Source: Nguyenibacter vanlangensis (GTDB taxonomy: Bacteria > Pseudomonadota > Alphaproteobacteria > Acetobacterales > Acetobacteraceae). Taken from it: DNA of 64,000 nucleotides. Shown here in pieces: positions 1-64,000 of the stretch. The notes below the pieces were generated by a model. It was not told where the DNA came from, ran no database searches, and saw nothing but the letters and a program-made list of their open reading frames with translations. The position numbers and the translations under genes are program-made. How positions within the stretch are numbered: the stretch's first letter is position 1; each line of letters opens with the position of its first letter. Where the stretch lies: assembly GCF_038719015.1 (NCBI RefSeq), contig NZ_CP152276.1, positions 1,250,001 to 1,314,000 on the forward strand, given 5' to 3'.

Positions 1-1
1 C

Positions 2-1306
2 GTGCGGCAGGATTTCAGCGACATCTTGGCCCTGGCGATCGAGGGCAGCGGCACCGGCGTCTGGGACCGCGACGTGGTGACGGGCGCGATCCGCTATTGC
101 GACGGGTGGGTCGGTCTTCTGGGCTATCGCAGGGAGGAGATTTCGGACCGGATCGAGGATGCCTATGCCCGCGTGCATCCGGACGACCTGGCCTATGTCC
201 AGGCGACGATGCGCGACCATTTCGCCGGGCTGACCCCGTCCTATGAGGTCGAGCATCGGCTGCGGTGCAGGGACGGCAGCTATAAATGGGTGCTGAGCCG
301 CGGCCGGGTCATCAGCCGGGACGGCGACGGCCGGGCGTTGCGGATGGTGGGGACCACGACCGACATCACCGCCATGCGCGTCCTGGCCGAGCGGCTGCGG
401 GCGAGCATGGCCCTGTTGTCCAGCCTGACGGACCAGGTGCCGGGCCTGGTGTTCCAGTGCCGGCGGGCGCCGGACGGCACGGCCTGCGTCCCCTATGCCA
501 GCGCGCGGATCACCGAGATCTATGAACTGACGCCCCAGCAGGTGGCGGAGAGCAGCCAGCCGGTGCATGCGCGCATCCATCCGGACGACCTGGACCTCTA
601 TCGCGCCACGCTGGCCGAAGCCGCCGAGCGGCTGACCCCGTGGCAATGCGTCTTTCGCGTGCTGCTGCCGCGCCAGGGGCTGCGCTGGCGGCAGGTGGAT
701 GCCCGGGCGACCCGGCTGCCCGACGGGGGCACGCTGTGGCACGGGCTGGTCGTCGACGTGACCGAGCGCAAGCGCGTCGAGCAGGAACTGCACGACCTGG
801 CGCGGGTCGACCACCTGACCTGCCTGCCGAACCGCCGGGCCTTTACCGAGCGGATGGAGCGCGCCTGGCACGCGCTGGTCCGCGGCCGTGCCGGCGACGT
901 TGCGGTGCTGATGCTGGATATCGACCATTTCAAATCGATCAACGACCGGCATGGCCATACGGCGGGCGATGCGGTGCTGCGACGCGTCGCCGCGACCATG
1001 CTGGCCGAACTGCGCCCCGGCGACCATGCCGGCCGCCTGGGCGGCGAGGAATTCGCGGTCGTGCTGCCCGACACCGGCCTGGCCCAGGCCCGCCAGGTCG
1101 CCGAGCGCCTGCGGCGCGCGCTGGCGGAGTGCCGGATCCCGGTGGCGGACGGCACGATGCGCCTGACCGTCAGCATCGGCCTGTCGGACATGCGGGCGAC
1201 CGACTGCCGTTACGACGATGCCCTGGCGCGCGCCGACATGGCGCTGTACGCCGCCAAGGAGGCCGGACGCAACAGGACCGGCGTTTCCGGCGAGCCGGTC
1301 GGATGA
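2..1306 (+). CDS. PAS-PAS-GGDEF diguanylate cyclase, probably 5'-partial
   Basis: Sensory diguanylate cyclase that would make cyclic di-GMP from two GTP. Two PAS_3-type sensor domains (about residues 5-128 and 137-255 of the visible part) precede a GGDEF domain (about 262-430). The active-site loop reads GGEEF (347-351) and is preceded five residues earlier by an RxxD inhibitory site (RPGD, 338-341), so an active enzyme with product inhibition is expected. The metal-binding DIDHFK motif is also present. No membrane segment is visible. The frame is open at the window edge and the first codon here is a GTG with no visible ribosome site, so the gene probably begins upstream. The signal sensed cannot be told. 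A link to the exopolysaccharide locus 4-25 kb away is possible but not shown. Confidence 0.9.
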   Translation: MRQDFSDILALAIEGSGTGVWDRDVVTGAIRYCDGWVGLLGYRREEISDRIEDAYARVHPDDLAYVQATMRDHFAGLTPSYEVEHRLRCRDGSYKWVLSRGRVISRDGDGRALRMVGTTTDITAMRVLAERLRASMALLSSLTDQVPGLVFQCRRAPDGTACVPYASARITEIYELTPQQVAESSQPVHARIHPDDLDLYRATLAEAAERLTPWQCVFRVLLPRQGLRWRQVDARATRLPDGGTLWHGLVVDVTERKRVEQELHDLARVDHLTCLPNRRAFTERMERAWHALVRGRAGDVAVLMLDIDHFKSINDRHGHTAGDAVLRRVAATMLAELRPGDHAGRLGGEEFAVVLPDTGLAQARQVAERLRRALAECRIPVADGTMRLTVSIGLSDMRATDCRYDDALARADMALYAAKEAGRNRTGVSGEPVG

Positions 1307-1333
1307 CGCGTGCTTGACCGAATCCGTCTTGAT

Positions 1334-2263
1334 CTACTGGGCGTAGGCGAGGCGGCCGGCGTCGCTTTCCGTCGCGCGGTCGCTTTCCGGCCCGCGCAGG
1401 CGGGCCGCGTCGCGGGCGGGCGGGATGCCGAACATGCGCCGATATTCCCGGCTGAACTGCGACGGGCTGTCATAGCCCACGACGAACCCGACGCCGGCGG
1501 CGTCCTGCCCGTCGGCGAGCAGCATGTGCCTGGCCGCCTGCAGCCGGATCCGGGTGCGGAACTGCAGCGGGCTCATCATCGTCACCGCCTTGAAATGCCG
1601 GTGGAAGGACGAGGGGCTCATGCCCGTTTCGGCGGCCAGGTCGCCGATGCTGAACGGTTCGGCGTAATGGTCGCGGATCCAGGCGATGGCGCGGCTGACC
1701 TGCGAGAGGCGGCTGTCGGCGCGGGCGGCCTGGCGCAGGGTGGCGCCCTGTTCGCCCTGGAGCAGGCGGTAGAGGATCTCGCGCTCGATCAGCGGGGCGA
1801 GGACGGGGATGTCGTCCGGGCGGTCCAGCAGCCCGACCAGCCGCGCCACCGGATCGAGCAGCGCATCGGTCACCGTGCTGACCGCCAGGCCGGGCATCGT
1901 GCCCGGATCCCGCAGGGCGTCGGGACTGTCCAGCAGCAGGGCGGCGATGCGCGTGGGGTCCAGCGCCAGGGTGAGCGCCAGGTAGGGGCGGTCGGCGCTG
2001 GCCTGGGTGACGCCGCCGGTGATCGGCAGTTCGACCGTCGTGATCAGGTAATGCCGCGCGTCATAGGCGAAGAGCCGCTGGCCCAGCACCACCTGCTTGC
2101 TGCCTTGCGCGATCAGGCAGAACGTGGGCTGATGCACGGATTGCACCGGCATGGTCGGCGCGTCCGCCCGCATCAGGCTGAGCCCCGGCACGGCGGTTTC
2201 GGTCCGGCTGTTCAGGCAATGCGCGGTAATGCGCCGGCGCAGATACTCGATCGATGGCCGCAT
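1334..2263 (-). CDS. AraC-family transcriptional regulator
   Basis: A 309-residue regulator with an N-terminal AraC_N-type ligand domain (about residues 15-180) and a C-terminal double helix-turn-helix (about 205-300, including IGDLAAETGMSPSSFHRHFK and VGYDSPSQFSREYRRMFG). I chose the ATG at 2263 because a GGGAGGA ribosome site lies just upstream and the family begins at this point; the frame is open further upstream but that stretch is not protein-like. It is divergent from an aldo/keto reductase and an alcohol dehydrogenase. AraC_N regulators beside such oxidoreductases are a common arrangement, so it probably controls them in response to an aldehyde or related small molecule (inference). 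Confidence 0.9.
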   Translation of the reverse strand: MRPSIEYLRRRITAHCLNSRTETAVPGLSLMRADAPTMPVQSVHQPTFCLIAQGSKQVVLGQRLFAYDARHYLITTVELPITGGVTQASADRPYLALTLALDPTRIAALLLDSPDALRDPGTMPGLAVSTVTDALLDPVARLVGLLDRPDDIPVLAPLIEREILYRLLQGEQGATLRQAARADSRLSQVSRAIAWIRDHYAEPFSIGDLAAETGMSPSSFHRHFKAVTMMSPLQFRTRIRLQAARHMLLADGQDAAGVGFVVGYDSPSQFSREYRRMFGIPPARDAARLRGPESDRATESDAGRLAYAQ

Positions 2264-2447
2264 GCGGATCCTCCCGGCCCCGAGATGTGGCGGCTGGCGG
2301 ACGGTCTGGCAAGAGCGCCCGCGCCGTGAGGCGCCCGGCAGGATCGTGCAAGCAGGATCGTGCAAGAACGTGACAGCATTCCCCATTCCGGCGGGACTGG
2401 CCCGAATGACATGATGCGCGCGGCATCTCGGCATCGGGGAGATAAGC

Positions 2448-3494
2448 ATGCGCTATAATCCGCTGGGGCGAACCGGGCTGTTCGTTTCCGAATTATGCCT
2501 GGGCACCATGACGTTCGGCGGCGACCAGGGAATGTGGGGCCGGATCGGCGACCTGAGCCAGGCGCAGGCGGACGCGATGGTGGGGTCGGCGATCGAGGCG
2601 GGGATCAATTTCATCGACACGGCGAATGTCTATTCGGCCGGCTTGTCGGAACGGATCACCGGCCAGGCGCTGCGCAATGTCGGCGTGCCGCGCGAGGAGA
2701 TCGTGCTGGCGACCAAGGTCTATGGCCGGATCGGCACGGGACCGAACGGAGTGGGCGCGTCGCGGTCGCACATCCTGGACCAGGCGCGCGCCAGCCTGAA
2801 ACGCCTGCAGACCGACCATATCGACCTGTACCAACTGCACGGCTTCGACCCGGCCACGCCGATCGAGGAGACGCTGGAAGCGATGGACGTGCTGGTCCGG
2901 GCAGGCGACGTCCGGTATGTCGGCGTGTCGAACTGGGCGGCGTGGCACATCGCCCGGGCGCTGGGGATCGCCGAACGGCGCAACCTGGCGCCGATCCGCT
3001 CGCTGCAGGCCTATTACACCCTCGCCGGGCGTGACCTGGAGCGCGAGATCGTGCCGATGCTGGCCGCCGAGCAGGTCGGGCTGCTGGTCTGGAGCCCGCT
3101 GGCCGGCGGGTTGCTGTCGGGCAAATATGACCGGGACGGCAATGCCCTGTCGGGCGAGGGACGGCGGGCCGGCTTCGATTTCCCGCCGGTGGACCGGCCG
3201 CGCGCCTTTGCGGTGATCGATGCGATGCGGCCCATCGCCGCGCGGCTGGAATGCAGCGTCGCCCAGGTGGCGATCGCGTGGCTGCTGCACCAGAAGGTGG
3301 TGACGAGCGTGATCATCGGCGCCCGCACGGAAGCGCAACTGGCGGACAATATCGGCGCGGCGGCGGTGACGCTGGACGCGGCGGATCTGCGGAGCCTGGA
3401 TGCGGTCAGCGCGCTGCCGGCCGAATATCCGGGCTGGATGCTGGAGCGGCAGGGGGCCTATCGACAGGGTGACGGCCCCCCTGCCCGGTCCTGA
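2448..3494 (+). CDS. Aldo/keto reductase
   Basis: NADP(H)-dependent (beta/alpha)8-barrel oxidoreductase of 348 residues. The catalytic tetrad is visible as D57 and Y62 (NFIDTANVYS), K90 (LATK) and H131 (YQLHGFDP). The C-terminal cofactor region (SVIIGARTEAQL) is typical of family members acting with NADPH. The start is preceded by GGGGAGAT. It lies divergent from the AraC regulator and 84 bp ahead of a zinc alcohol dehydrogenase, suggesting a two-gene aldehyde/alcohol detoxification or sugar-oxidation unit. The physiological substrate cannot be read from sequence. A second, different aldo/keto reductase lies near 37 kb. Confidence 0.92.
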   Translation: MRYNPLGRTGLFVSELCLGTMTFGGDQGMWGRIGDLSQAQADAMVGSAIEAGINFIDTANVYSAGLSERITGQALRNVGVPREEIVLATKVYGRIGTGPNGVGASRSHILDQARASLKRLQTDHIDLYQLHGFDPATPIEETLEAMDVLVRAGDVRYVGVSNWAAWHIARALGIAERRNLAPIRSLQAYYTLAGRDLEREIVPMLAAEQVGLLVWSPLAGGLLSGKYDRDGNALSGEGRRAGFDFPPVDRPRAFAVIDAMRPIAARLECSVAQVAIAWLLHQKVVTSVIIGARTEAQLADNIGAAAVTLDAADLRSLDAVSALPAEYPGWMLERQGAYRQGDGPPARS

Positions 3495-3577
3495 AAGCCC
3501 GCATGGACGTCATGGACATCATGGACGTCCGTTCATTTCCATCAGACACTCTCAATCAACAGACGAGGACCGTTCCG

Positions 3578-4636
3578 ATGTTCGCATGTACCGGCTATGC
3601 CGCCACTGCCGCCGATGCGCGCCTGGCGCCGTTTTCCTTCACCCGCCGCGACGTCAGGCCCGATGACGTGCAAATCGAGATCCTGTATTGCGGGGTCTGT
3701 CATTCGGACCTGCATCAGGCGCGCAACGAGTGGCACAATACGGTCTATCCCTGCGTGCCGGGCCACGAGATCGTCGGCCGGGTGGTCGAGACGGGCGGCA
3801 ACGTCACCCGCTTTCGCGCCGGCGACCTGGTGGGGGTGGGCTGCCTGGTCGATTCCTGCCGCGAATGCCGGAATTGCCGCGACGGGCTGGAACAATATTG
3901 CGAGGTCGGGTTTGTCGGCACCTATAACGGCCGCGACCGGCAGGATGGCAGCATCACCTATGGCGGCTATTCGTCGGCCGTCGTCGTCGACCAGTCCTTC
4001 GTGCTGAAGGTGCCCGGGAACCTGGATCCGGCGGCGGTGGCGCCGCTGCTGTGCGCGGGGATTACCACCTATTCACCGCTGCGCCACTGGAAGGTGGGGC
4101 CCGGGCAGCGCGTGGGCATCGTCGGGCTGGGCGGGCTGGGCCATATGGGGGTGAAGTTCGCCCGGGCCTTCGGCGCCGAGGTCGTGCTGTTCACCACCTC
4201 GGCCAGCAAGGTCGAGGACGGGCTGCGCCTGGGGGCGCACGAGGTCGTGCTGTCGCGCGATGCCGACGCCATGGCGCGCGAGGCGGGACGGTTCGATTTC
4301 ATCCTGGATGCCGTGGCGGCGGATCACGACATCAATGCCTATCTGAACCTGCTGAAGCGCGACGGCACGCTGGTGCAGGTGGGCGCGCCGGAAGAGAAGC
4401 TGCCGATCGCGGCCTTCAGCCTGATCCTGAAGCGGCGCAGTTTCGCGGGCTCGCTGATCGGCGGCATTCCCGAGACGCAGGAGATGCTGGATTTCTGCGG
4501 CACGCACGGAATCACCGCCGATATCGAGATGATCCGCATGGATGAGATCGAGGATGCCTATGCGCGGATGCTGCGCTCGGACGTGAAATATCGCTTCGTC
4601 ATCGACATGGCGACATTGCAGCCCACGGCCGGCTGA
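3578..4636 (+). CDS. Zinc-dependent alcohol dehydrogenase, YahK/CAD type
   Basis: Medium-chain NADP-dependent alcohol dehydrogenase of 352 residues, resembling E. coli YahK aldehyde reductase. Catalytic zinc ligands are expected at C41 (CGVCHSDLH) and H63 (GHEIVGR). Structural-zinc cysteines are C94, C97, C100 and C108. A Rossmann motif GLGGLGHMGVKFA follows. The open frame extends upstream to 3503, but the ATG at 3578 has a GAGGA ribosome site and matches the family N-terminus, so the longer form is unlikely. It probably reduces aldehydes to alcohols together with the upstream aldo/keto reductase. Confidence 0.92.
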   Translation: MFACTGYAATAADARLAPFSFTRRDVRPDDVQIEILYCGVCHSDLHQARNEWHNTVYPCVPGHEIVGRVVETGGNVTRFRAGDLVGVGCLVDSCRECRNCRDGLEQYCEVGFVGTYNGRDRQDGSITYGGYSSAVVVDQSFVLKVPGNLDPAAVAPLLCAGITTYSPLRHWKVGPGQRVGIVGLGGLGHMGVKFARAFGAEVVLFTTSASKVEDGLRLGAHEVVLSRDADAMAREAGRFDFILDAVAADHDINAYLNLLKRDGTLVQVGAPEEKLPIAAFSLILKRRSFAGSLIGGIPETQEMLDFCGTHGITADIEMIRMDEIEDAYARMLRSDVKYRFVIDMATLQPTAG

Positions 4637-5054
4637 TCGGGCGGACGCGATCCGCCGCCCCGGCGCGGATCGCGACGCGCGACGCGCCCGTTACCGGGCG
4701 GGGAAGGACGGTCATCCGGCGCCGCGCCGCCGGATGATCCCCCCTGCCCCGCCCTGACCTGTCCTGACCTGTCCTGACCTGTCCTGACCTGTCCTGTCCC
4801 GCCGGGTGAATACGCAAAAATCCGTTATCCGCGCCGTTTCGTTGCGGAGCGCATTCACGCGATGAGCGTGGATCCGCCTTGTCGCGGGCCGCGCCGGCAT
4901 GGGCCGGGAGCCGAAAAAGCGAGGCGGCATCGCGGGACGACGACAAAAAAACATGGAGACGGCCCGCCGGCCATCGTTACGGTTCTGTCCAAATCCGGAC
5001 ATGGTGGGATATGCGCGCATGCCGTCAAGCATAAGGCGAGACCGCAAGGTCATA
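4637..5054. other. Gene-free interval with a short tandem repeat
   Basis: About 420 bp between the alcohol dehydrogenase and the truncated acyltransferase. The open frames crossing it do not look like proteins. It holds a decamer tandem repeat (separate entry) and an AAGG ribosome site for the next gene. Confidence 0.6.
4753..4797. repeat. Decamer tandem repeat
   Basis: The unit GTCCTGACCT occurs three times exactly (4761-4790), with one imperfect copy on each side. It lies outside any gene. Unlike the other arrays in the window, its unit is not a multiple of three. Confidence 0.9.
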
Positions 5055-5807
5055 ATGTCCCTTCAATACCTCCGTGCGCTTGCGGCCGTGGGGGTCGTGC
5101 TGTTTCACCAGTTCCAGAGCGTATCGCCGATCTTTACCGTAGGGAGATACGGGGTCGGCCTGTTCTTCGTCATCAGCGGTATCATCATGGTGTCGCTGAC
5201 CGAAGGACGATCGATCAGGCCGTTGAATTTTTTCGTCGACCGCCTGACGCGCGTGGCGCCGATGTATTGGCTTGCCACGTTCGTCACGTCGGCCCTGGCC
5301 GCCGTCGGGATCTATATGCCGTCCACCTATTCCCACGGGGTGGTGCATCTTATCCTGTCGTGCCTGTTCATTCCGGCGCTTAACGAACATGGCGCCATGA
5401 TGCCGACGCTATTTATCGGCTGGACGCTGAATTACGAGATGTTTTTCTATCTCGTCTTCGGCATCCTGCTGGCGGTCCGCGGCAGTTACCGGCTGATCCT
5501 GCTGTCGGCCATCTTTCTGGCATTGGCGTCATTTGGGGCGTCATTTGGGGCGATGCTGCCGCAGGGCGTCGATGCCGTTCGTTTCTATACCAGCCCCTAT
5601 CTGCTGGAATTTCTGGCCGGGTGCTGTCTCGGATCGATATTCGGGATCAGCCTGACGAAATTCCGGCCCTGGCCGGCGCTTGGCCTGGGTGTCGCGATCT
5701 ATCGGTTTGTCGAAGTTCCCCTTACGAAGAGGATCCGCAAGGCGATCGATTCCTGGCAGGGCATGGCGGAGTCCTCGCGCAAGGCAGCGGCAACCGCGCG
5801 GGTATGA
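5055..5807 (+). pseudogene. Acyltransferase-3 family protein with internal deletion
   Basis: A 250-residue membrane protein of the acyltransferase-3 (OafA/GumF-like) family, which O-acetylates cell-surface sugars. The N-terminus is canonical (LQYLRALAAVGVVLFH, with the family's conserved Arg and His, then GVGLFFVISG). The C-terminus is also canonical (AIYRFVEVPLTKRI). The family is normally about 340-400 residues. Here the chain passes directly from FLAGCCLGSIFGI (about residue 200) to WPALGLGVAIYRFVE, skipping roughly 80-100 residues, that is several membrane helices. The frame is kept, so the deletion is clean. I chose the ATG at 5055 with AAGG upstream. It is probably non-functional, but a minimal active form cannot be excluded. 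Confidence 0.65.
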
Positions 5808-6138
5808 AAGCCGTTTGGGGGTAGAGAATCATTCGGCCCCGGATATGTATCGGTGATGCATCGGGGTGCCCGGAAGCCCGTCCGGAAAGCGCAGGTGAGA
5901 CGAAGTGTGAAAAATGCTTGTCTTGTGAGACGTTTTATTGCAAACCTTTGTGGGATGTTAATATAATGTCTCATACGATCCGAGTGGACAAGCAGAGGCA
6001 AGACGCGTCCGTGTCGACGTGACTGGTCCCGATCACCCGCTGTTCGGGTGCAACGATTGAAGGCCTGGCCGGCTTGGATGTCATCGCGTCAGCGTATTTC
6101 AGGCATGGCCGCTTCTTTTTCAAATGGTGAATGGCGGC
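5808..6138. other. Promoter-bearing interval ahead of the oxygenase gene
   Basis: About 330 bp without a convincing gene. It contains a good promoter (separate entry), three TGAGACG-type elements (two direct at 5896-5902 and 5926-5932, one inverted as GTCTCA at 5968-5973), and a leader of about 160 nt before the oxygenase start. Confidence 0.6.
5938..5967 (+). promoter_or_regulatory. Sigma-70-type promoter flanked by TGAGAC elements
   Basis: TTGCAA (5938-5943) and TATAAT (5962-5967) are separated by 18 bp, a near-consensus pair. TGTGAGACG (5924-5932) ends 5 bp before the -35, and an inverted copy (GTCTCA, 5968-5973) overlaps the expected start point. A similar TGTGAGACG abuts the likely -35 of gumK at 14021-14029, suggesting a shared regulator. 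Confidence 0.6.
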
Positions 6139-7026
6139 ATGGAGTTTACGAAAGAGAATACGCGGCTCTCCCCGGCACTTCCCTCCGTTGCGCTCTCGGT
6201 ACCAGGTCTGGCATTGGGTGCGCCTGTCGAACAATTGAGGGCGCGTTATCTCGCGGCCCGTCCGTTTCCGCACCTGGTCATCGACCAGTTATTTCCCGCG
6301 GAGTGGCTGCACGCCATATTGGAAGAATATCGCACATGCGATGACCTGACATGGAAATCCTATGATACGGCGCTGCAGAAGAAGAAGGGTACGGCCCCCG
6401 ATTCCGACCTGCCGCCCGTCATGCGGGCTTATTTCGACTTTCTGCAATCGGCTCCGTTTCTGCGGCTGCTGAGCGAGGTGACGGGCATTGCGAATCTTCT
6501 GCCCGATCCCAGCCTGTATGGCGGCGGGCTGCATGTCGTCTCGGGGGGCGGGCATTTCGACCTGCATGTCGATTTTCAGAAACATCCCACGACGGGGTTA
6601 TGCAATCGGCTGGTCGTGATTACGTACCTGAACGAGGGATGGGAAGCCGCCTATGGCGGGAATCTGGAATTATGGAGCATGAAGCCCTCGGTTCGCCAGG
6701 TCGAGATCGTGCCCTGTTTCGGACGGACGGTCCTGATGAGCCAGTCCGCGATCGCGGCGCACGGGCACCCGAGTCCGATCAGGGCCGGCATGGAACGCAA
6801 ATCGGTCATCGCGTATTTCTACACCGGCGGCAAGTCAGGCGGCGCGCTGGCCCGATCGTCCAGAAGCACGACGGTTTATGTGCGGCGCCCCGGCCGGACA
6901 TTGAGCGCACGCCTGCAGGTGCTGCTGCATGACGCGCTGCCGTCGCCGGGTGTGCGCGCCCTGCAGAAAATCCGCCATGTGGTGCGCAATCGGTGGAAAT
7001 CCGCCATGGCCAGGCAATCGCAATAA
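6139..7026 (+). CDS. 2-oxoglutarate/Fe(II) oxygenase, prolyl-4-hydroxylase-like
   Basis: A 295-residue soluble dioxygenase. Numbering from the ATG at 6139, the iron ligands are H143 and D145 (HVD) with a distal H208 or H210 (AAHGHP), and R220 (MERKSVIAYF) would bind 2-oxoglutarate. An alternative ATG at 6124 adds five residues. The ITYLNEGW...GGNLELW core is typical of small-molecule or sugar-modifying members of the 2OG-FeII_Oxy_3 group, which often sit in polysaccharide gene clusters. It lies at the left end of the exopolysaccharide locus, convergent with the flippase gene, and shares a promoter-proximal motif with gumK. A role in hydroxylating a sugar or an attached group is inference. Confidence 0.82.
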   Translation: MEFTKENTRLSPALPSVALSVPGLALGAPVEQLRARYLAARPFPHLVIDQLFPAEWLHAILEEYRTCDDLTWKSYDTALQKKKGTAPDSDLPPVMRAYFDFLQSAPFLRLLSEVTGIANLLPDPSLYGGGLHVVSGGGHFDLHVDFQKHPTTGLCNRLVVITYLNEGWEAAYGGNLELWSMKPSVRQVEIVPCFGRTVLMSQSAIAAHGHPSPIRAGMERKSVIAYFYTGGKSGGALARSSRSTTVYVRRPGRTLSARLQVLLHDALPSPGVRALQKIRHVVRNRWKSAMARQSQ

Positions 7027-7061
7027 CCGGCAGGTTGCCGAAATACCGGTTCCGGGTCAGG

Positions 7062-7091
7062 CCCCGTTCAAACTGAACCGTTTGAACGGGG
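7062..7091. terminator. Perfect 12-bp inverted repeat, possible two-way terminator
   Basis: CCCCGTTCAAAC and GTTTGAACGGGG form a perfect 12-bp stem with a 6-nt loop, between the convergent oxygenase and flippase genes. There is no long T run on either side, so it may work as a structural barrier or as an mRNA 3' stabiliser rather than as a classical terminator. Confidence 0.55.
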
Positions 7092-7116
7092 GGAGTGACC
7101 GGCCGTCCCGCGGTTT

Positions 7117-7166
7117 CTTTTTCGGGGCTCTGCCCCGAACCCCGCCAAAGGCGGTGCCTTTGGAAA
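7117..7166. repeat. REP-like double-hairpin intergenic element
   Basis: Two adjacent stem-loops, CGGGGC/GCCCCG (7123-7137) and CCAAAGGC/GCCTTTGG (7145-7163), in the context TCGGGGCTCTGCCCCGAACC. I recognise this kind of sequence as a dispersed intergenic element in acetic acid bacteria and other alphaproteobacteria. Copy number cannot be judged from one window. Confidence 0.55.
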
Positions 7167-7203
7167 CCAGTCATTTATCAATGGGGTGGGGCGAGGTCGT
7201 CCT

Positions 7204-8724
7204 TTATCCGTTCGATGCCGCAGCGACCCGGAGGCGCGGGAATTTCCCCAACATGCCGCCGAATCGCTGGGCAAGCTGGTCGAAGACATCGCGGCAGAGC
7301 AGGAAAAGAAGAACCGGATAGAGGCAGCACCCCACGCCCCCGATCACGATGATCCGCGACAGGTCGTAGGCGCGGATGACCGGCAGAAAGGATGCGAGAT
7401 AGCCGCCGCCTATGGCCACCGCCGACAGGACGAACGGCATGATGTAGAGTTCCAGCACCCGTGGGACGGCGACGCCGCAGCGCCGCAGGATCAACAGCGA
7501 GCAGAGCGGCGGATAGGTGAAATAATACAGCCCCACCGCGATGGCGACGCCGAAGGCGCTGTCGGCCAGACCGCCGACGATCGCCATGCCGAAGAAGAGC
7601 GGGAGCGAAATGGCGGCGAACATCAGGCCCAGGCGGAATTCGCGCCGGGCGCTGAGCAGCGATCCGGTGATCCACGACACGGCGTCGAAGGGCAGGCCCA
7701 TGCTGAGGATCTGGATATAGGGCACGGCGGCACTCCATCTGGTGCCGAACAGGAAATGCAGCCCGGGCCCCGCGAGCGCGGCCTGAAGGAAGCAGAACGG
7801 CACCACGATATAGGCGAGCAGGCGGCAGGCCTTCAGCGCGGCGTCGGTCTGGCGGGCGGGATCGCCGCGCAACTGGGCGAATGCCGGCAGGAGGACATTG
7901 ATGAAATTTCCGGCCAGCATGCGGACCGGCTGCGCGGAGAAGCGAAAGGCGAAGAAATACAGCCCCACCACCGAATGCGACGCGATCAGCCCGAGAACGA
8001 TATAATCGCCCTGATTGACGATTTCGATGATCGTGCGGGTTGCGAATACGGTCGTGCTGCTGCCGAGGATATAGCGCACCTGCACCTTGCGGAAGGTGCG
8101 GGCGATGCGTGGCGGCGCCTTCCACCAGAACAGACCGGCCTTGATGACCGCGAGGACCGGGATCGGGATTGCGAAACTGTAGGCGCCGCATCCCAGCCAG
8201 GCCAGAAAGATCGTTCCGAGTTGGAGGGCGAAGATTTCGAACGTGTTATAGGCGGCGAGGAAGCGGAAATTCATGTCCGCGCGGATCCGCACCGACGGAA
8301 CGGTCGCCAGCGTCTTGATCGGCGTCGCGATCGCCAGCGCCGAGATCAGCCCGACCAGTTCGGGCGAATGGTACCAGGCGGCGGCGAACGGGGCGGCGAC
8401 CAGCATGCCCACCATCCCCAGCGTTCCCAGCGACAGGCAGATCCAGAATGCCGGCGCGGACCACAGGGTCATGACCTTCTGACGCTGCAGCAGGACGTCG
8501 TCGACGCCGAAACTGACCAGGGCGTTCGCGATGCCGAAGACCGTGTAGGCCAGGCCGATCACGCCGAAATCGGCGGGGGTCAGCAGCCAGGCGAGCGCCA
8601 ATTGCGAGACGAAGCCGATGCCCCGCGCCGCGAGGCTTTGAATCATCAGCCATAAGACGCCGCTGGTTGCGGCCCGGCCCAACCCGCCGGCCCGGATCGT
8701 CCGCCCGTGCTCCTGCCCCGCCAT
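7204..8724 (-). CDS. Wzx-like polysaccharide flippase
   Basis: An inner-membrane protein of 506 residues from the polysaccharide synthesis/MOP exporter group. It has about 12-14 hydrophobic helices and the characteristic N-terminal region GVLWLMIQSLAARGIGFVSQ...LLTPADFGVIGLA. It would flip undecaprenyl-linked repeat units across the inner membrane for polymerisation, the role of GumJ in xanthan assembly. The start has a GGGAGG ribosome site. It is the last gene of the leftward operon and lies 46 bp after a GT2 gene. The substrate is inferred from context. Confidence 0.88.
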   Translation of the reverse strand: MAGQEHGRTIRAGGLGRAATSGVLWLMIQSLAARGIGFVSQLALAWLLTPADFGVIGLAYTVFGIANALVSFGVDDVLLQRQKVMTLWSAPAFWICLSLGTLGMVGMLVAAPFAAAWYHSPELVGLISALAIATPIKTLATVPSVRIRADMNFRFLAAYNTFEIFALQLGTIFLAWLGCGAYSFAIPIPVLAVIKAGLFWWKAPPRIARTFRKVQVRYILGSSTTVFATRTIIEIVNQGDYIVLGLIASHSVVGLYFFAFRFSAQPVRMLAGNFINVLLPAFAQLRGDPARQTDAALKACRLLAYIVVPFCFLQAALAGPGLHFLFGTRWSAAVPYIQILSMGLPFDAVSWITGSLLSARREFRLGLMFAAISLPLFFGMAIVGGLADSAFGVAIAVGLYYFTYPPLCSLLILRRCGVAVPRVLELYIMPFVLSAVAIGGGYLASFLPVIRAYDLSRIIVIGGVGCCLYPVLLFLLCRDVFDQLAQRFGGMLGKFPRLRVAAASNG

Positions 8725-8770
8725 TGCCGTGCCTCCCCCTTCATGCGCGCTTGCGCGATATGTCTGTCCG

Positions 8771-9925
8771 TCAGGCCGGCTGAGCGCGGCCCGCCGCTTT
8801 CTTGACCCGGTCGCGCAATGAATCGGGCAGCGCCAGCCGGAAGGAGATCCGTCCGAGCAATGCCGGATAGCGCCCGGGCGAAACCAGTTTCAGCGCATCC
8901 GCGACGCGGCCGCGGATGGCCAGCCGGGTTGCCGTTCCCAGCAGGTGATCGGCGATTTCCGCCCGGTTTTCCGCCGGAAGACCCGCTGCCGCCGCGCGCA
9001 GGGCGTCGCGGATGAAAAGACAATCCGCGGCCTCGAGCTCATAGGGGCGGTAGAAGGCCAGCGTCACCAGCTTCATGCCCATTGCCAGGGCCAGCCAGGT
9101 GCTCTCGTGATCCGTCAGCGCCGGAGCGGCCGCCCTGTGGAAATCCTGGAGCGAGACGGCCGAGGCGTATCGGTGGGCGTCGGCGATGATGCCGTCGAGA
9201 TCGGGCTGCCCCGCGCGGCGGCGGCGCGCCGAAAGCGCCGCGATCTGCGACCAGAAGGCCAGAGACCGTCCGTTGCGGATCGAGGCGCTGGAAATGCTGG
9301 CGGCGTGGACGCGGTAATTCCCGAAATTTTCGTCGATATTGCGCAGGGTCCCGATTTCGGACAGACGCCAGTAGAGGTCGCTGTCCTCGGCGACGACCAG
9401 CGGACGATAGCCGCCGACCCGATCGAAGGCGGCGCGCCGGATCAGCAGAAAAGGCGCGGGCAGGTAGGGTTCGCGCGCCGGGACCCAGGCCGGGTCGGCC
9501 CGATCCACCCGCGCCAGGCGCACGCGCCCCCCCGTCGGCCGCCCCTGGGCGTCCATATGGCCGCCCGAGCCCGACAGCGCCACGCAGTCCGGCTGTTCCG
9601 CCATGTGGCGGAGCTGGCGTTCGAGCCGGTCGGGGGCGGCCATGTCGTCCGCGTCGAGCCGGGCGAGGAAAGGCGCCGAACAGGCCGCCATGCCGCGCGT
9701 CAACGCGGCGACGATCCCGCCATTCGGCTGGGTGAGGACGACGACCCGCGGATCCTCGGCCGCCAGTTCCGCCAGAATGCGGCCCGTTCCGTCGCGCGAA
9801 CCGTCATCGACCACCACGATCCGGATATCGGAGCGCGTCTGGTTGCGCAGGCTGTCGACCGCCTGGCGGATGGTGGCCTCGGCATTGTAGGCGGGCATCA
9901 GGATATCGACGATCGGTTCGGACAT
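8771..9925 (-). CDS. Family 2 glycosyltransferase
   Basis: A 384-residue GT-A inverting glycosyltransferase. The nucleotide-sugar loop (IVVVDDGSRDGT, near residues 36-47) and the metal-binding LDADD (about residue 92) are intact, followed by a typical acceptor region (VAEDSDLYWRLSE). The C-terminal 150 residues are helical and of no recognised function. A GGGGGG run precedes the start. It lies in the leftward exopolysaccharide operon between the GH5 and flippase genes, so it probably adds one sugar of the repeat unit. The donor sugar is unknown. Confidence 0.88.
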   Translation of the reverse strand: MSEPIVDILMPAYNAEATIRQAVDSLRNQTRSDIRIVVVDDGSRDGTGRILAELAAEDPRVVVLTQPNGGIVAALTRGMAACSAPFLARLDADDMAAPDRLERQLRHMAEQPDCVALSGSGGHMDAQGRPTGGRVRLARVDRADPAWVPAREPYLPAPFLLIRRAAFDRVGGYRPLVVAEDSDLYWRLSEIGTLRNIDENFGNYRVHAASISSASIRNGRSLAFWSQIAALSARRRRAGQPDLDGIIADAHRYASAVSLQDFHRAAAPALTDHESTWLALAMGMKLVTLAFYRPYELEAADCLFIRDALRAAAAGLPAENRAEIADHLLGTATRLAIRGRVADALKLVSPGRYPALLGRISFRLALPDSLRDRVKKAAGRAQPA

Positions 9926-10001
9926 GATTTTGCCCCCCAGATTTTAGCCTCAAGAGTTTGGGCCCATGATTTCGAGTCCAGGATTTCGGGCCCGGTGTCC
10001 G

Positions 10002-11087
10002 CTACCGTATCGTCCGGTCCTGGCCCTGCGGCAGGTAGGCGTCGAGCACCGTCATCTGGGGGCGATCCTGCCCGGTCTTGGTCGGCTCCAGCGTGTACAT
10101 GTACTCCCCCCACAAGGGGCCGGCCGCCCAATAGGTCCAGCCCAGCCATACGGAGCGGTTGTCGCGCAGATAGGCGGCGATCCGGTCGAGGTCCTGCAGG
10201 CACTGATCGTTCCGTCCGACCCCGAACTCGCCGAGGAATCCCTTGTGGTGCGTGGCCTTGAGCCAATCGGTGAAGGAGGCCAGGCGGCCGACCGCCTGAT
10301 CGGCGGGGATGCAGTCCGGACTGCGGCCCGAACTGTCCTGGTCGAAATATTCATGGACCTCGAAGAGCATGTTGTGCGCGGGATCGCGCAGCCTTTCGGC
10401 GACCGGCCCGAACAGGCCGGCGAAGCCATGCGCGGCGTCCCAATTGACGGACGATACCAGGACGGGATTCCGGGCGCCCGATTGCCGGGCGCCCAGGATC
10501 GCCTGCTGGGCGATGTCCCCCCAATCCTGCGCCGAACTCTGCTGCGGTTCATTCATCAGGCCGAACCAGACATAGGGCCGGTCGCGGAACGCGGCGCCCA
10601 GGCGGGTCCATAAATCCCGGAAATCGGCGGCGGATACGCTGTCGCCGCCGATCAGCGTGCCCCGGTAGCGGCCATAATCATGGATATCGAGAATGACCGT
10701 CCCGCCGACCGCGTGCACCTGGCTTATGAAATTATCGATCCGCCCCAGATAGGCGGCGTCCAGGGGCGTGCGCAATGCGGGTTGCAGCCGTTCCCACAGC
10801 ACCGACAGGCGGAAGATGTTCATGCCCTTGTCGTGGAAATAGGTGATCTCGGCCGGTTTCGGGAAAAGATAGTCATACCCGTAGCGGCCGGGAATCTTGT
10901 TGGACGAATAGGCCGCCCCGGCCAGATTGACCCCCCTGTAATCCTGGGCCCGGGCGGAAGCCGGCATTTCGGCGATAACCAGGGTTGGGACCAGGGTTGG
11001 GACCAGGGTTGGGACCAGTGTCGAGGCCAGGGTAGGGGCCAGGGTAAGGGCCAGGGCGGCGGAACGCGTCAACATGCCAAGAAACAT
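10002..11087 (-). CDS. Secreted GH5 endoglucanase-like glycoside hydrolase
   Basis: A family 5 glycoside hydrolase of 361 residues, of the kind that cleaves beta-1,4-glucan-type backbones. The acid/base E180 (FGLMNEPQ) and nucleophile E287 (FLGEFGVG) are present, with the IHDYGR motif (135-140) also typical. An N-terminal signal peptide ends near ASARAQ (residue 48), so the enzyme acts outside the cytoplasm. The hydrophobic core of that signal is built from repeats of TLxP encoded by a 12-bp tandem array. Encoded between the polymerase and a GT2 gene, it may trim or release polymer or remove stalled chains; hydrolases with that role occur in many export loci. Start: ATG at 11087 with GGGGAA upstream, or ATG at 11075. 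Confidence 0.9.
   Translation of the reverse strand: MFLGMLTRSAALALTLAPTLASTLVPTLVPTLVPTLVIAEMPASARAQDYRGVNLAGAAYSSNKIPGRYGYDYLFPKPAEITYFHDKGMNIFRLSVLWERLQPALRTPLDAAYLGRIDNFISQVHAVGGTVILDIHDYGRYRGTLIGGDSVSAADFRDLWTRLGAAFRDRPYVWFGLMNEPQQSSAQDWGDIAQQAILGARQSGARNPVLVSSVNWDAAHGFAGLFGPVAERLRDPAHNMLFEVHEYFDQDSSGRSPDCIPADQAVGRLASFTDWLKATHHKGFLGEFGVGRNDQCLQDLDRIAAYLRDNRSVWLGWTYWAAGPLWGEYMYTLEPTKTGQDRPQMTVLDAYLPQGQDRTIR
10978..11056. repeat. 12-bp tandem repeat inside the GH5 signal peptide
   Basis: The unit ACCAGGGTTGGG is repeated three times exactly from 10978, followed by three diverged copies. On the coding strand it encodes TLVP-type tetrapeptides, so copy changes lengthen or shorten the signal-peptide core without a frameshift. 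Confidence 0.9.
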
Positions 11088-11108
11088 CGGTATTTTCCCC
11101 GCAATGGA

Positions 11109-12410
11109 TCAGATCGCGGCGCCCGGCAGGGGACCGGCGCGGCCGGCCCATGCCATTTTCGGGGCGGGGCGCCATGTTTTTGCCGGCCGGATCGTCTCGG
11201 TCACGCCGTAGAGGAACCACAGGAGTGCCGCGGTCTTGATCGTGAACACCGAGGCGCCGATGCAGAGCGACGTGGCGAAATAGACCGAGATCATGGATTT
11301 CATGATCGCGCCCTCATGCGTGAGGGGCCGGCGGAAGGAGAATAATCCGAGATAGAACAAAGTCAGGATGGCGCCGAGATTGTTCAGCACATAGGCATAG
11401 CCCGTGTCGGCCGTATAGACCTGGGACGGCGCCAGCGCGAACCATTGCCCGACATTCCAGTAATCCAGCAATCGCCCCGAGAAGACCAGGCGCCCGGAAA
11501 AATCGTCGTTGATGATCGCGGGCAGCACGCCGGGCAGTTCGTGCATCGAGCCGACCAATGTCAGCGCCGTCGCGACGAGGATCGGCAGGATGAAGGACAC
11601 CATGGGCATCTTGCAGAACGGGCTGAGGCGGAGCAGGAGCATGGCGGCGCAGCATCCCGACGCGAAGCGGGAATCGGCCAGGATGAAGCACAGCACCGAA
11701 AGCCCGTAGAGCGCCACATAGCGGCGTCCCGGCTGGTTGCGCGACACGCTGAGGCACCAGGCGAACACGATGGCGGAGAAATTCCCCAGCGAATCCGGTT
11801 CGAGAAAAATCGAGGACACGCGATGCGAGCCGAATATCGACTGAAAGAACGTCCGGCTGGCGGCGGCGCCGCGATTGCCGCTGAGGAAGAGATTGGTGTT
11901 GCTGTAGTTCACCGTATCGCTGGCGATGACGCCTTTCTGCACGTAGTAATCCCATATATTGAACATCTGGGAATAAAGGCCGGTCAGAACCAGTTCCATG
12001 AACCCGACCAGCAGGACCAGGACCATGATGATCCAGATCGTGGACCGGGCCGTGCGTTCGGTCGCCATGCGGCCCAGGCCGTAGAAGATGTACATGATGC
12101 CGACATCATGGACGATCTTGAAGCTGATGGCCGGGTTCACGAGCTTGGCCCCGAGCAGGAAACCGACCGTGACCGCGATGATCCAGAACGCCGGACGATC
12201 GATCCGGTTGCGGATCATATAGAAGCCCGTCCCCATGATCATGATTTCGACCAGGGCGATCAGAGGATTTCCGACATGCACCCAGTGGCGGGTGGAAATG
12301 AAGCAAAGCGCGAGATTGAACGACGCCCCGGCGATGACGAGGTATTTTCCGCCCTTGCGAAGGTCGGCCGGGGATGCGGCCCGTTCGGCCACCGCGAGAG
12401 ACATGCTCAT
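11109..12410 (-). CDS. Wzy/GumE-like exopolysaccharide polymerase
   Basis: A 433-residue integral membrane protein with about 10-12 predicted helices and a large periplasmic segment (about residues 150-205). The motif SSIFLEPDSLGNFSAI is characteristic of Wzy/O-antigen-ligase-type polymerases, where a periplasmic arginine/glutamate-rich region handles the lipid-linked repeat unit. By position and topology it corresponds to GumE of the xanthan system. Its start overlaps the acyltransferase stop by 4 bp, so they are translationally coupled; the GH5 gene follows 21 bp later. Sequence conservation in this family is low, so the name rests on topology, one motif and context. Confidence 0.8.
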   Translation of the reverse strand: MSMSLAVAERAASPADLRKGGKYLVIAGASFNLALCFISTRHWVHVGNPLIALVEIMIMGTGFYMIRNRIDRPAFWIIAVTVGFLLGAKLVNPAISFKIVHDVGIMYIFYGLGRMATERTARSTIWIIMVLVLLVGFMELVLTGLYSQMFNIWDYYVQKGVIASDTVNYSNTNLFLSGNRGAAASRTFFQSIFGSHRVSSIFLEPDSLGNFSAIVFAWCLSVSRNQPGRRYVALYGLSVLCFILADSRFASGCCAAMLLLRLSPFCKMPMVSFILPILVATALTLVGSMHELPGVLPAIINDDFSGRLVFSGRLLDYWNVGQWFALAPSQVYTADTGYAYVLNNLGAILTLFYLGLFSFRRPLTHEGAIMKSMISVYFATSLCIGASVFTIKTAALLWFLYGVTETIRPAKTWRPAPKMAWAGRAGPLPGAAI

Positions 12411-13603
12411 CCTTCCAGTTCACGGGCCAGTTCAGGGGCCGTCGGAAGCGCGGGGTTCAGCCTGGCATTCTCCCACGCGGGTCGCGGATCGGACGACAGG
12501 CGGCGCGCCAGGGACCGCCCGAGATTATGCAGCGGCAATTCGACCCAGCGATATGTCACGCTGGAAACGGCCAGCGTGACGGCGATCGTCAGGACCGCCA
12601 GCATCGCCTGCGTCAGATCGGGCGCGGCGAGCAGAAGCCGCGTGCCCATGCGATGTTGGAAAAAATCAAACAATGCCAGCAAAATAGGCAAATGCAGCAA
12701 ATAGACACTGTATGAGAGTTCGCCCACCCATACCATGCGCCGATGGGTGAGCACGGCGAAGGACCGGCCCGAGGCGTACAGATCGCGGACGATCACGAAC
12801 GCCGCCAGCGATTCGATGATATTATAGACCTGTTCCGGCACGGCGTGCCCGCCGAGCGCCAGCCGGTCATAGAGCAGGATCACCGTCGCGGCGGCCGGGA
12901 TTGCCGGCGATGCCGCCCACGCCACGGACGGGAGCAGGGGGATCAGGGCGCCGATCGCAAAGGACAGGCCGAAATTCAGGCCGATTTCCGAGGGCATCGG
13001 CACCAGCGCCAGTACGAAGAACCCGGCCAGCGCCCAAGGACGGACGCGCGCATGACGCATCAGCACCAGAATGAGCGGGAAAACGACCGAAAAGATCAGT
13101 TCCACCCGAAGGGACCACATCGGCCCGTTATAGCGCGTATACGCGCCGAGCAGCGCCAGGGCGACATGGGACGGGGACACCGGCGCCCCCAGATTGCGTG
13201 CGAGCCAATCCACGAAGACGCCGACATTCATGCTGTCGCGCACATAGACCGTCACGGCGATGGAAAAGGCGACGGAAACCCACAGGAGGGGAAAGATGCG
13301 GAACACGCGCTTCAGATAGAAGCCGAGAACGGTGTCGCGATCGAATCGGCGGACGCGACGGAGGGACAGCGACAAGACGCAGCCGCTCAATACGAAGAAA
13401 AGCAGGACGGCCGCCTGCGCATTGAAGGCGTACGTCACCAGGTCATGAATGAGGCGCCCCCCCGGCGTCCGCGGCACCGGATCGTAACGGATGACCTGGA
13501 TGACGTGCCCCGCCAGGACGACCAGGCAGGCGACCCCGCGCAGCGACGTCAGTTGCTGCAAATAGGCTTTTTCGGAACGCGCCTCGAACAGATGGTCCGA
13601 CAT
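12407..13603 (-). CDS. Acyltransferase-3 family protein (OafA/GumF-like)
   Basis: A 398-residue membrane acyltransferase with about 10 helices. It has the family's early SLRGVACLVVLAGH motif with its essential-type Arg and His, a middle WVGELSYSVYLLHLPI, and the terminal VTYRWVELPLHNLGR. It probably O-acetylates a sugar of the repeat unit; acetan and xanthan are both acetylated. It is the first gene of the leftward operon, overlapping the polymerase by 4 bp, and is separated by a 525-bp divergent promoter region from gumK. It has the full family length, unlike the truncated relative at 5.1-5.8 kb. Confidence 0.9.
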   Translation of the reverse strand: MSDHLFEARSEKAYLQQLTSLRGVACLVVLAGHVIQVIRYDPVPRTPGGRLIHDLVTYAFNAQAAVLLFFVLSGCVLSLSLRRVRRFDRDTVLGFYLKRVFRIFPLLWVSVAFSIAVTVYVRDSMNVGVFVDWLARNLGAPVSPSHVALALLGAYTRYNGPMWSLRVELIFSVVFPLILVLMRHARVRPWALAGFFVLALVPMPSEIGLNFGLSFAIGALIPLLPSVAWAASPAIPAAATVILLYDRLALGGHAVPEQVYNIIESLAAFVIVRDLYASGRSFAVLTHRRMVWVGELSYSVYLLHLPILLALFDFFQHRMGTRLLLAAPDLTQAMLAVLTIAVTLAVSSVTYRWVELPLHNLGRSLARRLSSDPRPAWENARLNPALPTAPELARELEG

Positions 13604-14128
13604 TCATCGTCTCTCCGCCAGAAGAAACCCCCCGGCACAGGCCGGGATCAGACAGACATAAATACAAAACATATCGCGACACTATCGCCCGACGGCGCAT
13701 GAAGTTCGCCGGCCAGCCCGACCAACGGGTGTGAAAAACGTTTTAAAGGCTGGAATGCCGCACGCAGCCGCTGACATGGCGTGACTACGTATTTTTGTAT
13801 CACCTACCCCTTCCCGCCCGCGCATTGCAAGCTCAAGGTTCCGTGATGCGATATCTTTTTTTCCAACAGGCGAAATAGTTTCTTGATTCCGGAGTGCGGA
13901 TGGTCAACAAATTGCCTTATTCAGGGTGCAAGTGCAGATACGCTTTGTTAACTCGCTGAGTTTAAACGTTCCTGAGTTTCATATAAGCGTCACTCCAAGA
14001 TGTCCGGCCGTCCGCCGCCGTGTGAGACGGTTTGCCTGAATCGATTACGTCCAGACACAATTACGTCCTGACCTTTCATTGCAATCTTTCCTGCGTTCTT
14101 TGCAACGAAGTAGAGGCGGAATGTTCGT
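13604..14128. other. Divergent promoter region between two EPS operons
   Basis: A 525-bp gene-free, less GC-rich region. On the right-hand side, TGTGAGACG (14021-14029) is followed by TTGCCT (14032-14037), 18 bp, and CACAAT (14056-14061), a plausible weak promoter for gumK with an upstream activator-type site. The leftward promoter for the acyltransferase operon is not obvious. Confidence 0.5.
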
Positions 14129-15235
14129 ATGACCGTTTCACTGGTTATATCGGTGCATGACTATCGCTCTCGCCGGAAGGCGAGCGTGCATTTCATTACC
14201 GCCGAAATGGCGAAACGGGGAAAGACGCGTTTCTTCTCGGTCGGGCTGAGCCGGCTGTCGGAGCACAGGGGCGACACGCGGGCCGACCTGGCCCCGCGGG
14301 CCAACCGCGTGGAATATGTCGACGGCGTGGAATGTTTCTTGTGGAGAACGAGCTGGCATCCGTTCAACATGCGGCGGCCGGCCCTGGCGCCCGTGGAAGA
14401 ATCGCTGTTCTGGCTTTATCGGCGGCTGATTCCGCGCATTCCCAGGCAATGGCTGCGCGAAGCGGACACGGTCTTCATCGAGTCCGGCATGGCGCCGGTT
14501 TTCATCGAGGATGTGCGGAAGCTGAACCCTGCGGCGCGCATCATCTATCTGGCGTCGGACGACCTGGATGTCATCGATGCGGCCGGGACGATCAAGCGGC
14601 GGTTCCGCGCCAATTTCGACAGCATCGATACCGTTCGCCTGCCGTCGCGCCTTTTGCAGGACGGCATGCCGCATAATCGGACATCATACTTCATTCCGCA
14701 CGGGATCGACCGTACGATCGCCCAGAGCGACTATCCGACGCCGTATGGGAACCGGCGAAGCTGCGTCTCGGTCGGGTCCATGCTGTTCGATGCGAGTTTC
14801 TTCACGATCGCGTCCTCGCTGTTCCCGGACATCGATTTTCACGTCATCGGCGCGGGCAAGGCCGCGAACGGGCTGTCGGCCGCCAACATCATCGTGCATG
14901 AGGAGATGCCGTTCGCGCAGACCCTGCCCTATGTCCAGCATGCGGCCTTTGGCGTGGCACCGTATCTGGACCGGCAGACGCCGCGGTATCTGATCGATAC
15001 ATCCTTGAAATTGCGCCAGTTCGGCATGTTCGGGATACCGGCGGTGTGCCCCGAATTCGCCCTGGGGGATCAGCCGGGGCGCTATGGCTACCGTCCCGGC
15101 GTACCGGAGACGATCCGCGACGCCATAGACAAGGCACTGGCGCATCGCGCGCCGATACGGCCGCACATGCTGGGCTGGGACGAGGTCGTGGACCGGATCA
15201 TCACGCCGAAAGCCTATGCGGACACCAGTCTTTGA
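14129..15235 (+). CDS. gumK: GumK-like glucuronosyltransferase
   Basis: A 368-residue GT70 enzyme that transfers glucuronic acid from UDP-glucuronate to a mannose-ended lipid-linked trisaccharide in xanthan and acetan synthesis. The match to Xanthomonas GumK is recognisable along the whole chain: SVHDYRSRRKASVHFIT at the N-terminus, YLASDDLDVI (D144 aligning, from memory, with the catalytic-base aspartate of GumK), VGSMLFDASFF, and HAAFGVAPYLDRQTPRYL. It acts at the inner face of the membrane. It is the first gene of a four-gene operon ending with ugd, which makes its donor substrate. A GAGGCGG ribosome site precedes the start. In acetan producers the equivalent gene is called aceC. Confidence 0.9.
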   Translation: MTVSLVISVHDYRSRRKASVHFITAEMAKRGKTRFFSVGLSRLSEHRGDTRADLAPRANRVEYVDGVECFLWRTSWHPFNMRRPALAPVEESLFWLYRRLIPRIPRQWLREADTVFIESGMAPVFIEDVRKLNPAARIIYLASDDLDVIDAAGTIKRRFRANFDSIDTVRLPSRLLQDGMPHNRTSYFIPHGIDRTIAQSDYPTPYGNRRSCVSVGSMLFDASFFTIASSLFPDIDFHVIGAGKAANGLSAANIIVHEEMPFAQTLPYVQHAAFGVAPYLDRQTPRYLIDTSLKLRQFGMFGIPAVCPEFALGDQPGRYGYRPGVPETIRDAIDKALAHRAPIRPHMLGWDEVVDRIITPKAYADTSL

Positions 15236-15293
15236 CGCCAACGCAGCCCGCCAGGGGCAAGTCGACGGGGCCAGTCGACGGGAGGAGGAACGG

Positions 15294-16475
15294 ATGCTTC
15301 AGCAGGTCGGCGACCAGGATTGCCCGACGGTGGGGATCTATCGCACCGAAATTCTGCCCTTGTCCGAGACCTTCGTACGGGACCAGTCCCTGGCGCTGAC
15401 GCGCTGGAAGCCCGTCATGATCGGTGAAAGGCTGATCGACAAGCTGCCTCTGGAGGGATTGCCGGCCCGCGCCCGCTATCGGGGGCCCGCCACCCTGCCC
15501 CAGCGGGCGCGCAGCATGCTGGCCCGCAGCCTGAACCGTGCGCCGCCGGGCCTGGCGCGGATCGCGCAGCATGTGCGGCCGGCCCTGATCCATGCGCATT
15601 TCGGCTTTGACGGGGTCGAGATCTGGCACCTGGCGCGTCGCCTGTCGATTCCGCTGCTGGTCACGCTGCACGGGTCGGACATCACGACCGACATGGCGTG
15701 GTTCGCCGCCGGCCGATCCGGGCGACGATGGAAAAACTATCCGAGCCGCCTGCGGCGTCTGGCCGCCAGTCCCGACGTGACGTTCGTTGCCGTATCGGGA
15801 CATATCCGCGACGCGGCGATCGCGGTCGGACTGCCGGCGGAGCGGATCCATGTCCGCCATATCGGCATCAATCCCGACCGTTTCATTCCGGGCCCGGTCT
15901 CTCCGGGCGCGCGGCCGCCGATCATCCTGTTTCTGGGCCGGCTGGTGGAAAAGAAGGGATGCCGGTTTCTGATCGACGCCTTTCACCAGGTGCGCGCGGC
16001 CTTGCCCGAGGCGCGGCTGATCGTCGCGGGAGACGGCCCCGAGCGGGCCCTTCTGGAAGAGCGGGCGGCGCTGATCGGCAATGTGACCTTTACCGGCGCG
16101 GTGCCGCGCGAGCGCGTCATAGCGCTGATGGGCGAGGCGCGGGTCTTTTGCCTGCCGAGCGTCACGGCGCGCAGCGGGGACGCCGAAGGGCTGCCGCTGG
16201 TGCTGCTGGAGGCCCAGGCCAGCGGCGTGCCGGTGGTGACGTCGGCCCGAGGCGGCGTCACGGAGGGGATCGCGGACGGGGAAACGGGCTTCGCCTTCGC
16301 CGAGGGCGACGTCGCGACGCTGCGGGACCGGCTGCTGGACGTTCTGACGGACGACGCGCTGGCGGACCGGATGGGTGCGGCCGGACGGCGCTTCGTGCAG
16401 AAGAATCACGATATCCGCATATGCACCAACGCATTGGAGGATCTGTACGACCGCCTGGCCCGGGTGCACGCATGA
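15294..16475 (+). CDS. Family 4 glycosyltransferase
   Basis: A GT-B retaining glycosyltransferase of 393 residues. The Rossmann half before the donor site contains LFLGRLVEKKGCRFLIDA, and the EX7E-type donor motif lies in the segment AEGLPLVLLEAQASGVPVV. The family resembles colanic-acid WcaL-type transferases. The frame is open back to 15216, overlapping gumK, but the ATG at 15294 has a perfect GGAGGAGGAA ribosome site and fits the family start (TVGIYRTEILPLSETFVRDQ). It ends in an ATGA overlap with the next GT2 gene. It probably extends the side chain beyond the glucuronic acid; donor unknown. Confidence 0.88.
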   Translation: MLQQVGDQDCPTVGIYRTEILPLSETFVRDQSLALTRWKPVMIGERLIDKLPLEGLPARARYRGPATLPQRARSMLARSLNRAPPGLARIAQHVRPALIHAHFGFDGVEIWHLARRLSIPLLVTLHGSDITTDMAWFAAGRSGRRWKNYPSRLRRLAASPDVTFVAVSGHIRDAAIAVGLPAERIHVRHIGINPDRFIPGPVSPGARPPIILFLGRLVEKKGCRFLIDAFHQVRAALPEARLIVAGDGPERALLEERAALIGNVTFTGAVPRERVIALMGEARVFCLPSVTARSGDAEGLPLVLLEAQASGVPVVTSARGGVTEGIADGETGFAFAEGDVATLRDRLLDVLTDDALADRMGAAGRRFVQKNHDIRICTNALEDLYDRLARVHA

Positions 16476-17449
16476 CCGACAGCTTCAGCGTTTCCGTCAT
16501 CATCCCCGTCTATAACGCCGTGTCCTTCGTCGAGCGGGCGATCGGGTCGGTCCTGGAGCAGAGTCTGCCGGCCGTGGAGATCCTGGTCGTCGATGATTGC
16601 TCGACCGATGCGACGGCCCAGGTCGTGGCGACGCTGGCGCAGCGTCATCCGTCCATCCGCCCGATGCGGGCGGCGGTGAACGGCGGACCGGCCGCCGCGC
16701 GCAACCTGGGCATCGCGCAGGCCACGGGGGACTGGATCGCGATCCTGGACGCGGACGACGCCTATGCGCCCGACCGGCTGGAGGCGATGGCGCGCATGGC
16801 GGCCGCCGACCCGGACAGCGATATCCTGGCGGATGACCTGCTCTATTACGACGCGGGCGCCGGGATGGTGACCGGGCGGGCCATCGGCGCCGCGCACATG
16901 CAGGACCGGACGGTCACGCCGGCCGATTATCTTGCGCATAACCTGGCCGACGGGCGCGGCGCCGACTGGGGATTGCTGAAGCCGGTCATCCGGCGCGCGT
17001 TCCTGATGAAGACGGGGCTGCGCTATCCGGTCGGGCAGCGTCATGGGGAGGATTTCACCTTCATGATGCATCTTCTGCTGGAGGGGGCGCGGTTCAGGAT
17101 CCTGGATACGGCGCATTACCTCTACACGCAGCGGGAGGGCGCCGTCAGCCGGCGGGAATCGACCATGACGCGGACGACGATCGCCTATGCCGCGCTGGCG
17201 CAGTCGGCGCTGGAACTGACGAGTCATCCCGCGATCAAGGCGCAGCCCGGCCTTGACGCGCTGTTGCGCAGGCGTGCCGAAGGATTGCTGCGGCTCGACG
17301 ATGCGCATTTCTTTTCACAGGCCATCCGCAAGGGCGCCCTGGCCGCGCTTCTTACGAGGGCCCTGCATCGCCCTTCTTTCGTTCCGCGCGTGGGGCGGCA
17401 GATCGGACGGGCGATGCAGCGCCGGGTGGCGCGGCGGCGCTCGGCGTGA
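16472..17449 (+). CDS. Family 2 glycosyltransferase
   Basis: A 325-residue GT-A transferase. The donor loop (ILVVDDCSTDAT) and metal site (ILDADDAYAPDRLE) are intact, and an acceptor-side RHGEDFTFMMHLL follows. The C-terminal 80 residues are basic (RRRVARRRSA at the end), suggesting membrane-surface association. The start codon overlaps the stop of the preceding GT4 gene by 4 bp, so translation is probably coupled. The long frame upstream of the ATG is a high-GC shadow of the GT4 gene. It likely adds one of the later side-chain sugars. Confidence 0.88.
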   Translation: MTDSFSVSVIIPVYNAVSFVERAIGSVLEQSLPAVEILVVDDCSTDATAQVVATLAQRHPSIRPMRAAVNGGPAAARNLGIAQATGDWIAILDADDAYAPDRLEAMARMAAADPDSDILADDLLYYDAGAGMVTGRAIGAAHMQDRTVTPADYLAHNLADGRGADWGLLKPVIRRAFLMKTGLRYPVGQRHGEDFTFMMHLLLEGARFRILDTAHYLYTQREGAVSRRESTMTRTTIAYAALAQSALELTSHPAIKAQPGLDALLRRRAEGLLRLDDAHFFSQAIRKGALAALLTRALHRPSFVPRVGRQIGRAMQRRVARRRSA

Positions 17450-17517
17450 GCGGAATGAAATTGCCGGCCCATGCGGGACCACATGCGGGCCCGCACCACA
17501 AAGCTGAGGAGTGAACC

Positions 17518-18843
17518 ATGCAGATTGCGATGATCGGTGGCGGTTATGTCGGGCTGGTGTCCGGCGCCTGCTTCGCCGAGTTCGGCACGAACGTGACCAT
17601 CGTCGAGGCCGATCCGGGACGGCTGAATGCGCTGCGCGAGGGGCGCATCCCGATCTATGAGCCCGGGCTGGACAAGCTGGTGGCCGACAATGTGGCGGCC
17701 GGGCGCCTGACCTTCAGCGAGGATATCGAGACGGGCATACAGGGGGCCGAGGCGATCTTCATCGCCGTGGGCACGCCGACCCGGCGCGGCGACGGCCATG
17801 CCGACCTGCGCTATGTCTTCGCCGCGGCGGAACAGATCGCCAAGAGCATGAAGAATTACGCCGTGGTGGTGACGAAATCGACCGTGCCGGTCGGCACCGG
17901 GCGCCAGGTCGCCGAGCTGATCCGCCGCGTGCGGCCGGACCTGGATTTCGACGTGGCGTCGAATCCGGAATTCCTGCGGGAGGGCAACGCGATCGGGGAT
18001 TTCATGCGGCCGGATCGCGTCATCATCGGCACCGACACGACCAAGCCCGGAGGGTCGGAGCGGGCGATGGAGATCATGCGCAGGCTGTACCGGCCGCTTT
18101 ACCTGATCGAGGCGCCGATCCTGTTCACGGGCCTGGAAACCGCGGAACTGGCCAAATACGCCGCGAATTCCTTTCTGGCGATGAAGGTCACGTTCATCAA
18201 CGAGATCGCCGATCTGTGCGAAAAGGTCGGAGCCGAGGTCCACGACATTGCCCGGGGAATCGGGCTGGACAACCGTATCGGCCGGAAATTCCTGCATCCG
18301 GGCCCGGGCTTCGGCGGATCGTGCTTTCCCAAGGATACGCTGGCGCTGGTCCATATCGCCCGCGACGCGGATTCTCCGATGCGCCTGATCGAGACGACCG
18401 TCAGCATCAACGATGCGCGCAAGGCCAGGATGGCGGAGCGGATTATCGCGGCCTGCGGCGGATCGGTGTCCAACCTGACGATCGGTGTCCTGGGGCTGAC
18501 ATTCAAGCCCGAGACCGACGACATGCGCGAGGCCTCGTCCATTCCCATCCTGCACCGGCTGAGCGAGGCGGGGGCCAAGCTGCGCGCGTTCGATCCGGCG
18601 GGCATGGATAGCGCGCGCCCCCTCTTGCCGGATGGCGTGCAATATTGCCGCGACGCACTGGATGCGGCCGCCCAGGCCGATGCGCTGGTGGTGCTGACGG
18701 AATGGAACGAGTTCAGGGCCCTATCGCCCAGCCGGCTGAGCGAACTGATGCGGGGCAAGGTTGTCGTCGATCTGCGCAATATCTGGGATCCGAAAACCAT
18801 GCGCGAGCACGGCTTTCAATACGAATCGATCGGTCGTCCCTGA
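17518..18843 (+). CDS. ugd: UDP-glucose 6-dehydrogenase
   Basis: Converts UDP-glucose to UDP-glucuronate using two NAD+, in the cytoplasm. The protein has 441 residues, the usual length. An NAD-binding MIGGGYVGLVSGACFAE opens the chain, the catalytic thiol is C269 in GFGGSCFPKDT, and FNPEFLREG-type (SNPEFLREGNAI) and LGLTFKPETDDMREA motifs are in place. It closes the gumK operon, 68 bp after the GT2 gene, and supplies the glucuronate donor for GumK. A TGAGGAGTG ribosome site precedes the start. Confidence 0.95.
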   Translation: MQIAMIGGGYVGLVSGACFAEFGTNVTIVEADPGRLNALREGRIPIYEPGLDKLVADNVAAGRLTFSEDIETGIQGAEAIFIAVGTPTRRGDGHADLRYVFAAAEQIAKSMKNYAVVVTKSTVPVGTGRQVAELIRRVRPDLDFDVASNPEFLREGNAIGDFMRPDRVIIGTDTTKPGGSERAMEIMRRLYRPLYLIEAPILFTGLETAELAKYAANSFLAMKVTFINEIADLCEKVGAEVHDIARGIGLDNRIGRKFLHPGPGFGGSCFPKDTLALVHIARDADSPMRLIETTVSINDARKARMAERIIAACGGSVSNLTIGVLGLTFKPETDDMREASSIPILHRLSEAGAKLRAFDPAGMDSARPLLPDGVQYCRDALDAAAQADALVVLTEWNEFRALSPSRLSELMRGKVVVDLRNIWDPKTMREHGFQYESIGRP

Positions 18844-19310
18844 CGCCGGGATGCGGCGGTGCCACGGATATGTGTCTGCGCCGCCCTTTCGGACCATGCG
18901 CGATCGGGCGGCTGTTTCGGTCCGGAACATGAGGAACATGTCACAAATAGACTCGACAAGATCGTGTCCAAATCTTTAATCTGGGAGATGGCGATTTCGT
19001 TTCTCATGTCTCGGGATATGGTCTCCGTCATGATGGGTGGCGGAGATTTCGCGAGCCGCGTCGCGTCATGCAGGGCGGCCTTCGGGTTACGGAGACGGGT
19101 CGGTTTCCGGATTTTTCCAGAGAGAAGACCGGCTGGGACTAAATTCGATCGACCCGAACGAAAGAATTGAACCGATCCGGAAAGATCACGTTTCATAATT
19201 GCGTGTTTTCATTGGATGTTCACGGACTTTGATAAAAAATCCTTTATCGGATTCCATGATTCGCAGTTGGAACCGTCGGAGACGCATGTGTATCCGTTGG
19301 AGGTCTTCAC
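18844..19310. other. Gene-free interval ahead of gumD
   Basis: About 467 bp separating the two rightward EPS operons, more AT-rich near the right end (around 19180-19250), where the gumD promoter probably lies. A GGAGG ribosome site precedes gumD. No convincing reading frame or strong -35/-10 pair was found. Confidence 0.5.
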
Positions 19311-20810
19311 ATGAGTGAGTCCTATAGCTCGTTGCAGAGCACGATCGACTTTCCGGATGACCCGCTCCGGCAGGTTCAGTCCGTAACGAAACCGGCGGAA
19401 TCCGGCGTCTATCCTTATTATCATCCTGTGCTGAGCGGGATGATAACCAGCATAGACGGCCTGACCGTGATGGGCGCGACGCTTCTGACGGCCTATGCCG
19501 GCCCGGAGGTCGTCCACCAGCATTGGGTCATGTCCCAGTCCGTCGCGAACCTGATGTCGGTCCTGGGTTTTCTGATGGCGCCGAAGAAGCGGTCGCTGAT
19601 TTACGTGCCGACATTGCTGCAGGCTTCGGCCCAACTGCGCTATCTGGCGCCGCCGCTGCTGATCGGCGCGCTGCTGCATGCGGTGGTGCTGTCCATGCTG
19701 CGCCACCCGATCGCCCCGTCCGCGGAACTGGCCGCGGTGTGGCTGTTCTGCTCGGCGCTCGCCCTGGGCGCGGTTCGCGGGACGGAGATCGCCCTGCTGG
19801 GAAGCAGCGCGATCTCGGGACAATTGGCGCGGAACGTCGCGATCGTCGGCAGCGACGAGACGGCGATCAAGTTCGCCGCGCGCATCGCCGGGGAGGCCGG
19901 CCCGACCTATCGGATGATCGGCGTATTCGACGACCACGACACGGCGCTGAACCCGAATGCCGTGGACGGCACCCTGGAAGATCTGATCGTGCGCAGCCGG
20001 GAGACGCCGCTGCATGCCATCATCCTGGCCATCCCCTCGCACTATGACCCGCACGACCATGTCGCCGAAATCAGTTGGCGGCTGAGAAGCGTGCTGTCCG
20101 ACGTCTATGTGCTGCCGAACGTGGTGCACGGCATCGACGTGGTGCTGCCGATCGAGCAACTGGGTCCCTTCGCCCTGCTGGTGCTGCAGCGCCGTCCGCT
20201 GTCGGACTGGCAGGCCGTCAAGAAGACGATGCTGGACATGGTCCTGGGCGCGATCGCGCTGGTGATCCTGGCGCCGGTGCTGGCGATCGTCGCGATCGCG
20301 ATCAAGGCGACGTCTCCGGGTCCGGTCTTCTTCAAGCAGCCGCGCCTGGGTTTCAACAACCGCACCTTCATGGTGTATAAATTCCGCAGCATGTATACCA
20401 ACATGTCGGACATGATGGCCGCCAGGCAGACGTCGCGGGACGACCCCCGCGTGACGCCGGTCGGGCGGTGGCTGCGCAAGCTGAGCATCGACGAACTGCC
20501 GCAATTGCTGAACGTCCTGCGGGGGGAAATGTCGCTGGTCGGCCCGCGCCCGCATGCGCCGCACACGCGTGCGGGCGGCATGCTGCTGGACGATGCGCTG
20601 GCGGAATATGTCATCCGGCATCAGGTGAAGCCGGGCATTACCGGCTGGGCGCAGGTCAACGGCGCGCGCGGCGAGCTGGTGACGATCGACGATCTGCGCC
20701 GCCGCGTCACGTACGATTTGGAATATATCCAGAAATGGTCGCTGCGCTTCGACATCAAGATCATGGCGCTGACCGTGCTTCGAGAGGTTTTCAGCCGACA
20801 TGCCTTCTGA
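19311..20810 (+). CDS. gumD: Undecaprenyl-phosphate glucose-1-phosphate transferase
   Basis: An initiating phosphoglycosyltransferase of 499 residues that loads glucose-1-phosphate from UDP-glucose onto undecaprenyl phosphate at the inner membrane. The N-terminal half has about four helices and a CoA-binding-like domain (VAIVGSDETAIKFAARI). The C-terminal catalytic domain carries the bacterial sugar transferase signature: KKTMLDMVLGAIALVILAP, PGPVFFKQPRLGF, YKFRSMY, the R-RKLSIDELPQLLNVL stretch and SLVGPRPHAP. gumD homologues start EPS synthesis in Gluconacetobacter and Xanthomonas. It leads a six-gene operon with short or overlapping junctions. Confidence 0.93.
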   Translation: MSESYSSLQSTIDFPDDPLRQVQSVTKPAESGVYPYYHPVLSGMITSIDGLTVMGATLLTAYAGPEVVHQHWVMSQSVANLMSVLGFLMAPKKRSLIYVPTLLQASAQLRYLAPPLLIGALLHAVVLSMLRHPIAPSAELAAVWLFCSALALGAVRGTEIALLGSSAISGQLARNVAIVGSDETAIKFAARIAGEAGPTYRMIGVFDDHDTALNPNAVDGTLEDLIVRSRETPLHAIILAIPSHYDPHDHVAEISWRLRSVLSDVYVLPNVVHGIDVVLPIEQLGPFALLVLQRRPLSDWQAVKKTMLDMVLGAIALVILAPVLAIVAIAIKATSPGPVFFKQPRLGFNNRTFMVYKFRSMYTNMSDMMAARQTSRDDPRVTPVGRWLRKLSIDELPQLLNVLRGEMSLVGPRPHAPHTRAGGMLLDDALAEYVIRHQVKPGITGWAQVNGARGELVTIDDLRRRVTYDLEYIQKWSLRFDIKIMALTVLREVFSRHAF

Positions 20811-21666
20811 AGCTCTTTCCCCGGATATGGAAGTCCCGGATTCGATGAGCCCGGATTCGGCGGGCCCGGCCGCCTTCGCGCCCTCGCCTGCCCGCGATGC
20901 GGTGCCGTTCGACGCGCTGGACATCATGGGATTGCGCCTGATGGACATACCGCGCCAGGACCTGGCGGAACTGGTGGTCCGGGCGGCGCGCGCGCATGCC
21001 AAGATGCTGGTGGTGAACGCGAACGCGCATTGCATGGTCCTGTCGCAACATGAACACTGGCTGCGCGCACTGTTCGCGGAGGCGGACGTCACCTTCTGCG
21101 ACGGGGCCGGGGTGCAGCTTGCCTCGCTATTCCTGACCGGACGGCGGCTGCATCGCACGACGCCGCCGGAATGGATCGGGCCGGTGCTGGAACAACTGGG
21201 CGGGGATGCGTCCCTGTTCTGGCTGGGCGGCGAGCAGGCGGTCGCCGAGGAGGCGGCGCGGGCCTATGAACAACGCTATGGCGTGCGGACCGCCGGGGTG
21301 CATCATGGTTTTTTCGACGCGCGCGCGGGTTCGGCGGATTCGGAGGCGATCATCCGGCAGATCAACGAGACGCGGCCCAACCTGCTGCTGGTGAACATGG
21401 GCATGCCGCGCCAGGAACGCTGGCTGCACGACCATTGGCACCGCATCGCGCCGACGATCGCGATCACGGCCGGGGCGCTGGTCGATCATGCCGCGGGGCG
21501 CGTCCACCGGCCGCCGCGCTGGGTCGCGAACATGGGCCTTGAATGGGCGGTCCGGCTGTCGCGGGAGCCGCGCCGCCTGTGGCGCCGCTATCTGATCGGC
21601 CTTCCCGTCTTTGGATTTCACGTTCTTCGCTGGAAATTCGCCCCCGAACGGAGCAGATCGCAATGA
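20800..21666 (+). CDS. gumM: WecG/TagA/GumM-family glycosyltransferase
   Basis: A GT26 inverting glycosyltransferase of 288 residues. In the xanthan system GumM adds the second backbone glucose to glucose-PP-undecaprenol, forming cellobiose. The family motifs VVNANAH, CDGAGVQLA, and NMGMPRQERWL are clear, and the C-terminal basic/hydrophobic tail (WRRYLIGLPVFGFHVLRWKF) anchors it at the membrane. The reading frame starts 11 bp inside gumD. The first 30 residues are low complexity (MEVPDSMSPDSAGPAAFAP) and contain imperfect DNA repeats of a CCCGGATTCG-type unit, so they look like a recent extension. Confidence 0.9.
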   Translation: MPSEALSPDMEVPDSMSPDSAGPAAFAPSPARDAVPFDALDIMGLRLMDIPRQDLAELVVRAARAHAKMLVVNANAHCMVLSQHEHWLRALFAEADVTFCDGAGVQLASLFLTGRRLHRTTPPEWIGPVLEQLGGDASLFWLGGEQAVAEEAARAYEQRYGVRTAGVHHGFFDARAGSADSEAIIRQINETRPNLLLVNMGMPRQERWLHDHWHRIAPTIAITAGALVDHAAGRVHRPPRWVANMGLEWAVRLSREPRRLWRRYLIGLPVFGFHVLRWKFAPERSRSQ

Positions 21667-23888
21667 ACAACAGGACCGATGCCTGGCCGAACGGACTTTC
21701 GGTCCCGGATATGGCTGATTTCAGCATGGCCGAGCATATGCCGGCGGCGCCCCAGAGAGACGGACGGGCGGTCATCCTGCACGGATTGCAGCTTGTGCGG
21801 CGCTATCGCCGGCTGTTCCTGGCCGTGGGCGTCGGCACGTTCGTCGTGGGGAGCGGCGTGACGATGATGCTCAAACGCTCCTATATGGCCACCGCGACGG
21901 TCGTCGTCTCATCGACCAGCGTCGATCCGGTCAATCTTCAGAATGCCCAGCCCGCCGACCGGCTGCAGGATGACGAACTGGCCACGCAAGCCGGGCTGCT
22001 GCAATCGCGCGACGTCGCCGCGGCGGTGCTGCGGGCCCTGCCGCCGCCGCCGGCGCCGGCGGGATTCAACCTGCGCGCCGCGTTGTGCGCCCATGTCCAT
22101 CTGCTGTGCCCCAAGGCCGCCGCCAGCAATCCCGAGGCGGAGCGGCAGGCGAAGATCGACCGTCTGCTGGCGTCGGTGACCGTGGAGCCCGAGCCGCATT
22201 CGCGCATCATCAATATCAGCATCAAGGACAATGACGGGCAGCGCGCCGCCGACCTGGCCAACAGCTTCGTGACGCAGTACCAGCTTCAGGCCCTGGACCG
22301 CCAGCGCGGCGACATCAACCGCACGGCGGCCTGGATCGATGCGCGCACGGCGCAATTGCGCGAACGCTGGCTGGAGGCCTCGACCAAGGCCAGCAGCTTC
22401 AACGCCGCGCATCATCTGTCCAATACGGGCAACGGGTCGGATACCGGCCCGCTGATCGATCGGCAGATGTCCGAGACCGCGGTCAGCCTGACCCAGGCGC
22501 AGAGCCGCCTGGCGGCCGCCGAGGCGCGGGCGGACGCGTTGTCCCGGGCGAGCGCCCAGGGGGAGGGCCGCGCGCTGGTCGAGCTGACGCAGCAGCCGAT
22601 CCTGGTCGCGACGGCGAATACGCTGTCGCAACTGGAAGCGAGCCGCATGCAGAAGGCGGAGGCCCTGGGGCCGCATCATCCCGACCTGGCCGGCCTGGAC
22701 ATGCAGATCGCCGCGACCCGCGCCAGCCTGGCGAGCGAATTGCGGGCCGCCCTGTCGTCGATCAACGAGGAGGTCGTCTCGGCCCGGGCGGAGGTCGCGC
22801 AACTGACGCAGGATCTGGATCAGTTGCGCCAGCAGGCCAGCGTTCAGAGTTCGCCGCAGGCCGAGTACCTGATGCTGGAGCAGGAGGCGCAGAGCGCGCG
22901 CGAGGTCTATGAGGCGTTTCTGGGACGGTCGAAGGAGATGGTCGATCGGGTGGCGCTGCTGCAGCCGCCCGTCAGCTTCGTTTCGCATGCCTCGCCGCCC
23001 GATGCGCCGACCTTTCCCAATCGCAAGAAACTGCTGATGGGCGTCGTGGTCCTGTCGCTGGTCGCCGCCGGGGCCGCGGTCTTCCTGCGCGACCTGCTGT
23101 CGCCGGGCTTCGGCGAGATCGAGCAGTTGCGCGCCCTGATCGGCCTGCCGCTTCTGACGGCCATTCCCAGGATCGCGGCACGCGACAAGCATGCGGTGCG
23201 CCGGCATGTGCTGGACGCGCCGTTTTCCACCGCCAGCGAAGCGGTACGCAGCCTGCTTGCGCAATTGTCGCTGTCCGCCGTCCAGACCGGGCGCGGGCGG
23301 GTCATCGCCGTGACGTCGGCCGCGGGCGGGGAAGGAAAGACGTCGCTGACCTATTGGCTGTCGGCCCTGGCCCGGACCGGCGGCCAGCCGGTGCTGGTCA
23401 TCGACGGCGATCACCGCCAGAGCACCGGGCGCCGCGCCGACGTGCCGGCGCAGCGCGGCCTGACGGAACTGCTGACCGGAACGGCCTCGATTTCGGATGT
23501 CGTCCAGCGGGACGGAGAGACGGGGGTGGATTTCATCTCGGCCGGCGCGCCCGGCATGTTTGCGTTCGATCCGGCGGAGATCGCGCGGCTGCGCGAGCTT
23601 TTGAAGACGATCAGCCAGTCCTACAGCCTGATCATCATCGACAGCCCGCCCCTGCAATGCATGCCGGACGGGCTGGTTTACGGCGCCGTCGCGGACCAGA
23701 CCGTGTTCGTATGCCGGTGGCTGGAGACGTCGCGCGCCGCCGTGACGTCGTCGATCGAACGGCTTAAATCCTATGGCGCGAATGTCACGGGCGTCGTCGT
23801 GTCGATGGCGGAGGAATCGGCCGGCGCCTTTCCGGGGGCGCCCTATAGCGGCCAGCCGCGACGCCTTGCATTACCGTATCAGTCCTGA
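21663..23888 (+). CDS. gumC: Polysaccharide co-polymerase with fused BY-kinase-like ATPase (GumC/Wzc)
   Basis: A 741-residue inner-membrane protein controlling chain length and linking polymerisation to export. A Wzz domain (about residues 40-150) with a first membrane segment near residue 55, long periplasmic coiled coils (about 200-430), the second membrane helix near residue 460, then a cytoplasmic P-loop domain with Walker A (AAGGEGKTS, about 551-559), Walker A' (VLVIDGD) and Walker B (LIIIDSPP). Xanthomonas GumC lacks the ATPase, so this is the Wzc/ExoP type. The expected tyrosine-rich tail is poor, with only two tyrosines (PYSG, LPYQS), so autophosphorylation may be weak or absent. Its ATG overlaps the gumM stop. 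Confidence 0.92.
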   Translation: MNNRTDAWPNGLSVPDMADFSMAEHMPAAPQRDGRAVILHGLQLVRRYRRLFLAVGVGTFVVGSGVTMMLKRSYMATATVVVSSTSVDPVNLQNAQPADRLQDDELATQAGLLQSRDVAAAVLRALPPPPAPAGFNLRAALCAHVHLLCPKAAASNPEAERQAKIDRLLASVTVEPEPHSRIINISIKDNDGQRAADLANSFVTQYQLQALDRQRGDINRTAAWIDARTAQLRERWLEASTKASSFNAAHHLSNTGNGSDTGPLIDRQMSETAVSLTQAQSRLAAAEARADALSRASAQGEGRALVELTQQPILVATANTLSQLEASRMQKAEALGPHHPDLAGLDMQIAATRASLASELRAALSSINEEVVSARAEVAQLTQDLDQLRQQASVQSSPQAEYLMLEQEAQSAREVYEAFLGRSKEMVDRVALLQPPVSFVSHASPPDAPTFPNRKKLLMGVVVLSLVAAGAAVFLRDLLSPGFGEIEQLRALIGLPLLTAIPRIAARDKHAVRRHVLDAPFSTASEAVRSLLAQLSLSAVQTGRGRVIAVTSAAGGEGKTSLTYWLSALARTGGQPVLVIDGDHRQSTGRRADVPAQRGLTELLTGTASISDVVQRDGETGVDFISAGAPGMFAFDPAEIARLRELLKTISQSYSLIIIDSPPLQCMPDGLVYGAVADQTVFVCRWLETSRAAVTSSIERLKSYGANVTGVVVSMAEESAGAFPGAPYSGQPRRLALPYQS

Positions 23889-23899
23889 GGATCGTCCCA

Positions 23900-25072
23900 T
23901 TGAAGACCATCCATATCGTACGGCAGTTCAGCCCCTCGGTCGGGGGCCTTGAGGACTCGGTCCTGAATCTCTGCAGGGTGCAGCGCGACAATCTGGGCAT
24001 CGACGCGCGGGTCGTGACGCTGAACCGCGTGTTCGGCGATCCGGCGGTCCTGCCGCCCACGGATGTCGTGCAGGGGGTGCCGGTGCGGCGGATCGGCTGG
24101 TCCGGGTCGACGCGCTATCCGATCGCGCCCCAGATCCTGTCGCATCTTGACGGGGCGGATATCGTCCATGTTCACGCCATCGATTTTTTCTTCGACTACC
24201 TGGCGGCGACGCGCTGGCTGCATGGGCGGACGCTGGTCGCGTCGACGCATGGCGGGTTCTTTCATACGAAGGCGCTGCGGCAGGTCAAGGCGCTCTGGTT
24301 CCAGACCCTGACCCGTGCGTCGCTGCATGCCTATAAGCGCATCGTCGCCTGCAGCGTGAGCGATGCGCAGATGTTCGCCCCGATCGCGGGGAAGCGGCTG
24401 CTGACCATCGAGAACGGGATCGACCAGCGGAAATTCCGCGCCGCGTCGTCCGCCGCGCCGACGCGCACGATGATCAGTTTCGGCCGCTTCGCGCGGCACA
24501 AGCAGATCGACCTGCTTTTTCCTCTTCTCGCGCGGCTGCGCGCGCAAGGGGAGGATTGGCGCCTGATCGTGGCGGGGCGCCCCGCCGACCAGACGGAGGC
24601 CGATCTGGCCGAGGCCGCGCGGGCGTCGGGGGTCGCTGAGGCCACGCGCTTCGTGATCGCGCCGTCCGACGACATGTTGCGGAGCCTTTTCGGAGAAGCC
24701 AGTTATTATTGCTGCCTTTCGCAGCATGAAGGATTCGGCCTGGCGGCGGTCGAGGCCCTGTCGGCGGGGCTGATTCCCGTGCTGAGCGATATCGTGCCCT
24801 TTCGACGCCTGGTCGAGCAGACGCAGGTGGGGATCGTGCGCCAGGCGCAGGACCTGGACGGGCTGGCGCGGGACATGCGCGACCTGCATCGGCAGGGCGA
24901 GGCGCACGTGTCCGCCGCCAGGGCCCGTGCGATCGCGGAATCGTCCCGTTATGACTGGGACGATGTGGCGCGCCGCTATGCCGAGCTGTACAGGTCGGTC
25001 CTGCCGGACGGCAGCGCCGCGGTGCCCCAGCCCCTTGCAATGGACGCGGCCCGGGGAGGCACGCTGACCTGA
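23900..25072 (+). CDS. gumH: GumH/AceA-like alpha-mannosyltransferase
   Basis: A GT4 enzyme of 390 residues that transfers mannose from GDP-mannose to the cellobiosyl-lipid in xanthan and acetan synthesis. It is recognisably GumH along its length: HIVRQFSPSVGGLEDSVLNL, RYPIAPQILSHL, VHVHAIDFFFDYLA, STHGGFFHTKALRQVKALWFQTLTR, and the EX7E motif E277-E285 in HEGFGLAAVEALSAGLIPVLSDI. The start is TTG: there is no ATG nearby, GAGGA lies about nine bases upstream, and the family N-terminus (MK-x-x-H-V/I-V-R-Q-F) begins exactly here. Its stop overlaps the next start by one base. Confidence 0.93.
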   Translation: MKTIHIVRQFSPSVGGLEDSVLNLCRVQRDNLGIDARVVTLNRVFGDPAVLPPTDVVQGVPVRRIGWSGSTRYPIAPQILSHLDGADIVHVHAIDFFFDYLAATRWLHGRTLVASTHGGFFHTKALRQVKALWFQTLTRASLHAYKRIVACSVSDAQMFAPIAGKRLLTIENGIDQRKFRAASSAAPTRTMISFGRFARHKQIDLLFPLLARLRAQGEDWRLIVAGRPADQTEADLAEAARASGVAEATRFVIAPSDDMLRSLFGEASYYCCLSQHEGFGLAAVEALSAGLIPVLSDIVPFRRLVEQTQVGIVRQAQDLDGLARDMRDLHRQGEAHVSAARARAIAESSRYDWDDVARRYAELYRSVLPDGSAAVPQPLAMDAARGGTLT

Positions 25073-26400
25073 TGGCGGCGGAACATGCCGGGCGCATCCG
25101 GCATCACCTGGCGACTCTGGCGGCGCTTACGGTCGCGGCCTGGAGTGTGCCGGCTCATGCGCAGTTGATTTCGCAATATTTTCCGTCCGACCTGCCGGGC
25201 TATTCGTCTCCGGACCAGGCGGATTCCGTCGTCATGCGTCAATTGCTGAGCAACCGGCCCGCCGGCATTCCGGTCGGCAGCTTCATCCTGCGCCCTTCGG
25301 CCGCGGTGGCGGGCGGGTACAACACCAACACGCTGGCGGCGCCGCATACCGCGAGCCCGGAATTCGAATTCGACGGCGGGCTGAAGCTGAATTCCAATTG
25401 GACGCGCAACGCGCTGGGGGTTTTCGCATCCGTCAGCGACAGGCGCTTTCCGTCGATTCCATTCGCCGATTACACGAACTGGAGCGCGGGGACCGGCGGG
25501 TCGGTGGCCCTGGGCAACGACACGCTGGCGCTTGGCTATACCCATTATCAACTGCATCTGTCGTCGATGGATCTGGGCAATTTCGGCGTGTCGCGTCCGG
25601 TGCCCTATGACGCCAACGACGTCCGGCTGACCTATACGAAGCTGTTCGGCCGTTTCAGCCTGATTCCGGCGGCGATCTATGAGGATTACACGTTCGGCAG
25701 CGCCTTGGGCGGGGGGATCGATACCAGTTATGCCAGCCTCAGCCACCGCCTGGAGACGGGTTCGCTGACGTCGCGCTTCGAACTGTCGACCGGCAATGCG
25801 GCGGTGATGATCCTTCGCGGCTCGACCGCGCAATTCACCAACGGGGGCGAGGGGAACGACTATGCCGACGGGGCGGGATTCCTGGGGCTGGACCTGAATG
25901 CGGATTCGGTCATCCGCTATCGCCTGCTGGCGGGGGGCGAGACGCGCCATTTCACCCACGGCCCGGCGCCCGCGGTCACCACCCCGACCTTCGAGATCGA
26001 CACGATCTGGACGCCGCGGCGGCGGGATACGATCAGCATCTATTTCTATCGGCGCATCCTGGACCCGGCCTCGCCCTTTGCGCGGAACCAGACCGTGACC
26101 GACGGGCGCGTGCAATGGGACCACGAACTGCGCCGCACGGTCGTCCTGCGCGGCTATGCGGAAGGCGGGATGAGCCAGACCGGGCGCACGGTCGCCGGCA
26201 CCGCGTCGCGCACGCAGACCCTGTTCAAATTCGGCGTGTCGGCGAACTGGGTGATCAACCGCTATGTCACCGCATCGCTGTCCTATAGCCATGTGAACGA
26301 TTTTTCCCATGGCGGCCTGCCCCCCGACCCGCTCTTCCCGACGCGGAAGTCGACCTTCGCCAGCAATTATGTCTCACTCGGGTTCAGTTTCGCCGAATGA
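25072..26400 (+). CDS. Outer-membrane beta-barrel protein of the EPS operon
   Basis: A 442-residue protein with a signal peptide (cleaved near VPAHAQ, residue 31) followed by about 400 residues of alternating hydrophobic/polar beta strands. It ends with the aromatic C-terminal pattern YVSLGFSFAE. It resembles the OMP_b-brl_2 family found in alphaproteobacterial and acetic acid bacterial polysaccharide loci. Because the GumB homologue here is short and may lack its own outer-membrane pore, this barrel may provide or assist the exit channel (inference). It is translationally coupled to gumH (TGATG) and precedes gumB by 27 bp. Confidence 0.8.
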   Translation: MAAEHAGRIRHHLATLAALTVAAWSVPAHAQLISQYFPSDLPGYSSPDQADSVVMRQLLSNRPAGIPVGSFILRPSAAVAGGYNTNTLAAPHTASPEFEFDGGLKLNSNWTRNALGVFASVSDRRFPSIPFADYTNWSAGTGGSVALGNDTLALGYTHYQLHLSSMDLGNFGVSRPVPYDANDVRLTYTKLFGRFSLIPAAIYEDYTFGSALGGGIDTSYASLSHRLETGSLTSRFELSTGNAAVMILRGSTAQFTNGGEGNDYADGAGFLGLDLNADSVIRYRLLAGGETRHFTHGPAPAVTTPTFEIDTIWTPRRRDTISIYFYRRILDPASPFARNQTVTDGRVQWDHELRRTVVLRGYAEGGMSQTGRTVAGTASRTQTLFKFGVSANWVINRYVTASLSYSHVNDFSHGGLPPDPLFPTRKSTFASNYVSLGFSFAE

Positions 26401-26427
26401 CGCCCACCGCAAGACCGGAGGACCTTG

Positions 26428-27015
26428 ATGACTGCTTATTTTCCGCGCCGCATGCCTGCGCCTGTTCGCATTGTCTGCCTGGCGGCGCTGGCGGCGCTGG
26501 CCGGCTGCGCCCCCGGGAGCAGCCTGCCGCCGATGCCGCCGCCGGCCAATGTGGCCTACCGGCTGGGGGCGGGCGATCAATTGCGGGTGCTGACCTATAA
26601 CGATCTGCAACTGACCAACAGTTTTACCGTCGGCGACAACGGGCGGATCGCCTTTCCGCTGATCGGGTCGATCCAGGCGTCCGGCCTGACGACGCATGAG
26701 CTTGAGAGTGCCATCACCTCCCGCCTGGTGGCGGAGGGCGTTCTGAACCATCCCAGCGTGTCCGTCGAGGTCACGCAGTACCGGCCGATCTTCGTCCTGG
26801 GCGAAGTCGCCCATCCGGGGCAATACCCCTATATGCCGGGCATGACGACGTTGAGCGCGGTGGCGTTGGCGGGTGGCTATACCTATCGCGCGATCACCGA
26901 TTATGCCGGCGCGGTCCGCTCCGGCCCGGACGGCCAGGCCGCCGAAGGACGGGTGAAGCGCAATTCCCTGCTGCAGCCCGGCGATGTCATAACCGTCTAT
27001 GAGCGATATTTCTGA
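26428..27015 (+). CDS. gumB: Polysaccharide export lipoprotein (GumB/Wza family)
   Basis: A periplasmic/outer-membrane lipoprotein of 195 residues. A type II signal ends in the lipobox LAGC (about residue 30). The Poly_export domain (YRLGAGDQLRVLTYND) and an SLBB-like domain (PIFVLGEVAHPGQYPYMPG) follow. At this length it is of GumB type, about half the size of E. coli Wza, and lacks the C-terminal helix that forms Wza's membrane pore. The ATG at 26428 has GGAGGA upstream; a TTG one codon earlier is less likely. Its last 29 bp overlap the end of the convergent permease gene. Confidence 0.9.
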   Translation: MTAYFPRRMPAPVRIVCLAALAALAGCAPGSSLPPMPPPANVAYRLGAGDQLRVLTYNDLQLTNSFTVGDNGRIAFPLIGSIQASGLTTHELESAITSRLVAEGVLNHPSVSVEVTQYRPIFVLGEVAHPGQYPYMPGMTTLSAVALAGGYTYRAITDYAGAVRSGPDGQAAEGRVKRNSLLQPGDVITVYERYF

Positions 27016-28654
27016 ATTCCGGTGCGGCGGGCGCGTCGGCGGCGGTGGCCGGGGCGGGCGGGGAATCGTCCTCCATCACGGACAGGTCGGGCACGGCGCG
27101 GGCGCTGCGCACGCCCCAGGCGCAGAACAGCAGCGAGATCGCCGCCACCGCCGCCAGGTCCCAGCCGTAGGGAATCCAGCCCCGCCCGCCGAACTGCCGG
27201 CTGCCGGCATAGGACAGGGCGGCGATGGACGGCAGGTAGGCCATGAACCACGCGGCATGGCGGATGGCGGCGCGGTGGCGTGCCCAGCCATCGTCGCGGC
27301 GGAACCAGGCATAGACCGGCAGCAGCATCACCATCAGCAGGATGATGTCGCCGCTGAGCGGCCAGCGGGCCCAGTAGAGCAGCAGCGAGGAGAACATGAA
27401 GGCCAGCGCGCCCACCACGCGCATGGCCGGCACGCGGACCGGGCGCGGCCGTTCGGGCAGGGTGCGCCGCAGCGCCAGGGCGGCGATCGGCAGCATCATG
27501 TAGGAGATGATGGTGCAGACCGAGATCACCGACGCCAGGATGCCCCAGCCGCGAAAGAAGAACAGGAACACGAACGCCACGGCGAGATTGAACCACAGCG
27601 CCGGGCGCGGCACGCCTGAAGAGGGATCGATCCGGCCCAGCAGGGCGGGCATGGTGCCGTTGCGCTGCATCCCCAGGGTCATGCGGGTGCTGCTGGCCAG
27701 GTGGGTGGCGCCGGCGCCGCTGGGGGCGAGGAAGGCGTCGAAATAGAGCAGCATCGCCAGCCAGTTGAGGTTGAAGGCGATGGCCAGTTGGGCGAAGGGC
27801 GACGAGAAGGACAGCGCCGCCCAGCCCCCTGCCCCGGGCCGCACCGCGCCCAGGAAGGCGCATTGCAGCAGCAGGTAGATCACGGTCGCCAGCCCGACCG
27901 CGCCCAGCACGGCGATCGGGATGCTGCGCCCGGGGTTGCGGGCCTCGCCGGCCAGGTTGAGCGGGCTTTGGAACCCGTTGAAGGCGAAGACGATGCCCGA
28001 GGTGGACACCGCCGTCAGGATGCCCGACAGGCCGTAGGGCATGAAGCCGCCCAAGGACGCGCCCGGGGGCGTGCCCGAGGGGTCGGCGCCCACCAGGTTG
28101 CCGGGGTGGAAGGCGCTGGCGAACAGGGCCAGGGCGGCGCCGGCCGGCACCACCAGCTTGAACACCGTGATCATGGCGTTGAAGCGGGCGAAGAAGCGCA
28201 CGCCCCAGAAATTGAGCTGGAAATAGACCACCACCAGCAGGGCGGCCACGATCAGGCCGGGGGGTGTCAGGGTGCCGGCCTGGTAGAGGTGATGGGCCCA
28301 GGGGAAGGACCAGGAACTCATGTATTGTACCGAGGCCTCGGCTTCGACCGGGACGACGCTGACGATCGACAGCCAGTTGGCGCCGGCCGCCATGAAGCCG
28401 ACCAGGGGGCCGTGGGTGAGGTTGGCATAGCGCACCATGCCGCCCGCCACCGGGAACATGCCGCCCAGTTCGGTGGCGACGGCGGCGATGACCAGCGCGA
28501 TGAAGGCCCCCAGCAGCCAGGCCAGGGTGGCCGCCGGACCGGCGGTCGAGGCCGCGCGTTCCGCCCCGAACAGCCATCCCGACCCGATCATGGCGCTGAG
28601 CCCGGTGAACATCAATTGCCAGGGGCCGAGCGCGCGATTGAGGTGGGATGACAC
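26987..28654 (-). CDS. APC-family amino acid permease
   Basis: A 555-residue inner-membrane transporter with 12 or more helices. The amino-acid/polyamine/organocation signature is at the N-terminus (RALGPWQLMFTGLSAMIGSGWLFG), and helix 6 has FAFNGFQSPLNLAGEARNPGRSIP. The overall form resembles aspartate:proton symporter-like permeases. I chose the GTG at 28654, preceded by GGAGAA, because the family begins with this VSSHL-type sequence. An ATG at 28699 would add 15 basic residues but lies inside a hairpin. It follows metE on the same strand by about 90 bp, so a methionine or related amino acid is a reasonable substrate guess. Confidence 0.87.
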   Translation of the reverse strand: MSSHLNRALGPWQLMFTGLSAMIGSGWLFGAERAASTAGPAATLAWLLGAFIALVIAAVATELGGMFPVAGGMVRYANLTHGPLVGFMAAGANWLSIVSVVPVEAEASVQYMSSWSFPWAHHLYQAGTLTPPGLIVAALLVVVYFQLNFWGVRFFARFNAMITVFKLVVPAGAALALFASAFHPGNLVGADPSGTPPGASLGGFMPYGLSGILTAVSTSGIVFAFNGFQSPLNLAGEARNPGRSIPIAVLGAVGLATVIYLLLQCAFLGAVRPGAGGWAALSFSSPFAQLAIAFNLNWLAMLLYFDAFLAPSGAGATHLASSTRMTLGMQRNGTMPALLGRIDPSSGVPRPALWFNLAVAFVFLFFFRGWGILASVISVCTIISYMMLPIAALALRRTLPERPRPVRVPAMRVVGALAFMFSSLLLYWARWPLSGDIILLMVMLLPVYAWFRRDDGWARHRAAIRHAAWFMAYLPSIAALSYAGSRQFGGRGWIPYGWDLAAVAAISLLFCAWGVRSARAVPDLSVMEDDSPPAPATAADAPAAPEFRNIAHRRL

Positions 28655-28671
28655 GTTGGGGGTTCTCCGGC

Positions 28672-28705
28672 GGCTGGATGCGAGTCGCGACTGTTTCATC
28701 CAGCC
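28672..28705. other. Nested hairpin between metE and the permease gene
   Basis: GGCTGGATG (28672-28680) pairs with CATCCAGCC (28697-28705). The loop contains the 10-bp palindrome AGTCGCGACT. It lies between the metE stop and the permease GTG start. It could be an attenuator, an mRNA processing site or a weak terminator. There is no T run. Confidence 0.5.
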
Positions 28706-28743
28706 AACCCGGTCTCGCGCCCCGGCGCAAGGCGCGGGGTGCT

Positions 28744-31089
28744 TCAGGCGGCGCGCATCCGGCGCGCCGCGTCCACCATGGCGGCTATGGCGGTGCGGAC
28801 CTCGGGCCATTTGCGGGTCTTGAGCCCGCAATCGGGGTTGACCCAGAGCCGGTCGGGGTCGATCCGGCCGGCGGCGGCGCGCAGCAGGTCGAGCATCTCG
28901 CCGGCGGCGGGGGCGCGGGGCGAGTGGATGTCGTAGACGCCCGGACCGATTTCCGCCGGGTAGCGGCGCCCGGTGAAAGCGTCAAGCAGGTCCATCCTGG
29001 AGCGTGCGGTCTCGATCGAGATGACGTCGGCGTCCATCGCGGCGATGGCGTCGATGATGTCGTTGAATTCCGAGTAGCACATGTGGGTGTGGATCTGGGT
29101 CGCGTCGGCCACGCCCGAGGCGGCGATGCCGAAGCAGGCCACCGCCCAGTCCAGGTAAGCCTGCCAGTCGGCGCGGCGCAGGGGCAGGCCCTCGCGCAGT
29201 GCGGCCTCGTCGATCTGGATGATGGCGGCGCCGGCCGCTTCGAGGTCCGTGACCTCGTCGCGGATGGCGAGGGCGATCTGGCGGCAGGTCCGTTCACGCG
29301 GCTGGTCGTCGCGGACGAAGGACCAGTTGAGGATGGTGACCGGGCCGGTCAGCATGCCCTTCATCGGCCGGTCGGTCAGGGACTGGGCATAGCGCCACCA
29401 GGCGACCGTCATCGGTTCGGGGCGCCGGACGTCGCCGTAGATGATCGGCGGGCGGACATAGCGCGAGCCGTAGGACTGGACCCAGGCATGGCGGGTGAAG
29501 GCGAAGCCCGACAGGCGTTCGCCGAAATATTGCACCATGTCGTTGCGTTCGAATTCGCCGTGGACCAGCACGTCGAGCCCGGCTTCTTCCTGCCATTGCA
29601 CGGCGCGGACGATTTCGGCGCGCAGGAACGAATCATAGGCCGCGTCCGACAGGGTGCCGCGGGCATGGGCGGCGCGGGCCTGGCGCACGTCGCCGGTCTG
29701 GGGGAAGGAGCCGATGGTGGTGGTGGGAAAGGCGGGCAGGCCGAGCCGGGCGCGCTGCGCCGCCTGGCGGACGGCGAAGGGCGAGGCGCGGCGGGCCTGG
29801 GCGGGGTCGATCGCCGCCATCCGCTGCTGGACCGACGGGTCGTGGATGCGCGGCGAGGTGCCGCGCGACGCGGCGGCCGCCGATGCCGCGTCCAGTTCGG
29901 CCCGCACCGCGGCCGGTCCGTCATTCAGCGCCCGGGCCAGGGTGGCGAGTTCGGTGATCTTCTGCACCGCGAAGGCCAGCCAGGAGCGGATTTCGCCGTC
30001 CAGCGCGGTTTCGCGGTCGAGGTCCAGCGGGGTGTGCAGCAGGGAGCAGGAGGGGGCGAGCTGGATGGTCCGCCCGGTGCGCACGGCCGGGGCGATGCGG
30101 TCCAGCAGCGCCTGGAGGTCGGCGCGCCAGACATTGCGGCCGTCGATGACGCCCAGGGACAGGACCAGGTCGGGGCGCGCCGCCGCCAGGACGGGGCCGA
30201 GCTGGTCCGGTGCGCGCACCAGGTCGATATGCAGCCCGTCGACCGGCAGGGCGAGCGCGGTGTCGAGATTGTCGCCCAGCGCGCCGAAATAGGTCGCCAG
30301 CATCAGGCGCACCCCGGCGCCGGCCGCGAGCTGCGCATAGGCGCGGCCATAGGCGGCGCGGGCCGCGTCGGTCAGGTCGGTGACCAGGCAGGGTTCGTCG
30401 ATCTGCACCCAGCCGGCGCCGGCATCGGCCAGGGCGCGCAGGATGGCGACATAGACCGGCAGCAGGCGCGGCAGCAGCGACAGCGGGTCGAAGGCGCCGC
30501 CGCGGGCCTTGCCCAGCAGCAGGTAGCTGATCGGCCCCAGCAGGACGGGGCGGGTTTCGATGCCGAGCGCGCGGGCCTGGAGATACTCATCCACCGGCTT
30601 GGCCGAGGACAGGCGGAAGACCTGATCGGCGGAGAATTCCGGCACCAGGTAGTGATAGTTGGTGTCGAACCATTTGGTCATTTCCGCGGCGGGCAGGCCC
30701 CCGGCGGTATCGGTACCGGAGGCATCGGCGCTGGCGGCATCGGCGTGGCCGTGCGCGCAGCCTGCCGCCGCGTCGCCCCGGGTGCCGCGGGCCATGGCGA
30801 AATAGGTCGCGCTGTCGACCGGGCCGCCGGACCAGCCATAGCGGGACGGGATGGCCCCGACCATGACCGACATGTCCAGCACATGGTCGTACAGCGAGAA
30901 ATCATTGGACGGGATGATGTCGGCGCCGCGATCGCGCTGCCAGATCCAGTTGTCCGCGCGCAGGCGTGCGGCCGCGGCCTGGAGTGCGGCCTCGTCGCCG
31001 TTTCCGGCCCAGTGTTCTTCCAGCGCCTGTTTCAGTTCTCGCCTGGGGCCGATGCGGGGAAAGCCCAGTGTGGCGACGGTGACGGTCAT
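28744..31089 (-). CDS. metE: Cobalamin-independent methionine synthase
   Basis: 5-methyltetrahydropteroyltriglutamate-homocysteine S-methyltransferase of 781 residues. It makes methionine without vitamin B12. The zinc/homocysteine site is complete: H669 and C671 (HTHMCYSEF), E693 (SIETARS) and C754 (NPDCGLKTR). The N-terminal folate-binding half begins with ATLGFPRIGPRRELKQALE. A cobalamin riboswitch in the leader explains its expected shut-off when B12 is present, when a B12-dependent enzyme (not in this window) would take over. The gene is divergent from the sahR-like regulator and metF, which makes its methyl donor. GAGG precedes the start. Confidence 0.96.
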   Translation of the reverse strand: MTVTVATLGFPRIGPRRELKQALEEHWAGNGDEAALQAAAARLRADNWIWQRDRGADIIPSNDFSLYDHVLDMSVMVGAIPSRYGWSGGPVDSATYFAMARGTRGDAAAGCAHGHADAASADASGTDTAGGLPAAEMTKWFDTNYHYLVPEFSADQVFRLSSAKPVDEYLQARALGIETRPVLLGPISYLLLGKARGGAFDPLSLLPRLLPVYVAILRALADAGAGWVQIDEPCLVTDLTDAARAAYGRAYAQLAAGAGVRLMLATYFGALGDNLDTALALPVDGLHIDLVRAPDQLGPVLAAARPDLVLSLGVIDGRNVWRADLQALLDRIAPAVRTGRTIQLAPSCSLLHTPLDLDRETALDGEIRSWLAFAVQKITELATLARALNDGPAAVRAELDAASAAAASRGTSPRIHDPSVQQRMAAIDPAQARRASPFAVRQAAQRARLGLPAFPTTTIGSFPQTGDVRQARAAHARGTLSDAAYDSFLRAEIVRAVQWQEEAGLDVLVHGEFERNDMVQYFGERLSGFAFTRHAWVQSYGSRYVRPPIIYGDVRRPEPMTVAWWRYAQSLTDRPMKGMLTGPVTILNWSFVRDDQPRERTCRQIALAIRDEVTDLEAAGAAIIQIDEAALREGLPLRRADWQAYLDWAVACFGIAASGVADATQIHTHMCYSEFNDIIDAIAAMDADVISIETARSRMDLLDAFTGRRYPAEIGPGVYDIHSPRAPAAGEMLDLLRAAAGRIDPDRLWVNPDCGLKTRKWPEVRTAIAAMVDAARRMRAA

Positions 31090-31204
31090 GACAGCCTCGA
31101 CAGTTGGGGCGGGCCGGCGGACAGGCGCGCGAGGCCGGCCGCGCCGGCAGGTCGCCGGCGCGGTGGGGCGCGACCCGTCCGGACACCCCGCCGGAGGATT
31201 TCTT

Positions 31205-31395
31205 CGGCCATGGCAGGTCTCCTGGCTTGCGGGTCACAGCAGCCGGTCCTGCCTTCCCGGGGTCTCTCTCGGTAGAGATTCCCAGTGGCGCGGATGGACC
31301 GGTGCTCGCCGCCTACAGTTGCGGGGGCAGCGCCGGATTCGCACCGGCTTCCCTCTTCGCCGCGACGCCGGAAGACTGGGTGCGGAACCATGGCG
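31205..31395 (-). promoter_or_regulatory. Cobalamin (B12) riboswitch in the metE leader
   Basis: On the minus strand the conserved elements appear in order: GAGGGAAGCCGGTGCGAATC, the core GCTGCCCCCGCAACTGTA (complement of 31314-31331), the B12 box GCCACTGG (complement of 31282-31289), and the closing segment GCAAGCCAGGAGACCTGCC. It lies about 115 nt before the metE start and downstream of a good promoter. Adenosylcobalamin binding would be expected to repress metE. Confidence 0.95.
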
Positions 31396-31400
31396 GTCGG

Positions 31401-31430
31401 ATTAGGACAGGAATGGAAAAAATGAGTCAA
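31401..31430 (-). promoter_or_regulatory. Promoter of metE
   Basis: On the minus strand TTGACT (complement of 31425-31430) is followed by 18 bp and CCTAAT (complement of 31401-31406). This places the transcript start just before the riboswitch. The sahR-like operator begins only 10 bp upstream of the -35. Confidence 0.65.
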
Positions 31431-31436
31431 TAGGAA

Positions 31437-31465
31437 TTGCACATATAAGGATATCGTTATATGTG
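31437..31465 (+). promoter_or_regulatory. Promoter of the sahR-like gene
   Basis: TTGCAC (31437-31442) with either TATATG (15-bp spacing) or TATGTG (17-bp spacing) as the -10. The transcript would begin at or very near the ATG at 31472, and no Shine-Dalgarno sequence is present, so the mRNA is probably leaderless. Confidence 0.45.
31441..31464. promoter_or_regulatory. 24-bp near-perfect palindrome, likely SahR-type operator
   Basis: ACATATAA (31441-31448) and TTATATGT (31457-31464) are perfect inverted arms, and the centre contains GATATC. Only one of the 12 base pairs mismatches. It overlaps the promoter of the regulator gene and adjoins that of metE, as expected for an autoregulated ArsR-type repressor. 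Confidence 0.75.
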
Positions 31466-31471
31466 ACGTTC

Positions 31472-32437
31472 ATGAGCCGATCGCTTGTCATTTTCCAGGC
31501 CCTGGCCGATCCGACGCGGCTGCGGATCCTGGCGTTGCTGCGCACGATGGAACTGTCCGTCGGCGAGATCGCGCAGGTGCTGGGGCAGAGCCAGCCGCGC
31601 GTGTCGCGCCATGTGAAGATCCTGGTGGCGGCCGGGCTGGCGGAGCGTCGCAAGGAAGGGAGCTGGGTGTTCCTGACGCTGGGGACGGAGGAGGATTTCG
31701 GGCCGCTGCTGGCCGCCATGGACCGGTGGGACCGGCATGACGACGCCGAGCGCGCGGCGGACATCGCCCGGCTGAAGGCGGTGCGTACGGTGCGGGCGAT
31801 GGCGGCGGAGGATTATTTCGAGACCCATGCGGCGAACTGGGACGCGATCCGCTCGCTGCATGTCGCGGAGGGCGATGTCGAGGCCGCGATCCTGCGCGTT
31901 CTGGCGCCGGAGCCGATCGGGCGGCTGGTGGATATCGGCACCGGGACGGGGCGGATGCTGGAATTGCTGGCCCCCCGGGCGGACAGCGCGGTCGGGTTCG
32001 ACCGCAGCCCGGCGATGCTGCGCCTGGCGCGGACCAAACTGGCCCAGGTGGGGCTGACCCAGGCGGCGTTGGCCCAGGCGGCGTTGGAAAATGCGGAATT
32101 GCGGCAGGGCGACATGTATGCGCTGCCGCTGGCGGCCGGTGCCGCGGACGTGGCGGTGATGCACCAGGTGCTGCATTACGCGCAGCACCCGGCCGCCGCG
32201 ATCGCCGAGGCGGCGCGGCTGCTGGCGCCGGGCGGGCGGCTGCTGGTCGTGGATTTCGCCCCGCATGAGCGCGAGGATTTGCGCGAGCGCGATGCGCATG
32301 TGCGACTGGGATTTTCCGACGCGCACATGGCCGAATGGTTCGCCGCCGCCGGGTTGCGCGCCGAAGAGCCGGTGCGCCTGGATGGCGAGCTGACCGTCAA
32401 GCTGTGGCTGGGCCGCCGCGCGGCCGACGGCCGCTGA
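31472..32437 (+). CDS. ArsR-type regulator fused to a SAM-methyltransferase fold (SahR-like)
   Basis: A 321-residue protein. Residues 1-95 form a winged helix (ALADPTRLRILALL, GEIAQVLGQSQPRVSRHVKIL). Residues 120-321 are a class I methyltransferase fold with a SAM/SAH-binding VDIGTGTGRML motif and FAPHEREDLRE. This architecture matches the SahR group of proteobacterial regulators, which control methionine-cycle genes in response to S-adenosylhomocysteine. No metal-binding cysteines of classical ArsR are present. It is divergent from metE and precedes metF. The ATG at 31472 is preferred over the GTG at 31463, which lies inside the operator. A 15-bp DNA duplication encodes LTQAALAQAAL near residue 195. 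Confidence 0.85.
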   Translation: MSRSLVIFQALADPTRLRILALLRTMELSVGEIAQVLGQSQPRVSRHVKILVAAGLAERRKEGSWVFLTLGTEEDFGPLLAAMDRWDRHDDAERAADIARLKAVRTVRAMAAEDYFETHAANWDAIRSLHVAEGDVEAAILRVLAPEPIGRLVDIGTGTGRMLELLAPRADSAVGFDRSPAMLRLARTKLAQVGLTQAALAQAALENAELRQGDMYALPLAAGAADVAVMHQVLHYAQHPAAAIAEAARLLAPGGRLLVVDFAPHEREDLRERDAHVRLGFSDAHMAEWFAAAGLRAEEPVRLDGELTVKLWLGRRAADGR

Positions 32438-32509
32438 GCGCTCGCCGCCTGCTTCTTTCGTTTCCTGATCCTTTATTTCCCGATGATGATTGCCGAGGAG
32501 CCGGCCCGC

Positions 32510-33463
32510 ATGTCTTTTCTTTCCCTTCCCGGCCTTTCCCTTCCCGGCCTATCCCAGCCTGGACACGCCGCCGGCCCGTTTCCGTGGCTTGCCCCGGCCG
32601 AGGCGCCGGACGCGGAGATCGGGGTGTCGTTCGAATTCTTTCCGCCCAAGACCGAGAAGATGGCGGACGGGCTGCGCCAGGCGGTGGCCGGCCTGGCGCC
32701 GCTGGGGCCGCGCTTCGTGTCCGTGACCTATGGCGCGGGCGGGTCGACGCGCGACCGGACGCTGGCGGTGCTGCGCGAGATGGTGCGCGACCATGCCGTG
32801 CCGGTGGCGGGCCACCTGACCTGCGTCGGGGCGTCGCGCGCCGAGGTGGACGCGGTGGCGCGGGACTATTGGCAGGCGGGGGTGCGGCATATCGTCGCGC
32901 TGCGCGGCGATGCGGCCGAGCCTGGCGGGCGGTTCGTGCCGCATCCGGAGGGATATGAGAACGCGGCGGCGCTGGTCGCAGGCCTGCGGCGGGTGGCGCC
33001 GTTCGAGATTTCGGTCGCGGCCTATCCGGAGACCCATCCCGAGGCGCGGAGCCCGCAGGCGGACCTGGACAACCTGAAGGCCAAGATCGATGCCGGGGCG
33101 TGCCGGGCGATCACGCAATTCTTCTTCGAGGCCGAGAGTTTCCTGCGGTTTCGCGACCGCGCGGCGGCGGCGGGGATCGATGCGGAGATCGTGCCGGGGA
33201 TCCTGCCGGTGGGGAACGTGGCGCAGGCCTATCGCTTTGCCGAGATGTGCGGCGCGCGCGTGCCCGACTGGATGCGGCGCCTGTTCGATGGGCTGGACGC
33301 GCAGCCGGGGGCGCGGGCGATGGTCACCACGGCGGTTGCCGCCGCGCTGTGCGCCCAGTTGCGCGCGGCGGGCGTGTCGCAATTTCATTTCTATACGCTG
33401 AACCGGGCGGACGCGTCGCTGGCGCTGTGCCGGCTGCTGGGACGGCGCGGCGGGGAATCATGA
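32510..33463 (+). CDS. metF: Methylenetetrahydrofolate reductase
   Basis: FAD-dependent (beta/alpha)8-barrel enzyme of 317 residues that reduces 5,10-methylene-THF to 5-methyl-THF, the methyl donor for methionine synthase. Family motifs are clear: GVSFEFFPPKTEKM, FVSVTYGAGGSTRDRT, VPVAGHLTCVGASR, IVALRGD, and QFFFEAESFLRFRDR. I chose the ATG at 32510 with GAGGAG upstream; the ATG at 32483 lacks a ribosome site. The first 20 residues (LSLPGLSLPGLSQPG) come from a short imperfect DNA repeat and are not part of the conserved barrel. It lies 72 bp after the SahR-like gene, probably co-transcribed with it. Confidence 0.95.
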   Translation: MSFLSLPGLSLPGLSQPGHAAGPFPWLAPAEAPDAEIGVSFEFFPPKTEKMADGLRQAVAGLAPLGPRFVSVTYGAGGSTRDRTLAVLREMVRDHAVPVAGHLTCVGASRAEVDAVARDYWQAGVRHIVALRGDAAEPGGRFVPHPEGYENAAALVAGLRRVAPFEISVAAYPETHPEARSPQADLDNLKAKIDAGACRAITQFFFEAESFLRFRDRAAAAGIDAEIVPGILPVGNVAQAYRFAEMCGARVPDWMRRLFDGLDAQPGARAMVTTAVAAALCAQLRAAGVSQFHFYTLNRADASLALCRLLGRRGGES

Positions 33464-33541
33464 CGATGCAGGAACCGGTGCGTGGGCAATACGTTTGATT
33501 ATATGCTTGTTCATGCACCCTTTTGCGGAAGGTCTTTCGAT

Positions 33542-33733
33542 ATGTCGGCCGCTTTCTCCCTGCGCCGTCCCTGCCTGCTTGCCGTCCTGGGTTTGAGCCT
33601 GCTGCCGCTGGCCGCGTGCAGTTCCTTCAGCGGCGATGGCGACGATCATCCGCCCCGTGCGCATAATGTGATCGTCGTGCCGCGCGGCACCGACGTGGTG
33701 TGTCCGGACGGCACCCAGCCGCCCTGCCCCTGA
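33542..33733 (+). CDS. Small lipoprotein of unknown function
   Basis: A 63-residue protein with a type II signal peptide (MSAAFSLRRPCLLAVLGLSL) and lipobox LAAC at about residue 26. The mature peptide of about 38 residues contains NVIVVPRGTDVVCPDGTQPP with two cysteines that could form a disulfide. I chose the ATG at 33542, with GGAAGG upstream, over an ATG at 33482 that would add 20 residues ahead of the signal. It converges on the DUF2459 gene with a 28-bp gap. No function can be assigned. Confidence 0.7.
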   Translation: MSAAFSLRRPCLLAVLGLSLLPLAACSSFSGDGDDHPPRAHNVIVVPRGTDVVCPDGTQPPCP

Positions 33734-33761
33734 ATGAATCGCCTGAACGGATCGCGCGCGT

Positions 33762-34586
33762 TCATCGCGCGCCGTCCGACGGCGGGGGTGGAAGCGGGCA
33801 GAGCCGGCGGGCGGCCTGCCGGCCCTTGCGCATGACCTGTCCGGCGAAGATCGCCCGGCCGTCGGGTATGGGCAGCCCGGCCTGCCGCAGGGCCTGCTCC
33901 ACCCATCCGTTGCAGGTGTGGAACAGGGTGTAGCGGCTGCGCGCCGCGTAGAAGAGGCTTTCGGGCAGGTGCCCGACCGCCACCAGGCGCGGCCGTTCCT
34001 CTCGCCCCGTAGTTTCCTGCCCCAACGTCCCCTGGCCCAACGTCCCCTGGCCCGATGTTCCTTGGCCCGATGTTCCTTGCCCCATTGTTCCTTGCCCCAT
34101 TGTTCTTTGCCCTGGCACCAGATCATCGCCGATGAAGGCGGAGAGGCGCGCCATCCCGGCGGGCGGGAGCGGCAGGGTGACGACGGTGCCGGGGGCATAG
34201 GCCTGCGGCGGCGCGACGGTCAGGGCGAAGACCTGGATGACGGCCGGGCCGGGGAACGGGCCGATCAGATATTCTTCCGGGCTGGACGTCGGGGCGGTGA
34301 AGAATGTCTTCTTGCCGTAGCCGAACAGGACGGTGCGCGCGCCGGGGAAGACCTGGCGGAAATAGGCCAGCGGTCCCGTGAGGTCGGCCGCCGGGATGCC
34401 GATTTCGGTGTGCCAGCCCCGGTCGACCAGGTAGAGCGGCAGCGTGTCGGGCGGCAGGGGGTCGCAGGAGGGCGCCGGCCCCGGCGCCGCCGCGCAGCCG
34501 GCCAGGAGCGCCAGCAGGCAGAGCCGTGCCGGGGCGCGGGCCGGGCGTGCTTGCCGGATAGGCGTCCATCGTGAAAATACCCGCAT
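33762..34586 (-). CDS. DUF2459 family lipoprotein with repeat insertion
   Basis: A 274-residue exported protein of the DUF2459 group. A signal peptide ends at lipobox LLAGC (about residue 31). Conserved parts include LYLVDRGWHTEIGIPAADL, VLFGYGKKTFFTA and SRYTLFHTCNGWVEQALRQAGLPI. The late HTCNGWV with its cysteine resembles NlpC/P60-like or papain-like fold active sites, but this is only a suggestion. Between the conserved halves lies an insertion of six or seven GQGTx pentapeptides encoded by an exact 15-bp array (34021-34110). The ATG at 34586 has GGGGCAGG upstream; an in-frame ATG at 34631 is possible. Confidence 0.8.
   Translation of the reverse strand: MRVFSRWTPIRQARPARAPARLCLLALLAGCAAAPGPAPSCDPLPPDTLPLYLVDRGWHTEIGIPAADLTGPLAYFRQVFPGARTVLFGYGKKTFFTAPTSSPEEYLIGPFPGPAVIQVFALTVAPPQAYAPGTVVTLPLPPAGMARLSAFIGDDLVPGQRTMGQGTMGQGTSGQGTSGQGTLGQGTLGQETTGREERPRLVAVGHLPESLFYAARSRYTLFHTCNGWVEQALRQAGLPIPDGRAIFAGQVMRKGRQAARRLCPLPPPPSDGAR
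34021..34110. repeat. Six-copy 15-bp tandem repeat in the DUF2459 gene
   Basis: Six contiguous 15-bp units, arranged as three pairs of near-identical neighbours: CCCAACGTCCCCTGG twice, CCCGATGTTCCTTGG/C twice, CCCATTGTTCCTTGC and CCCATTGTTCTTTGC. The coding strand gives GQGTL, GQGTS and GQGTM pairs. The unit length preserves the reading frame. Confidence 0.95.
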
Positions 34587-34667
34587 GATGCCTGCCCCGT
34601 CCGAACCGATCGCCCGAGGATCATATGCCATCGTTTCGCGCGCGTCCCGTGCCGCCAGGGTAGGCGC

Positions 34668-35825
34668 GTGACGGGTGGGCGCGTGACGCGCCGCGCCGTG
34701 TCCTCGACCGACGTCGCGCGGCTGGCCGGGGTGTCGCAATCGGCGGTGTCGCGGACGTTTTCCGCCGCCGGCGGCGTGTCGGCGCCGACGCGCGCGAGGG
34801 TGCTGGAAGCGGCGGCGGCGCTGGGATACCGGCCCAACCGGATTCCGGCCATCATGCAGTCCGGCCGGTCGCACATGGTCGGGGTGGTGGTGGGCGGGCT
34901 GGATAATCCGTTCTATGCCGCCGTGCTGGACCATTTCGCGGTGGCCCTGCGGGCGCTGGGGTTGCAGGTGCTGCTGGTGCGGGTGGACGATGCGCTGGCG
35001 CTGGACGGCGCGCTGGAGCAACTGGCGGGCTATCGGGTCGATGCGGCGGTCACCGCGCTGGCGGTCGGCAGCCGCGCGGCGGCCGAGGCGCTGTCGGCGC
35101 TGCGCGTTCCGACCGTCTGTTTCAATTCGCGCCTGACGGGGCCGTGGATTTCCACCGTACGGTCGAACAATCGTGCCGCCGGGCGGCAGGCGGCCGCCCT
35201 GCTGGCCGCGCGGGGCGTGCGGGCGGCCGGGTGGCTGGCGGGGCCCCGCGAGAGCGCCGCCGCGCGCGAGCGCGGGCGCGGGTTCGCGGAGGGGGTGGCG
35301 GCGCGGGGCCTGGCGCCGCCGGTCGCGATCGCGGGCGATGACAGCCATGCCGGCGGGTATGACGCCATGCGGCGGCTGCTGCGGGCCCGACAGCCGCCGG
35401 AGGGGCTGTTCTGCGGCAATGACCTGATGGCGTGCGGGGCGATCGACGCGCTGCGCGATGCGGGGTTGTCGGTGCCGGGCGACGTGCTGGTGATCGGCTA
35501 TGACAATATTCCGCAGGCGGGGTGGCGGGCCTATGACCTGACGTCGTTCGACCAGCAGGTGGAACGGATGGCCGGCGCCGCGCTGGAGATGCTGACGGCG
35601 GCGCTGGCCGATCCGTCGAACGCGGCCATGGGGCGAACCCGCGCGGTGGCCGCGCGGCTGGTGGAGCGCGGCAGCACCGGTGCGGCGGCCGGAGATGCGG
35701 GCAGCGATGATGCGGGCGGCGATGATGCGGGCGGCGGGGATGCGGGCGCCACCGGGGACGACGCGGGCGCGGACCGGGCGGGAAAGGCGCGGCGGGCGCA
35801 GGAGGTGGGTGACAGGCCTGCATAG
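34668..35825 (+). CDS. LacI-family transcriptional regulator
   Basis: A 385-residue regulator with an N-terminal HTH (SSTDVARLAGVSQSAVSRTFS, about residues 12-32) with the LacI hinge YRPNRIPAIMQSGRS, and a periplasmic-binding-protein-like effector domain (about 65-345; VVVGGLDNPFY, GLFCGNDLMACGAIDAL, VIGYDNIPQAGW). The last 45 residues are a low-complexity Gly/Asp/Ala tail (DDAGGDDAGGGDAG) from a 15-bp DNA repeat; this is not a family feature. The start is a GTG at 34668 or 34683. It precedes a shikimate/quinate dehydrogenase-like gene by 82 bp and probably regulates it; the inducer is unknown. Confidence 0.88.
   Translation: MTGGRVTRRAVSSTDVARLAGVSQSAVSRTFSAAGGVSAPTRARVLEAAAALGYRPNRIPAIMQSGRSHMVGVVVGGLDNPFYAAVLDHFAVALRALGLQVLLVRVDDALALDGALEQLAGYRVDAAVTALAVGSRAAAEALSALRVPTVCFNSRLTGPWISTVRSNNRAAGRQAAALLAARGVRAAGWLAGPRESAAARERGRGFAEGVAARGLAPPVAIAGDDSHAGGYDAMRRLLRARQPPEGLFCGNDLMACGAIDALRDAGLSVPGDVLVIGYDNIPQAGWRAYDLTSFDQQVERMAGAALEMLTAALADPSNAAMGRTRAVAARLVERGSTGAAAGDAGSDDAGGDDAGGGDAGATGDDAGADRAGKARRAQEVGDRPA
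35694..35773. repeat. 15-bp tandem repeat in the LacI regulator tail
   Basis: Units of the type GATGCGGGCGGCGAT recur about four to five times, partly diverged, and encode DAGGD-like pentapeptides at the C-terminus. The array preserves the frame. Confidence 0.85.
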
Positions 35826-35907
35826 CTATGCAACCCTGTCGGGCCGAACACGCCGCGGGCCGCCCCGGAAGGCGGACCCCAGACGAGAGCATGTCGAGGA
35901 GGCCCCA

Positions 35908-36762
35908 ATGACGTCCCATAATTTTCTTGCCGCGCTGACCGGATCCTTTTCCACCCCGTGCGCGGACAATCCGACCGTCGCGATGATCGAGGCGGCGTAT
36001 CGCCATCACGGGATGAATGCCCGCTATATCAATTGCGACGTGAAGCCCGAGGGGCTGGCGGATGCCGTGCGGGGCGCCAAGGCCATGGGGTGGGCCGGGT
36101 TCAACTGTTCGATCCCGCACAAGGTCGCGATCCTGTCGCACCTGGACCGGCTGGCGGAATCGGCGGCGATCATCGGCGCGGTGAATTGCGTGGTCATCCG
36201 TGACGGCGCGCTGATCGGCGAGAATACGGACGGCAAGGGGTTCCTGACCTCGCTGACGCAGGTCATGGATCCGGCGGGGAAGACGGTCTGCCTGCTGGGG
36301 GCGGGCGGCGCGGCGCGAGCCATTGCCGTGGAACTGGCGCTGGCCGGGGCGCGGCACCTGACGATCGTCAACCGCGATGCGCGGCGGGGGCAGGACATCG
36401 CGGCGCTGATCACCGAATCGACGCCGGCCGACGCGCGTTTCGTGGCGTGGGACGGGGCGTTCGCGGTGCCCGAGGACACGCAGATCCTGATCAACGCCAC
36501 GTCGGTGGGGCTGGGCGACGCGGAGGCGATGCCTGCGATCGATTGCGACAGCCTGCGTCCGGGCCTGGTGGTGGCCGACGTGATCCCCAACCCGCCGAAG
36601 ACCGCGCTGCTGCGCGCGGCGGAGAAGCGGGGCTGCGTGACGCTGGACGGGCTGGGCATGCTGGTCAACCAGGGGGTGATCAGCGTGCGGCTGTGGTTCG
36701 GCACCTCGCCGGAGCCGTCGGTGATGGCGCGCACGCTGGAGGATATTTTCGGCGTCAGGTAG
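35908..36762 (+). CDS. Shikimate/quinate dehydrogenase-like protein
   Basis: A 284-residue AroE/YdiB-family enzyme. Catalytic K72 (CSIPHK), D108 (GENTDGKG) and the Rossmann motif GAGGAARAIA (131-140) are present, with LDGLGMLVNQG near the C-terminus. The substrate-binding N-terminus reads TGSFSTPCADNP instead of the usual SLSP-type sequence, so it may not use shikimate itself; quinate or another polyol acid is possible. Acetic acid bacteria oxidise quinate and shikimate in the periplasm, which makes a catabolic role plausible. It starts at 35908 with GAGGAGG upstream; the open frame back to 35680 is a shadow of the LacI gene. It is probably controlled by that LacI protein. Confidence 0.82.
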   Translation: MTSHNFLAALTGSFSTPCADNPTVAMIEAAYRHHGMNARYINCDVKPEGLADAVRGAKAMGWAGFNCSIPHKVAILSHLDRLAESAAIIGAVNCVVIRDGALIGENTDGKGFLTSLTQVMDPAGKTVCLLGAGGAARAIAVELALAGARHLTIVNRDARRGQDIAALITESTPADARFVAWDGAFAVPEDTQILINATSVGLGDAEAMPAIDCDSLRPGLVVADVIPNPPKTALLRAAEKRGCVTLDGLGMLVNQGVISVRLWFGTSPEPSVMARTLEDIFGVR

Positions 36763-36827
36763 TCCCCTCCCCCACGGGTCACGCCACGGGCCGGGCCCTC
36801 GCTTGGGCGTTGACAGGGGGGCGCCGG

Positions 36828-36930
36828 GTCTGCTGCCCTCGGTCCGCTGCTCCGGAGTCTATTGCCTGGGGTCTGCTGCCTTCGGGTCTGCTGCCCTGGG
36901 GTCTGCTGTCCTGGGGTCTGCTACCCTGGG
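36828..36930. repeat. Intergenic 15-bp tandem repeat
   Basis: About seven units of the type GTCTGCTGCCCTGGG, the last four (36871-36930) exactly 15 bp apart. It lies between the aroE-like gene and the aldo/keto reductase start, where it could affect the leader mRNA. Confidence 0.9.
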
Positions 36931-36985
36931 GCCGGCGCCCGCGGGGACGGTCCGGGGCGAGTCGCCGACAGGGAGGGAATGCGGC

Positions 36986-37963
36986 ATGGATTATGTGCGA
37001 CTGGGCCGGACGGGCCTGCAGGTTTCGCGTATCTGCCTGGGCTGCATGACCTATGGCGTGCCGGAGCGCGGACGGCACCCCTGGACGCTGGACGAGGATC
37101 GCAGCCGGCCGCTGATCCGTCAGGCGCTGGAGGCCGGGATCAATTTCCTGGACACGGCCAACAGCTATTCCGACGGCACGTCGGAGGAGATCGTCGGGCG
37201 GGCGATCCGCGATTTCGCGCGGCGCGACGAGATCGTGCTGGCCACCAAGGTGTTCTTTCCGACGCGGTCCGGGCCGAACGGGTCGGGCCTGTCGCGGCGG
37301 GCGATCCTGACGGAGATCGACAACAGCCTGCGCCGGCTGGGGACGGATCATGTCGACCTCTACCAGATCCATCGCTGGGACCCGCATACCCCGATCGAGG
37401 AGACGATGGAGGCGCTGCACGACGTGGTGAAGGCGGGCAAGGCGCGCTATATCGGCGCGTCGTCGATGTATGCGTGGCAGTTCGCCAAGGCGGTCTATAC
37501 CGCGCGGCAGCATGGCTGGACCGAGTTCGTCAGCATGCAGGACCATCTGAACCTGCTGAACCGCGAGGAAGAGCGGGAGATGCTGCCCTTCTGCCGGGAC
37601 CAGGGGATCGGCGTGCTGCCGTGGAGCCCTCTGGCGCGGGGGCTGCTGGCCCGCGACTGGCGCGAGAGTACGACGCGGCAGGAGAGCGACGACATGACCC
37701 GGGCGCTGTATTCGGGCACCGTGGCGGCGGATCGCGCGGTGATCGACGCGGTGGGGCGCATCGCGGCCGAGCGGGGCATTGCGCGCGCGCAGGTGGCGAT
37801 GGCGTGGGTGTTGCAGCAGCCGGGCGTGACGGCGCCAATCGTCGGCGCGTCGAAGCCGGGGCATCTGGACGATGCGCTGGGTGCGCTGTCGGTGACGCTG
37901 GAGGCGCACGAGATCGAGGCGCTGGAAGTGCCGTACGTGCCGCATCCGGTCGTTGGGTTCTGA
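36986..37963 (+). CDS. Aldo/keto reductase, YajO-like
   Basis: A 325-residue aldo/keto reductase closely resembling E. coli YajO along its whole length (RLGRTGLQVSRICLGCMTYG, INFLDTANSYSDGTSEEIVG, YIGASSMYAWQFA, WSPLARGLLARDW, PYVPHPVVGF at the end). The tetrad Asp and Tyr are in FLDTANSYS, the Lys in LATK, the His in YQIHRWD. The ATG at 36986 has GGGAGGG eight bases upstream; the longer frame from 36803 reads through the repeat array and is rejected. It follows the aroE-like gene, so both may serve the same sugar or polyol pathway. Confidence 0.92.
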   Translation: MDYVRLGRTGLQVSRICLGCMTYGVPERGRHPWTLDEDRSRPLIRQALEAGINFLDTANSYSDGTSEEIVGRAIRDFARRDEIVLATKVFFPTRSGPNGSGLSRRAILTEIDNSLRRLGTDHVDLYQIHRWDPHTPIEETMEALHDVVKAGKARYIGASSMYAWQFAKAVYTARQHGWTEFVSMQDHLNLLNREEEREMLPFCRDQGIGVLPWSPLARGLLARDWRESTTRQESDDMTRALYSGTVAADRAVIDAVGRIAAERGIARAQVAMAWVLQQPGVTAPIVGASKPGHLDDALGALSVTLEAHEIEALEVPYVPHPVVGF

Positions 37964-38137
37964 GCCGCCGCCCGGGACCGAGTGCCGGCGGCGGTTCGAT
38001 GCGCGTTTGCCGTGCGCCGATGCTGATGGCCGTCATGGCCGCTTCGCTTCGGTGCGGGGACACTCACGTTGGACGGGCCCTGACGGGTTTCCGCTGACCG
38101 GCCCGCAGTTTCGGGCCGGCGCCGCGGCGGAGCCGGC

Positions 38138-38172
38138 TCGTGGCCGGGGCCGGGGCCGGGGCCGGGGCCGCA
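38138..38172. repeat. GGGGCC hexanucleotide run
   Basis: GGCCGG/GGGGCC repeated about five times in the intergenic region before the redoxin-oxygenase gene. It is purely G+C and may be prone to slippage or secondary structure. Confidence 0.85.
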
Positions 38173-38222
38173 ATTGACCGGGGGCGTGCCGGTCCGCCAA
38201 CATGGGGCGAGGAAGGGGTTCC

Positions 38223-39302
38223 ATGACGCTGAACATCGCTTTGCAGGTCGGCGATCCGGCCCCGTGGTTCGTCGAAGCCAGTTCGGACCGGCAGGGGCCG
38301 TATCATTTCGACAAGGCGGCGGGGCGTTATGCGCTGCTGTTCTTTTTCGGGTCGTCCATGCGGCCGGAGGTGCGGGAAAGCCTGGCTGTCGTGGAGCGGC
38401 ACAAGGCGATGCTGGACCAGGCCAATCTGCTGTTTTTCGGGATCAGTTCCGATCCGGAGGACGCGGCGCGCCTGACGGCCGATCCGGCGGCGCCGGGGCT
38501 GCATTATATTTACGACGGCGCGGGCAAGGTCGGGCCGCTGTATGGATTTCGTCCCGAAGGGCCGCCCGCCTGGCTGCTGGTGGACCCGATGCTGCGGGTG
38601 ATCGCGGTGTTCGGCCATCAGCCGGGGGTGGCGCAGGGCATTTTCGAATTGCTGGCGCGCATTCCGCCCGCCGCCGCGCGGGCCCAGGCCGAGGCGACGC
38701 CCGTGCTGATGCTGAGCGACGTGTTCGAGCCGGCATTCTGTGCGCATCTGATCGACCATTACGGGCGGGTCGGCGGCGCATTGTCCGGGGTGTTTACCGA
38801 ATATGATGCCGGGCAGTCGGTGCGGGCGATGGATATGCGCTTCAAGCGCCGGCGGGATTGCCGGATCGAGCAGCCGGAGCTGGTGGCGCAGATCGAGCAG
38901 CGGATTTCGCGCCGTATCGTGCCGGAGATCCGGAAAATCTTTCAGTTCCACGCGACATATCTGGAGCGGATTTTGGTGGCCTGTTACGACGCGGCCGAAC
39001 AGGGGCGGTTCGGCGCGCATCGCGACAATACGCTGGCGGCGGTCGCGCATCGGCGCTTTGCCATCTCGATCAATTTGAATGACGGATTTAGCGGCGGGGG
39101 CGTCAGTTTTCCGGAATTCGGCCCCCGCGCCTTCTCGCCGCCGGCCGGCGGGGCGGTGGTGTTTTCCTGCGGGCTGATGCATCGGGTGGAGACGGTGACG
39201 GCGGGGCGGCGCTTTGCCTGCCTGACCTTTGCCTATGACGAGGCGGCGGCCGAGATCCGCCGGGCGCATTGGAAGGACAGGCGTGGGGCGGATGGGGGGT
39301 GA
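38223..39302 (+). CDS. Redoxin-fold/2OG-Fe(II) oxygenase fusion
   Basis: A 359-residue two-domain protein. Residues 5-150 resemble the AhpC/TSA peroxiredoxin fold (GDPAPWF, YALLFFFGSSMRPEV, FFGISSDPED, WLLVDPMLRVIAVFG), but the position of the peroxidatic cysteine is occupied by the GSSMRPEV segment, with no cysteine in this domain at all. Residues 160-345 are a prolyl-4-hydroxylase-type oxygenase with iron ligands H266, D268 (AHRDN) and H320 (LMHRVE) and 2-oxoglutarate ligand R330. The redoxin half is thus probably structural or a binding module. The start has GAGGAAGGGG upstream. The target is unknown. Confidence 0.85.
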   Translation: MTLNIALQVGDPAPWFVEASSDRQGPYHFDKAAGRYALLFFFGSSMRPEVRESLAVVERHKAMLDQANLLFFGISSDPEDAARLTADPAAPGLHYIYDGAGKVGPLYGFRPEGPPAWLLVDPMLRVIAVFGHQPGVAQGIFELLARIPPAAARAQAEATPVLMLSDVFEPAFCAHLIDHYGRVGGALSGVFTEYDAGQSVRAMDMRFKRRRDCRIEQPELVAQIEQRISRRIVPEIRKIFQFHATYLERILVACYDAAEQGRFGAHRDNTLAAVAHRRFAISINLNDGFSGGGVSFPEFGPRAFSPPAGGAVVFSCGLMHRVETVTAGRRFACLTFAYDEAAAEIRRAHWKDRRGADGG

Positions 39303-39550
39303 GGGTTTTCTTGTTTTTTTGAAGAATTCTGTTTTTGGGAGTTGTGGGAACGCGCGCGATTCGTAATGTCGGATCTCGCTCTCATTGCAGACTATCCGGT
39401 GATTGTTTGTCATTTCTCGAAGCGGACACCTCCAGAAAGCGCCGCATAACGGGTCGATCCATCCACCCGTTATGAAAAAAAATTCGAGCGCAAGAAGCGG
39501 GAGGCATTTCCCCGTGCCAACAGCTAACTCGTGACGGCAAGGAGATCGTC

Positions 39551-40006
39551 ATGAAGATACACGCCATCGTTTTGATTATTTCGTCACTCGCCTGCACCAA
39601 TGCTTCGGCTGCGACACAGCATCAAGGATGGACGCCAGACGCCATACCGTGGCAAGTAACAGCACCCGATGGAACGCGATATGCCCAGCTAGAAGGTAAA
39701 AGCGACAAAGGGCGGGCGCCCTTTTCCTATGCGTTTTCGATTCCCGCCGGTGTCTGGGATGCTCCTCATAGCCACAGTGCAACGGCTCGCGTCTTTGTCG
39801 CAAAAGGGATCTTGCGAATTGGGTATGGCAGCAGCTTCGATCATTCCAGAGCAAGATCCTATCCGGCAGGAAGTTACGTCATTGTTCCCGCTGGGGTCGT
39901 GCATTTCGATGGCTCCGATACGGACACCATCATCATCGGTACGGCGACTGGGCCTTGGACAACGACCTACGTCGATCGGTCGTCACCCACGTCAGCAGGA
40001 CCGTAA
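39551..40006 (+). CDS. Secreted cupin-domain protein
   Basis: A 151-residue protein with a signal peptide (MKIHAIVLIISSLACTNASA, cleaved before ATQ) and a single cupin barrel. The first cupin motif gives metal-binding histidines in APHSHSATARVFVAKG, and the second VHFDG. It could be a small periplasmic metal-dependent enzyme or a binding protein. AAGGAG precedes the start. Base composition here is less GC-rich than in the neighbours, and it marks the left end of an accessory islet. No pathway link is visible. Confidence 0.78.
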   Translation: MKIHAIVLIISSLACTNASAATQHQGWTPDAIPWQVTAPDGTRYAQLEGKSDKGRAPFSYAFSIPAGVWDAPHSHSATARVFVAKGILRIGYGSSFDHSRARSYPAGSYVIVPAGVVHFDGSDTDTIIIGTATGPWTTTYVDRSSPTSAGP

Positions 40007-40062
40007 TATACAAAGGAACCGACCGCCGGTGCGGCAAGCCAGCATACGATGTCCGTCTGTGC

Positions 40063-40665
40063 GGCCGGCGTCGCCGCCGGATTGGGCGTGGTCTATGTGG
40101 GTGTGGTCCATGAGCGCCTGTTCGAGGGCGTGATCCGGGTCAGCGGCGGGCCGACGAGCGGGCCGAGGGCATCGCCGAGCATTGCCGTTGCCCGTTCGGG
40201 CCGCCGTACCGAGTTGACGTCCAGGTGCAATTGGCGGCCCTTGAGTTGCAGGGTCCCCAGCACGGTGGCCCGCCCCGTCATCCATGGAACTGATCAAGGT
40301 CACCACCGGCCCCGGCACGGCCTGGGTTGCGGAACCTTTGCCGGGTGGCGCGATGGGGAGCGGCTGGCGCGTTCGTGACCCAATTCCAGAATGTGCTGCT
40401 CTCGGAGCGCAGGCCGGCGATGGCATCCAGCCGGGCCGCCACCGTCTTCTGGGTGACGCCCTTGGCGAGGGGGAAACGGATGTCGTACAAGCGCGATCTC
40501 ATCCCCATCACTGTTGAACAGGGTTGGGGGCATGGCCGGGGCGGCCATTCGTTCCATGGCGCAGGCCAGCCAACTGCGGGAGAAGAGCGGGGTGACCATC
40601 CGCAATTGGTCGGTGTCGAGCTTGGGAAACGGCGCCTTGCCGCATTTTCTTTGCAGATACAAGTC
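40063..40665 (-). pseudogene. Broken partial copy of the 471-aa unknown gene
   Basis: This stretch matches, by eye at about nine bases in ten, the segment about 46270-46857 inside the hypothetical gene at 45986-47401, in the same orientation. It corresponds to roughly the middle 200 residues (KAPFPKLDTDQLR, WLACAMERMAAP, TLFNSDGDEIAL). It lacks both ends and carries a 1-base insertion near 40484 and a 4-base insertion near 40273, so the frame is destroyed. It abuts the 3' end of the MBL-fold gene. A decayed duplicate or recombination remnant is likely. Confidence 0.85.
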
Positions 40666-40695
40666 CATGCGTTTCCCGATAGTGGACGCCAGGTT

Positions 40696-42234
40696 TTACG
40701 GCACCATCCCCATCGCCCGACCCCACGGCATTGGCGGCTGATGCATCGCGTAGATGGTCCGCGGCGCGATATGTGCCCGCGCAACCGCCTTTGCCACTTC
40801 ATGCATCAGTTCGGGATCATACAATGAATTGTCCGGGTTCAGCACCAGCGTGTCGCTTGCGTAGAGCAGTTTCGCGTCAGGCCAATAGACCATGTATTGC
40901 CGCTCGGTCGATGGCCCGCGGATCGGGATCAGCATGATCGGATTGTGAGGGCTGGGAATCGCAAGCGCCCGATCCACCATGTGCCATTGGGGTGGCCTGG
41001 GATGCCGGGCAAGGTCGTCGGGGAGCAGCGTATGGGGAGCGGCGACCAACCGGTCCAGCAGCGGTCGGTTCAGATCGAGCTGATAGATCGGAATACCCCG
41101 TGCCACTACTTCCCGCAGTCCTGCGACATGTGGCCAGGAATCCGTCGTCGAGATCACGGCCTTGATTGGCTTGCCCGGCACGAGGTGCGCGGCGGCATCC
41201 AGCGCTTGTGCCGTATAGGACGCGGAAATCGGCGCTTCGAGCAGAATCAGGCCGTCATCCTGTTCGATCACGCTGACATTCCATGCCCCCTGGAACAGCC
41301 AGACCCCGGGAACGATCGTTTGCGCCTGTGGTGGAAACGGCCGGTCCCATCCCGGCGACCGCAGGCTTTTGGCCGCCGCCGCTGAATCGACGGGGAAGGG
41401 GTCGCTTGCCAGAGCCGGATCGAATCGCACGTCCAGATATTGCTCGTGAGCGATCTCCAAACCGTTGCGCTGATCGACCCGGCTCGCCGGGAAAAGTACG
41501 CCGCCGACGTCCTGCCAACTGTCGAGATAGATGCGCTGATTTACGTCGCCCCAGACGTTCCAGAAATCCTCGAACGTCCGGGTCCGCTCGATCGCGTCGG
41601 GCAGATGGTTTCGGGCATTCAGGACGAGACGAACCGGCTGCCCGCGATCCGTGAATGTCACCACCGTATGCGGTGCCGCGTGCAGCCATTCGGGCGCGGC
41701 ATAGCGCAGATCGGGCGCCTTTGCCGCGGCCTGCAGCACCATCATGGGTTCGTCATGCAGGATATCGTCAGCCTGTTCACGGGTTTGCCTGGCGGCCGGC
41801 CTGTCACCGCTTGGCATTTTCACGACCGCGCCGGCTACCGACACCACGACATGGGTTTTGTCGATATTTTCGTCCGGTGCGGTCGAGGGAAAAACGGACT
41901 CATGCACGCGATCGACGGCGCCATGCTGATAATCGACGATCCGGGTCTCCCGACCATATTCGATCTGGAACGGCGCCTGGCGATAGGATTGTTCCGCTTC
42001 CTCACGATGGCCGATGATCGCATATCGTGCCGTTCGCACGCCGGCCAGGCGACTCGCGCCACCCATGGCTTCGAGCGCGATGCCAATGCATGCATGGGGC
42101 GTGAGGCCGGCGCAGCCGGGTGCTCCATGCGCTGAAATGGCGGGCGCTCCATCGGGCGGCGGCGCGGCGGCACAGGGGAAAATCGGCACGGTCGCGCAGG
42201 TAATTGCCAGGAAAATCCGGTTCGCAGGGGCCAT
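40696..42234 (-). CDS. Secreted metallo-beta-lactamase-fold protein with altered metal site
   Basis: A 512-residue exported protein with a signal peptide of about 25 residues (FLAITCATVPIFPCAAA). Residues 290-512 resemble the metallo-beta-lactamase fold (GVWLFQGAWNVSVIEQDDGLILLEAP). Where the family has HxHxDH, this protein has STTDSWPHVAG, keeping Asp and one His but losing the first two histidines. Other potential ligands are H in SPHNPIM and D in LYASDTLVL. The N-terminal 270 residues carry no recognised domain. I chose ATG 42234 over an upstream TTG. Hydrolase activity is uncertain. Confidence 0.75.
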   Translation of the reverse strand: MAPANRIFLAITCATVPIFPCAAAPPPDGAPAISAHGAPGCAGLTPHACIGIALEAMGGASRLAGVRTARYAIIGHREEAEQSYRQAPFQIEYGRETRIVDYQHGAVDRVHESVFPSTAPDENIDKTHVVVSVAGAVVKMPSGDRPAARQTREQADDILHDEPMMVLQAAAKAPDLRYAAPEWLHAAPHTVVTFTDRGQPVRLVLNARNHLPDAIERTRTFEDFWNVWGDVNQRIYLDSWQDVGGVLFPASRVDQRNGLEIAHEQYLDVRFDPALASDPFPVDSAAAAKSLRSPGWDRPFPPQAQTIVPGVWLFQGAWNVSVIEQDDGLILLEAPISASYTAQALDAAAHLVPGKPIKAVISTTDSWPHVAGLREVVARGIPIYQLDLNRPLLDRLVAAPHTLLPDDLARHPRPPQWHMVDRALAIPSPHNPIMLIPIRGPSTERQYMVYWPDAKLLYASDTLVLNPDNSLYDPELMHEVAKAVARAHIAPRTIYAMHQPPMPWGRAMGMVP

Positions 42235-42436
42235 AAAATGCCGTCTCAACAAGGGTTGTCAATCTGCATCAGGCATATCACAGCAACGACCATACGAGAG
42301 TTGTCGCGCATTACCTCTCGGTAATTTCATTATGATTTATGTTTCGGCGCGGACAGTTCATGGTTACCGTCTCTGCCAGAACGTTACGGCGGCGACGGCA
42401 TCGCGTCAACGCTCACCAAGGAGACAGGCAACGTCC

Positions 42437-43414
42437 ATGGCACGCCCTTCCTTGTCGGCACGATGGGGCATCGGACTGGCTCTTCTCGCCGGCATGACGC
42501 AGACTGTGCGCGCCGGGGAGATTTCTCCGGTTTCCCCCGCCGGGTTCGGTGTCTTTCAGCCGTTCTCCAGCGACCCGGGCTTTACTCTGAACGCCGCATT
42601 CACGCCGGACGGCCACACCGTCTACTTCTCCAAAAGCCAGCCGACCTGGGATGGCTTGACCATCTTCGCGGCGACGCAACAGCACGGCATATGGTCCGCC
42701 CCGCAAGTCGCGCCGTTCTCCGGCGTGGACAAGGACACCGACCCGGCCGTGTCCCCTGACGGCGCGTCGGTCGTGTTCGCCTCGATCCGTCCCGCCACCG
42801 GAGCGGTCTATCGCTTGTATCGCTACGATTTCAAGGCCGACCTGACCACGCCGGCCCTGCCCGAGCCAGCTTTGGCGACCGACAATGACCTTTACCCGAG
42901 CTTCACCCGGACCGGCGTCGTGTATTTCATGAAGATGGGCGCAACCGGAACGGCGATCTATCGCGCTGCACCGGCTGGTCATGGGTTTGCGGTACCGTCG
43001 CCCATCGTCATCCCTGGCGCGGATAAGACGACCCATGACATGGATCCGACCATCGCGCCGGACGAGAGCTTCATCGTCTTCGCCAGCAACCGTGCGGGCA
43101 CGCTGGGCGCGAAGGATCTGTTCATCGCGTTCCGAACCACAACCGGCTGGTGTACGCCGTTGCATTTTGATGCCCCGATCAACAGCACCGGCAACGAGGT
43201 CGCGACCGGTCTGTCGCCGGATGGGCAGACATTGTATTTCTCCAGCGCCCGCTCGAGTGTCACGACACCGCGCGCGAAACCGGCCGATACCGCGGCTTTC
43301 CGCGTGGAACAGGCCGATTATGCCAACGGGCTCCTGCGGCCTTATAAGGTGTCGATCGGCGCGTTCGTTGCCGTCCATCGACCGCATGACGGCACCTGCC
43401 CGGCAGCACGGTGA
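42437..43414 (+). CDS. Secreted PD40/TolB-like beta-propeller protein
   Basis: A 325-residue exported protein with a signal peptide cleaved near TVRAGE (residue 27) and repeated PD40 blades: AAFTPDGHTVYFSK, PAVSPDGASVVFAS, PTIAPDESFIVFASNRAG, TGLSPDGQTLYFSSARS. Such propellers bind proteins or sugars in the periplasm; an enzymatic role is not evident. AAGGAGA lies about 13 bases before the ATG. Divergent from the MBL-fold gene; the two may be co-regulated from the 200-bp gap between them. Confidence 0.85.
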   Translation: MARPSLSARWGIGLALLAGMTQTVRAGEISPVSPAGFGVFQPFSSDPGFTLNAAFTPDGHTVYFSKSQPTWDGLTIFAATQQHGIWSAPQVAPFSGVDKDTDPAVSPDGASVVFASIRPATGAVYRLYRYDFKADLTTPALPEPALATDNDLYPSFTRTGVVYFMKMGATGTAIYRAAPAGHGFAVPSPIVIPGADKTTHDMDPTIAPDESFIVFASNRAGTLGAKDLFIAFRTTTGWCTPLHFDAPINSTGNEVATGLSPDGQTLYFSSARSSVTTPRAKPADTAAFRVEQADYANGLLRPYKVSIGAFVAVHRPHDGTCPAAR

Positions 43415-43515
43415 GCCTGTCTCACTACGCCGCATGGAGGACGTACACTGTTTTTCCGTGAGCGTTCGACAGCGGACATCGCAATTTCCGAGCGGCTGTA
43501 GTATCGGGTGCCGGC

Positions 43516-44754
43516 TTACGGGAAATCGGCTAATGCGACGCTCTGCACTTTACCGAAAAGTAGCAGCGCTATGATGAATATCGTTACGATAGCTGCGCCC
43601 AGCCACAATGTTCCGCCCGTGCCAAAGATCAAGGCCATCGGACCTGCCAGGACATACCCCAGGGGCATCAGGCAAAACGAACCCAGGGCGTCATAGGCGG
43701 ACATACGGGAAAGCATCTCAGGCGGGATCGCGCGCTGAAGCGTGCTCTCCCAGACGACGTTGACATTTGCCATCTCGATCCCACCGAGGAAAAAGCAAAG
43801 CCCTTGCGCCCAGAACGGCCACGAACCGGCCAGGCATGCCGGGGTCAGCGGATAGAGCAGTAGCCACAACAGGACTGCACGGACGGGCTGCTTTGGCCGA
43901 AGGCGCAAAGCCATCAAGCCGCCAATCGTGGCACCGGTTCCCATCGCTGAAAGAAGAAAACCCCAATGTGGAGCACCGTGCACTCGGCGAGAAAAAAGCG
44001 ACGCACCAAGGATTTCCGTGGGGGCCCACGATAGGGTCTGCATCACGGCAAACAGACAAACCATCATCCACAGCCAGGGCATGCCGGCGAACGCCGTCCA
44101 CCCTTCGCGCAAAGCAGTCAGCATGCCCGGTTCATTCTCTTCGGCCGGCAATCCTTTTTCTGGCGTCAGTGCCGACAGCAAGCCCGCACTGGCCAGATAG
44201 CTGAGCGCATCCAGCGCAACCGCCCATCCTGCGCCGATACTGGCAACACATAACCCTCCGATGGCCGGACCCAAAAGCCCCGCAAAAGAAACTTCCATCA
44301 TAATCAACGAGTTGGCGCTCGGCAACAGCGCAGCAGGCACGATCTGGGTCAGCAGTCGATTGCGGCCGGGTGCATCCAATGCATTACTGAGGCCGAGGAG
44401 TGCAGAAAGCGGAACAACTGCAACATACGACAGGGAAGATTTAAACAACAACGCGGCAAGCGCAGTCTGCGCCAAAGCCCGTGTTAGATCGGCAACCACC
44501 ATGATACGACGCGGTGGATGCCGATCGGCAAGGACTCCTCCGAACAGCAACAGCAACGCCATTGGAAGAATTTCGGCAGAGAGCACCGCGCTCACACCCC
44601 CTGCCCCGGCCCCCTTGGCGAACAGGGCGAAAGATAATGCTACCGGGACCAGAGCACTCCCCATATTGGATAGGAACGTAGCGGTGAGGAATACTACGAA
44701 ATTACCGTTGCCAAGAACGCCGAGGCTTTCTCGATAATTACGTTTCAGCGTCAT
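43516..44754 (-). CDS. MFS transporter, EntS-like (MFS_3)
   Basis: A 412-residue major-facilitator protein with 12 helices. The loop motif VLADRHPPRRIMVVADLTRA after helix 2 matches the family's GxLaDRxxrR, and the overall type resembles enterobactin-exporter-like MFS_3 proteins that pump small molecules outwards. No ribosome site is obvious before the ATG. It stands alone with gene-free stretches on both sides and a base composition less GC-rich than the core regions, so it was probably acquired. The substrate is unknown. Confidence 0.88.
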   Translation of the reverse strand: MTLKRNYRESLGVLGNGNFVVFLTATFLSNMGSALVPVALSFALFAKGAGAGGVSAVLSAEILPMALLLLFGGVLADRHPPRRIMVVADLTRALAQTALAALLFKSSLSYVAVVPLSALLGLSNALDAPGRNRLLTQIVPAALLPSANSLIMMEVSFAGLLGPAIGGLCVASIGAGWAVALDALSYLASAGLLSALTPEKGLPAEENEPGMLTALREGWTAFAGMPWLWMMVCLFAVMQTLSWAPTEILGASLFSRRVHGAPHWGFLLSAMGTGATIGGLMALRLRPKQPVRAVLLWLLLYPLTPACLAGSWPFWAQGLCFFLGGIEMANVNVVWESTLQRAIPPEMLSRMSAYDALGSFCLMPLGYVLAGPMALIFGTGGTLWLGAAIVTIFIIALLLFGKVQSVALADFP

Positions 44755-45186
44755 CTTGCAAGTAGAATGTACCGGAGAGCAAGGGTCAAGACGGCTCTCG
44801 GTCGAAGCGGCGCGCCAGCACGCAGGTTGCTTCCGTGGACCGCGCGATTTCGGCCCGGACAGAAGGGGTCGTCCGGGCTTGCGGGTGGATCTGGTGCATC
44901 AGCAATCACTCCGAGCGTCAACGTCAAACCAGCGGGCGGTAACAGCCCACACGACACCATCCTGATGACGTCTTACAACCTGACAGTTACTGCCCCTTTT
45001 CCTACGTACCTCCGATGCGGCGCGTTTCCTCGGCATTGACCGCGATGGCAATTGTTGATAGAGTCGCCTTCCCAAGTATCAATAATGTAACGGAAGTATC
45101 CGCACTGCTGGTTTCAATATGACAACAGTGGGAGGTGCCTTATTTCAAGATACATGCGAAAATTAACTATAATGGCTTTACATTGT
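44755..45186. other. Gene-free stretch in the accessory islet
   Basis: About 430 bp between the start of the MFS gene and the end of the GNAT gene. Only short, unlikely frames are present, and I see no repeats, RNA gene or clear promoter beyond AT-rich patches near 45060-45180. Confidence 0.5.
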
Positions 45187-45687
45187 TTAATCATCGAATG
45201 TCTCCATTTGACGTTTGTAGATCTTAAAATCTGCTCGCATGTAGGTGGAGATGGCATTGCGATGATCGTTTGTGTCTGTATGGAGCCATATGCGACGAGG
45301 CCCATATGACCAAACCGCGCGTAGTGCTCGGTCTAGGAGATATCGGCCAAGTCCGCGTCCTTGCATGGCAGGGACAACTCCAAAATGAACGAGTTCGATG
45401 TCAGGTGTGCCCACGCCTTCAAATTCACACAGACCCACTGCCTCGGTATTCCATCTAAGTACATAAATATGGCTGGAGGTGGCATTGAGAAACTGAACCA
45501 ACTCGTCATGGGACATACGTAAGCGGTGATCCCATTGCACGTAATCACCGATCGCACGATACAGCAGAAGATAGGCTTCGGCGCGCGGAACTTCTCTCGT
45601 AATAGACGTCTCGAGATCCGGTATATGAAGAGGCTCGCCTCGTGGTGGTTCGGTCATTTGAAGATAAGTGACAAGTAGATCGACCAT
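45187..45687 (-). CDS. GNAT-family N-acetyltransferase
   Basis: A 166-residue acetyl-CoA-dependent acetyltransferase. Motif A, VVPAMQGRGLGRYLLDRAL, supplies the pyrophosphate-binding Q/RxxGxG/A, followed by RIWLHTDTNDHRNAISTYMRADF. These features place it with GNATs acting on small molecules or proteins; the substrate is unknown. ATG 45687 has GAGG upstream; an internal ATG at 45657 lacks a ribosome site. Its base composition is less GC-rich, like the MFS gene next to it. Confidence 0.85.
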   Translation of the reverse strand: MVDLLVTYLQMTEPPRGEPLHIPDLETSITREVPRAEAYLLLYRAIGDYVQWDHRLRMSHDELVQFLNATSSHIYVLRWNTEAVGLCEFEGVGTPDIELVHFGVVPAMQGRGLGRYLLDRALRAVWSYGPRRIWLHTDTNDHRNAISTYMRADFKIYKRQMETFDD

Positions 45688-45985
45688 AAACGTGCCTCGT
45701 CTGAAGTCAGCGTATCATATATTTGCGTCGTCAAGCGGACATACCGTTTTCCCCCGCATCCCGGACATTACGGGCGGGAGGGAATCGCTGGGATGGGCGC
45801 GGCGAACTGGTCGATATGGTTTGCCAGAACTTTCTCCGATCGTCGTGCATCGCTATCCCGCCTTGCCGCTGCGTTGATGGGGCATCGAAGCCATAGTCCT
45901 GGCAGCATGTCCACCCGGGGGCCTTTTTTCTTCAGAAAGCGACACGTCTCCCCTCCCCGCCTCCGGTCAGGTCGGCAGGGCAGAG
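45688..45985. other. Gene-free stretch
   Basis: About 300 bp between the GNAT gene and the end of the 471-aa unknown gene. An open frame on the minus strand (RFLKKKGPRVDMLPGLWL in the middle) lacks a family resemblance and a ribosome site. I call no gene here. Confidence 0.45.
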
Positions 45986-47401
45986 CTATTTGCGGAATGT
46001 GGTAAGGCCCAGTTCCTGCCACATCCAGCCGAAATCGTAGCCGGCCATGTCGCCGGCGGCGTGGCCGTGGGCGGATGCGTTTTCCAGATATTTGAGCCAT
46101 TCCACCGTTTTCCGGCGGCCGGCGGCCGTGCGGACGGCTTGTCTGGGGGACTGGTTATCCAGGGCGGGAAGCGGCTGGTCCAGGGTTTGGCGGTAGTGTC
46201 GATCCATCCATTCGCGGACAATCCGTTCCTTCTCGCCTGGCGGGAGGGACAGGGCGTCTTCCGGTCTGGCGGCGCCGCCGCCGGATTGGGTGTGGTCCCT
46301 ATGGGTGTGGTCCATGAGCGCCTGTTCGGGGGGTGTGATCCGGGTGAGCGGCGGGCCGACGAGCGGGCCGAGCGCGTGGCCAAGCATTGCCGTTGCCCGT
46401 TCGGCCCGCCGTGCCGAGTTGACGTCCAGGTGCAGTTGGCGGCCCTTGAGTTGCAGGGTCCCCAGCACGGTGGCCCCGTCATCCATGGAACTGATCAAGG
46501 TCAGTGCCCGCCCCGGCGCGGCCAGGGTTGCAGGACCTGGGCCGGGTGGGACGATGGGGGGAGCGGTTGGCGCGTTCGTGACCCAATTCCAGAATGTGCG
46601 GCTCTCGGAGCGCAGGCCGGCGATGGTATCCAGCCGGGCCGCGACTGTCTTCTGGGTGACGCCCTTGGCGAGGGGGAAACGGATGTCATGCAGCGCGATC
46701 TCATCCCCGTCGCTGTTGAACAGGGTTGGGGGCCTGGTCGGGGCGGCCATTCGTTCCATGGCGCAGGCCAGCCAACTGATGGAGAAGAGCGGGGCGATCG
46801 TCCGCAATTGGTCGGTGTCGAGCTTGGGAAACGGCGCCTTGCCGCGTTTTCTTTGCAGTGCCTTGTACAGGGCCCGGGAAAGATGATCGCAGGTTTCGGC
46901 GGAGCAGGCGAGCAGACCGCCGGCGAAGACGTGTCTGCCGTCGCTGGGCACGATCCGGGCGGCCAGCCTGTCCCATTGCCTGACCATCCGGGTTGCCGTG
47001 CCCTCATGAACCAGCACCGGTTCGGACTCCCGCAGCAGATCGCGGGCGACCAGGCTTTGTCCAGGCTTGATGTCGGAGACTTCGTAGAGGCTCATGACAG
47101 AAGACCGCATGGCCCGCATATAGGCGCTTTTGCGCGGTCCCTCCTTCCAGCCGCGACGTTTCAGGTAGGTTTCGACCAGATTTTCGCCGTCCCAGTCCCG
47201 GGTCAGGGCATCCTCGAACGCGCAACCCCACAGGGTCATCGTCACATCCTGTCCGAGGATGTCATGAAGGTCGGAAAATGCCAGGTCGGCTTCGTGCAGG
47301 ACCGGGCCGACATGCTCGGCAAGAATGTCGTCGAAACGCGGTTGCCACGGGTCCTGCGCGAGAGAGCGGATCAAGCCGGAAAGAGGATGCGTGGATGCCA
47401 T
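45986..47401 (-). CDS. Hypothetical protein, MbcA/ParS-like C-terminal motif
   Basis: A 471-residue soluble protein that I do not recognise as a whole. Residues 1-390 have no known motif. A Pro/Gly-rich linker lies near 280-295. The C-terminal 75 residues contain WMDRHYRQTLDQPLPALDNQ followed by SPRQAVRTAAGRRKTVEWL, reminiscent of the short C-terminal domain found in MbcA/ParS/Xre-type antitoxins and in some SEC-C-linked proteins. The resemblance is weak and no toxin gene adjoins it. No signal peptide or membrane helix is seen. A broken copy of its middle part lies 6 kb to the left. A same-length open frame on the opposite strand is a GC-rich shadow. Confidence 0.7.
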   Translation of the reverse strand: MASTHPLSGLIRSLAQDPWQPRFDDILAEHVGPVLHEADLAFSDLHDILGQDVTMTLWGCAFEDALTRDWDGENLVETYLKRRGWKEGPRKSAYMRAMRSSVMSLYEVSDIKPGQSLVARDLLRESEPVLVHEGTATRMVRQWDRLAARIVPSDGRHVFAGGLLACSAETCDHLSRALYKALQRKRGKAPFPKLDTDQLRTIAPLFSISWLACAMERMAAPTRPPTLFNSDGDEIALHDIRFPLAKGVTQKTVAARLDTIAGLRSESRTFWNWVTNAPTAPPIVPPGPGPATLAAPGRALTLISSMDDGATVLGTLQLKGRQLHLDVNSARRAERATAMLGHALGPLVGPPLTRITPPEQALMDHTHRDHTQSGGGAARPEDALSLPPGEKERIVREWMDRHYRQTLDQPLPALDNQSPRQAVRTAAGRRKTVEWLKYLENASAHGHAAGDMAGYDFGWMWQELGLTTFRK

Positions 47402-47863
47402 AGCGTGGTCCCTGCTGCGATCGAGGGCGTGCAGCCTATCAAGCTTCGGGTGCCGTTCAAAACCGCCGTGACATAACCGCCCTGGGCGGTCTCCGCGCGT
47501 TTGCCCCGCAGGTCCGCCGGGCGGGGGGAGTGTTGCCGTTTGGTGTGAACATTTCGGGATGAAGAATAGAAATCAGCGCTATAAATTAAAAATAAATTCA
47601 AAGCGTTGCTGGATTTTCGATGAAAAACAGGATCGAAAACAGGCTTCTGATCACGGGAAAGATGGTCGATCATTCGTTTTTTTTAATCATGCGCGCGTTA
47701 TAGGCGCGATTTCACTTGCATTCGGGGCGGGGCCATGCGCATGGTGGCGGCGGTGGATGCTCCTGTGGGGGGTTGGCGCGCGTTGTGTCAGCTTCAGCCC
47801 ATTGGAAGTTACGATTATGTACGTGTTCTGTACGTGACCACCATGTTAAAAAGGAGCCTCGTT
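47402..47863. other. Interval ahead of the cold-shock gene
   Basis: About 460 bp without a convincing gene. It holds the 15-bp palindrome ACCGCCCTGGGCGGT (47476-47490), an AT-rich patch (47555-47700) with likely promoters in both directions, and probably the long 5' untranslated leader usual for cold-shock genes. Confidence 0.5.
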
Positions 47864-48070
47864 ATGACGACAGGCACCGTAAAATGGTTCAATGCAACCA
47901 AGGGTTTCGGTTTTATTCAGCCCGGTGACGGGACTGCGGACGTGTTCGTTCATGTTTCCGCCGTCGAGCGCGCGGGGCTCGCCACCTTGAGCGAGGGGCA
48001 GCAGATTTCTTATGAAATCGAAGCCGGACGCAACGGCAAGAAGTCCGCTGTGAGCCTCAAGGTCGCATAA
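47864..48070 (+). CDS. Cold-shock protein, CspA family
   Basis: A single cold-shock domain protein of 68 residues, a single-stranded nucleic-acid chaperone. RNP1 (KGFGFI) and RNP2 (VFVHVSA) are intact in [20 protein letters not shown]. The ATG at 47864 has AAGGAG upstream; the open frame extending further left is part of the leader. It is followed by a strong intrinsic terminator, so it is monocistronic. Confidence 0.95.
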
Positions 48071-48100
48071 GCCGCCTGGCATGCAGCGATGCATCTGGAA

Positions 48101-48126
48101 AAGCCGCCTGAAAGGGCGGCTTTTTT
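48101..48126 (+). terminator. Intrinsic terminator of the cold-shock gene
   Basis: GCCGCC (48103-48108) pairs with GGCGGC (48115-48120), extended by A-T pairs, and is followed directly by six T residues (48121-48126). Confidence 0.9.
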
Positions 48127-48197
48127 GCGTTCTGTGTGATGGGTCCGGCATGTTTCCGCGCTTCGTGACGGTGCGCGGATGTTGGAAAGTATGCGTG

Positions 48198-48229
48198 AAA
48201 AAAGGGTAGGAGGCTGTCCCCTACCCTTT
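48198..48229 (-). terminator. Intrinsic terminator of the TonB-dependent receptor transcript
   Basis: AAAGGGTAGG (48201-48210) pairs perfectly with CCTACCCTTT (48220-48229). On the minus strand the stem is followed by a run of T residues (complement of the A run from 48198). It lies about 40 bp past the receptor stop codon. Confidence 0.88.
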
Positions 48230-48267
48230 CGTCGTTTCGGCGTGGCCGTCGGGCCGGGCCGGTGGGG

Positions 48268-50787
48268 TCAGAAGCCGGCGGTGACGGTGAACATGGCGGC
48301 GAAGTTGGGGGCGATCAGATAGGTCGGCGCGCCGGCCGAGTCGATCAGGTTGCCGTAGACGCCCGTCACCGGGTTGGTGTTGTTCGACAGGCTCTGGACC
48401 GACGAGCGGTAGTGCCAACTGGCCAGGTTATACATGTTCAACTGGATCTGCGGGTGTTTCAGGCGCCAGACATTGGGCAGGCGATAGCCCAGGGTCATGT
48501 CGATCTGGCCGTGCGCGGGCAGCGATTCCTGATCCATGAAATCGGAATATTGCTTGTCGATCCAGCGATACATGAAATTGCCGAAGAACGTGCTGTCGTC
48601 GTAGCTGAGCGCGGCGCTGGTGGTGAATTCCGGCGCCTGCGGCGCGCGCTTGCCCGTGGTGGGCAGGTAGTCGACCACGCCGTTCTCGGCCACCGCCGGC
48701 AGGTTGTTGTCGGTGCGGGCATAGAGATATTCGGCCGAGACGTACGGGCTGATATGGTGCCACGGGCGCAGGCCGAATTCGATGTCGGCGCCGCGCACGG
48801 TCTGGCCGCCGGCATTAACCCCGACGCCGCCGAACGAACTGCCGTTGATGACGACGCTGGTGGTGATGTTGCGGTTGGTGAAATTATAGTTGAACAGGCT
48901 GACCGTCAGGTTGAAGAGCCCGTAATGGCGATAGCCCAGTTCCTCGGAAATCGCGAATTCGGGCTTGATCGACCCGCCGATGCCCGGGCTGTTGCCCGGG
49001 ATGCCCGAGAAATAGGACGAGGCCAGCGGCATGCGGAAATTGGCCGCGGCGTCGAAATAGACCTGGTTATGGTCGTCGATCTTGTAGCTGGCGGCCACGC
49101 GCGGCAGCGGCGCCGTGTAGTTCACGCCGACATTGTAGGGCTGCGCGTTGTCGTAATTATTGGTACCCTGGCGATTCATCATGACATATTTGAAGCCGGC
49201 CTCAACCTTGAGCCGGTCGTCGAGCCAGGACGAGGAATCGCTGACATAGAGCCCGGTCGACTGGGTGATCAGGTGATAGTTCAGGAACAGGTTGAATTCA
49301 TACCCGTTCTGGAACTTCAAGCCGTAGGAGCCCCAGGTGTTCGGCGGGTCGCCGTTCGGGCCGAGCTGACTGATATTGGTCCATTCCGCGTCGTCGTAAT
49401 AATCGTGGAAGGCGCCGAGGGTCAGCTTGTTGTGGTGGTCGAGCTGATATTCGAGATGCGCGTTGATGCCGGGGTGGAATTCCTTGATCATGTAATAGCC
49501 CTCGCCATGGAAGGAGGGCGTGCCGGCATCGTTGTAGGCCAGGCCGGGGTAAGGCAGGACCAGGTTTTCGTTCTGTCCGGTCGAGGGGTTGTAATTGTTG
49601 ATCGGCATGTCCCACTGGCCCATGCCGCCGCCGCCGCTGCCCCAGTAGAAATAGGGCTCGACCAGCAGGGAAAGTTTCCGGGTCAGGGTGAAATGCATCG
49701 GCGCGACCAGGATCATGTTGCGCCAGTCGCCGACCTCGGTCACCCAGTAGCTGCCGGCGGCGGTGGACTGGAACGGGTACGGGCTGTAATTGTAACTGTC
49801 GCCGTATTGCTTCCATTGCTGCGCGGTGACGGGCGCGTAGTTGGGCTGGTTGTTTTCGTTATAGGTCTCGACGAACGAGATCGAATTGCCCTCGCCCCAT
49901 TCCTTGACGAACTTGGAATCCACGTGGCGCCGCATGCCGCGCCCGGGACCGCGCCAGGTGCCGTAGGTGGCGTTGGAATAGGAGACGAAGCCCCGCACGC
50001 CGGTATTGAGGATGTCGCCGGTATTGATGCGGATGAAGCCGCGATTGGTCTTGTGCGAGCCGTAGGAATAATCCATCAGGCCGCCGAAGGTGTGCGACGG
50101 GTCGATCGTCGTGACGTTCATCTGGCCGCCCGTGGCGTTGACCAGCGGGGCGTTGACGTCCGACGTGCCCTGGGAGAGCTGCACTTCCTCGTAATTCTCG
50201 GTGTCGCCCCATTCCGAGGTGTACGGGTCATAGGTCGCGATGTCGGCGACCGGCGCGCCCTCGAACAGATAGCCGATTTCCGACTGATTCATGCCGCGGA
50301 CATTGATCGAGGTCTGGTCCGACAGGCCGAACGGATCGGACGAGCCGATATTGGTGCCGGGGGCGAACTGGATCATCTGCGCCGCCGAAGTGGCGGGGGC
50401 CAGCTTGGCGATGAAGTCGCGGCTGACGGTGGTGACGGCCTTGGCCTCGGTCTCGACGCTCATCATGCCGCCGCCGGGGGCCAGGCCGGTCACGCCGTTG
50501 GCGCTGGCCACGGGGTTATGGCTGGTGACGACGATATCTTCGGCCTTGGGCGCCGGCGCGGCCGCGGCGACATGGCGTGCCGCGGGGGTTGAAGCGGCGA
50601 CGGGGGCGCCGGCGGGGGCGGCGACGGGCGCGGCCGTCTTCCTGACCGGCCCGGCCGGCGCATGGCGGTGACGCGGATGGTGCTGCGTGACCGGCGCCGC
50701 GGTCTGCGCCTGCGCGCCGGCCGCGAGAATGCTGCTGGACAAGGCCGTGCTGGCGACCAGCAGCCCGAAGATAAATCGTGACGACAA
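48268..50787 (-). CDS. TonB-dependent outer-membrane receptor
   Basis: An 839-residue outer-membrane active-transport receptor. A signal peptide (LSSRFIFGLLVASTALSSSI, cleaved near GAQAQT) is followed by a His/Ala/Pro-rich stretch of about 75 residues, then the TonB box region EDIVVTSH, a plug domain (about 130-260) and a 22-strand barrel ending ...FAAMFTVTAGF with the terminal aromatic. The start is TTG at 50787; no in-frame ATG exists in the region and the GGAGACGGGGG upstream serves as ribosome site. It lies downstream of the catabolic operon, 230 bp after the flavoprotein gene, and probably imports that pathway's substrate or a complex of it. Confidence 0.88.
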   Translation of the reverse strand: MSSRFIFGLLVASTALSSSILAAGAQAQTAAPVTQHHPRHRHAPAGPVRKTAAPVAAPAGAPVAASTPAARHVAAAAPAPKAEDIVVTSHNPVASANGVTGLAPGGGMMSVETEAKAVTTVSRDFIAKLAPATSAAQMIQFAPGTNIGSSDPFGLSDQTSINVRGMNQSEIGYLFEGAPVADIATYDPYTSEWGDTENYEEVQLSQGTSDVNAPLVNATGGQMNVTTIDPSHTFGGLMDYSYGSHKTNRGFIRINTGDILNTGVRGFVSYSNATYGTWRGPGRGMRRHVDSKFVKEWGEGNSISFVETYNENNQPNYAPVTAQQWKQYGDSYNYSPYPFQSTAAGSYWVTEVGDWRNMILVAPMHFTLTRKLSLLVEPYFYWGSGGGGMGQWDMPINNYNPSTGQNENLVLPYPGLAYNDAGTPSFHGEGYYMIKEFHPGINAHLEYQLDHHNKLTLGAFHDYYDDAEWTNISQLGPNGDPPNTWGSYGLKFQNGYEFNLFLNYHLITQSTGLYVSDSSSWLDDRLKVEAGFKYVMMNRQGTNNYDNAQPYNVGVNYTAPLPRVAASYKIDDHNQVYFDAAANFRMPLASSYFSGIPGNSPGIGGSIKPEFAISEELGYRHYGLFNLTVSLFNYNFTNRNITTSVVINGSSFGGVGVNAGGQTVRGADIEFGLRPWHHISPYVSAEYLYARTDNNLPAVAENGVVDYLPTTGKRAPQAPEFTTSAALSYDDSTFFGNFMYRWIDKQYSDFMDQESLPAHGQIDMTLGYRLPNVWRLKHPQIQLNMYNLASWHYRSSVQSLSNNTNPVTGVYGNLIDSAGAPTYLIAPNFAAMFTVTAGF

Positions 50788-51017
50788 CGTAACCCCCGTC
50801 TCCGTTGAAAATGAAAATACGGCGCCTTTCCACCCCCGGAACGGGCGCCGATATCCGCTGGAATTCCTGATTCCATAACGGATTCGTAATATATATCGCG
50901 CGCGGCCCGGTTGCCAGTGCAAAGTCACCCCGGCATGAGGTACAGACCGATTCGACACATGGAATGCGGCCGGAATACCACATCCCCGCCCGGCAGGTAA
51001 CAGGGGCCGGGCGACGG
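50788..51017. other. Leader of the TonB-dependent receptor gene
   Basis: A 230-bp gap between the flavoprotein stop and the receptor start, large enough for a separate promoter. An AT-rich patch near 50880-50900 is the most likely site. No riboswitch was recognised. Confidence 0.4.
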
Positions 51018-52448
51018 TCAGGATTCGGCCGCCCGCCCTGCCCCGTTCGGCGCCCCATCCAGTGCCCCGGCCAGCGCCTCGAAACTGCGCATCTTGCCGG
51101 GATTGAGCAGGCCGGCCGGGTCGAATCGCCGCTTGTCGGCGGCGAGATCCGGCGAGAGGCCGCGATGGGCGCCGCCGTCCTCGATCGTGTAGACATGCGG
51201 GTTGGCCACCGAGATTCCGGCCGCGTCGTGCGCGGCCATGATCTTGTCCAGGCGGGCCGAATCGGTGAAGCGGATCACCGGCAGGCCGGCGCAGGACATG
51301 CCGCCCTCCATGGGCAGGAATTCCAGGTGGGTCAGCAATTCGTCGGGGAACTGCGCCGCGAGCGCCGCGACCCGGGCCAGTGCGTCGGCGGGCGGAAAGC
51401 CGGTCTGCAGATAGGTGTAGGACCGGTCCTTCTTGAGCACCTGCAGGGTGGTGTGGTTCCAGGTCAGTTCGTAGAGCGGGACGTGCCCGGGATCGTCCTC
51501 GGCCTCGGCCGTGTTGCACGAATAACACAGTTCGCCATGTTCCCGCGCGATCAGGGCGCGGGTGGGTTCGATGGCGGCGGGCGCCATCATCAGGATGACC
51601 AGGGCCCGGCCGGCGGGCACCCGGTTGCGCAGCGGGGCGAAATAGGGCAACAGGCGGCAATCCATGACCGAGACCAGCTTCTTTTGCAGGCCGGTCTGGG
51701 TGGCGAGCAGGTGGGCGAAGCGTGCCGCCTGCGTCAGGTCGGGGAAGGCGACCGCCATGTCGCACCAATCGACGGCGGGTTCGACCGGCAGTTCCAGTTC
51801 GGTCACGAAACCGGTGGTGCCGTAGGCGTGGTTCACGATTCTGGTGTCGGGGCCGCGCAGTTCCACGGCGCGGGGTTCGTCCTCCATCGTCACCACGCGG
51901 GTCGCCAGCAGATTGCCCGGCGCGCGCAGCCCGCCCCACGTGACCGAGCCGATCCCGCCCGATCCGCCGCAGACGAAGCCGCCGATCGTCGCCGTGCGCT
52001 TGGTCGAGGGGAACATGCGCAATTCGCGCCCCTGGGCGCGCAGCGCGCGATCCAGCGCCAGCATGTTGGTGCCGGCGCGCACGCGCGCCACGTCGCCACG
52101 CAGCCAGACGAGCCCGTCCAGCCCGGTCATGTCGACGATCGCGCCGCCGCGCAGGGGCACGGCCTGGCCGTAATTGCCGGTGCCGCCGCCGCGCGCGGTC
52201 AGGAAGATGCCGCTCTGCCGCGCCGCGCGGGCGATGGCCAGCAGGTCGTGCTCGGTGCGCGGGGTGACGACGCAATCGGCCTGGAGCCCGTCGAGCTGTT
52301 CGCGCAGGATGGGGCTGTACCAATAGAAATCGCGGCTTTTGCGCCGGATCGTCGCGGGATCGGTGCTGGCCGGCACGTCGCCGACCAGCGCGAGGAATCG
52401 GTCCGTCGCCTGGTTCATCGCGCTATGGTTCATCGCGCCATGGTTCAT
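51018..52448 (-). CDS. FAD-binding (PCMH-type) oxidoreductase
   Basis: A flavoprotein of about 466-476 residues in the GlcD/vanillyl-alcohol-oxidase superfamily. FAD-binding motifs are RTEHDLLAIARAARQSGI and TARGGGTGNYGQAVPLRGGA, then TATIGGFVCGGSGGIGSVTWG; the C-terminus has the family's LLNPGKM. No signal peptide, so cytoplasmic. The start region has three tandem 15-bp copies giving in-frame ATGs at 52448, 52433 and 52418 (MNHGAMNHSAMNQ). It begins within 3 bp of the creatininase stop. It probably oxidises a hydroxy or amine intermediate of the pathway; the substrate is unknown. Confidence 0.88.
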   Translation of the reverse strand: MNHGAMNHSAMNQATDRFLALVGDVPASTDPATIRRKSRDFYWYSPILREQLDGLQADCVVTPRTEHDLLAIARAARQSGIFLTARGGGTGNYGQAVPLRGGAIVDMTGLDGLVWLRGDVARVRAGTNMLALDRALRAQGRELRMFPSTKRTATIGGFVCGGSGGIGSVTWGGLRAPGNLLATRVVTMEDEPRAVELRGPDTRIVNHAYGTTGFVTELELPVEPAVDWCDMAVAFPDLTQAARFAHLLATQTGLQKKLVSVMDCRLLPYFAPLRNRVPAGRALVILMMAPAAIEPTRALIAREHGELCYSCNTAEAEDDPGHVPLYELTWNHTTLQVLKKDRSYTYLQTGFPPADALARVAALAAQFPDELLTHLEFLPMEGGMSCAGLPVIRFTDSARLDKIMAAHDAAGISVANPHVYTIEDGGAHRGLSPDLAADKRRFDPAGLLNPGKMRSFEALAGALDGAPNGAGRAAES

Positions 52449-52454
52449 CGCTAG
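52411..52454. repeat. 15-bp repeat triplicating a start codon
   Basis: Units TGGTTCATCGCGCTA, TGGTTCATCGCGCCA and TGGTTCATCGCTAG lie head to tail. Each carries a start codon of the flavoprotein gene on the minus strand, and the last copy contains the upstream gene's stop codon. Confidence 0.95.
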
Positions 52455-53272
52455 ATCCCCAGATCGTCGCTGGGCGGGCGGATGCGGTCGAGCGGATAGC
52501 GCGCGATTTCGGCCAGCAATTCCAGGAATCCCGCCACCTGGCGTTCGGCGATCAGGCGGCCCTTTTCCGCCGTGGCGTTCGCCGCGTTTCCGGCCGCGCC
52601 GGAGGGGTGCAGATCCTGGGTGTGCCAGCCGAAGCCGACCCTGCCCTCGGCCTCGAGCCAGTGGAAATCCTTTGCCATTTCCTGCGGCCAGGGCACGAAA
52701 TTTCCGGCGCGCGCCATGTCCACCAGGTCGGGGCGCAGATGGAGCATCAGCGAGGTTTCGACATCGCCGCCATGGATGCCGAAGCGCAGTTCGTCGGCGT
52801 CGAACAGGCCGTCGGGCACGCCGAAGCGGCCCCAGCCGACGGTGACGACGAACATCCGGTGCGTCCGCCGCAATTCGCGCGCGACGATGTCGAGGATCTG
52901 CGGCTGGCCGCCATGGGAGTTCAGCAGCACCAGGCGGCGCACGCCGGCGCGGGCCACGCTGGCGCCCAGGTCGAGCAGCACCGATGTCAGGGTCTGCGCC
53001 GACAGGGTCAGGGTGCCGGGATAGGCGATATGTTCGTCGCTCTTGCCGACCGCCTGCATGGGCAGGGCGGTGACGGGCAGGTCGTCCGGCGCGCGCGCCA
53101 GCGCCAGGTCGAGCAGCCCGCGATTGATGCAGGCATCGACATAGACCGGCAGATGCGGCCCGTGCTGTTCGATGGCCGCCACCGGCAGGATCGCCACCGT
53201 GTGCGGCGACAGCGCGCGGAATTCGCGCGATTTCATATCCTGCCAGAGGCGGCGCGGCATCATGTCCGGCAT
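52451..53272 (-). CDS. Creatininase-family amidohydrolase
   Basis: A 273-residue metal-dependent hydrolase of the creatininase family, whose members open cyclic or linear amides such as creatinine and N-formyl compounds. Metal ligands fit E35, H37 (EQHGPH) and D46 (VYVDACIN), then NSHGGQ and HGGDVETS with the conserved Glu. ATG at 53272 has GGAAGGG upstream; the open frame to 53458 is a shadow of the cytochrome gene. It lies 43 bp after the cytochrome gene, in the same operon. Hydrolysis of an amide or lactam formed by the upstream enzymes is likely; creatinine itself is only one possibility. Confidence 0.9.
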   Translation of the reverse strand: MPDMMPRRLWQDMKSREFRALSPHTVAILPVAAIEQHGPHLPVYVDACINRGLLDLALARAPDDLPVTALPMQAVGKSDEHIAYPGTLTLSAQTLTSVLLDLGASVARAGVRRLVLLNSHGGQPQILDIVARELRRTHRMFVVTVGWGRFGVPDGLFDADELRFGIHGGDVETSLMLHLRPDLVDMARAGNFVPWPQEMAKDFHWLEAEGRVGFGWHTQDLHPSGAAGNAANATAEKGRLIAERQVAGFLELLAEIARYPLDRIRPPSDDLGI

Positions 53273-53315
53273 GCGGTCAAACCCTTCCGTGATTCCTGCC
53301 CCGTTTTCGCGCGCG

Positions 53316-54161
53316 TCATGGCGCGGCGCGGGGAGCGACGAGCTGCAGATAGGCCCATAGGGCGGCGATTCCGTCGTCGCCGATGAGATCGGGGGGAAAG
53401 CCCGCCATGGCCTGGGCGGGCCAGTGCCGGACCGCGCGCGGGTCGCGGACCAGGGCATGGAAGCCGGCCTGGGTCAGGTAGGCGGTGACGTTCATCGGTT
53501 GGCCCAGGTCGGGGCCCTTGGTGCCCCGGCCGATGCCGTCCAGCCGGTGGCAGGGCAGGCAGTCGACCGCGAAGAGCGCGCGGCCGCGCGCCGCCTGCGT
53601 GCCGGCGGGCGCCGCCGGCAGCGGGTCGGGGTCGCCCTGCCCGATCGCCACCAGTTGCTCGACCCAGTCCTCACGCGGGATGGCGGCGGCATCGGCGCCG
53701 GTCCAGACCAGCGCGAACGGCCCCAGATCGGCCAGGCTGTTGCCGGGCCAGGGTCCTTCGGCGATCGCGATCCAGGCGGTGACGCCGCGGCGGCGCGCGG
53801 CGCGCAGGGCGGCACAGGGGACGCCGGCCACGAACCTGTCGCGCGCGGTGAAGATGAGGGCCTGCCCGCCGCACGGCGCGACATGCGACAGGGGGATGGC
53901 GGCCACCCCGGCGCCCAGCTTCACGGTAGTGCGCGACAGGTCCAGCCGGACGAGATCGGCGCGGTGCAGCAGGGCGGCGGCCGGCAGGCGGCGCACCGAG
54001 GCGCCGTCGGTGACGGTGAGGTCGGCCCCCCGTCCGCCGGCCGGGCACAGGAGCAGCCACGCCGCCATGGCCGCCGCCATCGGGGCCGTGATCCGGGCAG
54101 TGATCGGGGCCGTGATCGGGGCCGTCGGCGCCGGGGCGCGCCGTGCCATGCCTGCCGCCAT
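53316..54161 (-). CDS. Exported cytochrome c
   Basis: A 281-residue protein. The signal sequence (residues 1-45) contains repeated TAPI units. Residues 46-180 resemble a small molybdopterin-oxidoreductase-like accessory fold (LTVTDGASVRRLPAAALLHR, PWPGNSLADLGPFALVW), lacking visible cofactor ligands. Residues 190-281 are a class I cytochrome c with CLPCH haem attachment and a likely Met ligand in QAMAGFP. It would accept electrons in the periplasm. It lies 2 bp after the Rieske-fusion stop codon. How it couples to the cytoplasmic enzymes of the operon is unclear. Confidence 0.82.
   Translation of the reverse strand: MAAGMARRAPAPTAPITAPITARITAPMAAAMAAWLLLCPAGGRGADLTVTDGASVRRLPAAALLHRADLVRLDLSRTTVKLGAGVAAIPLSHVAPCGGQALIFTARDRFVAGVPCAALRAARRRGVTAWIAIAEGPWPGNSLADLGPFALVWTGADAAAIPREDWVEQLVAIGQGDPDPLPAAPAGTQAARGRALFAVDCLPCHRLDGIGRGTKGPDLGQPMNVTAYLTQAGFHALVRDPRAVRHWPAQAMAGFPPDLIGDDGIAALWAYLQLVAPRAAP
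54081..54125. repeat. 12-bp tandem repeat in the cytochrome c signal peptide
   Basis: About four copies of a GGGGCCGTGATC-type unit. On the coding strand they encode the TAPI/TARI repeats of the signal sequence. The frame is preserved. Confidence 0.9.
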
Positions 54162-54163
54162 GC

Positions 54164-56167
54164 CTAGAGGTCCAGCACCAGGCAGGCGCCGCGCGCCCGC
54201 GAGCAGCAGGCCATGATATGCGTGCCCCGGGCCTTGTCGGCTTCGGACAGGAACAGGTCGCGATGGTCGGGCTCGCCCTCCAGCACGCGGGTGACGCAGG
54301 TGCCGCACAGGCCCTGTTCGCACGAGACCGGGATGCTGATCCCCGCCGCGCCCAGCGCCTGGGCGATGCTGCGGTCGGCGGGGATTTCGACCGTCACGTT
54401 GCTGCGTTCGGCGCGCACCATGAACGGACGGCCCTGGATATCGACGTCGGCGGTGAAGCGTTCAGCATGCACGCGGTCGCCGTCCCAGCCCAGCGCGCGC
54501 GCGGCGGCGGCCACCGCGTCCTGCAGGCCCAGCGGGCCGCAGACCTGGACATGCGCGCCCTCGGGCGCGGCGGCCAGCACGCCGGGCACGTCGAGGCGTC
54601 CGCCCTCGGCCGCCAGGTGGGGCGTGACGTGGGCGGCATAGGGGGCGGCCAGGGCCTCGTCGAGGAAGGGGGCGGTCCGGCGGGAATGGGCGCAGACATG
54701 CAGCGCGAAGGGACGGCCGGCGCGGTGCAGCTCCAGCGCCATGGGCAGGAGCGGCGTGATGCCGATGCCGCCGGCGATCAGCACCACGAAGGGGGCGTCG
54801 GCCAGGGGGAAATGATTGCGCGGCAGCCCCACCCGGACCTGCCGGCCGGGACGGAAGGCGCCATGCACCGTGGCCGAGCCGCCGCGGGACGCGGCCTCGA
54901 GCAGCACGGCGATGCGCCAGGCGGCGCGGTCTTGCGGGTCGGAACACAGCGAGTAGTGCCGCACCAGGCCGGGGGCGACATGCAGCGCGACATGCGCGCC
55001 CGGCGCGAAGGGCGGCAGTTCGGCGCCGTCGGCCGGGCGCAGGCGCAGCGACAGCACGCGTTCGGCCTGGTTGCGCACGTCGTCGACGATCATGGGGATC
55101 GTGTCCTCGCGATCGGGGCCCGGCATGGCGGGCGGCGTTGCCGAGGGCGGCGGAGGGCGGGTGATTTCGTCCTCGCCATGGCGGCGCAGCAGGTCGAGCA
55201 GGCGGCGGCGCATGATCAGGCCGGGGCGGTCGGAGGGCATGTGGCTTTCGACCTGGCGGGTGATGTCCAGGGTCGCGTCGCAATCGGTGGCTTCGAGGAT
55301 CTCGCGGTCCTCGTCGGTGATCTTGCGGTCCCAGGCGATCAGGCGTTCGGCGGGGCAGTCTTCCTCGCGGTCGTTGCGGTAGAGGAGCTGGACGAGCTGG
55401 ATCCGGTCGTCCTCGATCGGGGTGGCGCAATTGATGATGATGTGGCGGATGCCGCTGGGATACGCCATGTCCATCCGGCGGCAGAACGGCATGTACCAGT
55501 GGTTGTGCATGGTGCGCGTGGTGGTGGGCGACGGATCGCCGGTGATCGCCACCGCGTCGGGCGGGTTGAGGATGTCGACCACCGTGGTGGCGTAGAAGCC
55601 GTAATCGGTCTCGGCGATGTCGTAGAATTTGGGCCTGGGCTGGGTGATGTCGCCGAACGTGCCGCGATGCACGTAGGAAAAATGCGCGTTGTCGAAGGAG
55701 TTTTCCATCAGCCGCAGCGGCGCGGTCCGCCAGGTGTCGTAGAACTGGAAGATGCGGCGGAAGGCGGGGTCGCGGTCCTCGGGGATGTCGAAGATGTCCG
55801 CGATGGGATCGTCCAGCGCCACCCAGGCATAGCCGTAGCGCGCCTGGCAGCGGAAGGACTGCACCCGGCAGGCGGGCAGCGGCGCGTCGCGGCCCAATTG
55901 AGGGATTTCGGTCAGGCGGCCCTGCCCGTCATAGCGCCAGCCGTGATAGCCGCAGACGATCTCGCCATGCGCGCACCAGCCCTTGGAGAGTTTCGCGGTG
56001 CGGTGGCAGCAGCGGTCGCGCAGCGCGCGGGGCGCGCCGCCGGCATCGAGGAACAGGACCAGGTCCTCGCCCATCAGGCGGAAGGGCCTGGGGCCGGCGG
56101 CCAGGTGATGCACCGGCATGACCGCGTACCAGAAGCGGCGCAGCACCGCCTGTTTGGTGGTCAGCAT
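54164..56167 (-). CDS. Single-chain Rieske oxygenase-reductase fusion
   Basis: A 667-residue protein joining two normally separate components. Residues 1-340: Rieske oxygenase alpha subunit with [2Fe-2S] ligands C53, H55 (CCH) and C72, H75 (CGYH), and mononuclear-iron ligands H162 and H167 (FDNAHFSYVH). A proline-rich linker (about 345-365). Residues 366-585: ferredoxin reductase with a flavin motif HYSLCSD and NAD motif GGIGITPLLPMA. Residues 589-667: plant-type ferredoxin with C616, C621, C624 and C654 (CEQGLCGTC; MACC). All electron-transfer modules are thus in one chain, so hydroxylation or N/O-demethylation could be self-sufficient. The ATG at 56167 has GGAGGA and overlaps the amidohydrolase stop. 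The continuous frame rules out a simple frameshift fusion only if the sequence is correct. Confidence 0.9.
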   Translation of the reverse strand: MLTTKQAVLRRFWYAVMPVHHLAAGPRPFRLMGEDLVLFLDAGGAPRALRDRCCHRTAKLSKGWCAHGEIVCGYHGWRYDGQGRLTEIPQLGRDAPLPACRVQSFRCQARYGYAWVALDDPIADIFDIPEDRDPAFRRIFQFYDTWRTAPLRLMENSFDNAHFSYVHRGTFGDITQPRPKFYDIAETDYGFYATTVVDILNPPDAVAITGDPSPTTTRTMHNHWYMPFCRRMDMAYPSGIRHIIINCATPIEDDRIQLVQLLYRNDREEDCPAERLIAWDRKITDEDREILEATDCDATLDITRQVESHMPSDRPGLIMRRRLLDLLRRHGEDEITRPPPPSATPPAMPGPDREDTIPMIVDDVRNQAERVLSLRLRPADGAELPPFAPGAHVALHVAPGLVRHYSLCSDPQDRAAWRIAVLLEAASRGGSATVHGAFRPGRQVRVGLPRNHFPLADAPFVVLIAGGIGITPLLPMALELHRAGRPFALHVCAHSRRTAPFLDEALAAPYAAHVTPHLAAEGGRLDVPGVLAAAPEGAHVQVCGPLGLQDAVAAAARALGWDGDRVHAERFTADVDIQGRPFMVRAERSNVTVEIPADRSIAQALGAAGISIPVSCEQGLCGTCVTRVLEGEPDHRDLFLSEADKARGTHIMACCSRARGACLVLDL

Positions 56168-57555
56168 ACCAGGTCCTCCTGCCGGGCGATGCGGGTGACG
56201 ACGGCGCGGGCATGGTGCAGCAGCGCCGGCAGGTCCAGGCCGGGAATCGCGCCGTCCACCACCACGGGACGGCCGGCCGACAGGACGTGCCGCACGCTGC
56301 CGGCCCCCGAGGCCACCGGGGCGATCAGCGGGTCGAACAGGCCGGCATGGCGCGGCTGGTCCAGCCCGTGGACGACCAGGTCGGCGACCTGGCCCTCGGC
56401 CACCGTGCCGAGGTCGGGCAGGCCGAGCACCCGCGCGCCCCCGGCGGTGGACCAGCGCAACACGTCCTCGCACCGGATGGCGGCGGCGCCGTGGGCGGCG
56501 CGGTGGACCATCCAGGCGCAATGCATTTCGGCCGCCATGTCGCAGGCCTCGTTGGAGGCGGCGCCGTCGACGGCCAGCGACACGCGGCCGCCCAGCCGGT
56601 CCAGGTCCGGCGCCGGGGCGATGCCCGAGCCGAGGCGGCAATTGCTTTGCGGGCAATGCGCCATGCCGGTGCCGGTTTCCGCCAGGATGGCGATTTCGCT
56701 GTGATCGAGATGGACCAGGTGGGCGAACCACACGTCGGGCCCGGTCCAGCCATGTTCGGCGACGAACTGGACGGGGCGCATATTGTGGGTTTCGCGGCAA
56801 TAGCGGACGTAATTGCCGGTTTCGGACAGGTGGCTGTGCAGGCCGATCCCCATCGCGCGCGCGGCATGGGCCAGTTCGCGCAGCTCGTCGGGGGTGACGC
56901 CCCAGGTCGGGGTGTTGGGGGCGATTACGATGCGCCGGCGGCTGTCGGGCGACGGATCGTGGTAGCGCGACACCAGGTCGCCGACCCGCCGCAGCATGAC
57001 ATCGAGCGGTTCGGTGGGCGTGGGCAGGATGTCGTCGGTGTCGAAGGCGCGGGTGCGGGTGGTGCCGCCGCGCGCCAGCACCAGGCGCAGCCCCAGCCGG
57101 TCGGCGGTTTCGAACAGCACGGCGGCCGGGTCGTAGCGGTAGCTGTCGGCGAACAGATAGTGATGATCGGCGACGGTGGTGCAGCCGGACAGCAGCAATT
57201 CGGCCATGCCGACCAGGGCGGCGGTCTGGAGCGCGTCCTCGTCCAGGCGGTTCCAGTAGCTGGTGGGGACCAGGCGCAGCCAGGTTTCGAGCGGCGCGTC
57301 GATCGCGCTGGGCACGCCCTTGAGCATGCTCTGGAACAGATGGTGGTGGGTCGAGACCAGGCCCGGCGTGACGACGCCGCCGCGCGCGTCCAGCACCCGG
57401 TCGCCCGGCAGGGCCGGGATGTCGCCGATCTGCGCGATGCGGCCGTCGCGGATGCGCAGGTCTCCGGTGCGGCGTTCGGCCGCCCCGCGCAGGCCGGTCA
57501 GGATGCCGCGCGCATTGCGGACGACCAGGTCGTGCGTGGGGGCGTGCGCCGTCAT
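56161..57555 (-). CDS. Amidohydrolase, AtzA/8-oxoguanine-deaminase-like
   Basis: A 464-residue (beta/alpha)8 metallohydrolase of the TrzA/AtzA/guanine-deaminase group. Metal ligands are H70 and H72 (STHHHLF), a third His in GLHSHLSE, and the later His and Asp in AHCPQSNCRLGSGIAP and VDGAASNE. These enzymes remove amino or alkylamino groups from nitrogen heterocycles such as 8-oxoguanine or hydroxytriazines. The THHHLFQSMLKGVPSAIDA region is closest, from memory, to 8-oxoguanine deaminases. Translational coupling on both sides (ATGA with the binding-protein gene, 7-bp overlap with the Rieske gene) ties it to the pathway. The exact substrate is not determined. Confidence 0.9.
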   Translation of the reverse strand: MTAHAPTHDLVVRNARGILTGLRGAAERRTGDLRIRDGRIAQIGDIPALPGDRVLDARGGVVTPGLVSTHHHLFQSMLKGVPSAIDAPLETWLRLVPTSYWNRLDEDALQTAALVGMAELLLSGCTTVADHHYLFADSYRYDPAAVLFETADRLGLRLVLARGGTTRTRAFDTDDILPTPTEPLDVMLRRVGDLVSRYHDPSPDSRRRIVIAPNTPTWGVTPDELRELAHAARAMGIGLHSHLSETGNYVRYCRETHNMRPVQFVAEHGWTGPDVWFAHLVHLDHSEIAILAETGTGMAHCPQSNCRLGSGIAPAPDLDRLGGRVSLAVDGAASNEACDMAAEMHCAWMVHRAAHGAAAIRCEDVLRWSTAGGARVLGLPDLGTVAEGQVADLVVHGLDQPRHAGLFDPLIAPVASGAGSVRHVLSAGRPVVVDGAIPGLDLPALLHHARAVVTRIARQEDLVC

Positions 57556-58544
57556 AGCGGCATGACTTTGGCGCGCGCGACATAGCGGGTGGTGAAGGCG
57601 GCGCGCCAGTCGGCGGCAGCCGGCAGCAGCGCGTTGCCGACCATGAAATCGCGGGTGGCCTGCCAGCGGGCCTCGGTCATCGCGCCGATGCCCAGCCGCG
57701 CCGCGTCGCCGCCGTCCACGGCGCGGGTGGCGGCGAGCCCGCGCACGCCGAAGGCGAGCTGTCCGTCGGTCATGCGGGGATTGTCCTTCTTGATCAGGGC
57801 GTTGCCGATTTCCGGCGCGCGCAGATAGTCGCGCCATCCCGCGAGGGAGGCCGCCACGAAATCCGCCGTCAGCGAATCGTTCGCCGCCGCGAAGGCGCGC
57901 GTGGTCAGCAGCGGGGTGCCGTAGGGCGGATAGCCGATGGCGGCGAAGGGGAAGAAGCGGACGGGGACGCCGTGCAGCGCGGCCTGGTACGGTTCGGAGG
58001 AGGCATAGGCCTGCACCGCCATCGCCGGGTCGTGGAAGAAGGGCTGGAGATTGAAGGTATAGGCGCCGAGCTGGGCGTCGCTGAACCCATAGCGGGCGCG
58101 CAGCCAGGGCCAGAAGGTGGCATGGGCGGTGCCGGCGATCAGGATCGGGTGGCCGCGCAGCATGGCCAGGGCGGTGACGGATTCATGCGTCATCAGCCCC
58201 TGCTGGTCGTGCTGGAAGGAGGCCGCGACCGTGAGCAGCGGCATGCCGGCGGCGATGCCGCGCAGGGTCTGGAAATCGTACCCGGTGGCGAAGTCGGCCT
58301 GGCCGGCCAGCAGAAGCTGCATGGCGTTGACCTGCGGGCCGCCCATGGCGATGCGCACGTCCAGCCCGCGATCGGCGTAATAGCCGCGGGCCAGGGCCTG
58401 GTAGAAGCCGCCGACCTCGGCCTGCGCGAACCAGGAGAGCACCAGCCGGACCGGCGTGCCCGCCCGCGCGCGCCGCGCCGCCGGCGCGGCGGCCCCGGCG
58501 ATGGTCACGGCGGCGGAGAGGGCGGCGCGGCGGGTGAGCGTCAT
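57552..58544 (-). CDS. NMT1/THI5-type substrate-binding protein
   Basis: A 330-residue periplasmic binding protein of the NMT1/THI5-like family, which binds pyrimidines, riboflavin-like or other aromatic small molecules for ABC import. A twin-arginine-like signal (TRRAALSAAVTIAGAAAPAA) precedes the mature protein. The family core VRLVLSWFAQAEVGGFYQAL and GGPQVNAMQLLLAGQADFA are clear. It is the first gene of the leftward operon and has no transporter partners of its own strand, whereas a paralogue at 60.4 kb is followed by an ATPase and a permease. It may use that transporter too. No clear ribosome site precedes the ATG. Confidence 0.88.
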   Translation of the reverse strand: MTLTRRAALSAAVTIAGAAAPAARRARAGTPVRLVLSWFAQAEVGGFYQALARGYYADRGLDVRIAMGGPQVNAMQLLLAGQADFATGYDFQTLRGIAAGMPLLTVAASFQHDQQGLMTHESVTALAMLRGHPILIAGTAHATFWPWLRARYGFSDAQLGAYTFNLQPFFHDPAMAVQAYASSEPYQAALHGVPVRFFPFAAIGYPPYGTPLLTTRAFAAANDSLTADFVAASLAGWRDYLRAPEIGNALIKKDNPRMTDGQLAFGVRGLAATRAVDGGDAARLGIGAMTEARWQATRDFMVGNALLPAAADWRAAFTTRYVARAKVMPL

Positions 58545-58763
58545 GAACGGGGCATCGATCGTGGGTGTCGCGTGCGTGTCGGGCCATTGGAGGGGGACAT
58601 GAGATCGTGTTCCCCGGCCATTTTGAAGCATCAAATAACGTGCCGGGTGCTGCTTTTTTGCGCGCGCGGAACGTCCTGGCCGGCATGGCCCGAACCGGGC
58701 TTGACCGGCGGGCGCGGGCGGCATGCTATGACGGAAACGCAATGACTGTTCCGAGGGCCGGCA

Positions 58764-59288
58764 ATGCAGGATGGTTCGTTCATGCCTGATTCGTTCACCC
58801 TGGCCTCGCGCCTGGCCAAGCTGGCGATGGTCGCGTCGCTGGCGGCGTTCGGGCTGCTGGTCGCCTTCAACAACCTGACCGATTACCGGTCGAACTTCCT
58901 GTTCGTGCGGCACGTGCTGAGCATGGACACGACCTTTCCGGGCACTGCGCTGACCTGGCGCGCGATTCACGCGCGCTGGGCGTGGCATGGGTTCTATCTG
59001 CTGATCATCCTGGGGGAAGCGGCGACCGGGATGCTGTTCCTGATGGCGGCGGGGGCGATGCTGCGCGCGCTGCGGGCGGACCGCGCGGCATTCCGCCGGG
59101 CGGCGCGGCTGGTGCCGCTGGGCACCGCGCTGGGGTTTCTGATCTGGTTCTTCGGCTTTTCGGTCGTGGGGGCGGAATGGTTCGCGATGTGGCAGTCCCG
59201 TGACTGGAACGGCCAGCAGCCGGCCTTTCGCTTCTTCCTGACGATGCTGGGGGTGTGCATCTATGTCAGCCTGCCCGAGGACGGGTGA
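58764..59288 (+). CDS. DUF2165 family small membrane protein
   Basis: A 174-residue inner-membrane protein with four predicted helices (about residues 20-38, 75-100, 115-140 and 150-170). The motif NNLTDYRSNFLFVRHVLSMD followed by WRAI is characteristic of DUF2165. No function is known for the family. A GAGGG lies before the ATG at 58764; an ATG at 58782 is possible. It is divergent from the catabolic operon and converges on the LysR gene, with only 4 bp between stops. Confidence 0.82.
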   Translation: MQDGSFMPDSFTLASRLAKLAMVASLAAFGLLVAFNNLTDYRSNFLFVRHVLSMDTTFPGTALTWRAIHARWAWHGFYLLIILGEAATGMLFLMAAGAMLRALRADRAAFRRAARLVPLGTALGFLIWFFGFSVVGAEWFAMWQSRDWNGQQPAFRFFLTMLGVCIYVSLPEDG

Positions 59289-59292
59289 CGGG

Positions 59293-60189
59293 TCACAAGG
59301 TCCGTTCGATGACGGCGCCGATCTTCTCGGCCATCAGGCTGACCAGCGGATTGACGTGGTTGAGGCGGGCGATCACGCTGAGGGTCTGCGGCCAGGTGCC
59401 GGCATGGCGCAGGGGGACGAGGGCGAGTTCGCCGCGCTCGCGTTCCTCGATGATGTCGAAGGGGGTCAGGAAGGTGATGGAATCCCCGGCGCGGGCCAGG
59501 CGGCGCAGGACCTCGACGGAGTTGCTTTCGACCCGCGCGACCAGGGAGGCGCCGCTGCGCGCGCACAGCGCGTCGAGATGCGGGCGGATCGAGGTCGTGG
59601 GGTCGGCCACCACCAGCGGATAAGCCAGGCAATCGGCGATCGACAGGCTTTCGCGCCGCGCCAGGGGGTGGTCGGCGCGCATGACGGCGCCGAGATGGGC
59701 GGTCCGGGCCACCAGGACGGTCGATCCGGCCTCTCGCGGGAGGTCGAAGCCCACGCCCAGGTCGGCCTCGCCGTCGCGCACGGCGGCCAGCAGTTCGGTG
59801 CGGCCATGGACCCGCAGGGCGACGCGCACATTGGCGTGCGAGACCTGAAAATCGGCCAGCACCTGGGGCATGATGTTGGCGGCCGGGCCGCTCATGACCG
59901 CCAGCACGATCTCGCCGCGATGCAGGCCCTTCATTTCCTCGATCAGGGCGCGGGTGCGGTCCATGTCCTTGAGCGTCTGGCGGACATGGGCGATCATCAG
60001 TTCGCCCGCCGCGGTCAGGACCAGCTTGCGCGGCAGGCGCTGGAACAATTTGGTCCCGAGCTGGCGCTCCAGCTCGATGATCTGGCGGTTGATCGCCGAG
60101 GAGGCGACGTTGAGGCGCTCGCCGGCCTTGCGGATCGAGCCCAGCCGCGCCACGACGTCCAGATAGACCAGCATCCGCCCGTGCAGCAT
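59293..60189 (-). CDS. LysR-family transcriptional regulator
   Basis: A 298-residue regulator. N-terminal winged HTH (about residues 4-64; VARLGSIRKAGERLNVASSAINRQI) and an effector-binding domain (about 90-295; EIVLAVMSGPAANIMPQVLADF). The ATG at 60189 has GGGGGA upstream; the frame upstream is not conserved. It is divergent from the second substrate-binding-protein operon with 167 bp between starts, the usual position for a LysR activator. It may also control the leftward catabolic operon. The inducer is probably a pathway metabolite (inference). Confidence 0.92.
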   Translation of the reverse strand: MLHGRMLVYLDVVARLGSIRKAGERLNVASSAINRQIIELERQLGTKLFQRLPRKLVLTAAGELMIAHVRQTLKDMDRTRALIEEMKGLHRGEIVLAVMSGPAANIMPQVLADFQVSHANVRVALRVHGRTELLAAVRDGEADLGVGFDLPREAGSTVLVARTAHLGAVMRADHPLARRESLSIADCLAYPLVVADPTTSIRPHLDALCARSGASLVARVESNSVEVLRRLARAGDSITFLTPFDIIEERERGELALVPLRHAGTWPQTLSVIARLNHVNPLVSLMAEKIGAVIERTL

Positions 60190-60356
60190 GCGCTGCGTCC
60201 CCCTTTTCACTTGCCCGCAACTGGTGGGGCGCCGGGGCGCCGCGGTCAAGATCCGTGCTGCCTTTCAGGCAGCGCCGCGCGCGTGAAATGTCTCTTTCCA
60301 TTCCCGGAACGGGGACGTTACGCTGCCCGTCCGTTGCAATCATGAGACGGTGCCTG

Positions 60357-61406
60357 ATGCCTGACCGCGCCATCGGACGACGCGCCGCCCTGCTGGGCAT
60401 GACGATGACGGGCGCGGGTGCCCGCGCCCTGGGTGCCCATGCCTCGGGTGCCCATGCCTCGGATGCCCATGCCTCGGATACCAGCGCGCCCGGGCGCCTG
60501 ACGCTGGTGACCAACTGGTATGCCCAGCCCGAGCTGGGCGGGTTCTATCAGGCGCAGGAAAGCGGCCTGTATCGCGCGGCCGGGCTGGATGTGACGATCC
60601 GGTCGGGCGGGCCGCAGGTCAATGCCATGCAGTTGCTGCTGGCCGGCGCGTGCGACGTGATCGTGGGCCAGCCGGACGCGGCCATGGTGGCGGCGCTGCG
60701 CGGCATTCCGGTGGTGACGATCGGCGCCTGTTTCCAGAAATGCATGACCGGGTTCCTGACCCATCCGGATATCGGCGGCCTGTCGGACCTGAAGGGGCAT
60801 CCGCTGCTGATCAGCACCGAGGGGCGGTCGACCTATTGGCCGTGGCTGAAGCGGACCTATGGTTTCACGGACGCGCAGGCGGGGGTCTATACCTACAACC
60901 TGCAGCCGTTCGTCCATGATCCGGCGCTGGCGATCCAGTCCTTTCTGTCCTCGGAGCCCTATGCGGTGCGGCAGATGGGGGTGGCGTTCAAATATTTCCT
61001 GTTCGCGGATGCGGGTTATCCGACCTATACCAACGCGCTGCTGGTCTCGCGCCGGACATTGGAGACGCGGGCGGATGCGTTGCGGCGGTTTCTGGCCGCC
61101 AGCGCGCGGGGCTGGCTGGATTACCTGTATCATGACCCCGCCGCCGGCGATGCCGCCATATTGCGCGACAATCCGGCCAATACGACCGACCACATGGCCT
61201 GGTCGCGCCGGACGCTGCGCGAGGTCCATGCGATGGGCGCCCCGGGGCAGATGCTGCTGGGCATGAGTGCCGCGCGGTGGGCGCGGATCCACGAGGTGGT
61301 GGCGCTGTCCGGAGGGGCGGCCGGCGGGGCGGCCGATGGGGCGGCGTGGCGCGATGCCTATACGACGGCGCTGTCGGACGCGCTGACCGACACGGTGCCG
61401 GCGTGA
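60357..61406 (+). CDS. NMT1/THI5-type substrate-binding protein
   Basis: A 349-residue periplasmic binding protein, paralogous to the one at 57.6-58.5 kb (LTLVTNWYAQPELGGFYQAQ, SGGPQVNAMQLLLAGACDVI, SSEPYAVRQMGVAFKYFLF). The signal carries RRAALLGM twin-arginine-like residues, then a stretch of GAHAS pentapeptides encoded by a 15-bp tandem repeat before the mature domain (about residue 45). Possible starts are ATG 60342 and ATG 60357; I prefer the second, with GAGACGG upstream. Its stop overlaps the ATPase start. It delivers substrate to the adjacent ABC importer. Confidence 0.9.
   Translation: MPDRAIGRRAALLGMTMTGAGARALGAHASGAHASDAHASDTSAPGRLTLVTNWYAQPELGGFYQAQESGLYRAAGLDVTIRSGGPQVNAMQLLLAGACDVIVGQPDAAMVAALRGIPVVTIGACFQKCMTGFLTHPDIGGLSDLKGHPLLISTEGRSTYWPWLKRTYGFTDAQAGVYTYNLQPFVHDPALAIQSFLSSEPYAVRQMGVAFKYFLFADAGYPTYTNALLVSRRTLETRADALRRFLAASARGWLDYLYHDPAAGDAAILRDNPANTTDHMAWSRRTLREVHAMGAPGQMLLGMSAARWARIHEVVALSGGAAGGAADGAAWRDAYTTALSDALTDTVPA
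60432..60476. repeat. 15-bp tandem repeat in the binding-protein signal region
   Basis: Three units: GGTGCCCATGCCTCG twice, then GATGCCCATGCCTCG. They encode GAHAS, GAHAS, DAHAS. The frame is preserved. Confidence 0.95.
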
Positions 61407-62233
61407 ACGCGATGCCGGGCCCCGGGCCGCATGCGGGAGATGTCGCGACGCCGGTGGTCAGCCTGCGCGGGGTGGAGAAGGTCTTTGCCAACGGGGTGCG
61501 GGGGCTGGCGCCGCTGGACCTGGAGATCCGTCCCGGCGAGCTGGTCAGCCTGATCGGGCCGTCGGGCTGCGGCAAGAGCACGCTGCTGAAGCTGGTGGCC
61601 AACCTGCATGCGCCCACGGACGGGCAGGTCGCGTGGTGGGGCGGGGATTTCCGCACGGTGGGAACGGACGGACGGCGGCTGGCCTTCGTCTTCCAGGACC
61701 CGACATTGATGCCCTGGGCCAATGTGGCGGCCAACGTGCGCCTGCCGCTGGACCTGGACGGCGTGCCGCGCGCGGCGGCCGAGCGGCGCGTGCCGCCGGC
61801 GCTGGAGCAGGTGGGGCTGGCCCATGCGGCCGCGCGCTTTCCGGCGCAATTGTCGGGCGGGATGCGCATGCGGGTGTCGATCGCCCGCGCGCTGGTCACG
61901 AATCCCGACCTGCTGCTGATGGACGAGCCGTTCGGCGCGCTGGACGAATGCACGCGCAACCGGCTGGACGAGGACATGGCGGGGCTGTGCGCGCAGCAGG
62001 GGCTGACGACGCTGTTCGTCACCCATTCGCTGTACGAGGCGGCGTTCCTGTCGTCGCGGGTGATCGTGATGGCGGCCAATCCGGGCCGGGTCTTCGCCGA
62101 ATATGCCATCGAACCCGGGATCGCGCGGGACGGCGCGTTTCGGCTGAGCGCGCGCTTCGCCACCATCTGCCGCGATCTGACGGCGCTGCTGGCCGAGGCA
62201 TCCGCGTCCAGCCGGCTGGACGAGGAGTCCTGA
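61403..62233 (+). CDS. ABC transporter ATP-binding protein (nitrate/taurine/NMT1 type)
   Basis: A 276-residue ATPase of the SsuB/TauB type. Walker A GPSGCGKST, Q-loop FVFQDPTLMPWANV, signature LSGGMRMRV, Walker B LLLMDEPFGALDE and H-loop VTHS are all intact. The start is a GTG at 61403 overlapping the binding-protein stop (GTGA); an ATG at 61412 is also possible. It powers import together with the permease downstream. NMT1-type importers carry pyrimidines, purines-like or sulfonate ligands. Confidence 0.94.
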   Translation: MNAMPGPGPHAGDVATPVVSLRGVEKVFANGVRGLAPLDLEIRPGELVSLIGPSGCGKSTLLKLVANLHAPTDGQVAWWGGDFRTVGTDGRRLAFVFQDPTLMPWANVAANVRLPLDLDGVPRAAAERRVPPALEQVGLAHAAARFPAQLSGGMRMRVSIARALVTNPDLLLMDEPFGALDECTRNRLDEDMAGLCAQQGLTTLFVTHSLYEAAFLSSRVIVMAANPGRVFAEYAIEPGIARDGAFRLSARFATICRDLTALLAEASASSRLDEES

Positions 62234-62235
62234 CG

Positions 62236-63018
62236 ATGGGGGAAACGACGAGGGCGCGCCTCGCCGCGGTCGCGGCGCCGACGCTGGTGGGGGTGGCCGT
62301 CCTGCTGGCGTGGCAGGCGGGATGCCGGCTGTGGCACATCCCGCCCTATCTGATGCCCGCGCCCGGCGATATCGGCGCGGCGCTGGTGCAGAACGGATGG
62401 GCGCTGCTGCATGCGCTGCGCAGCACGCTGCTGGTCACCATGATCGCGCTGGGCCTGTCGGCGGTCCTGGGGGTGCTGGTGGCGTTTCTGCTGGTGCAGA
62501 GCCGGATGATCGAGCGCAGCCTGATGCCGTACGTGATCGTCATGCAGGTCACGCCGATCGTGGCGGTGGCGCCGCTGATCATCATCCTGGTCAAGACGAC
62601 GCTGCCGGCGCTGGTCATCTGCGCCACCCTGATCGCGATCTTTCCGATCATTTCGAACACGCTGCAGGGGCTGCGCAGCGTGGACCCGGGGCTGGCGGCG
62701 TTCTTTCGGATGCACAAGGCCACGCGGGTCCAGACCTTGCTGCGGCTGCAGGTCCCCAGCGCGGTGCCGATGTTCATGGCGGGGTTGCGGATTTCCAGCG
62801 GCCTGGCGCTGGTGGGGGCGGTGGTGGCCGAGTTCGTCGCCGGCACGGGCGGCAACAGCGCCGGACTGGCCTACGAAATCCTGCAATCGGGCTTTCAGAT
62901 GGACATTCCCCGCATGTTCGCCGCCCTGGCCCTGATCACGCTGGCCGGGCTGGTGCTGTACGGAGTGATGGCGGGGTTGCAGCAATGGGTGCTGCGGCGC
63001 TGGCACGAGCATGGCTGA
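62236..63018 (+). CDS. ABC transporter permease
   Basis: A 260-residue inner-membrane permease of the SsuC/TauC type with six predicted helices. The EAA-type loop is present in the LRSVDPGLAAFFRMHKATRVQ to LLRLQVPSAVPMFMAGLRIS region. GAGGAG precedes the ATG by 9 bases. It starts 2 bp after the ATPase stop. It forms the membrane channel of the importer. Confidence 0.93.
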   Translation: MGETTRARLAAVAAPTLVGVAVLLAWQAGCRLWHIPPYLMPAPGDIGAALVQNGWALLHALRSTLLVTMIALGLSAVLGVLVAFLLVQSRMIERSLMPYVIVMQVTPIVAVAPLIIILVKTTLPALVICATLIAIFPIISNTLQGLRSVDPGLAAFFRMHKATRVQTLLRLQVPSAVPMFMAGLRISSGLALVGAVVAEFVAGTGGNSAGLAYEILQSGFQMDIPRMFAALALITLAGLVLYGVMAGLQQWVLRRWHEHG

Positions 63019-63056
63019 GACGAACATGGTTGAGACCGCCCTGCGCGAAGCCCGCC

Positions 63057-64000
63057 ATGTTTGAGATGTCCGGATCGCGCCACGTGCTGCGCCGCGCCCG
63101 GATTCCGGCGGCGCTGACGCCCTGGCGCGCCCCCGGCGGCGGGGGCGGCGAGTGGGTGGAATGCGACATCGTGATCGCGGACGGCCGGATCGCGGCGCTG
63201 GAGCGCCTGCCGCCCGAGAGCGGGATGCCCGAGACGGACCTGGCGGGCGGGATGGTCTGGCCGGCTTTCGCCGATATCCATACCCATCTGGACAAGGCCT
63301 TTATCTGGGACCGCGCGCCCAATCCGGACGGCACGTTCGCCGGCGCCGTCCAGGCGGTGACCGCGGACCGCGAGCGGCACTGGACGGAGCAGGACGTGCG
63401 CCGGCGGATGGAATTCGCGCTGGCCAGCGCCCATACGCACGGCACGCGGGCGATCCGCACCCATCTGGACATCGCGGGCGCGCATGGGCGAAGGGTATGG
63501 CCGCTGATCCGTGCGCTGCAGGCTGAATGGGCCGGACGGGTGGCGTTGCAGGCCGTGGCCCTGGTGATGCCCGAAGCCTATGACGGGGCGCAGGGAGCAG
63601 AGATCGCCCGCGCCGCCGCCGGCACGCCGGGCGGGATGCTGGGCGCGGTGCTGATGGGGCACAATACCGGCGAGGCCGTGCTGGACCGGCTGTTCGGGCT
63701 GGCGCGGGACCATGGGCTGGACCTGGACCTGCACGTGGATGAGAACGGCGAGGCCGGGGAGACGGCGCTGGAGCAGGTCGCCGCCGCTTCGGCGCGGCAC
63801 CGGTTCGCCGGGCGGGTGGTGTGCGGCCATTGCTGCAGCCTGTCGGTGCAGCAGGCGGCGCGCGCCCGCGACATCGCCGCGCGGGTCGCCGATGCCGGGA
63901 TCGGCGTCGTCAGCCTGCCGCAATGCAACCTGTATCTGCAGGACCGCGCGGCGGGCGCCACGCCGCGCTGGCGCGGGATCACGCTGGTGCATGAGCTGGC
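63057..64000 (+). CDS. Cytosine-deaminase-like amidohydrolase, 3'-partial
   Basis: The first 314 residues of a metal-dependent hydrolase; it runs off the window without a stop. The N-terminal beta-sandwich is followed by the barrel with HTH metal ligands in FADIHTHLDKAFIWDR, an RTHLDI strand, a HVDENGEAGE motif holding the third His and the catalytic Glu region, and VCGHCCSLS with the fourth His. This matches CodA-type cytosine deaminases and related isocytosine or heterocycle hydrolases; the last Asp ligand would lie beyond the window. It follows the permease by 38 bp. The start could also be the ATG at 63066. A ring-deaminating role in the same pathway is likely. Confidence 0.85.
   Translation, partial: MFEMSGSRHVLRRARIPAALTPWRAPGGGGGEWVECDIVIADGRIAALERLPPESGMPETDLAGGMVWPAFADIHTHLDKAFIWDRAPNPDGTFAGAVQAVTADRERHWTEQDVRRRMEFALASAHTHGTRAIRTHLDIAGAHGRRVWPLIRALQAEWAGRVALQAVALVMPEAYDGAQGAEIARAAAGTPGGMLGAVLMGHNTGEAVLDRLFGLARDHGLDLDLHVDENGEAGETALEQVAAASARHRFAGRVVCGHCCSLSVQQAARARDIAARVADAGIGVVSLPQCNLYLQDRAAGATPRWRGITLVHEL

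Follow-up and report, generated by a model that had tools for sequence, protein, structure and literature searches.

Nearly all organisms make pterins, which occur in folate, the molybdenum cofactor and the pigments of insects and fish. As far as we found, the genes for breakdown of the pterin ring are largely unassigned, and tetrahydroxypteridine cycloisomerase (EC 5.5.1.3) is to our knowledge a long-orphan activity. Among the described systems closest to the locus reported here, the protein of PDB entry 2PAJ is presumably the isoxanthopterin deaminase Sgx9339a. It was reportedly identified as such in 2010 by Hall et al., with a Gln, a Tyr and two Thr as substrate-recognition residues, and is said to be inactive on the purines tested. 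Rieske oxygenases of purine-like rings are represented by Klebsiella hpxDE, caffeine NdmA/NdmD and SxtT/SxtV, in which the reductases are reportedly separate from the oxygenases. Self-sufficient P450s (PDB 6KBH and 6LAA, which we take to be of the CYP116B type) carry a PDR-type reductase behind the oxygenase. The flavin oxygenase of 6V42/6V43 is linked to folate solely by the PDB title of 6V42 ("involved in folate catabolism"), and a paper on it was not found in the open-access literature searched. Finally, NMT1, Rieske-type, PRK12393 and nucleoside transporter genes are listed under the xanthine riboswitch by Yu and Breaker (2020; PMC7373994). There, xanthine and urate are named as ligands and the regulon is read as purine oxidation, its metabolic use being described as not readily apparent.

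The window analysed here is a stretch of 64,000 nt from Nguyenibacter vanlangensis (NZ_CP152276.1, 1,250,001-1,314,000, forward strand), and all coordinates are positions in it. The genes and the two operons named in an earlier note on this DNA were all recovered with intact frames by family searches and frame calls. On the minus strand, the leftward operon runs from an NMT1/THI5-type periplasmic binding protein (BP1; 57552-58544; PF09084, 1.5e-27) through a PRK12393-type deaminase of the amidohydrolase kind (56161-57555; NF009059), a Rieske oxygenase-reductase fusion (54164-56167; PF00355, PF19112, PF00111), an exported c-type cytochrome (53316-54161; PF00034, 3.1e-08; CLPCH haem motif at residue 201) and a creatininase-family amidohydrolase (52451-53272, start uncertain; PF02633, 6e-70) to an FAD-linked oxidase/oxygenase (FAD_binding_4 flavoprotein; 51018-52448; PF01565, 4.3e-24). 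Overlaps of 4 and 7 bases join the first three frames, and the later gaps measure 2, 43 and 2 bases. The gene of a TonB-dependent receptor (about 48268-50787, minus strand, start uncertain; Pfam TonB barrel 5.9e-28, Plug 4.1e-10) lies about 230 bases beyond the flavoprotein gene.

Between the two operons are found a small DUF2165 membrane protein (58764-59288, plus strand; PF09933, 2.4e-58) and a LysR-type regulator (59293-60189, minus strand; PF03466, PF00126). The rightward operon, on the plus strand, encodes a second NMT1/THI5-type binding protein (BP2; 60357-61406; PF09084, 9.2e-26), an ABC importer ATPase (61412-62233; PF00005, 1.9e-33) and permease (62236-63018; PF00528, 9.8e-26), and a cytosine-deaminase-like hydrolase of type PRK07583 (CDA; 63057-64334, ending outside the window). 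The latter scores 538.7 bits against NF005759 (cut-off 403), 'cytosine deaminase' being an annotation name only. The operon extends 3.2 kb past the window end with a CocE/S15 hydrolase (64334-66013; TIGR00976, 350.5 vs 66.3), a cupin-like frame (about 66010-66423; 54% identical to a conserved neighbour in related loci, the cupin name being our own reading) and a RutB-like cysteine hydrolase (66423-67211; PF00857, 2.2e-33), all three on the plus strand and outside the window.

We consider that the locus probably (probability of about 0.6) encodes two modules for the import and breakdown of pteridines of the isoxanthopterin/folate-pterin type, the reactions and the substrate being predicted from sequence. 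This reading is preferred because the deaminase is assigned to PRK12393 and matches 2PAJ, because the FAD oxidase matches 6V42, and because a xanthine riboswitch stands before homologous operons. The substrate had previously been described as purine-, pyrimidine-, triazine- or hydantoin-like. An N-heterocycle is upheld, with pteridines or else oxidised purines indicated, and nothing specific for triazines or hydantoins was found.

The deaminase scored 679.7 bits against NF009059, above the curated NCBIfam cut-off of 543, and 427.5 bits against NF006055 (8-oxoguanine deaminase), below the cut-off of 532. Its best solved relative is 2PAJ (2.9e-123), with which it shares the PRK12393 type and the RGGxT and APxT residues. 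The motifs HHHLFQ, DHHY, RGGTT and APNT, onto which we placed the reported recognition residues, are as in 2PAJ. RG[SA]M and APC, present in 16 of 16 control 8-oxoguanine-type loci that we chose among the 8-oxoguanine-deaminase matches over the cut-off, are lacking in the window enzyme, and a separate gene elsewhere in the genome passes NF006055 with 549.7 bits. An identity as 8-oxoguanine deaminase was rejected on these grounds. The enzyme is predicted to be an isoxanthopterin/pterin deaminase; it is rather distant from 2PAJ, at only 46% identity, and its substrate specificity may have shifted. A deaminase 89% identical to 2PAJ (427/480) is encoded in a homologous operon (L134) with the order xanthine riboswitch, binding protein, Rieske protein (58%), ABC, permease and deaminase.

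A survey of 398 genomes yielded 10 PRK12393 genes over the NF009059 cut-off besides the window's own. The Thr of RGGxT is found in seven of them, each with genes for a binding protein and an oxygenase, Rieske or 2OG, beside it. The remaining three (L154-L156) lack this Thr and have no linked binding protein or oxygenase module, the stretch of L156 being truncated where the contig stops, 2.6 kb beyond the gene; guanidine riboswitches occur near one of the three. Genes that pass this cut-off differ among themselves. The xanthine riboswitch (RF03054, NMT1 motif) was detected at 5 of the 10 loci vs 0 of the 16 control loci (Fisher p 0.004), preceding homologous operons in other genomes. It was found in only one of 20 genomes searched, and an Rfam search of 14 of the 80 related loci (best 80 of 343) gave none over the gathering score. 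No RF03054 was detected in positions 46001-66000 or in the whole Nguyenibacter genome. Riboswitch control of the window locus was accordingly rejected, and this absence speaks against the pteridine reading. With the published gene list of the riboswitch regulon, the locus has in common the PRK12393 deaminase, the oxygenase (Rieske or 2OG), the binding protein and the ABC importer, whereas it has a LysR gene in place of the riboswitch and adds the FAD oxygenase, creatininase-family, RutB-like, CDA, S15 and cupin genes.

The main rival reading is a salvage of oxidised purines, in which guanine-, 8-oxoguanine- or methylpurine-like bases would be imported and oxidised toward xanthine and urate. 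It follows the proposal made for the riboswitch regulon, with its xanthine and urate ligands and listed nucleoside transporters (PMC7373994). Some related loci also have BMP-type binding-protein and Mo-hydroxylase-like neighbours (our own sequence reading, not a family search), and the nearest relatives of the Rieske half, SxtT and NdmA, fit it as well. We nevertheless judge it unlikely. The deaminase falls below the 8-oxoguanine-deaminase cut-off and lacks the motifs of that group, 2PAJ is reportedly inactive on the purines tested, and the title of 6V42 names folate. Moreover, 8-oxoguanine deaminase, xanthine dehydrogenase (XDH) and OHCU decarboxylase are encoded at other loci of the same genome, so at least these genes of purine catabolism lie outside the locus.

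The 'single-chain Rieske' of the earlier note was borne out as one intact chain of 667 residues, and it deserves more weight than it received there. A Rieske and VanA_C oxygenase is followed by a PDR/VanB-type reductase with a [2Fe-2S] domain (Fer2, 1.5e-16). The Rieske motif (C53-x-H55...C72-x2-H75), the mononuclear iron motif (D159-x2-H162-x4-H167) and the reductase motifs (R403-x-Y-S as R403HYS, GGIGITP at 466, C616-x4-C-x2-C...C) are present. With a complete reductase in the same chain, the protein is predicted to be a self-sufficient oxygenase. It resembles the self-sufficient P450s in its PDR-type reductase, but couples it to a Rieske non-haem iron oxygenase instead of a P450. According to a 2025 perspective (PMC12445004), self-sufficient Rieske oxygenases had yet to be found in nature. 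Among the matches listed, at least 38 homologues of the same fused build aligned over 100% of the length. By PDB matches, the closest relatives of the Rieske half are SxtT/SxtDIOX and NdmA. These presumably act on purine-like rings, so that a purine substrate is also possible.

In the tree, the oxygenase half of the window protein clusters with unfused Gluconacetobacter orthologues (99% SH-aLRT) and is separate from the 38 other fused proteins, whose branch also includes one unfused row (L024, short contig). Three changes of the fused/unfused label are needed, at least two of them forced by starred branches. The reductase halves of the 38 fused proteins are 54-63% identical to that of the window, and 12 other reductases 42-51%. 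A single clean origin of the fusion is not supported by these results; one fusion with later losses, or two fusions, are possible.

The closest solved structure to the FAD oxidase is 6V42, which it matches by phmmer (3.6e-119), and in Foldseek its AF2 model has the same fold at 43% identity over nearly the full length (E 2.8e-45). The title of 6V42 also suggests a close variant of the pteridine reading, a catabolism of folate or reduced pterins proper, in which the substrate would be a folate product such as pterin-6-carboxylate and isoxanthopterin would be incidental. According to a secondary statement, which does not name 2PAJ, the enzymes of Hall et al. deaminate pterin-6-carboxylate. Against this variant there is a weak objection, namely that PMC9513972 describes the Variovorax F1 enzyme that deaminates folate as being of the Arad3529 type. 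We regard the variant as very unlikely.

The creatininase-family protein scored 94.4 bits against TIGR04448 (creatininase; cut-off 235) and 104.8 against MftE (cut-off 172); identities as creatininase, MftE or IolN were rejected, the cut-offs being missed. The cysteine hydrolase likewise missed TIGR03614 (RutB, ureidoacrylate hydrolase; 125.6 vs 377.95) and NF050097 (biuret hydrolase; 120.3 vs 370), and neither identity was retained. Another N-heterocycle, namely a triazine, hydantoin, creatinine or pyrimidine, would have family-level resemblance only in its favour; with these equivalog cut-offs missed and the deaminase and flavoprotein indicating pteridines, it appears highly improbable.

BP1 and BP2 are about 42-44% identical. 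The AF2 model of BP1 (pLDDT 90) is nearest to formylaminopyrimidine-, thiamin- and Thi5-type proteins, and its closeness to binders of pyrimidine-type ligands is in favour of the pteridine reading. The earlier note had proposed an outer-membrane-to-metabolism pathway. Import and metabolism stand, and the outer-membrane part is weak: at the set thresholds, TonB receptor and cytochrome c were found in 0 of 80 related loci (best 80 of 343) and were discarded as core parts. TonB matches of 31% and 38% and a cytochrome c match of 49% occurred only in extra stretches from two acetic acid bacteria. None of CDA, S15, cytochrome c, TonB receptor and DUF2165 has a function linked to pteridines, a point against that reading.

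Co-occurrence in other genomes, whose absence the earlier note had named as refuting its proposal, was tested in 80 stretches found as Rieske loci, the best of 343 that were confirmed. Presence thresholds were set after a first look at the data, and the 40% used for ATPase and permease is lenient for families this common. Bradyrhizobium contributes many of the 80 loci; these are not independent, and any p-value based on them is no more than indicative. The recurrent components are the importer, the FAD oxidase, the creatininase, the RutB-like hydrolase and either of the two deaminases, and five or more of these seven are present in 37 of 49 loci of at least 18 kb. Neither deaminase was found at these thresholds in 23 of the 80 loci (9 of the 49 long ones); a LysR homologue is present in 38 and the DUF2165 protein in 4 of the 80. 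One linked PRK12393 locus (L158) is on the same contig as one of the 80 (L035), and the two sets are not independent. The gene set co-occurs widely and is more than a chance neighbourhood, and the earlier proposal was not refuted by this test.

The annotated plasmid comparison covered 6 stretches out of 140 and 21 matching records, with 3 of 21 deaminase records examined. On a Klebsiella plasmid the two modules are arranged divergently, and a xanthine riboswitch precedes the one with the deaminase. With the related loci, this bears out the earlier proposal that the two operons together serve the import and catabolism of an N-heterocycle; they are conserved as one unit. For the 6V42-type flavin oxygenase, a 66% relative stands in a Rhizobium plasmid module with creatininase, CDA and RidA. 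Module B also lies beside an 8-oxoguanine-type deaminase gene (L173), and annotated Mo subunits next to it fit the purine-salvage reading.

Gene content, its conservation, the matches to families and structures and, in relatives, the link to the riboswitch are observed, whereas for this organism we infer every reaction, the substrate, the hydroxylated position, the order of steps and the role of the creatininase-family protein. In the pteridine reading, the imported pterin would best be isoxanthopterin, the xanthine-dehydrogenase product of pterin, which the PRK12393 enzyme would deaminate to 7-hydroxylumazine. The one-chain Rieske oxygenase would then hydroxylate the ring, with C6 as the most plausible position and tetrahydroxypteridine as the product, and NAD(P)H electrons would pass via the reductase part of the same chain. 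Opening of the oxidised pyrazine ring may fall to the creatininase-family enzyme, and degradation of the pyrimidine fragment for nitrogen would involve the FAD oxygenase, the RutB-like hydrolase and their partners. The exported cytochrome c is a possible electron acceptor. In relatives, xanthine would or could be the end product of the same deaminase-oxygenase module, which would account for the xanthine OFF riboswitch found there.

The locus had been called undescribed. The whole set was indeed not found described in the open-access literature searched, although parts of it are (2PAJ, 6V42 and the gene list of PMC7373994). It is possible, if rather doubtful, that it provides a first genetic plan of how bacteria degrade the pteridine ring, with an isoxanthopterin deaminase, the flavin oxygenase of folate catabolism, a ring opener of the creatininase family that could perform the EC 5.5.1.3 step, xanthine riboswitch feedback in relatives and, at its centre, a natural self-sufficient Rieske oxygenase of a kind not recognised before. 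The locus provides a concrete conserved list of candidate genes for the breakdown of the pterin ring and offers a reason for the control of deaminases and oxygenases by a xanthine OFF riboswitch. At a time when engineered fusions are being tried (PMC12445004), its family would supply natural one-chain Rieske oxygenases.

The locus lies in a genome of 4.75 Mb on one contig (estimated completeness 99.7%), of which the window covers 64 kb. Leftward from 58544, genes are present for binding protein 1, a PRK12393-type deaminase, a Rieske-reductase fusion, an exported cytochrome c, a creatininase-family protein, an FAD oxidase and a TonB receptor. Rightward from 60357 follow binding protein 2, an ATPase, a permease and a cytosine-deaminase-like hydrolase (CDA); past the window end the same operon continues with an S15/CocE hydrolase, a cupin-like frame and a RutB-like cysteine hydrolase. 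A DUF2165 gene and a LysR gene lie between the operons. The gene set observed in the earlier note was confirmed. Its reading as N-heterocycle catabolism was right in kind and is narrowed here to pteridines, the probable substrate class from sequence comparison (about 60%). The next cluster, at window coordinates 67309-76060 (4309-13060 of L009, a host stretch running past the window end), opens with a GPH-type symporter and, from reading of the sequences, continues with a LacI regulator, a TonB receptor, a GMC oxidoreductase and TIM-barrel isomerase-like and NagB-like proteins; it is apparently a separate sugar catabolic locus. At 47756-48128 (+), the cspA thermoregulator RNA is matched weakly, at 34.3 bits against a gathering threshold of 78.

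The main rival is that the locus acts on oxidised purines. The deaminase scored above the NCBIfam cut-off for PRK12393 (679.7 vs 543 bits) and below that for 8-oxoguanine deaminase (427.5 vs 532 bits), while a separate host gene at 3.77 Mb exceeds the latter (549.7 bits). The closest solved structure to the window deaminase is 2PAJ, which Hall et al. in 2010 reportedly identified as an isoxanthopterin deaminase with a conserved Gln, a Tyr and two Thr as recognition residues. By our own placement, these fall in HHHLFQ, DHHY, RGGxT and APxT of the window deaminase; all 16 8-oxoguanine-type control loci have RG[SA]M and APC in place of RGGxT and APxT. PMC5270733 credits Hall et al. with the discovery of enzymes that deaminate isoxanthopterin and pterin-6-carboxylate, but does not name 2PAJ in doing so.

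A PRK12393 gene over the cut-off was found in 11 of 398 Pseudomonadota genomes, host included. Seven of the ten non-host genes carry the RGGxT threonine, and each of the seven lies next to a binding protein gene and an oxygenase gene of the Rieske or 2OG type (one of these loci, L158, being the same as L035). Neither was found beside the three genes lacking this threonine, one of these stretches being incomplete. Linkage to an oxygenase (7/10 vs 2/16 controls, p = 0.009) and to a riboswitch (5/10 vs 0/16, p = 0.004) distinguished PRK12393 genes from controls. L154, L155 and L156 (genomes G347, G081 and G274) had the top family scores, no RGGxT threonine and no linked module; at L155, riboswitches of the guanidine-I and guanidine-II classes also lie about 8 kb or less from the gene, which suggests another substrate. 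At another locus (L173, genome G281), an FAD oxidase, CDA, ABC importer, binding protein, RidA and creatininase flank an 8-oxoguanine-type deaminase gene.

The FAD oxidase matched 6v42 in phmmer (3.6e-119; runner-up 1e-06), and its AlphaFold model (pLDDT 79) gave the same top match in Foldseek (E 2.8e-45, 43% identity). This entry is entitled 'Crystal structure of the flavin oxygenase with cofactor bound involved in folate catabolism'; our search of the open literature found no paper on it. A relative 66% identical to the window's oxidase occurs on Rhizobium johnstonii pRL12 with creatininase, LysR, binding protein, ATPase, permease, cytosine deaminase, NAD(P)H oxidoreductase and RidA.

The NMT1 motif (RF03054) has been shown to bind xanthine and urate and to switch genes off, and the genes listed for it include NMT1/THI5-like, tauA, pcbC-like oxygenases, hcaE (Rieske) and PRK12393 (PMC7373994). 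Rfam detected RF03054 neither in the searched window region nor elsewhere in the host genome; it is present in 16 of 398 Pseudomonadota genomes. In the 18 riboswitch regions compared (17 from those genomes, G274 contributing two, plus Telmatospirillum), an oxygenase homologue was always found, Rieske in 4 (56-58% identical) and IPNS-like in 14 (29-43%), and a PRK12393-type deaminase in 5 (40-48%). Regions L134 and L135 read riboswitch, binding protein (53-55%), Rieske (58%), ATPase, permease and deaminase (45-46%), the predicted import-deaminate-oxidise set of the window; their deaminases are 89% (427/480) and 84% identical to 2PAJ. Three plasmids examined, of Klebsiella pneumoniae, a Paracoccaceae and Qingshengfaniella, combine a PRK12393-like gene (48-55% relative to that of the window), a 2OG oxygenase and the riboswitch. 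Since either type adjoins the deaminase in these regions and plasmids, Rieske and 2OG oxygenases appear interchangeable there. On the Klebsiella plasmid p2B17602, a strong xanthine riboswitch (63.4 bits) precedes the deaminase module, and a second module, divergent as in the window, holds creatininase, RidA, CDA, binding protein, ABC and reductase genes (30-57% identities); a gene annotated as an FAD oxidoreductase lies at the edge.

The Rieske gene is a single intact frame of 667 codons. Both halves are complete: the oxygenase has Rieske ligands C53, H55, C72 and H75 and iron motif D159, H162 and H167, and the PDR/VanB-type reductase has R403HYS, GGIGITP and a four-cysteine [2Fe-2S] motif. 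In an alignment of 25 fused proteins, these ligand and cysteine positions are invariant, apart from H162, which is nearly invariant. Among the best 120 of 682 matches, 38 others (672-684 residues) aligned over 100% of the length at 61-67% identity. Closest to the reductase half in the PDB are 6KBH and 6LAA, P450s presumably of the self-sufficient type, and also phthalate dioxygenase reductase. The oxygenase is unfused in most related loci; in Gluconacetobacter orthologues a stop codon ends it, and no reductase remnant was detectable. The matches listed also include two oxygenase-reductase fusions of greater distance, P0075 and P0089, which match at 34-35% along almost the full length; they hint at more than one origin of one-chain Rieske oxygenases. 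The parts of the fusion and of the predicted pathway were already known separately.

A scan of 84,980 species, one genome each, with the alignment of the 25 fused proteins gave 343 confirmed stretches, of which the best 80 were searched by tblastn at identity thresholds of our choosing. Among these 80, acetic acid bacteria (Gluconacetobacter, Tanticharoenia) are the host's closest relatives at this locus. In these best 80, binding protein (58), ATPase (61), permease (59), FAD oxidase (45), creatininase (40), LysR (38), RutB-like (36), cupin-like (36), PRK12393 (36), NQO-like reductase (28), CDA (22), RidA-like (22), S15 (13), IPNS-like oxygenase (10), DUF2165 (4) and BMP-like (3) genes were found; TonB receptor and cytochrome c were found in none at these thresholds. 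The names cupin, NQO, RidA, IPNS and BMP are our readings of conserved neighbours; annotated homologues elsewhere agree for NQO, RidA and IPNS. Of the 49 loci of at least 18 kb, 23 carry the complete core set of seven (binding protein, ATPase, permease, FAD oxidase, creatininase, RutB-like, one deaminase) and 37 carry five or more of these items. PRK12393 and CDA seldom share a locus: 1 has both, 35 have PRK12393 only, 21 have CDA only and 23 have neither deaminase (Fisher p = 3e-6, the 80 loci not being independent). CDA may therefore substitute for the PRK12393 enzyme; the window and Tanticharoenia (L017) each carry both. Whole-genome searches of 19 other genomes placed the best FAD oxidase match inside the Rieske locus in 13 of them and, in 2 (Gluconacetobacter, Tanticharoenia), no more than 3.5 kb from its edge; 1 has a second-best copy inside the locus, and the remaining 3 have the oxidase elsewhere or lack it. 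The oxidase is thus near single-copy across the searched genomes, and a creatininase-family homologue is present in 20/20, host included.

All reactions of the locus are predicted. Isoxanthopterin would be deaminated to 7-hydroxylumazine, which the Rieske enzyme would hydroxylate to tetrahydroxypteridine; ring opening and breakdown of the pyrimidine part would follow. The creatininase-family protein is the putative ring opener, by chemical analogy with cyclic amide hydrolysis; ArfB, a relative, has a formylaminopyrimidine as its substrate. The binding-protein model (pLDDT 90) is closest to formylaminopyrimidine-bound, thiamin-bound and Thi5-type proteins and fits a heterocyclic ligand, none in particular. 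The middle of the pathway follows the route reportedly described in bacteria by McNutt in the 1960s, from isoxanthopterin through 7-hydroxylumazine, tetrahydroxypteridine and xanthine-8-carboxylate to xanthine (EC 5.5.1.3); the literature consulted mentions only its compounds or folate steps. The host encodes xanthine dehydrogenase, with OHCU decarboxylase about 10 kb from its gene; the dehydrogenase could turn pterin into isoxanthopterin and use xanthine. If the pathway of the relatives ends at xanthine, the xanthine-sensing OFF riboswitch there would be ordinary end-product feedback.
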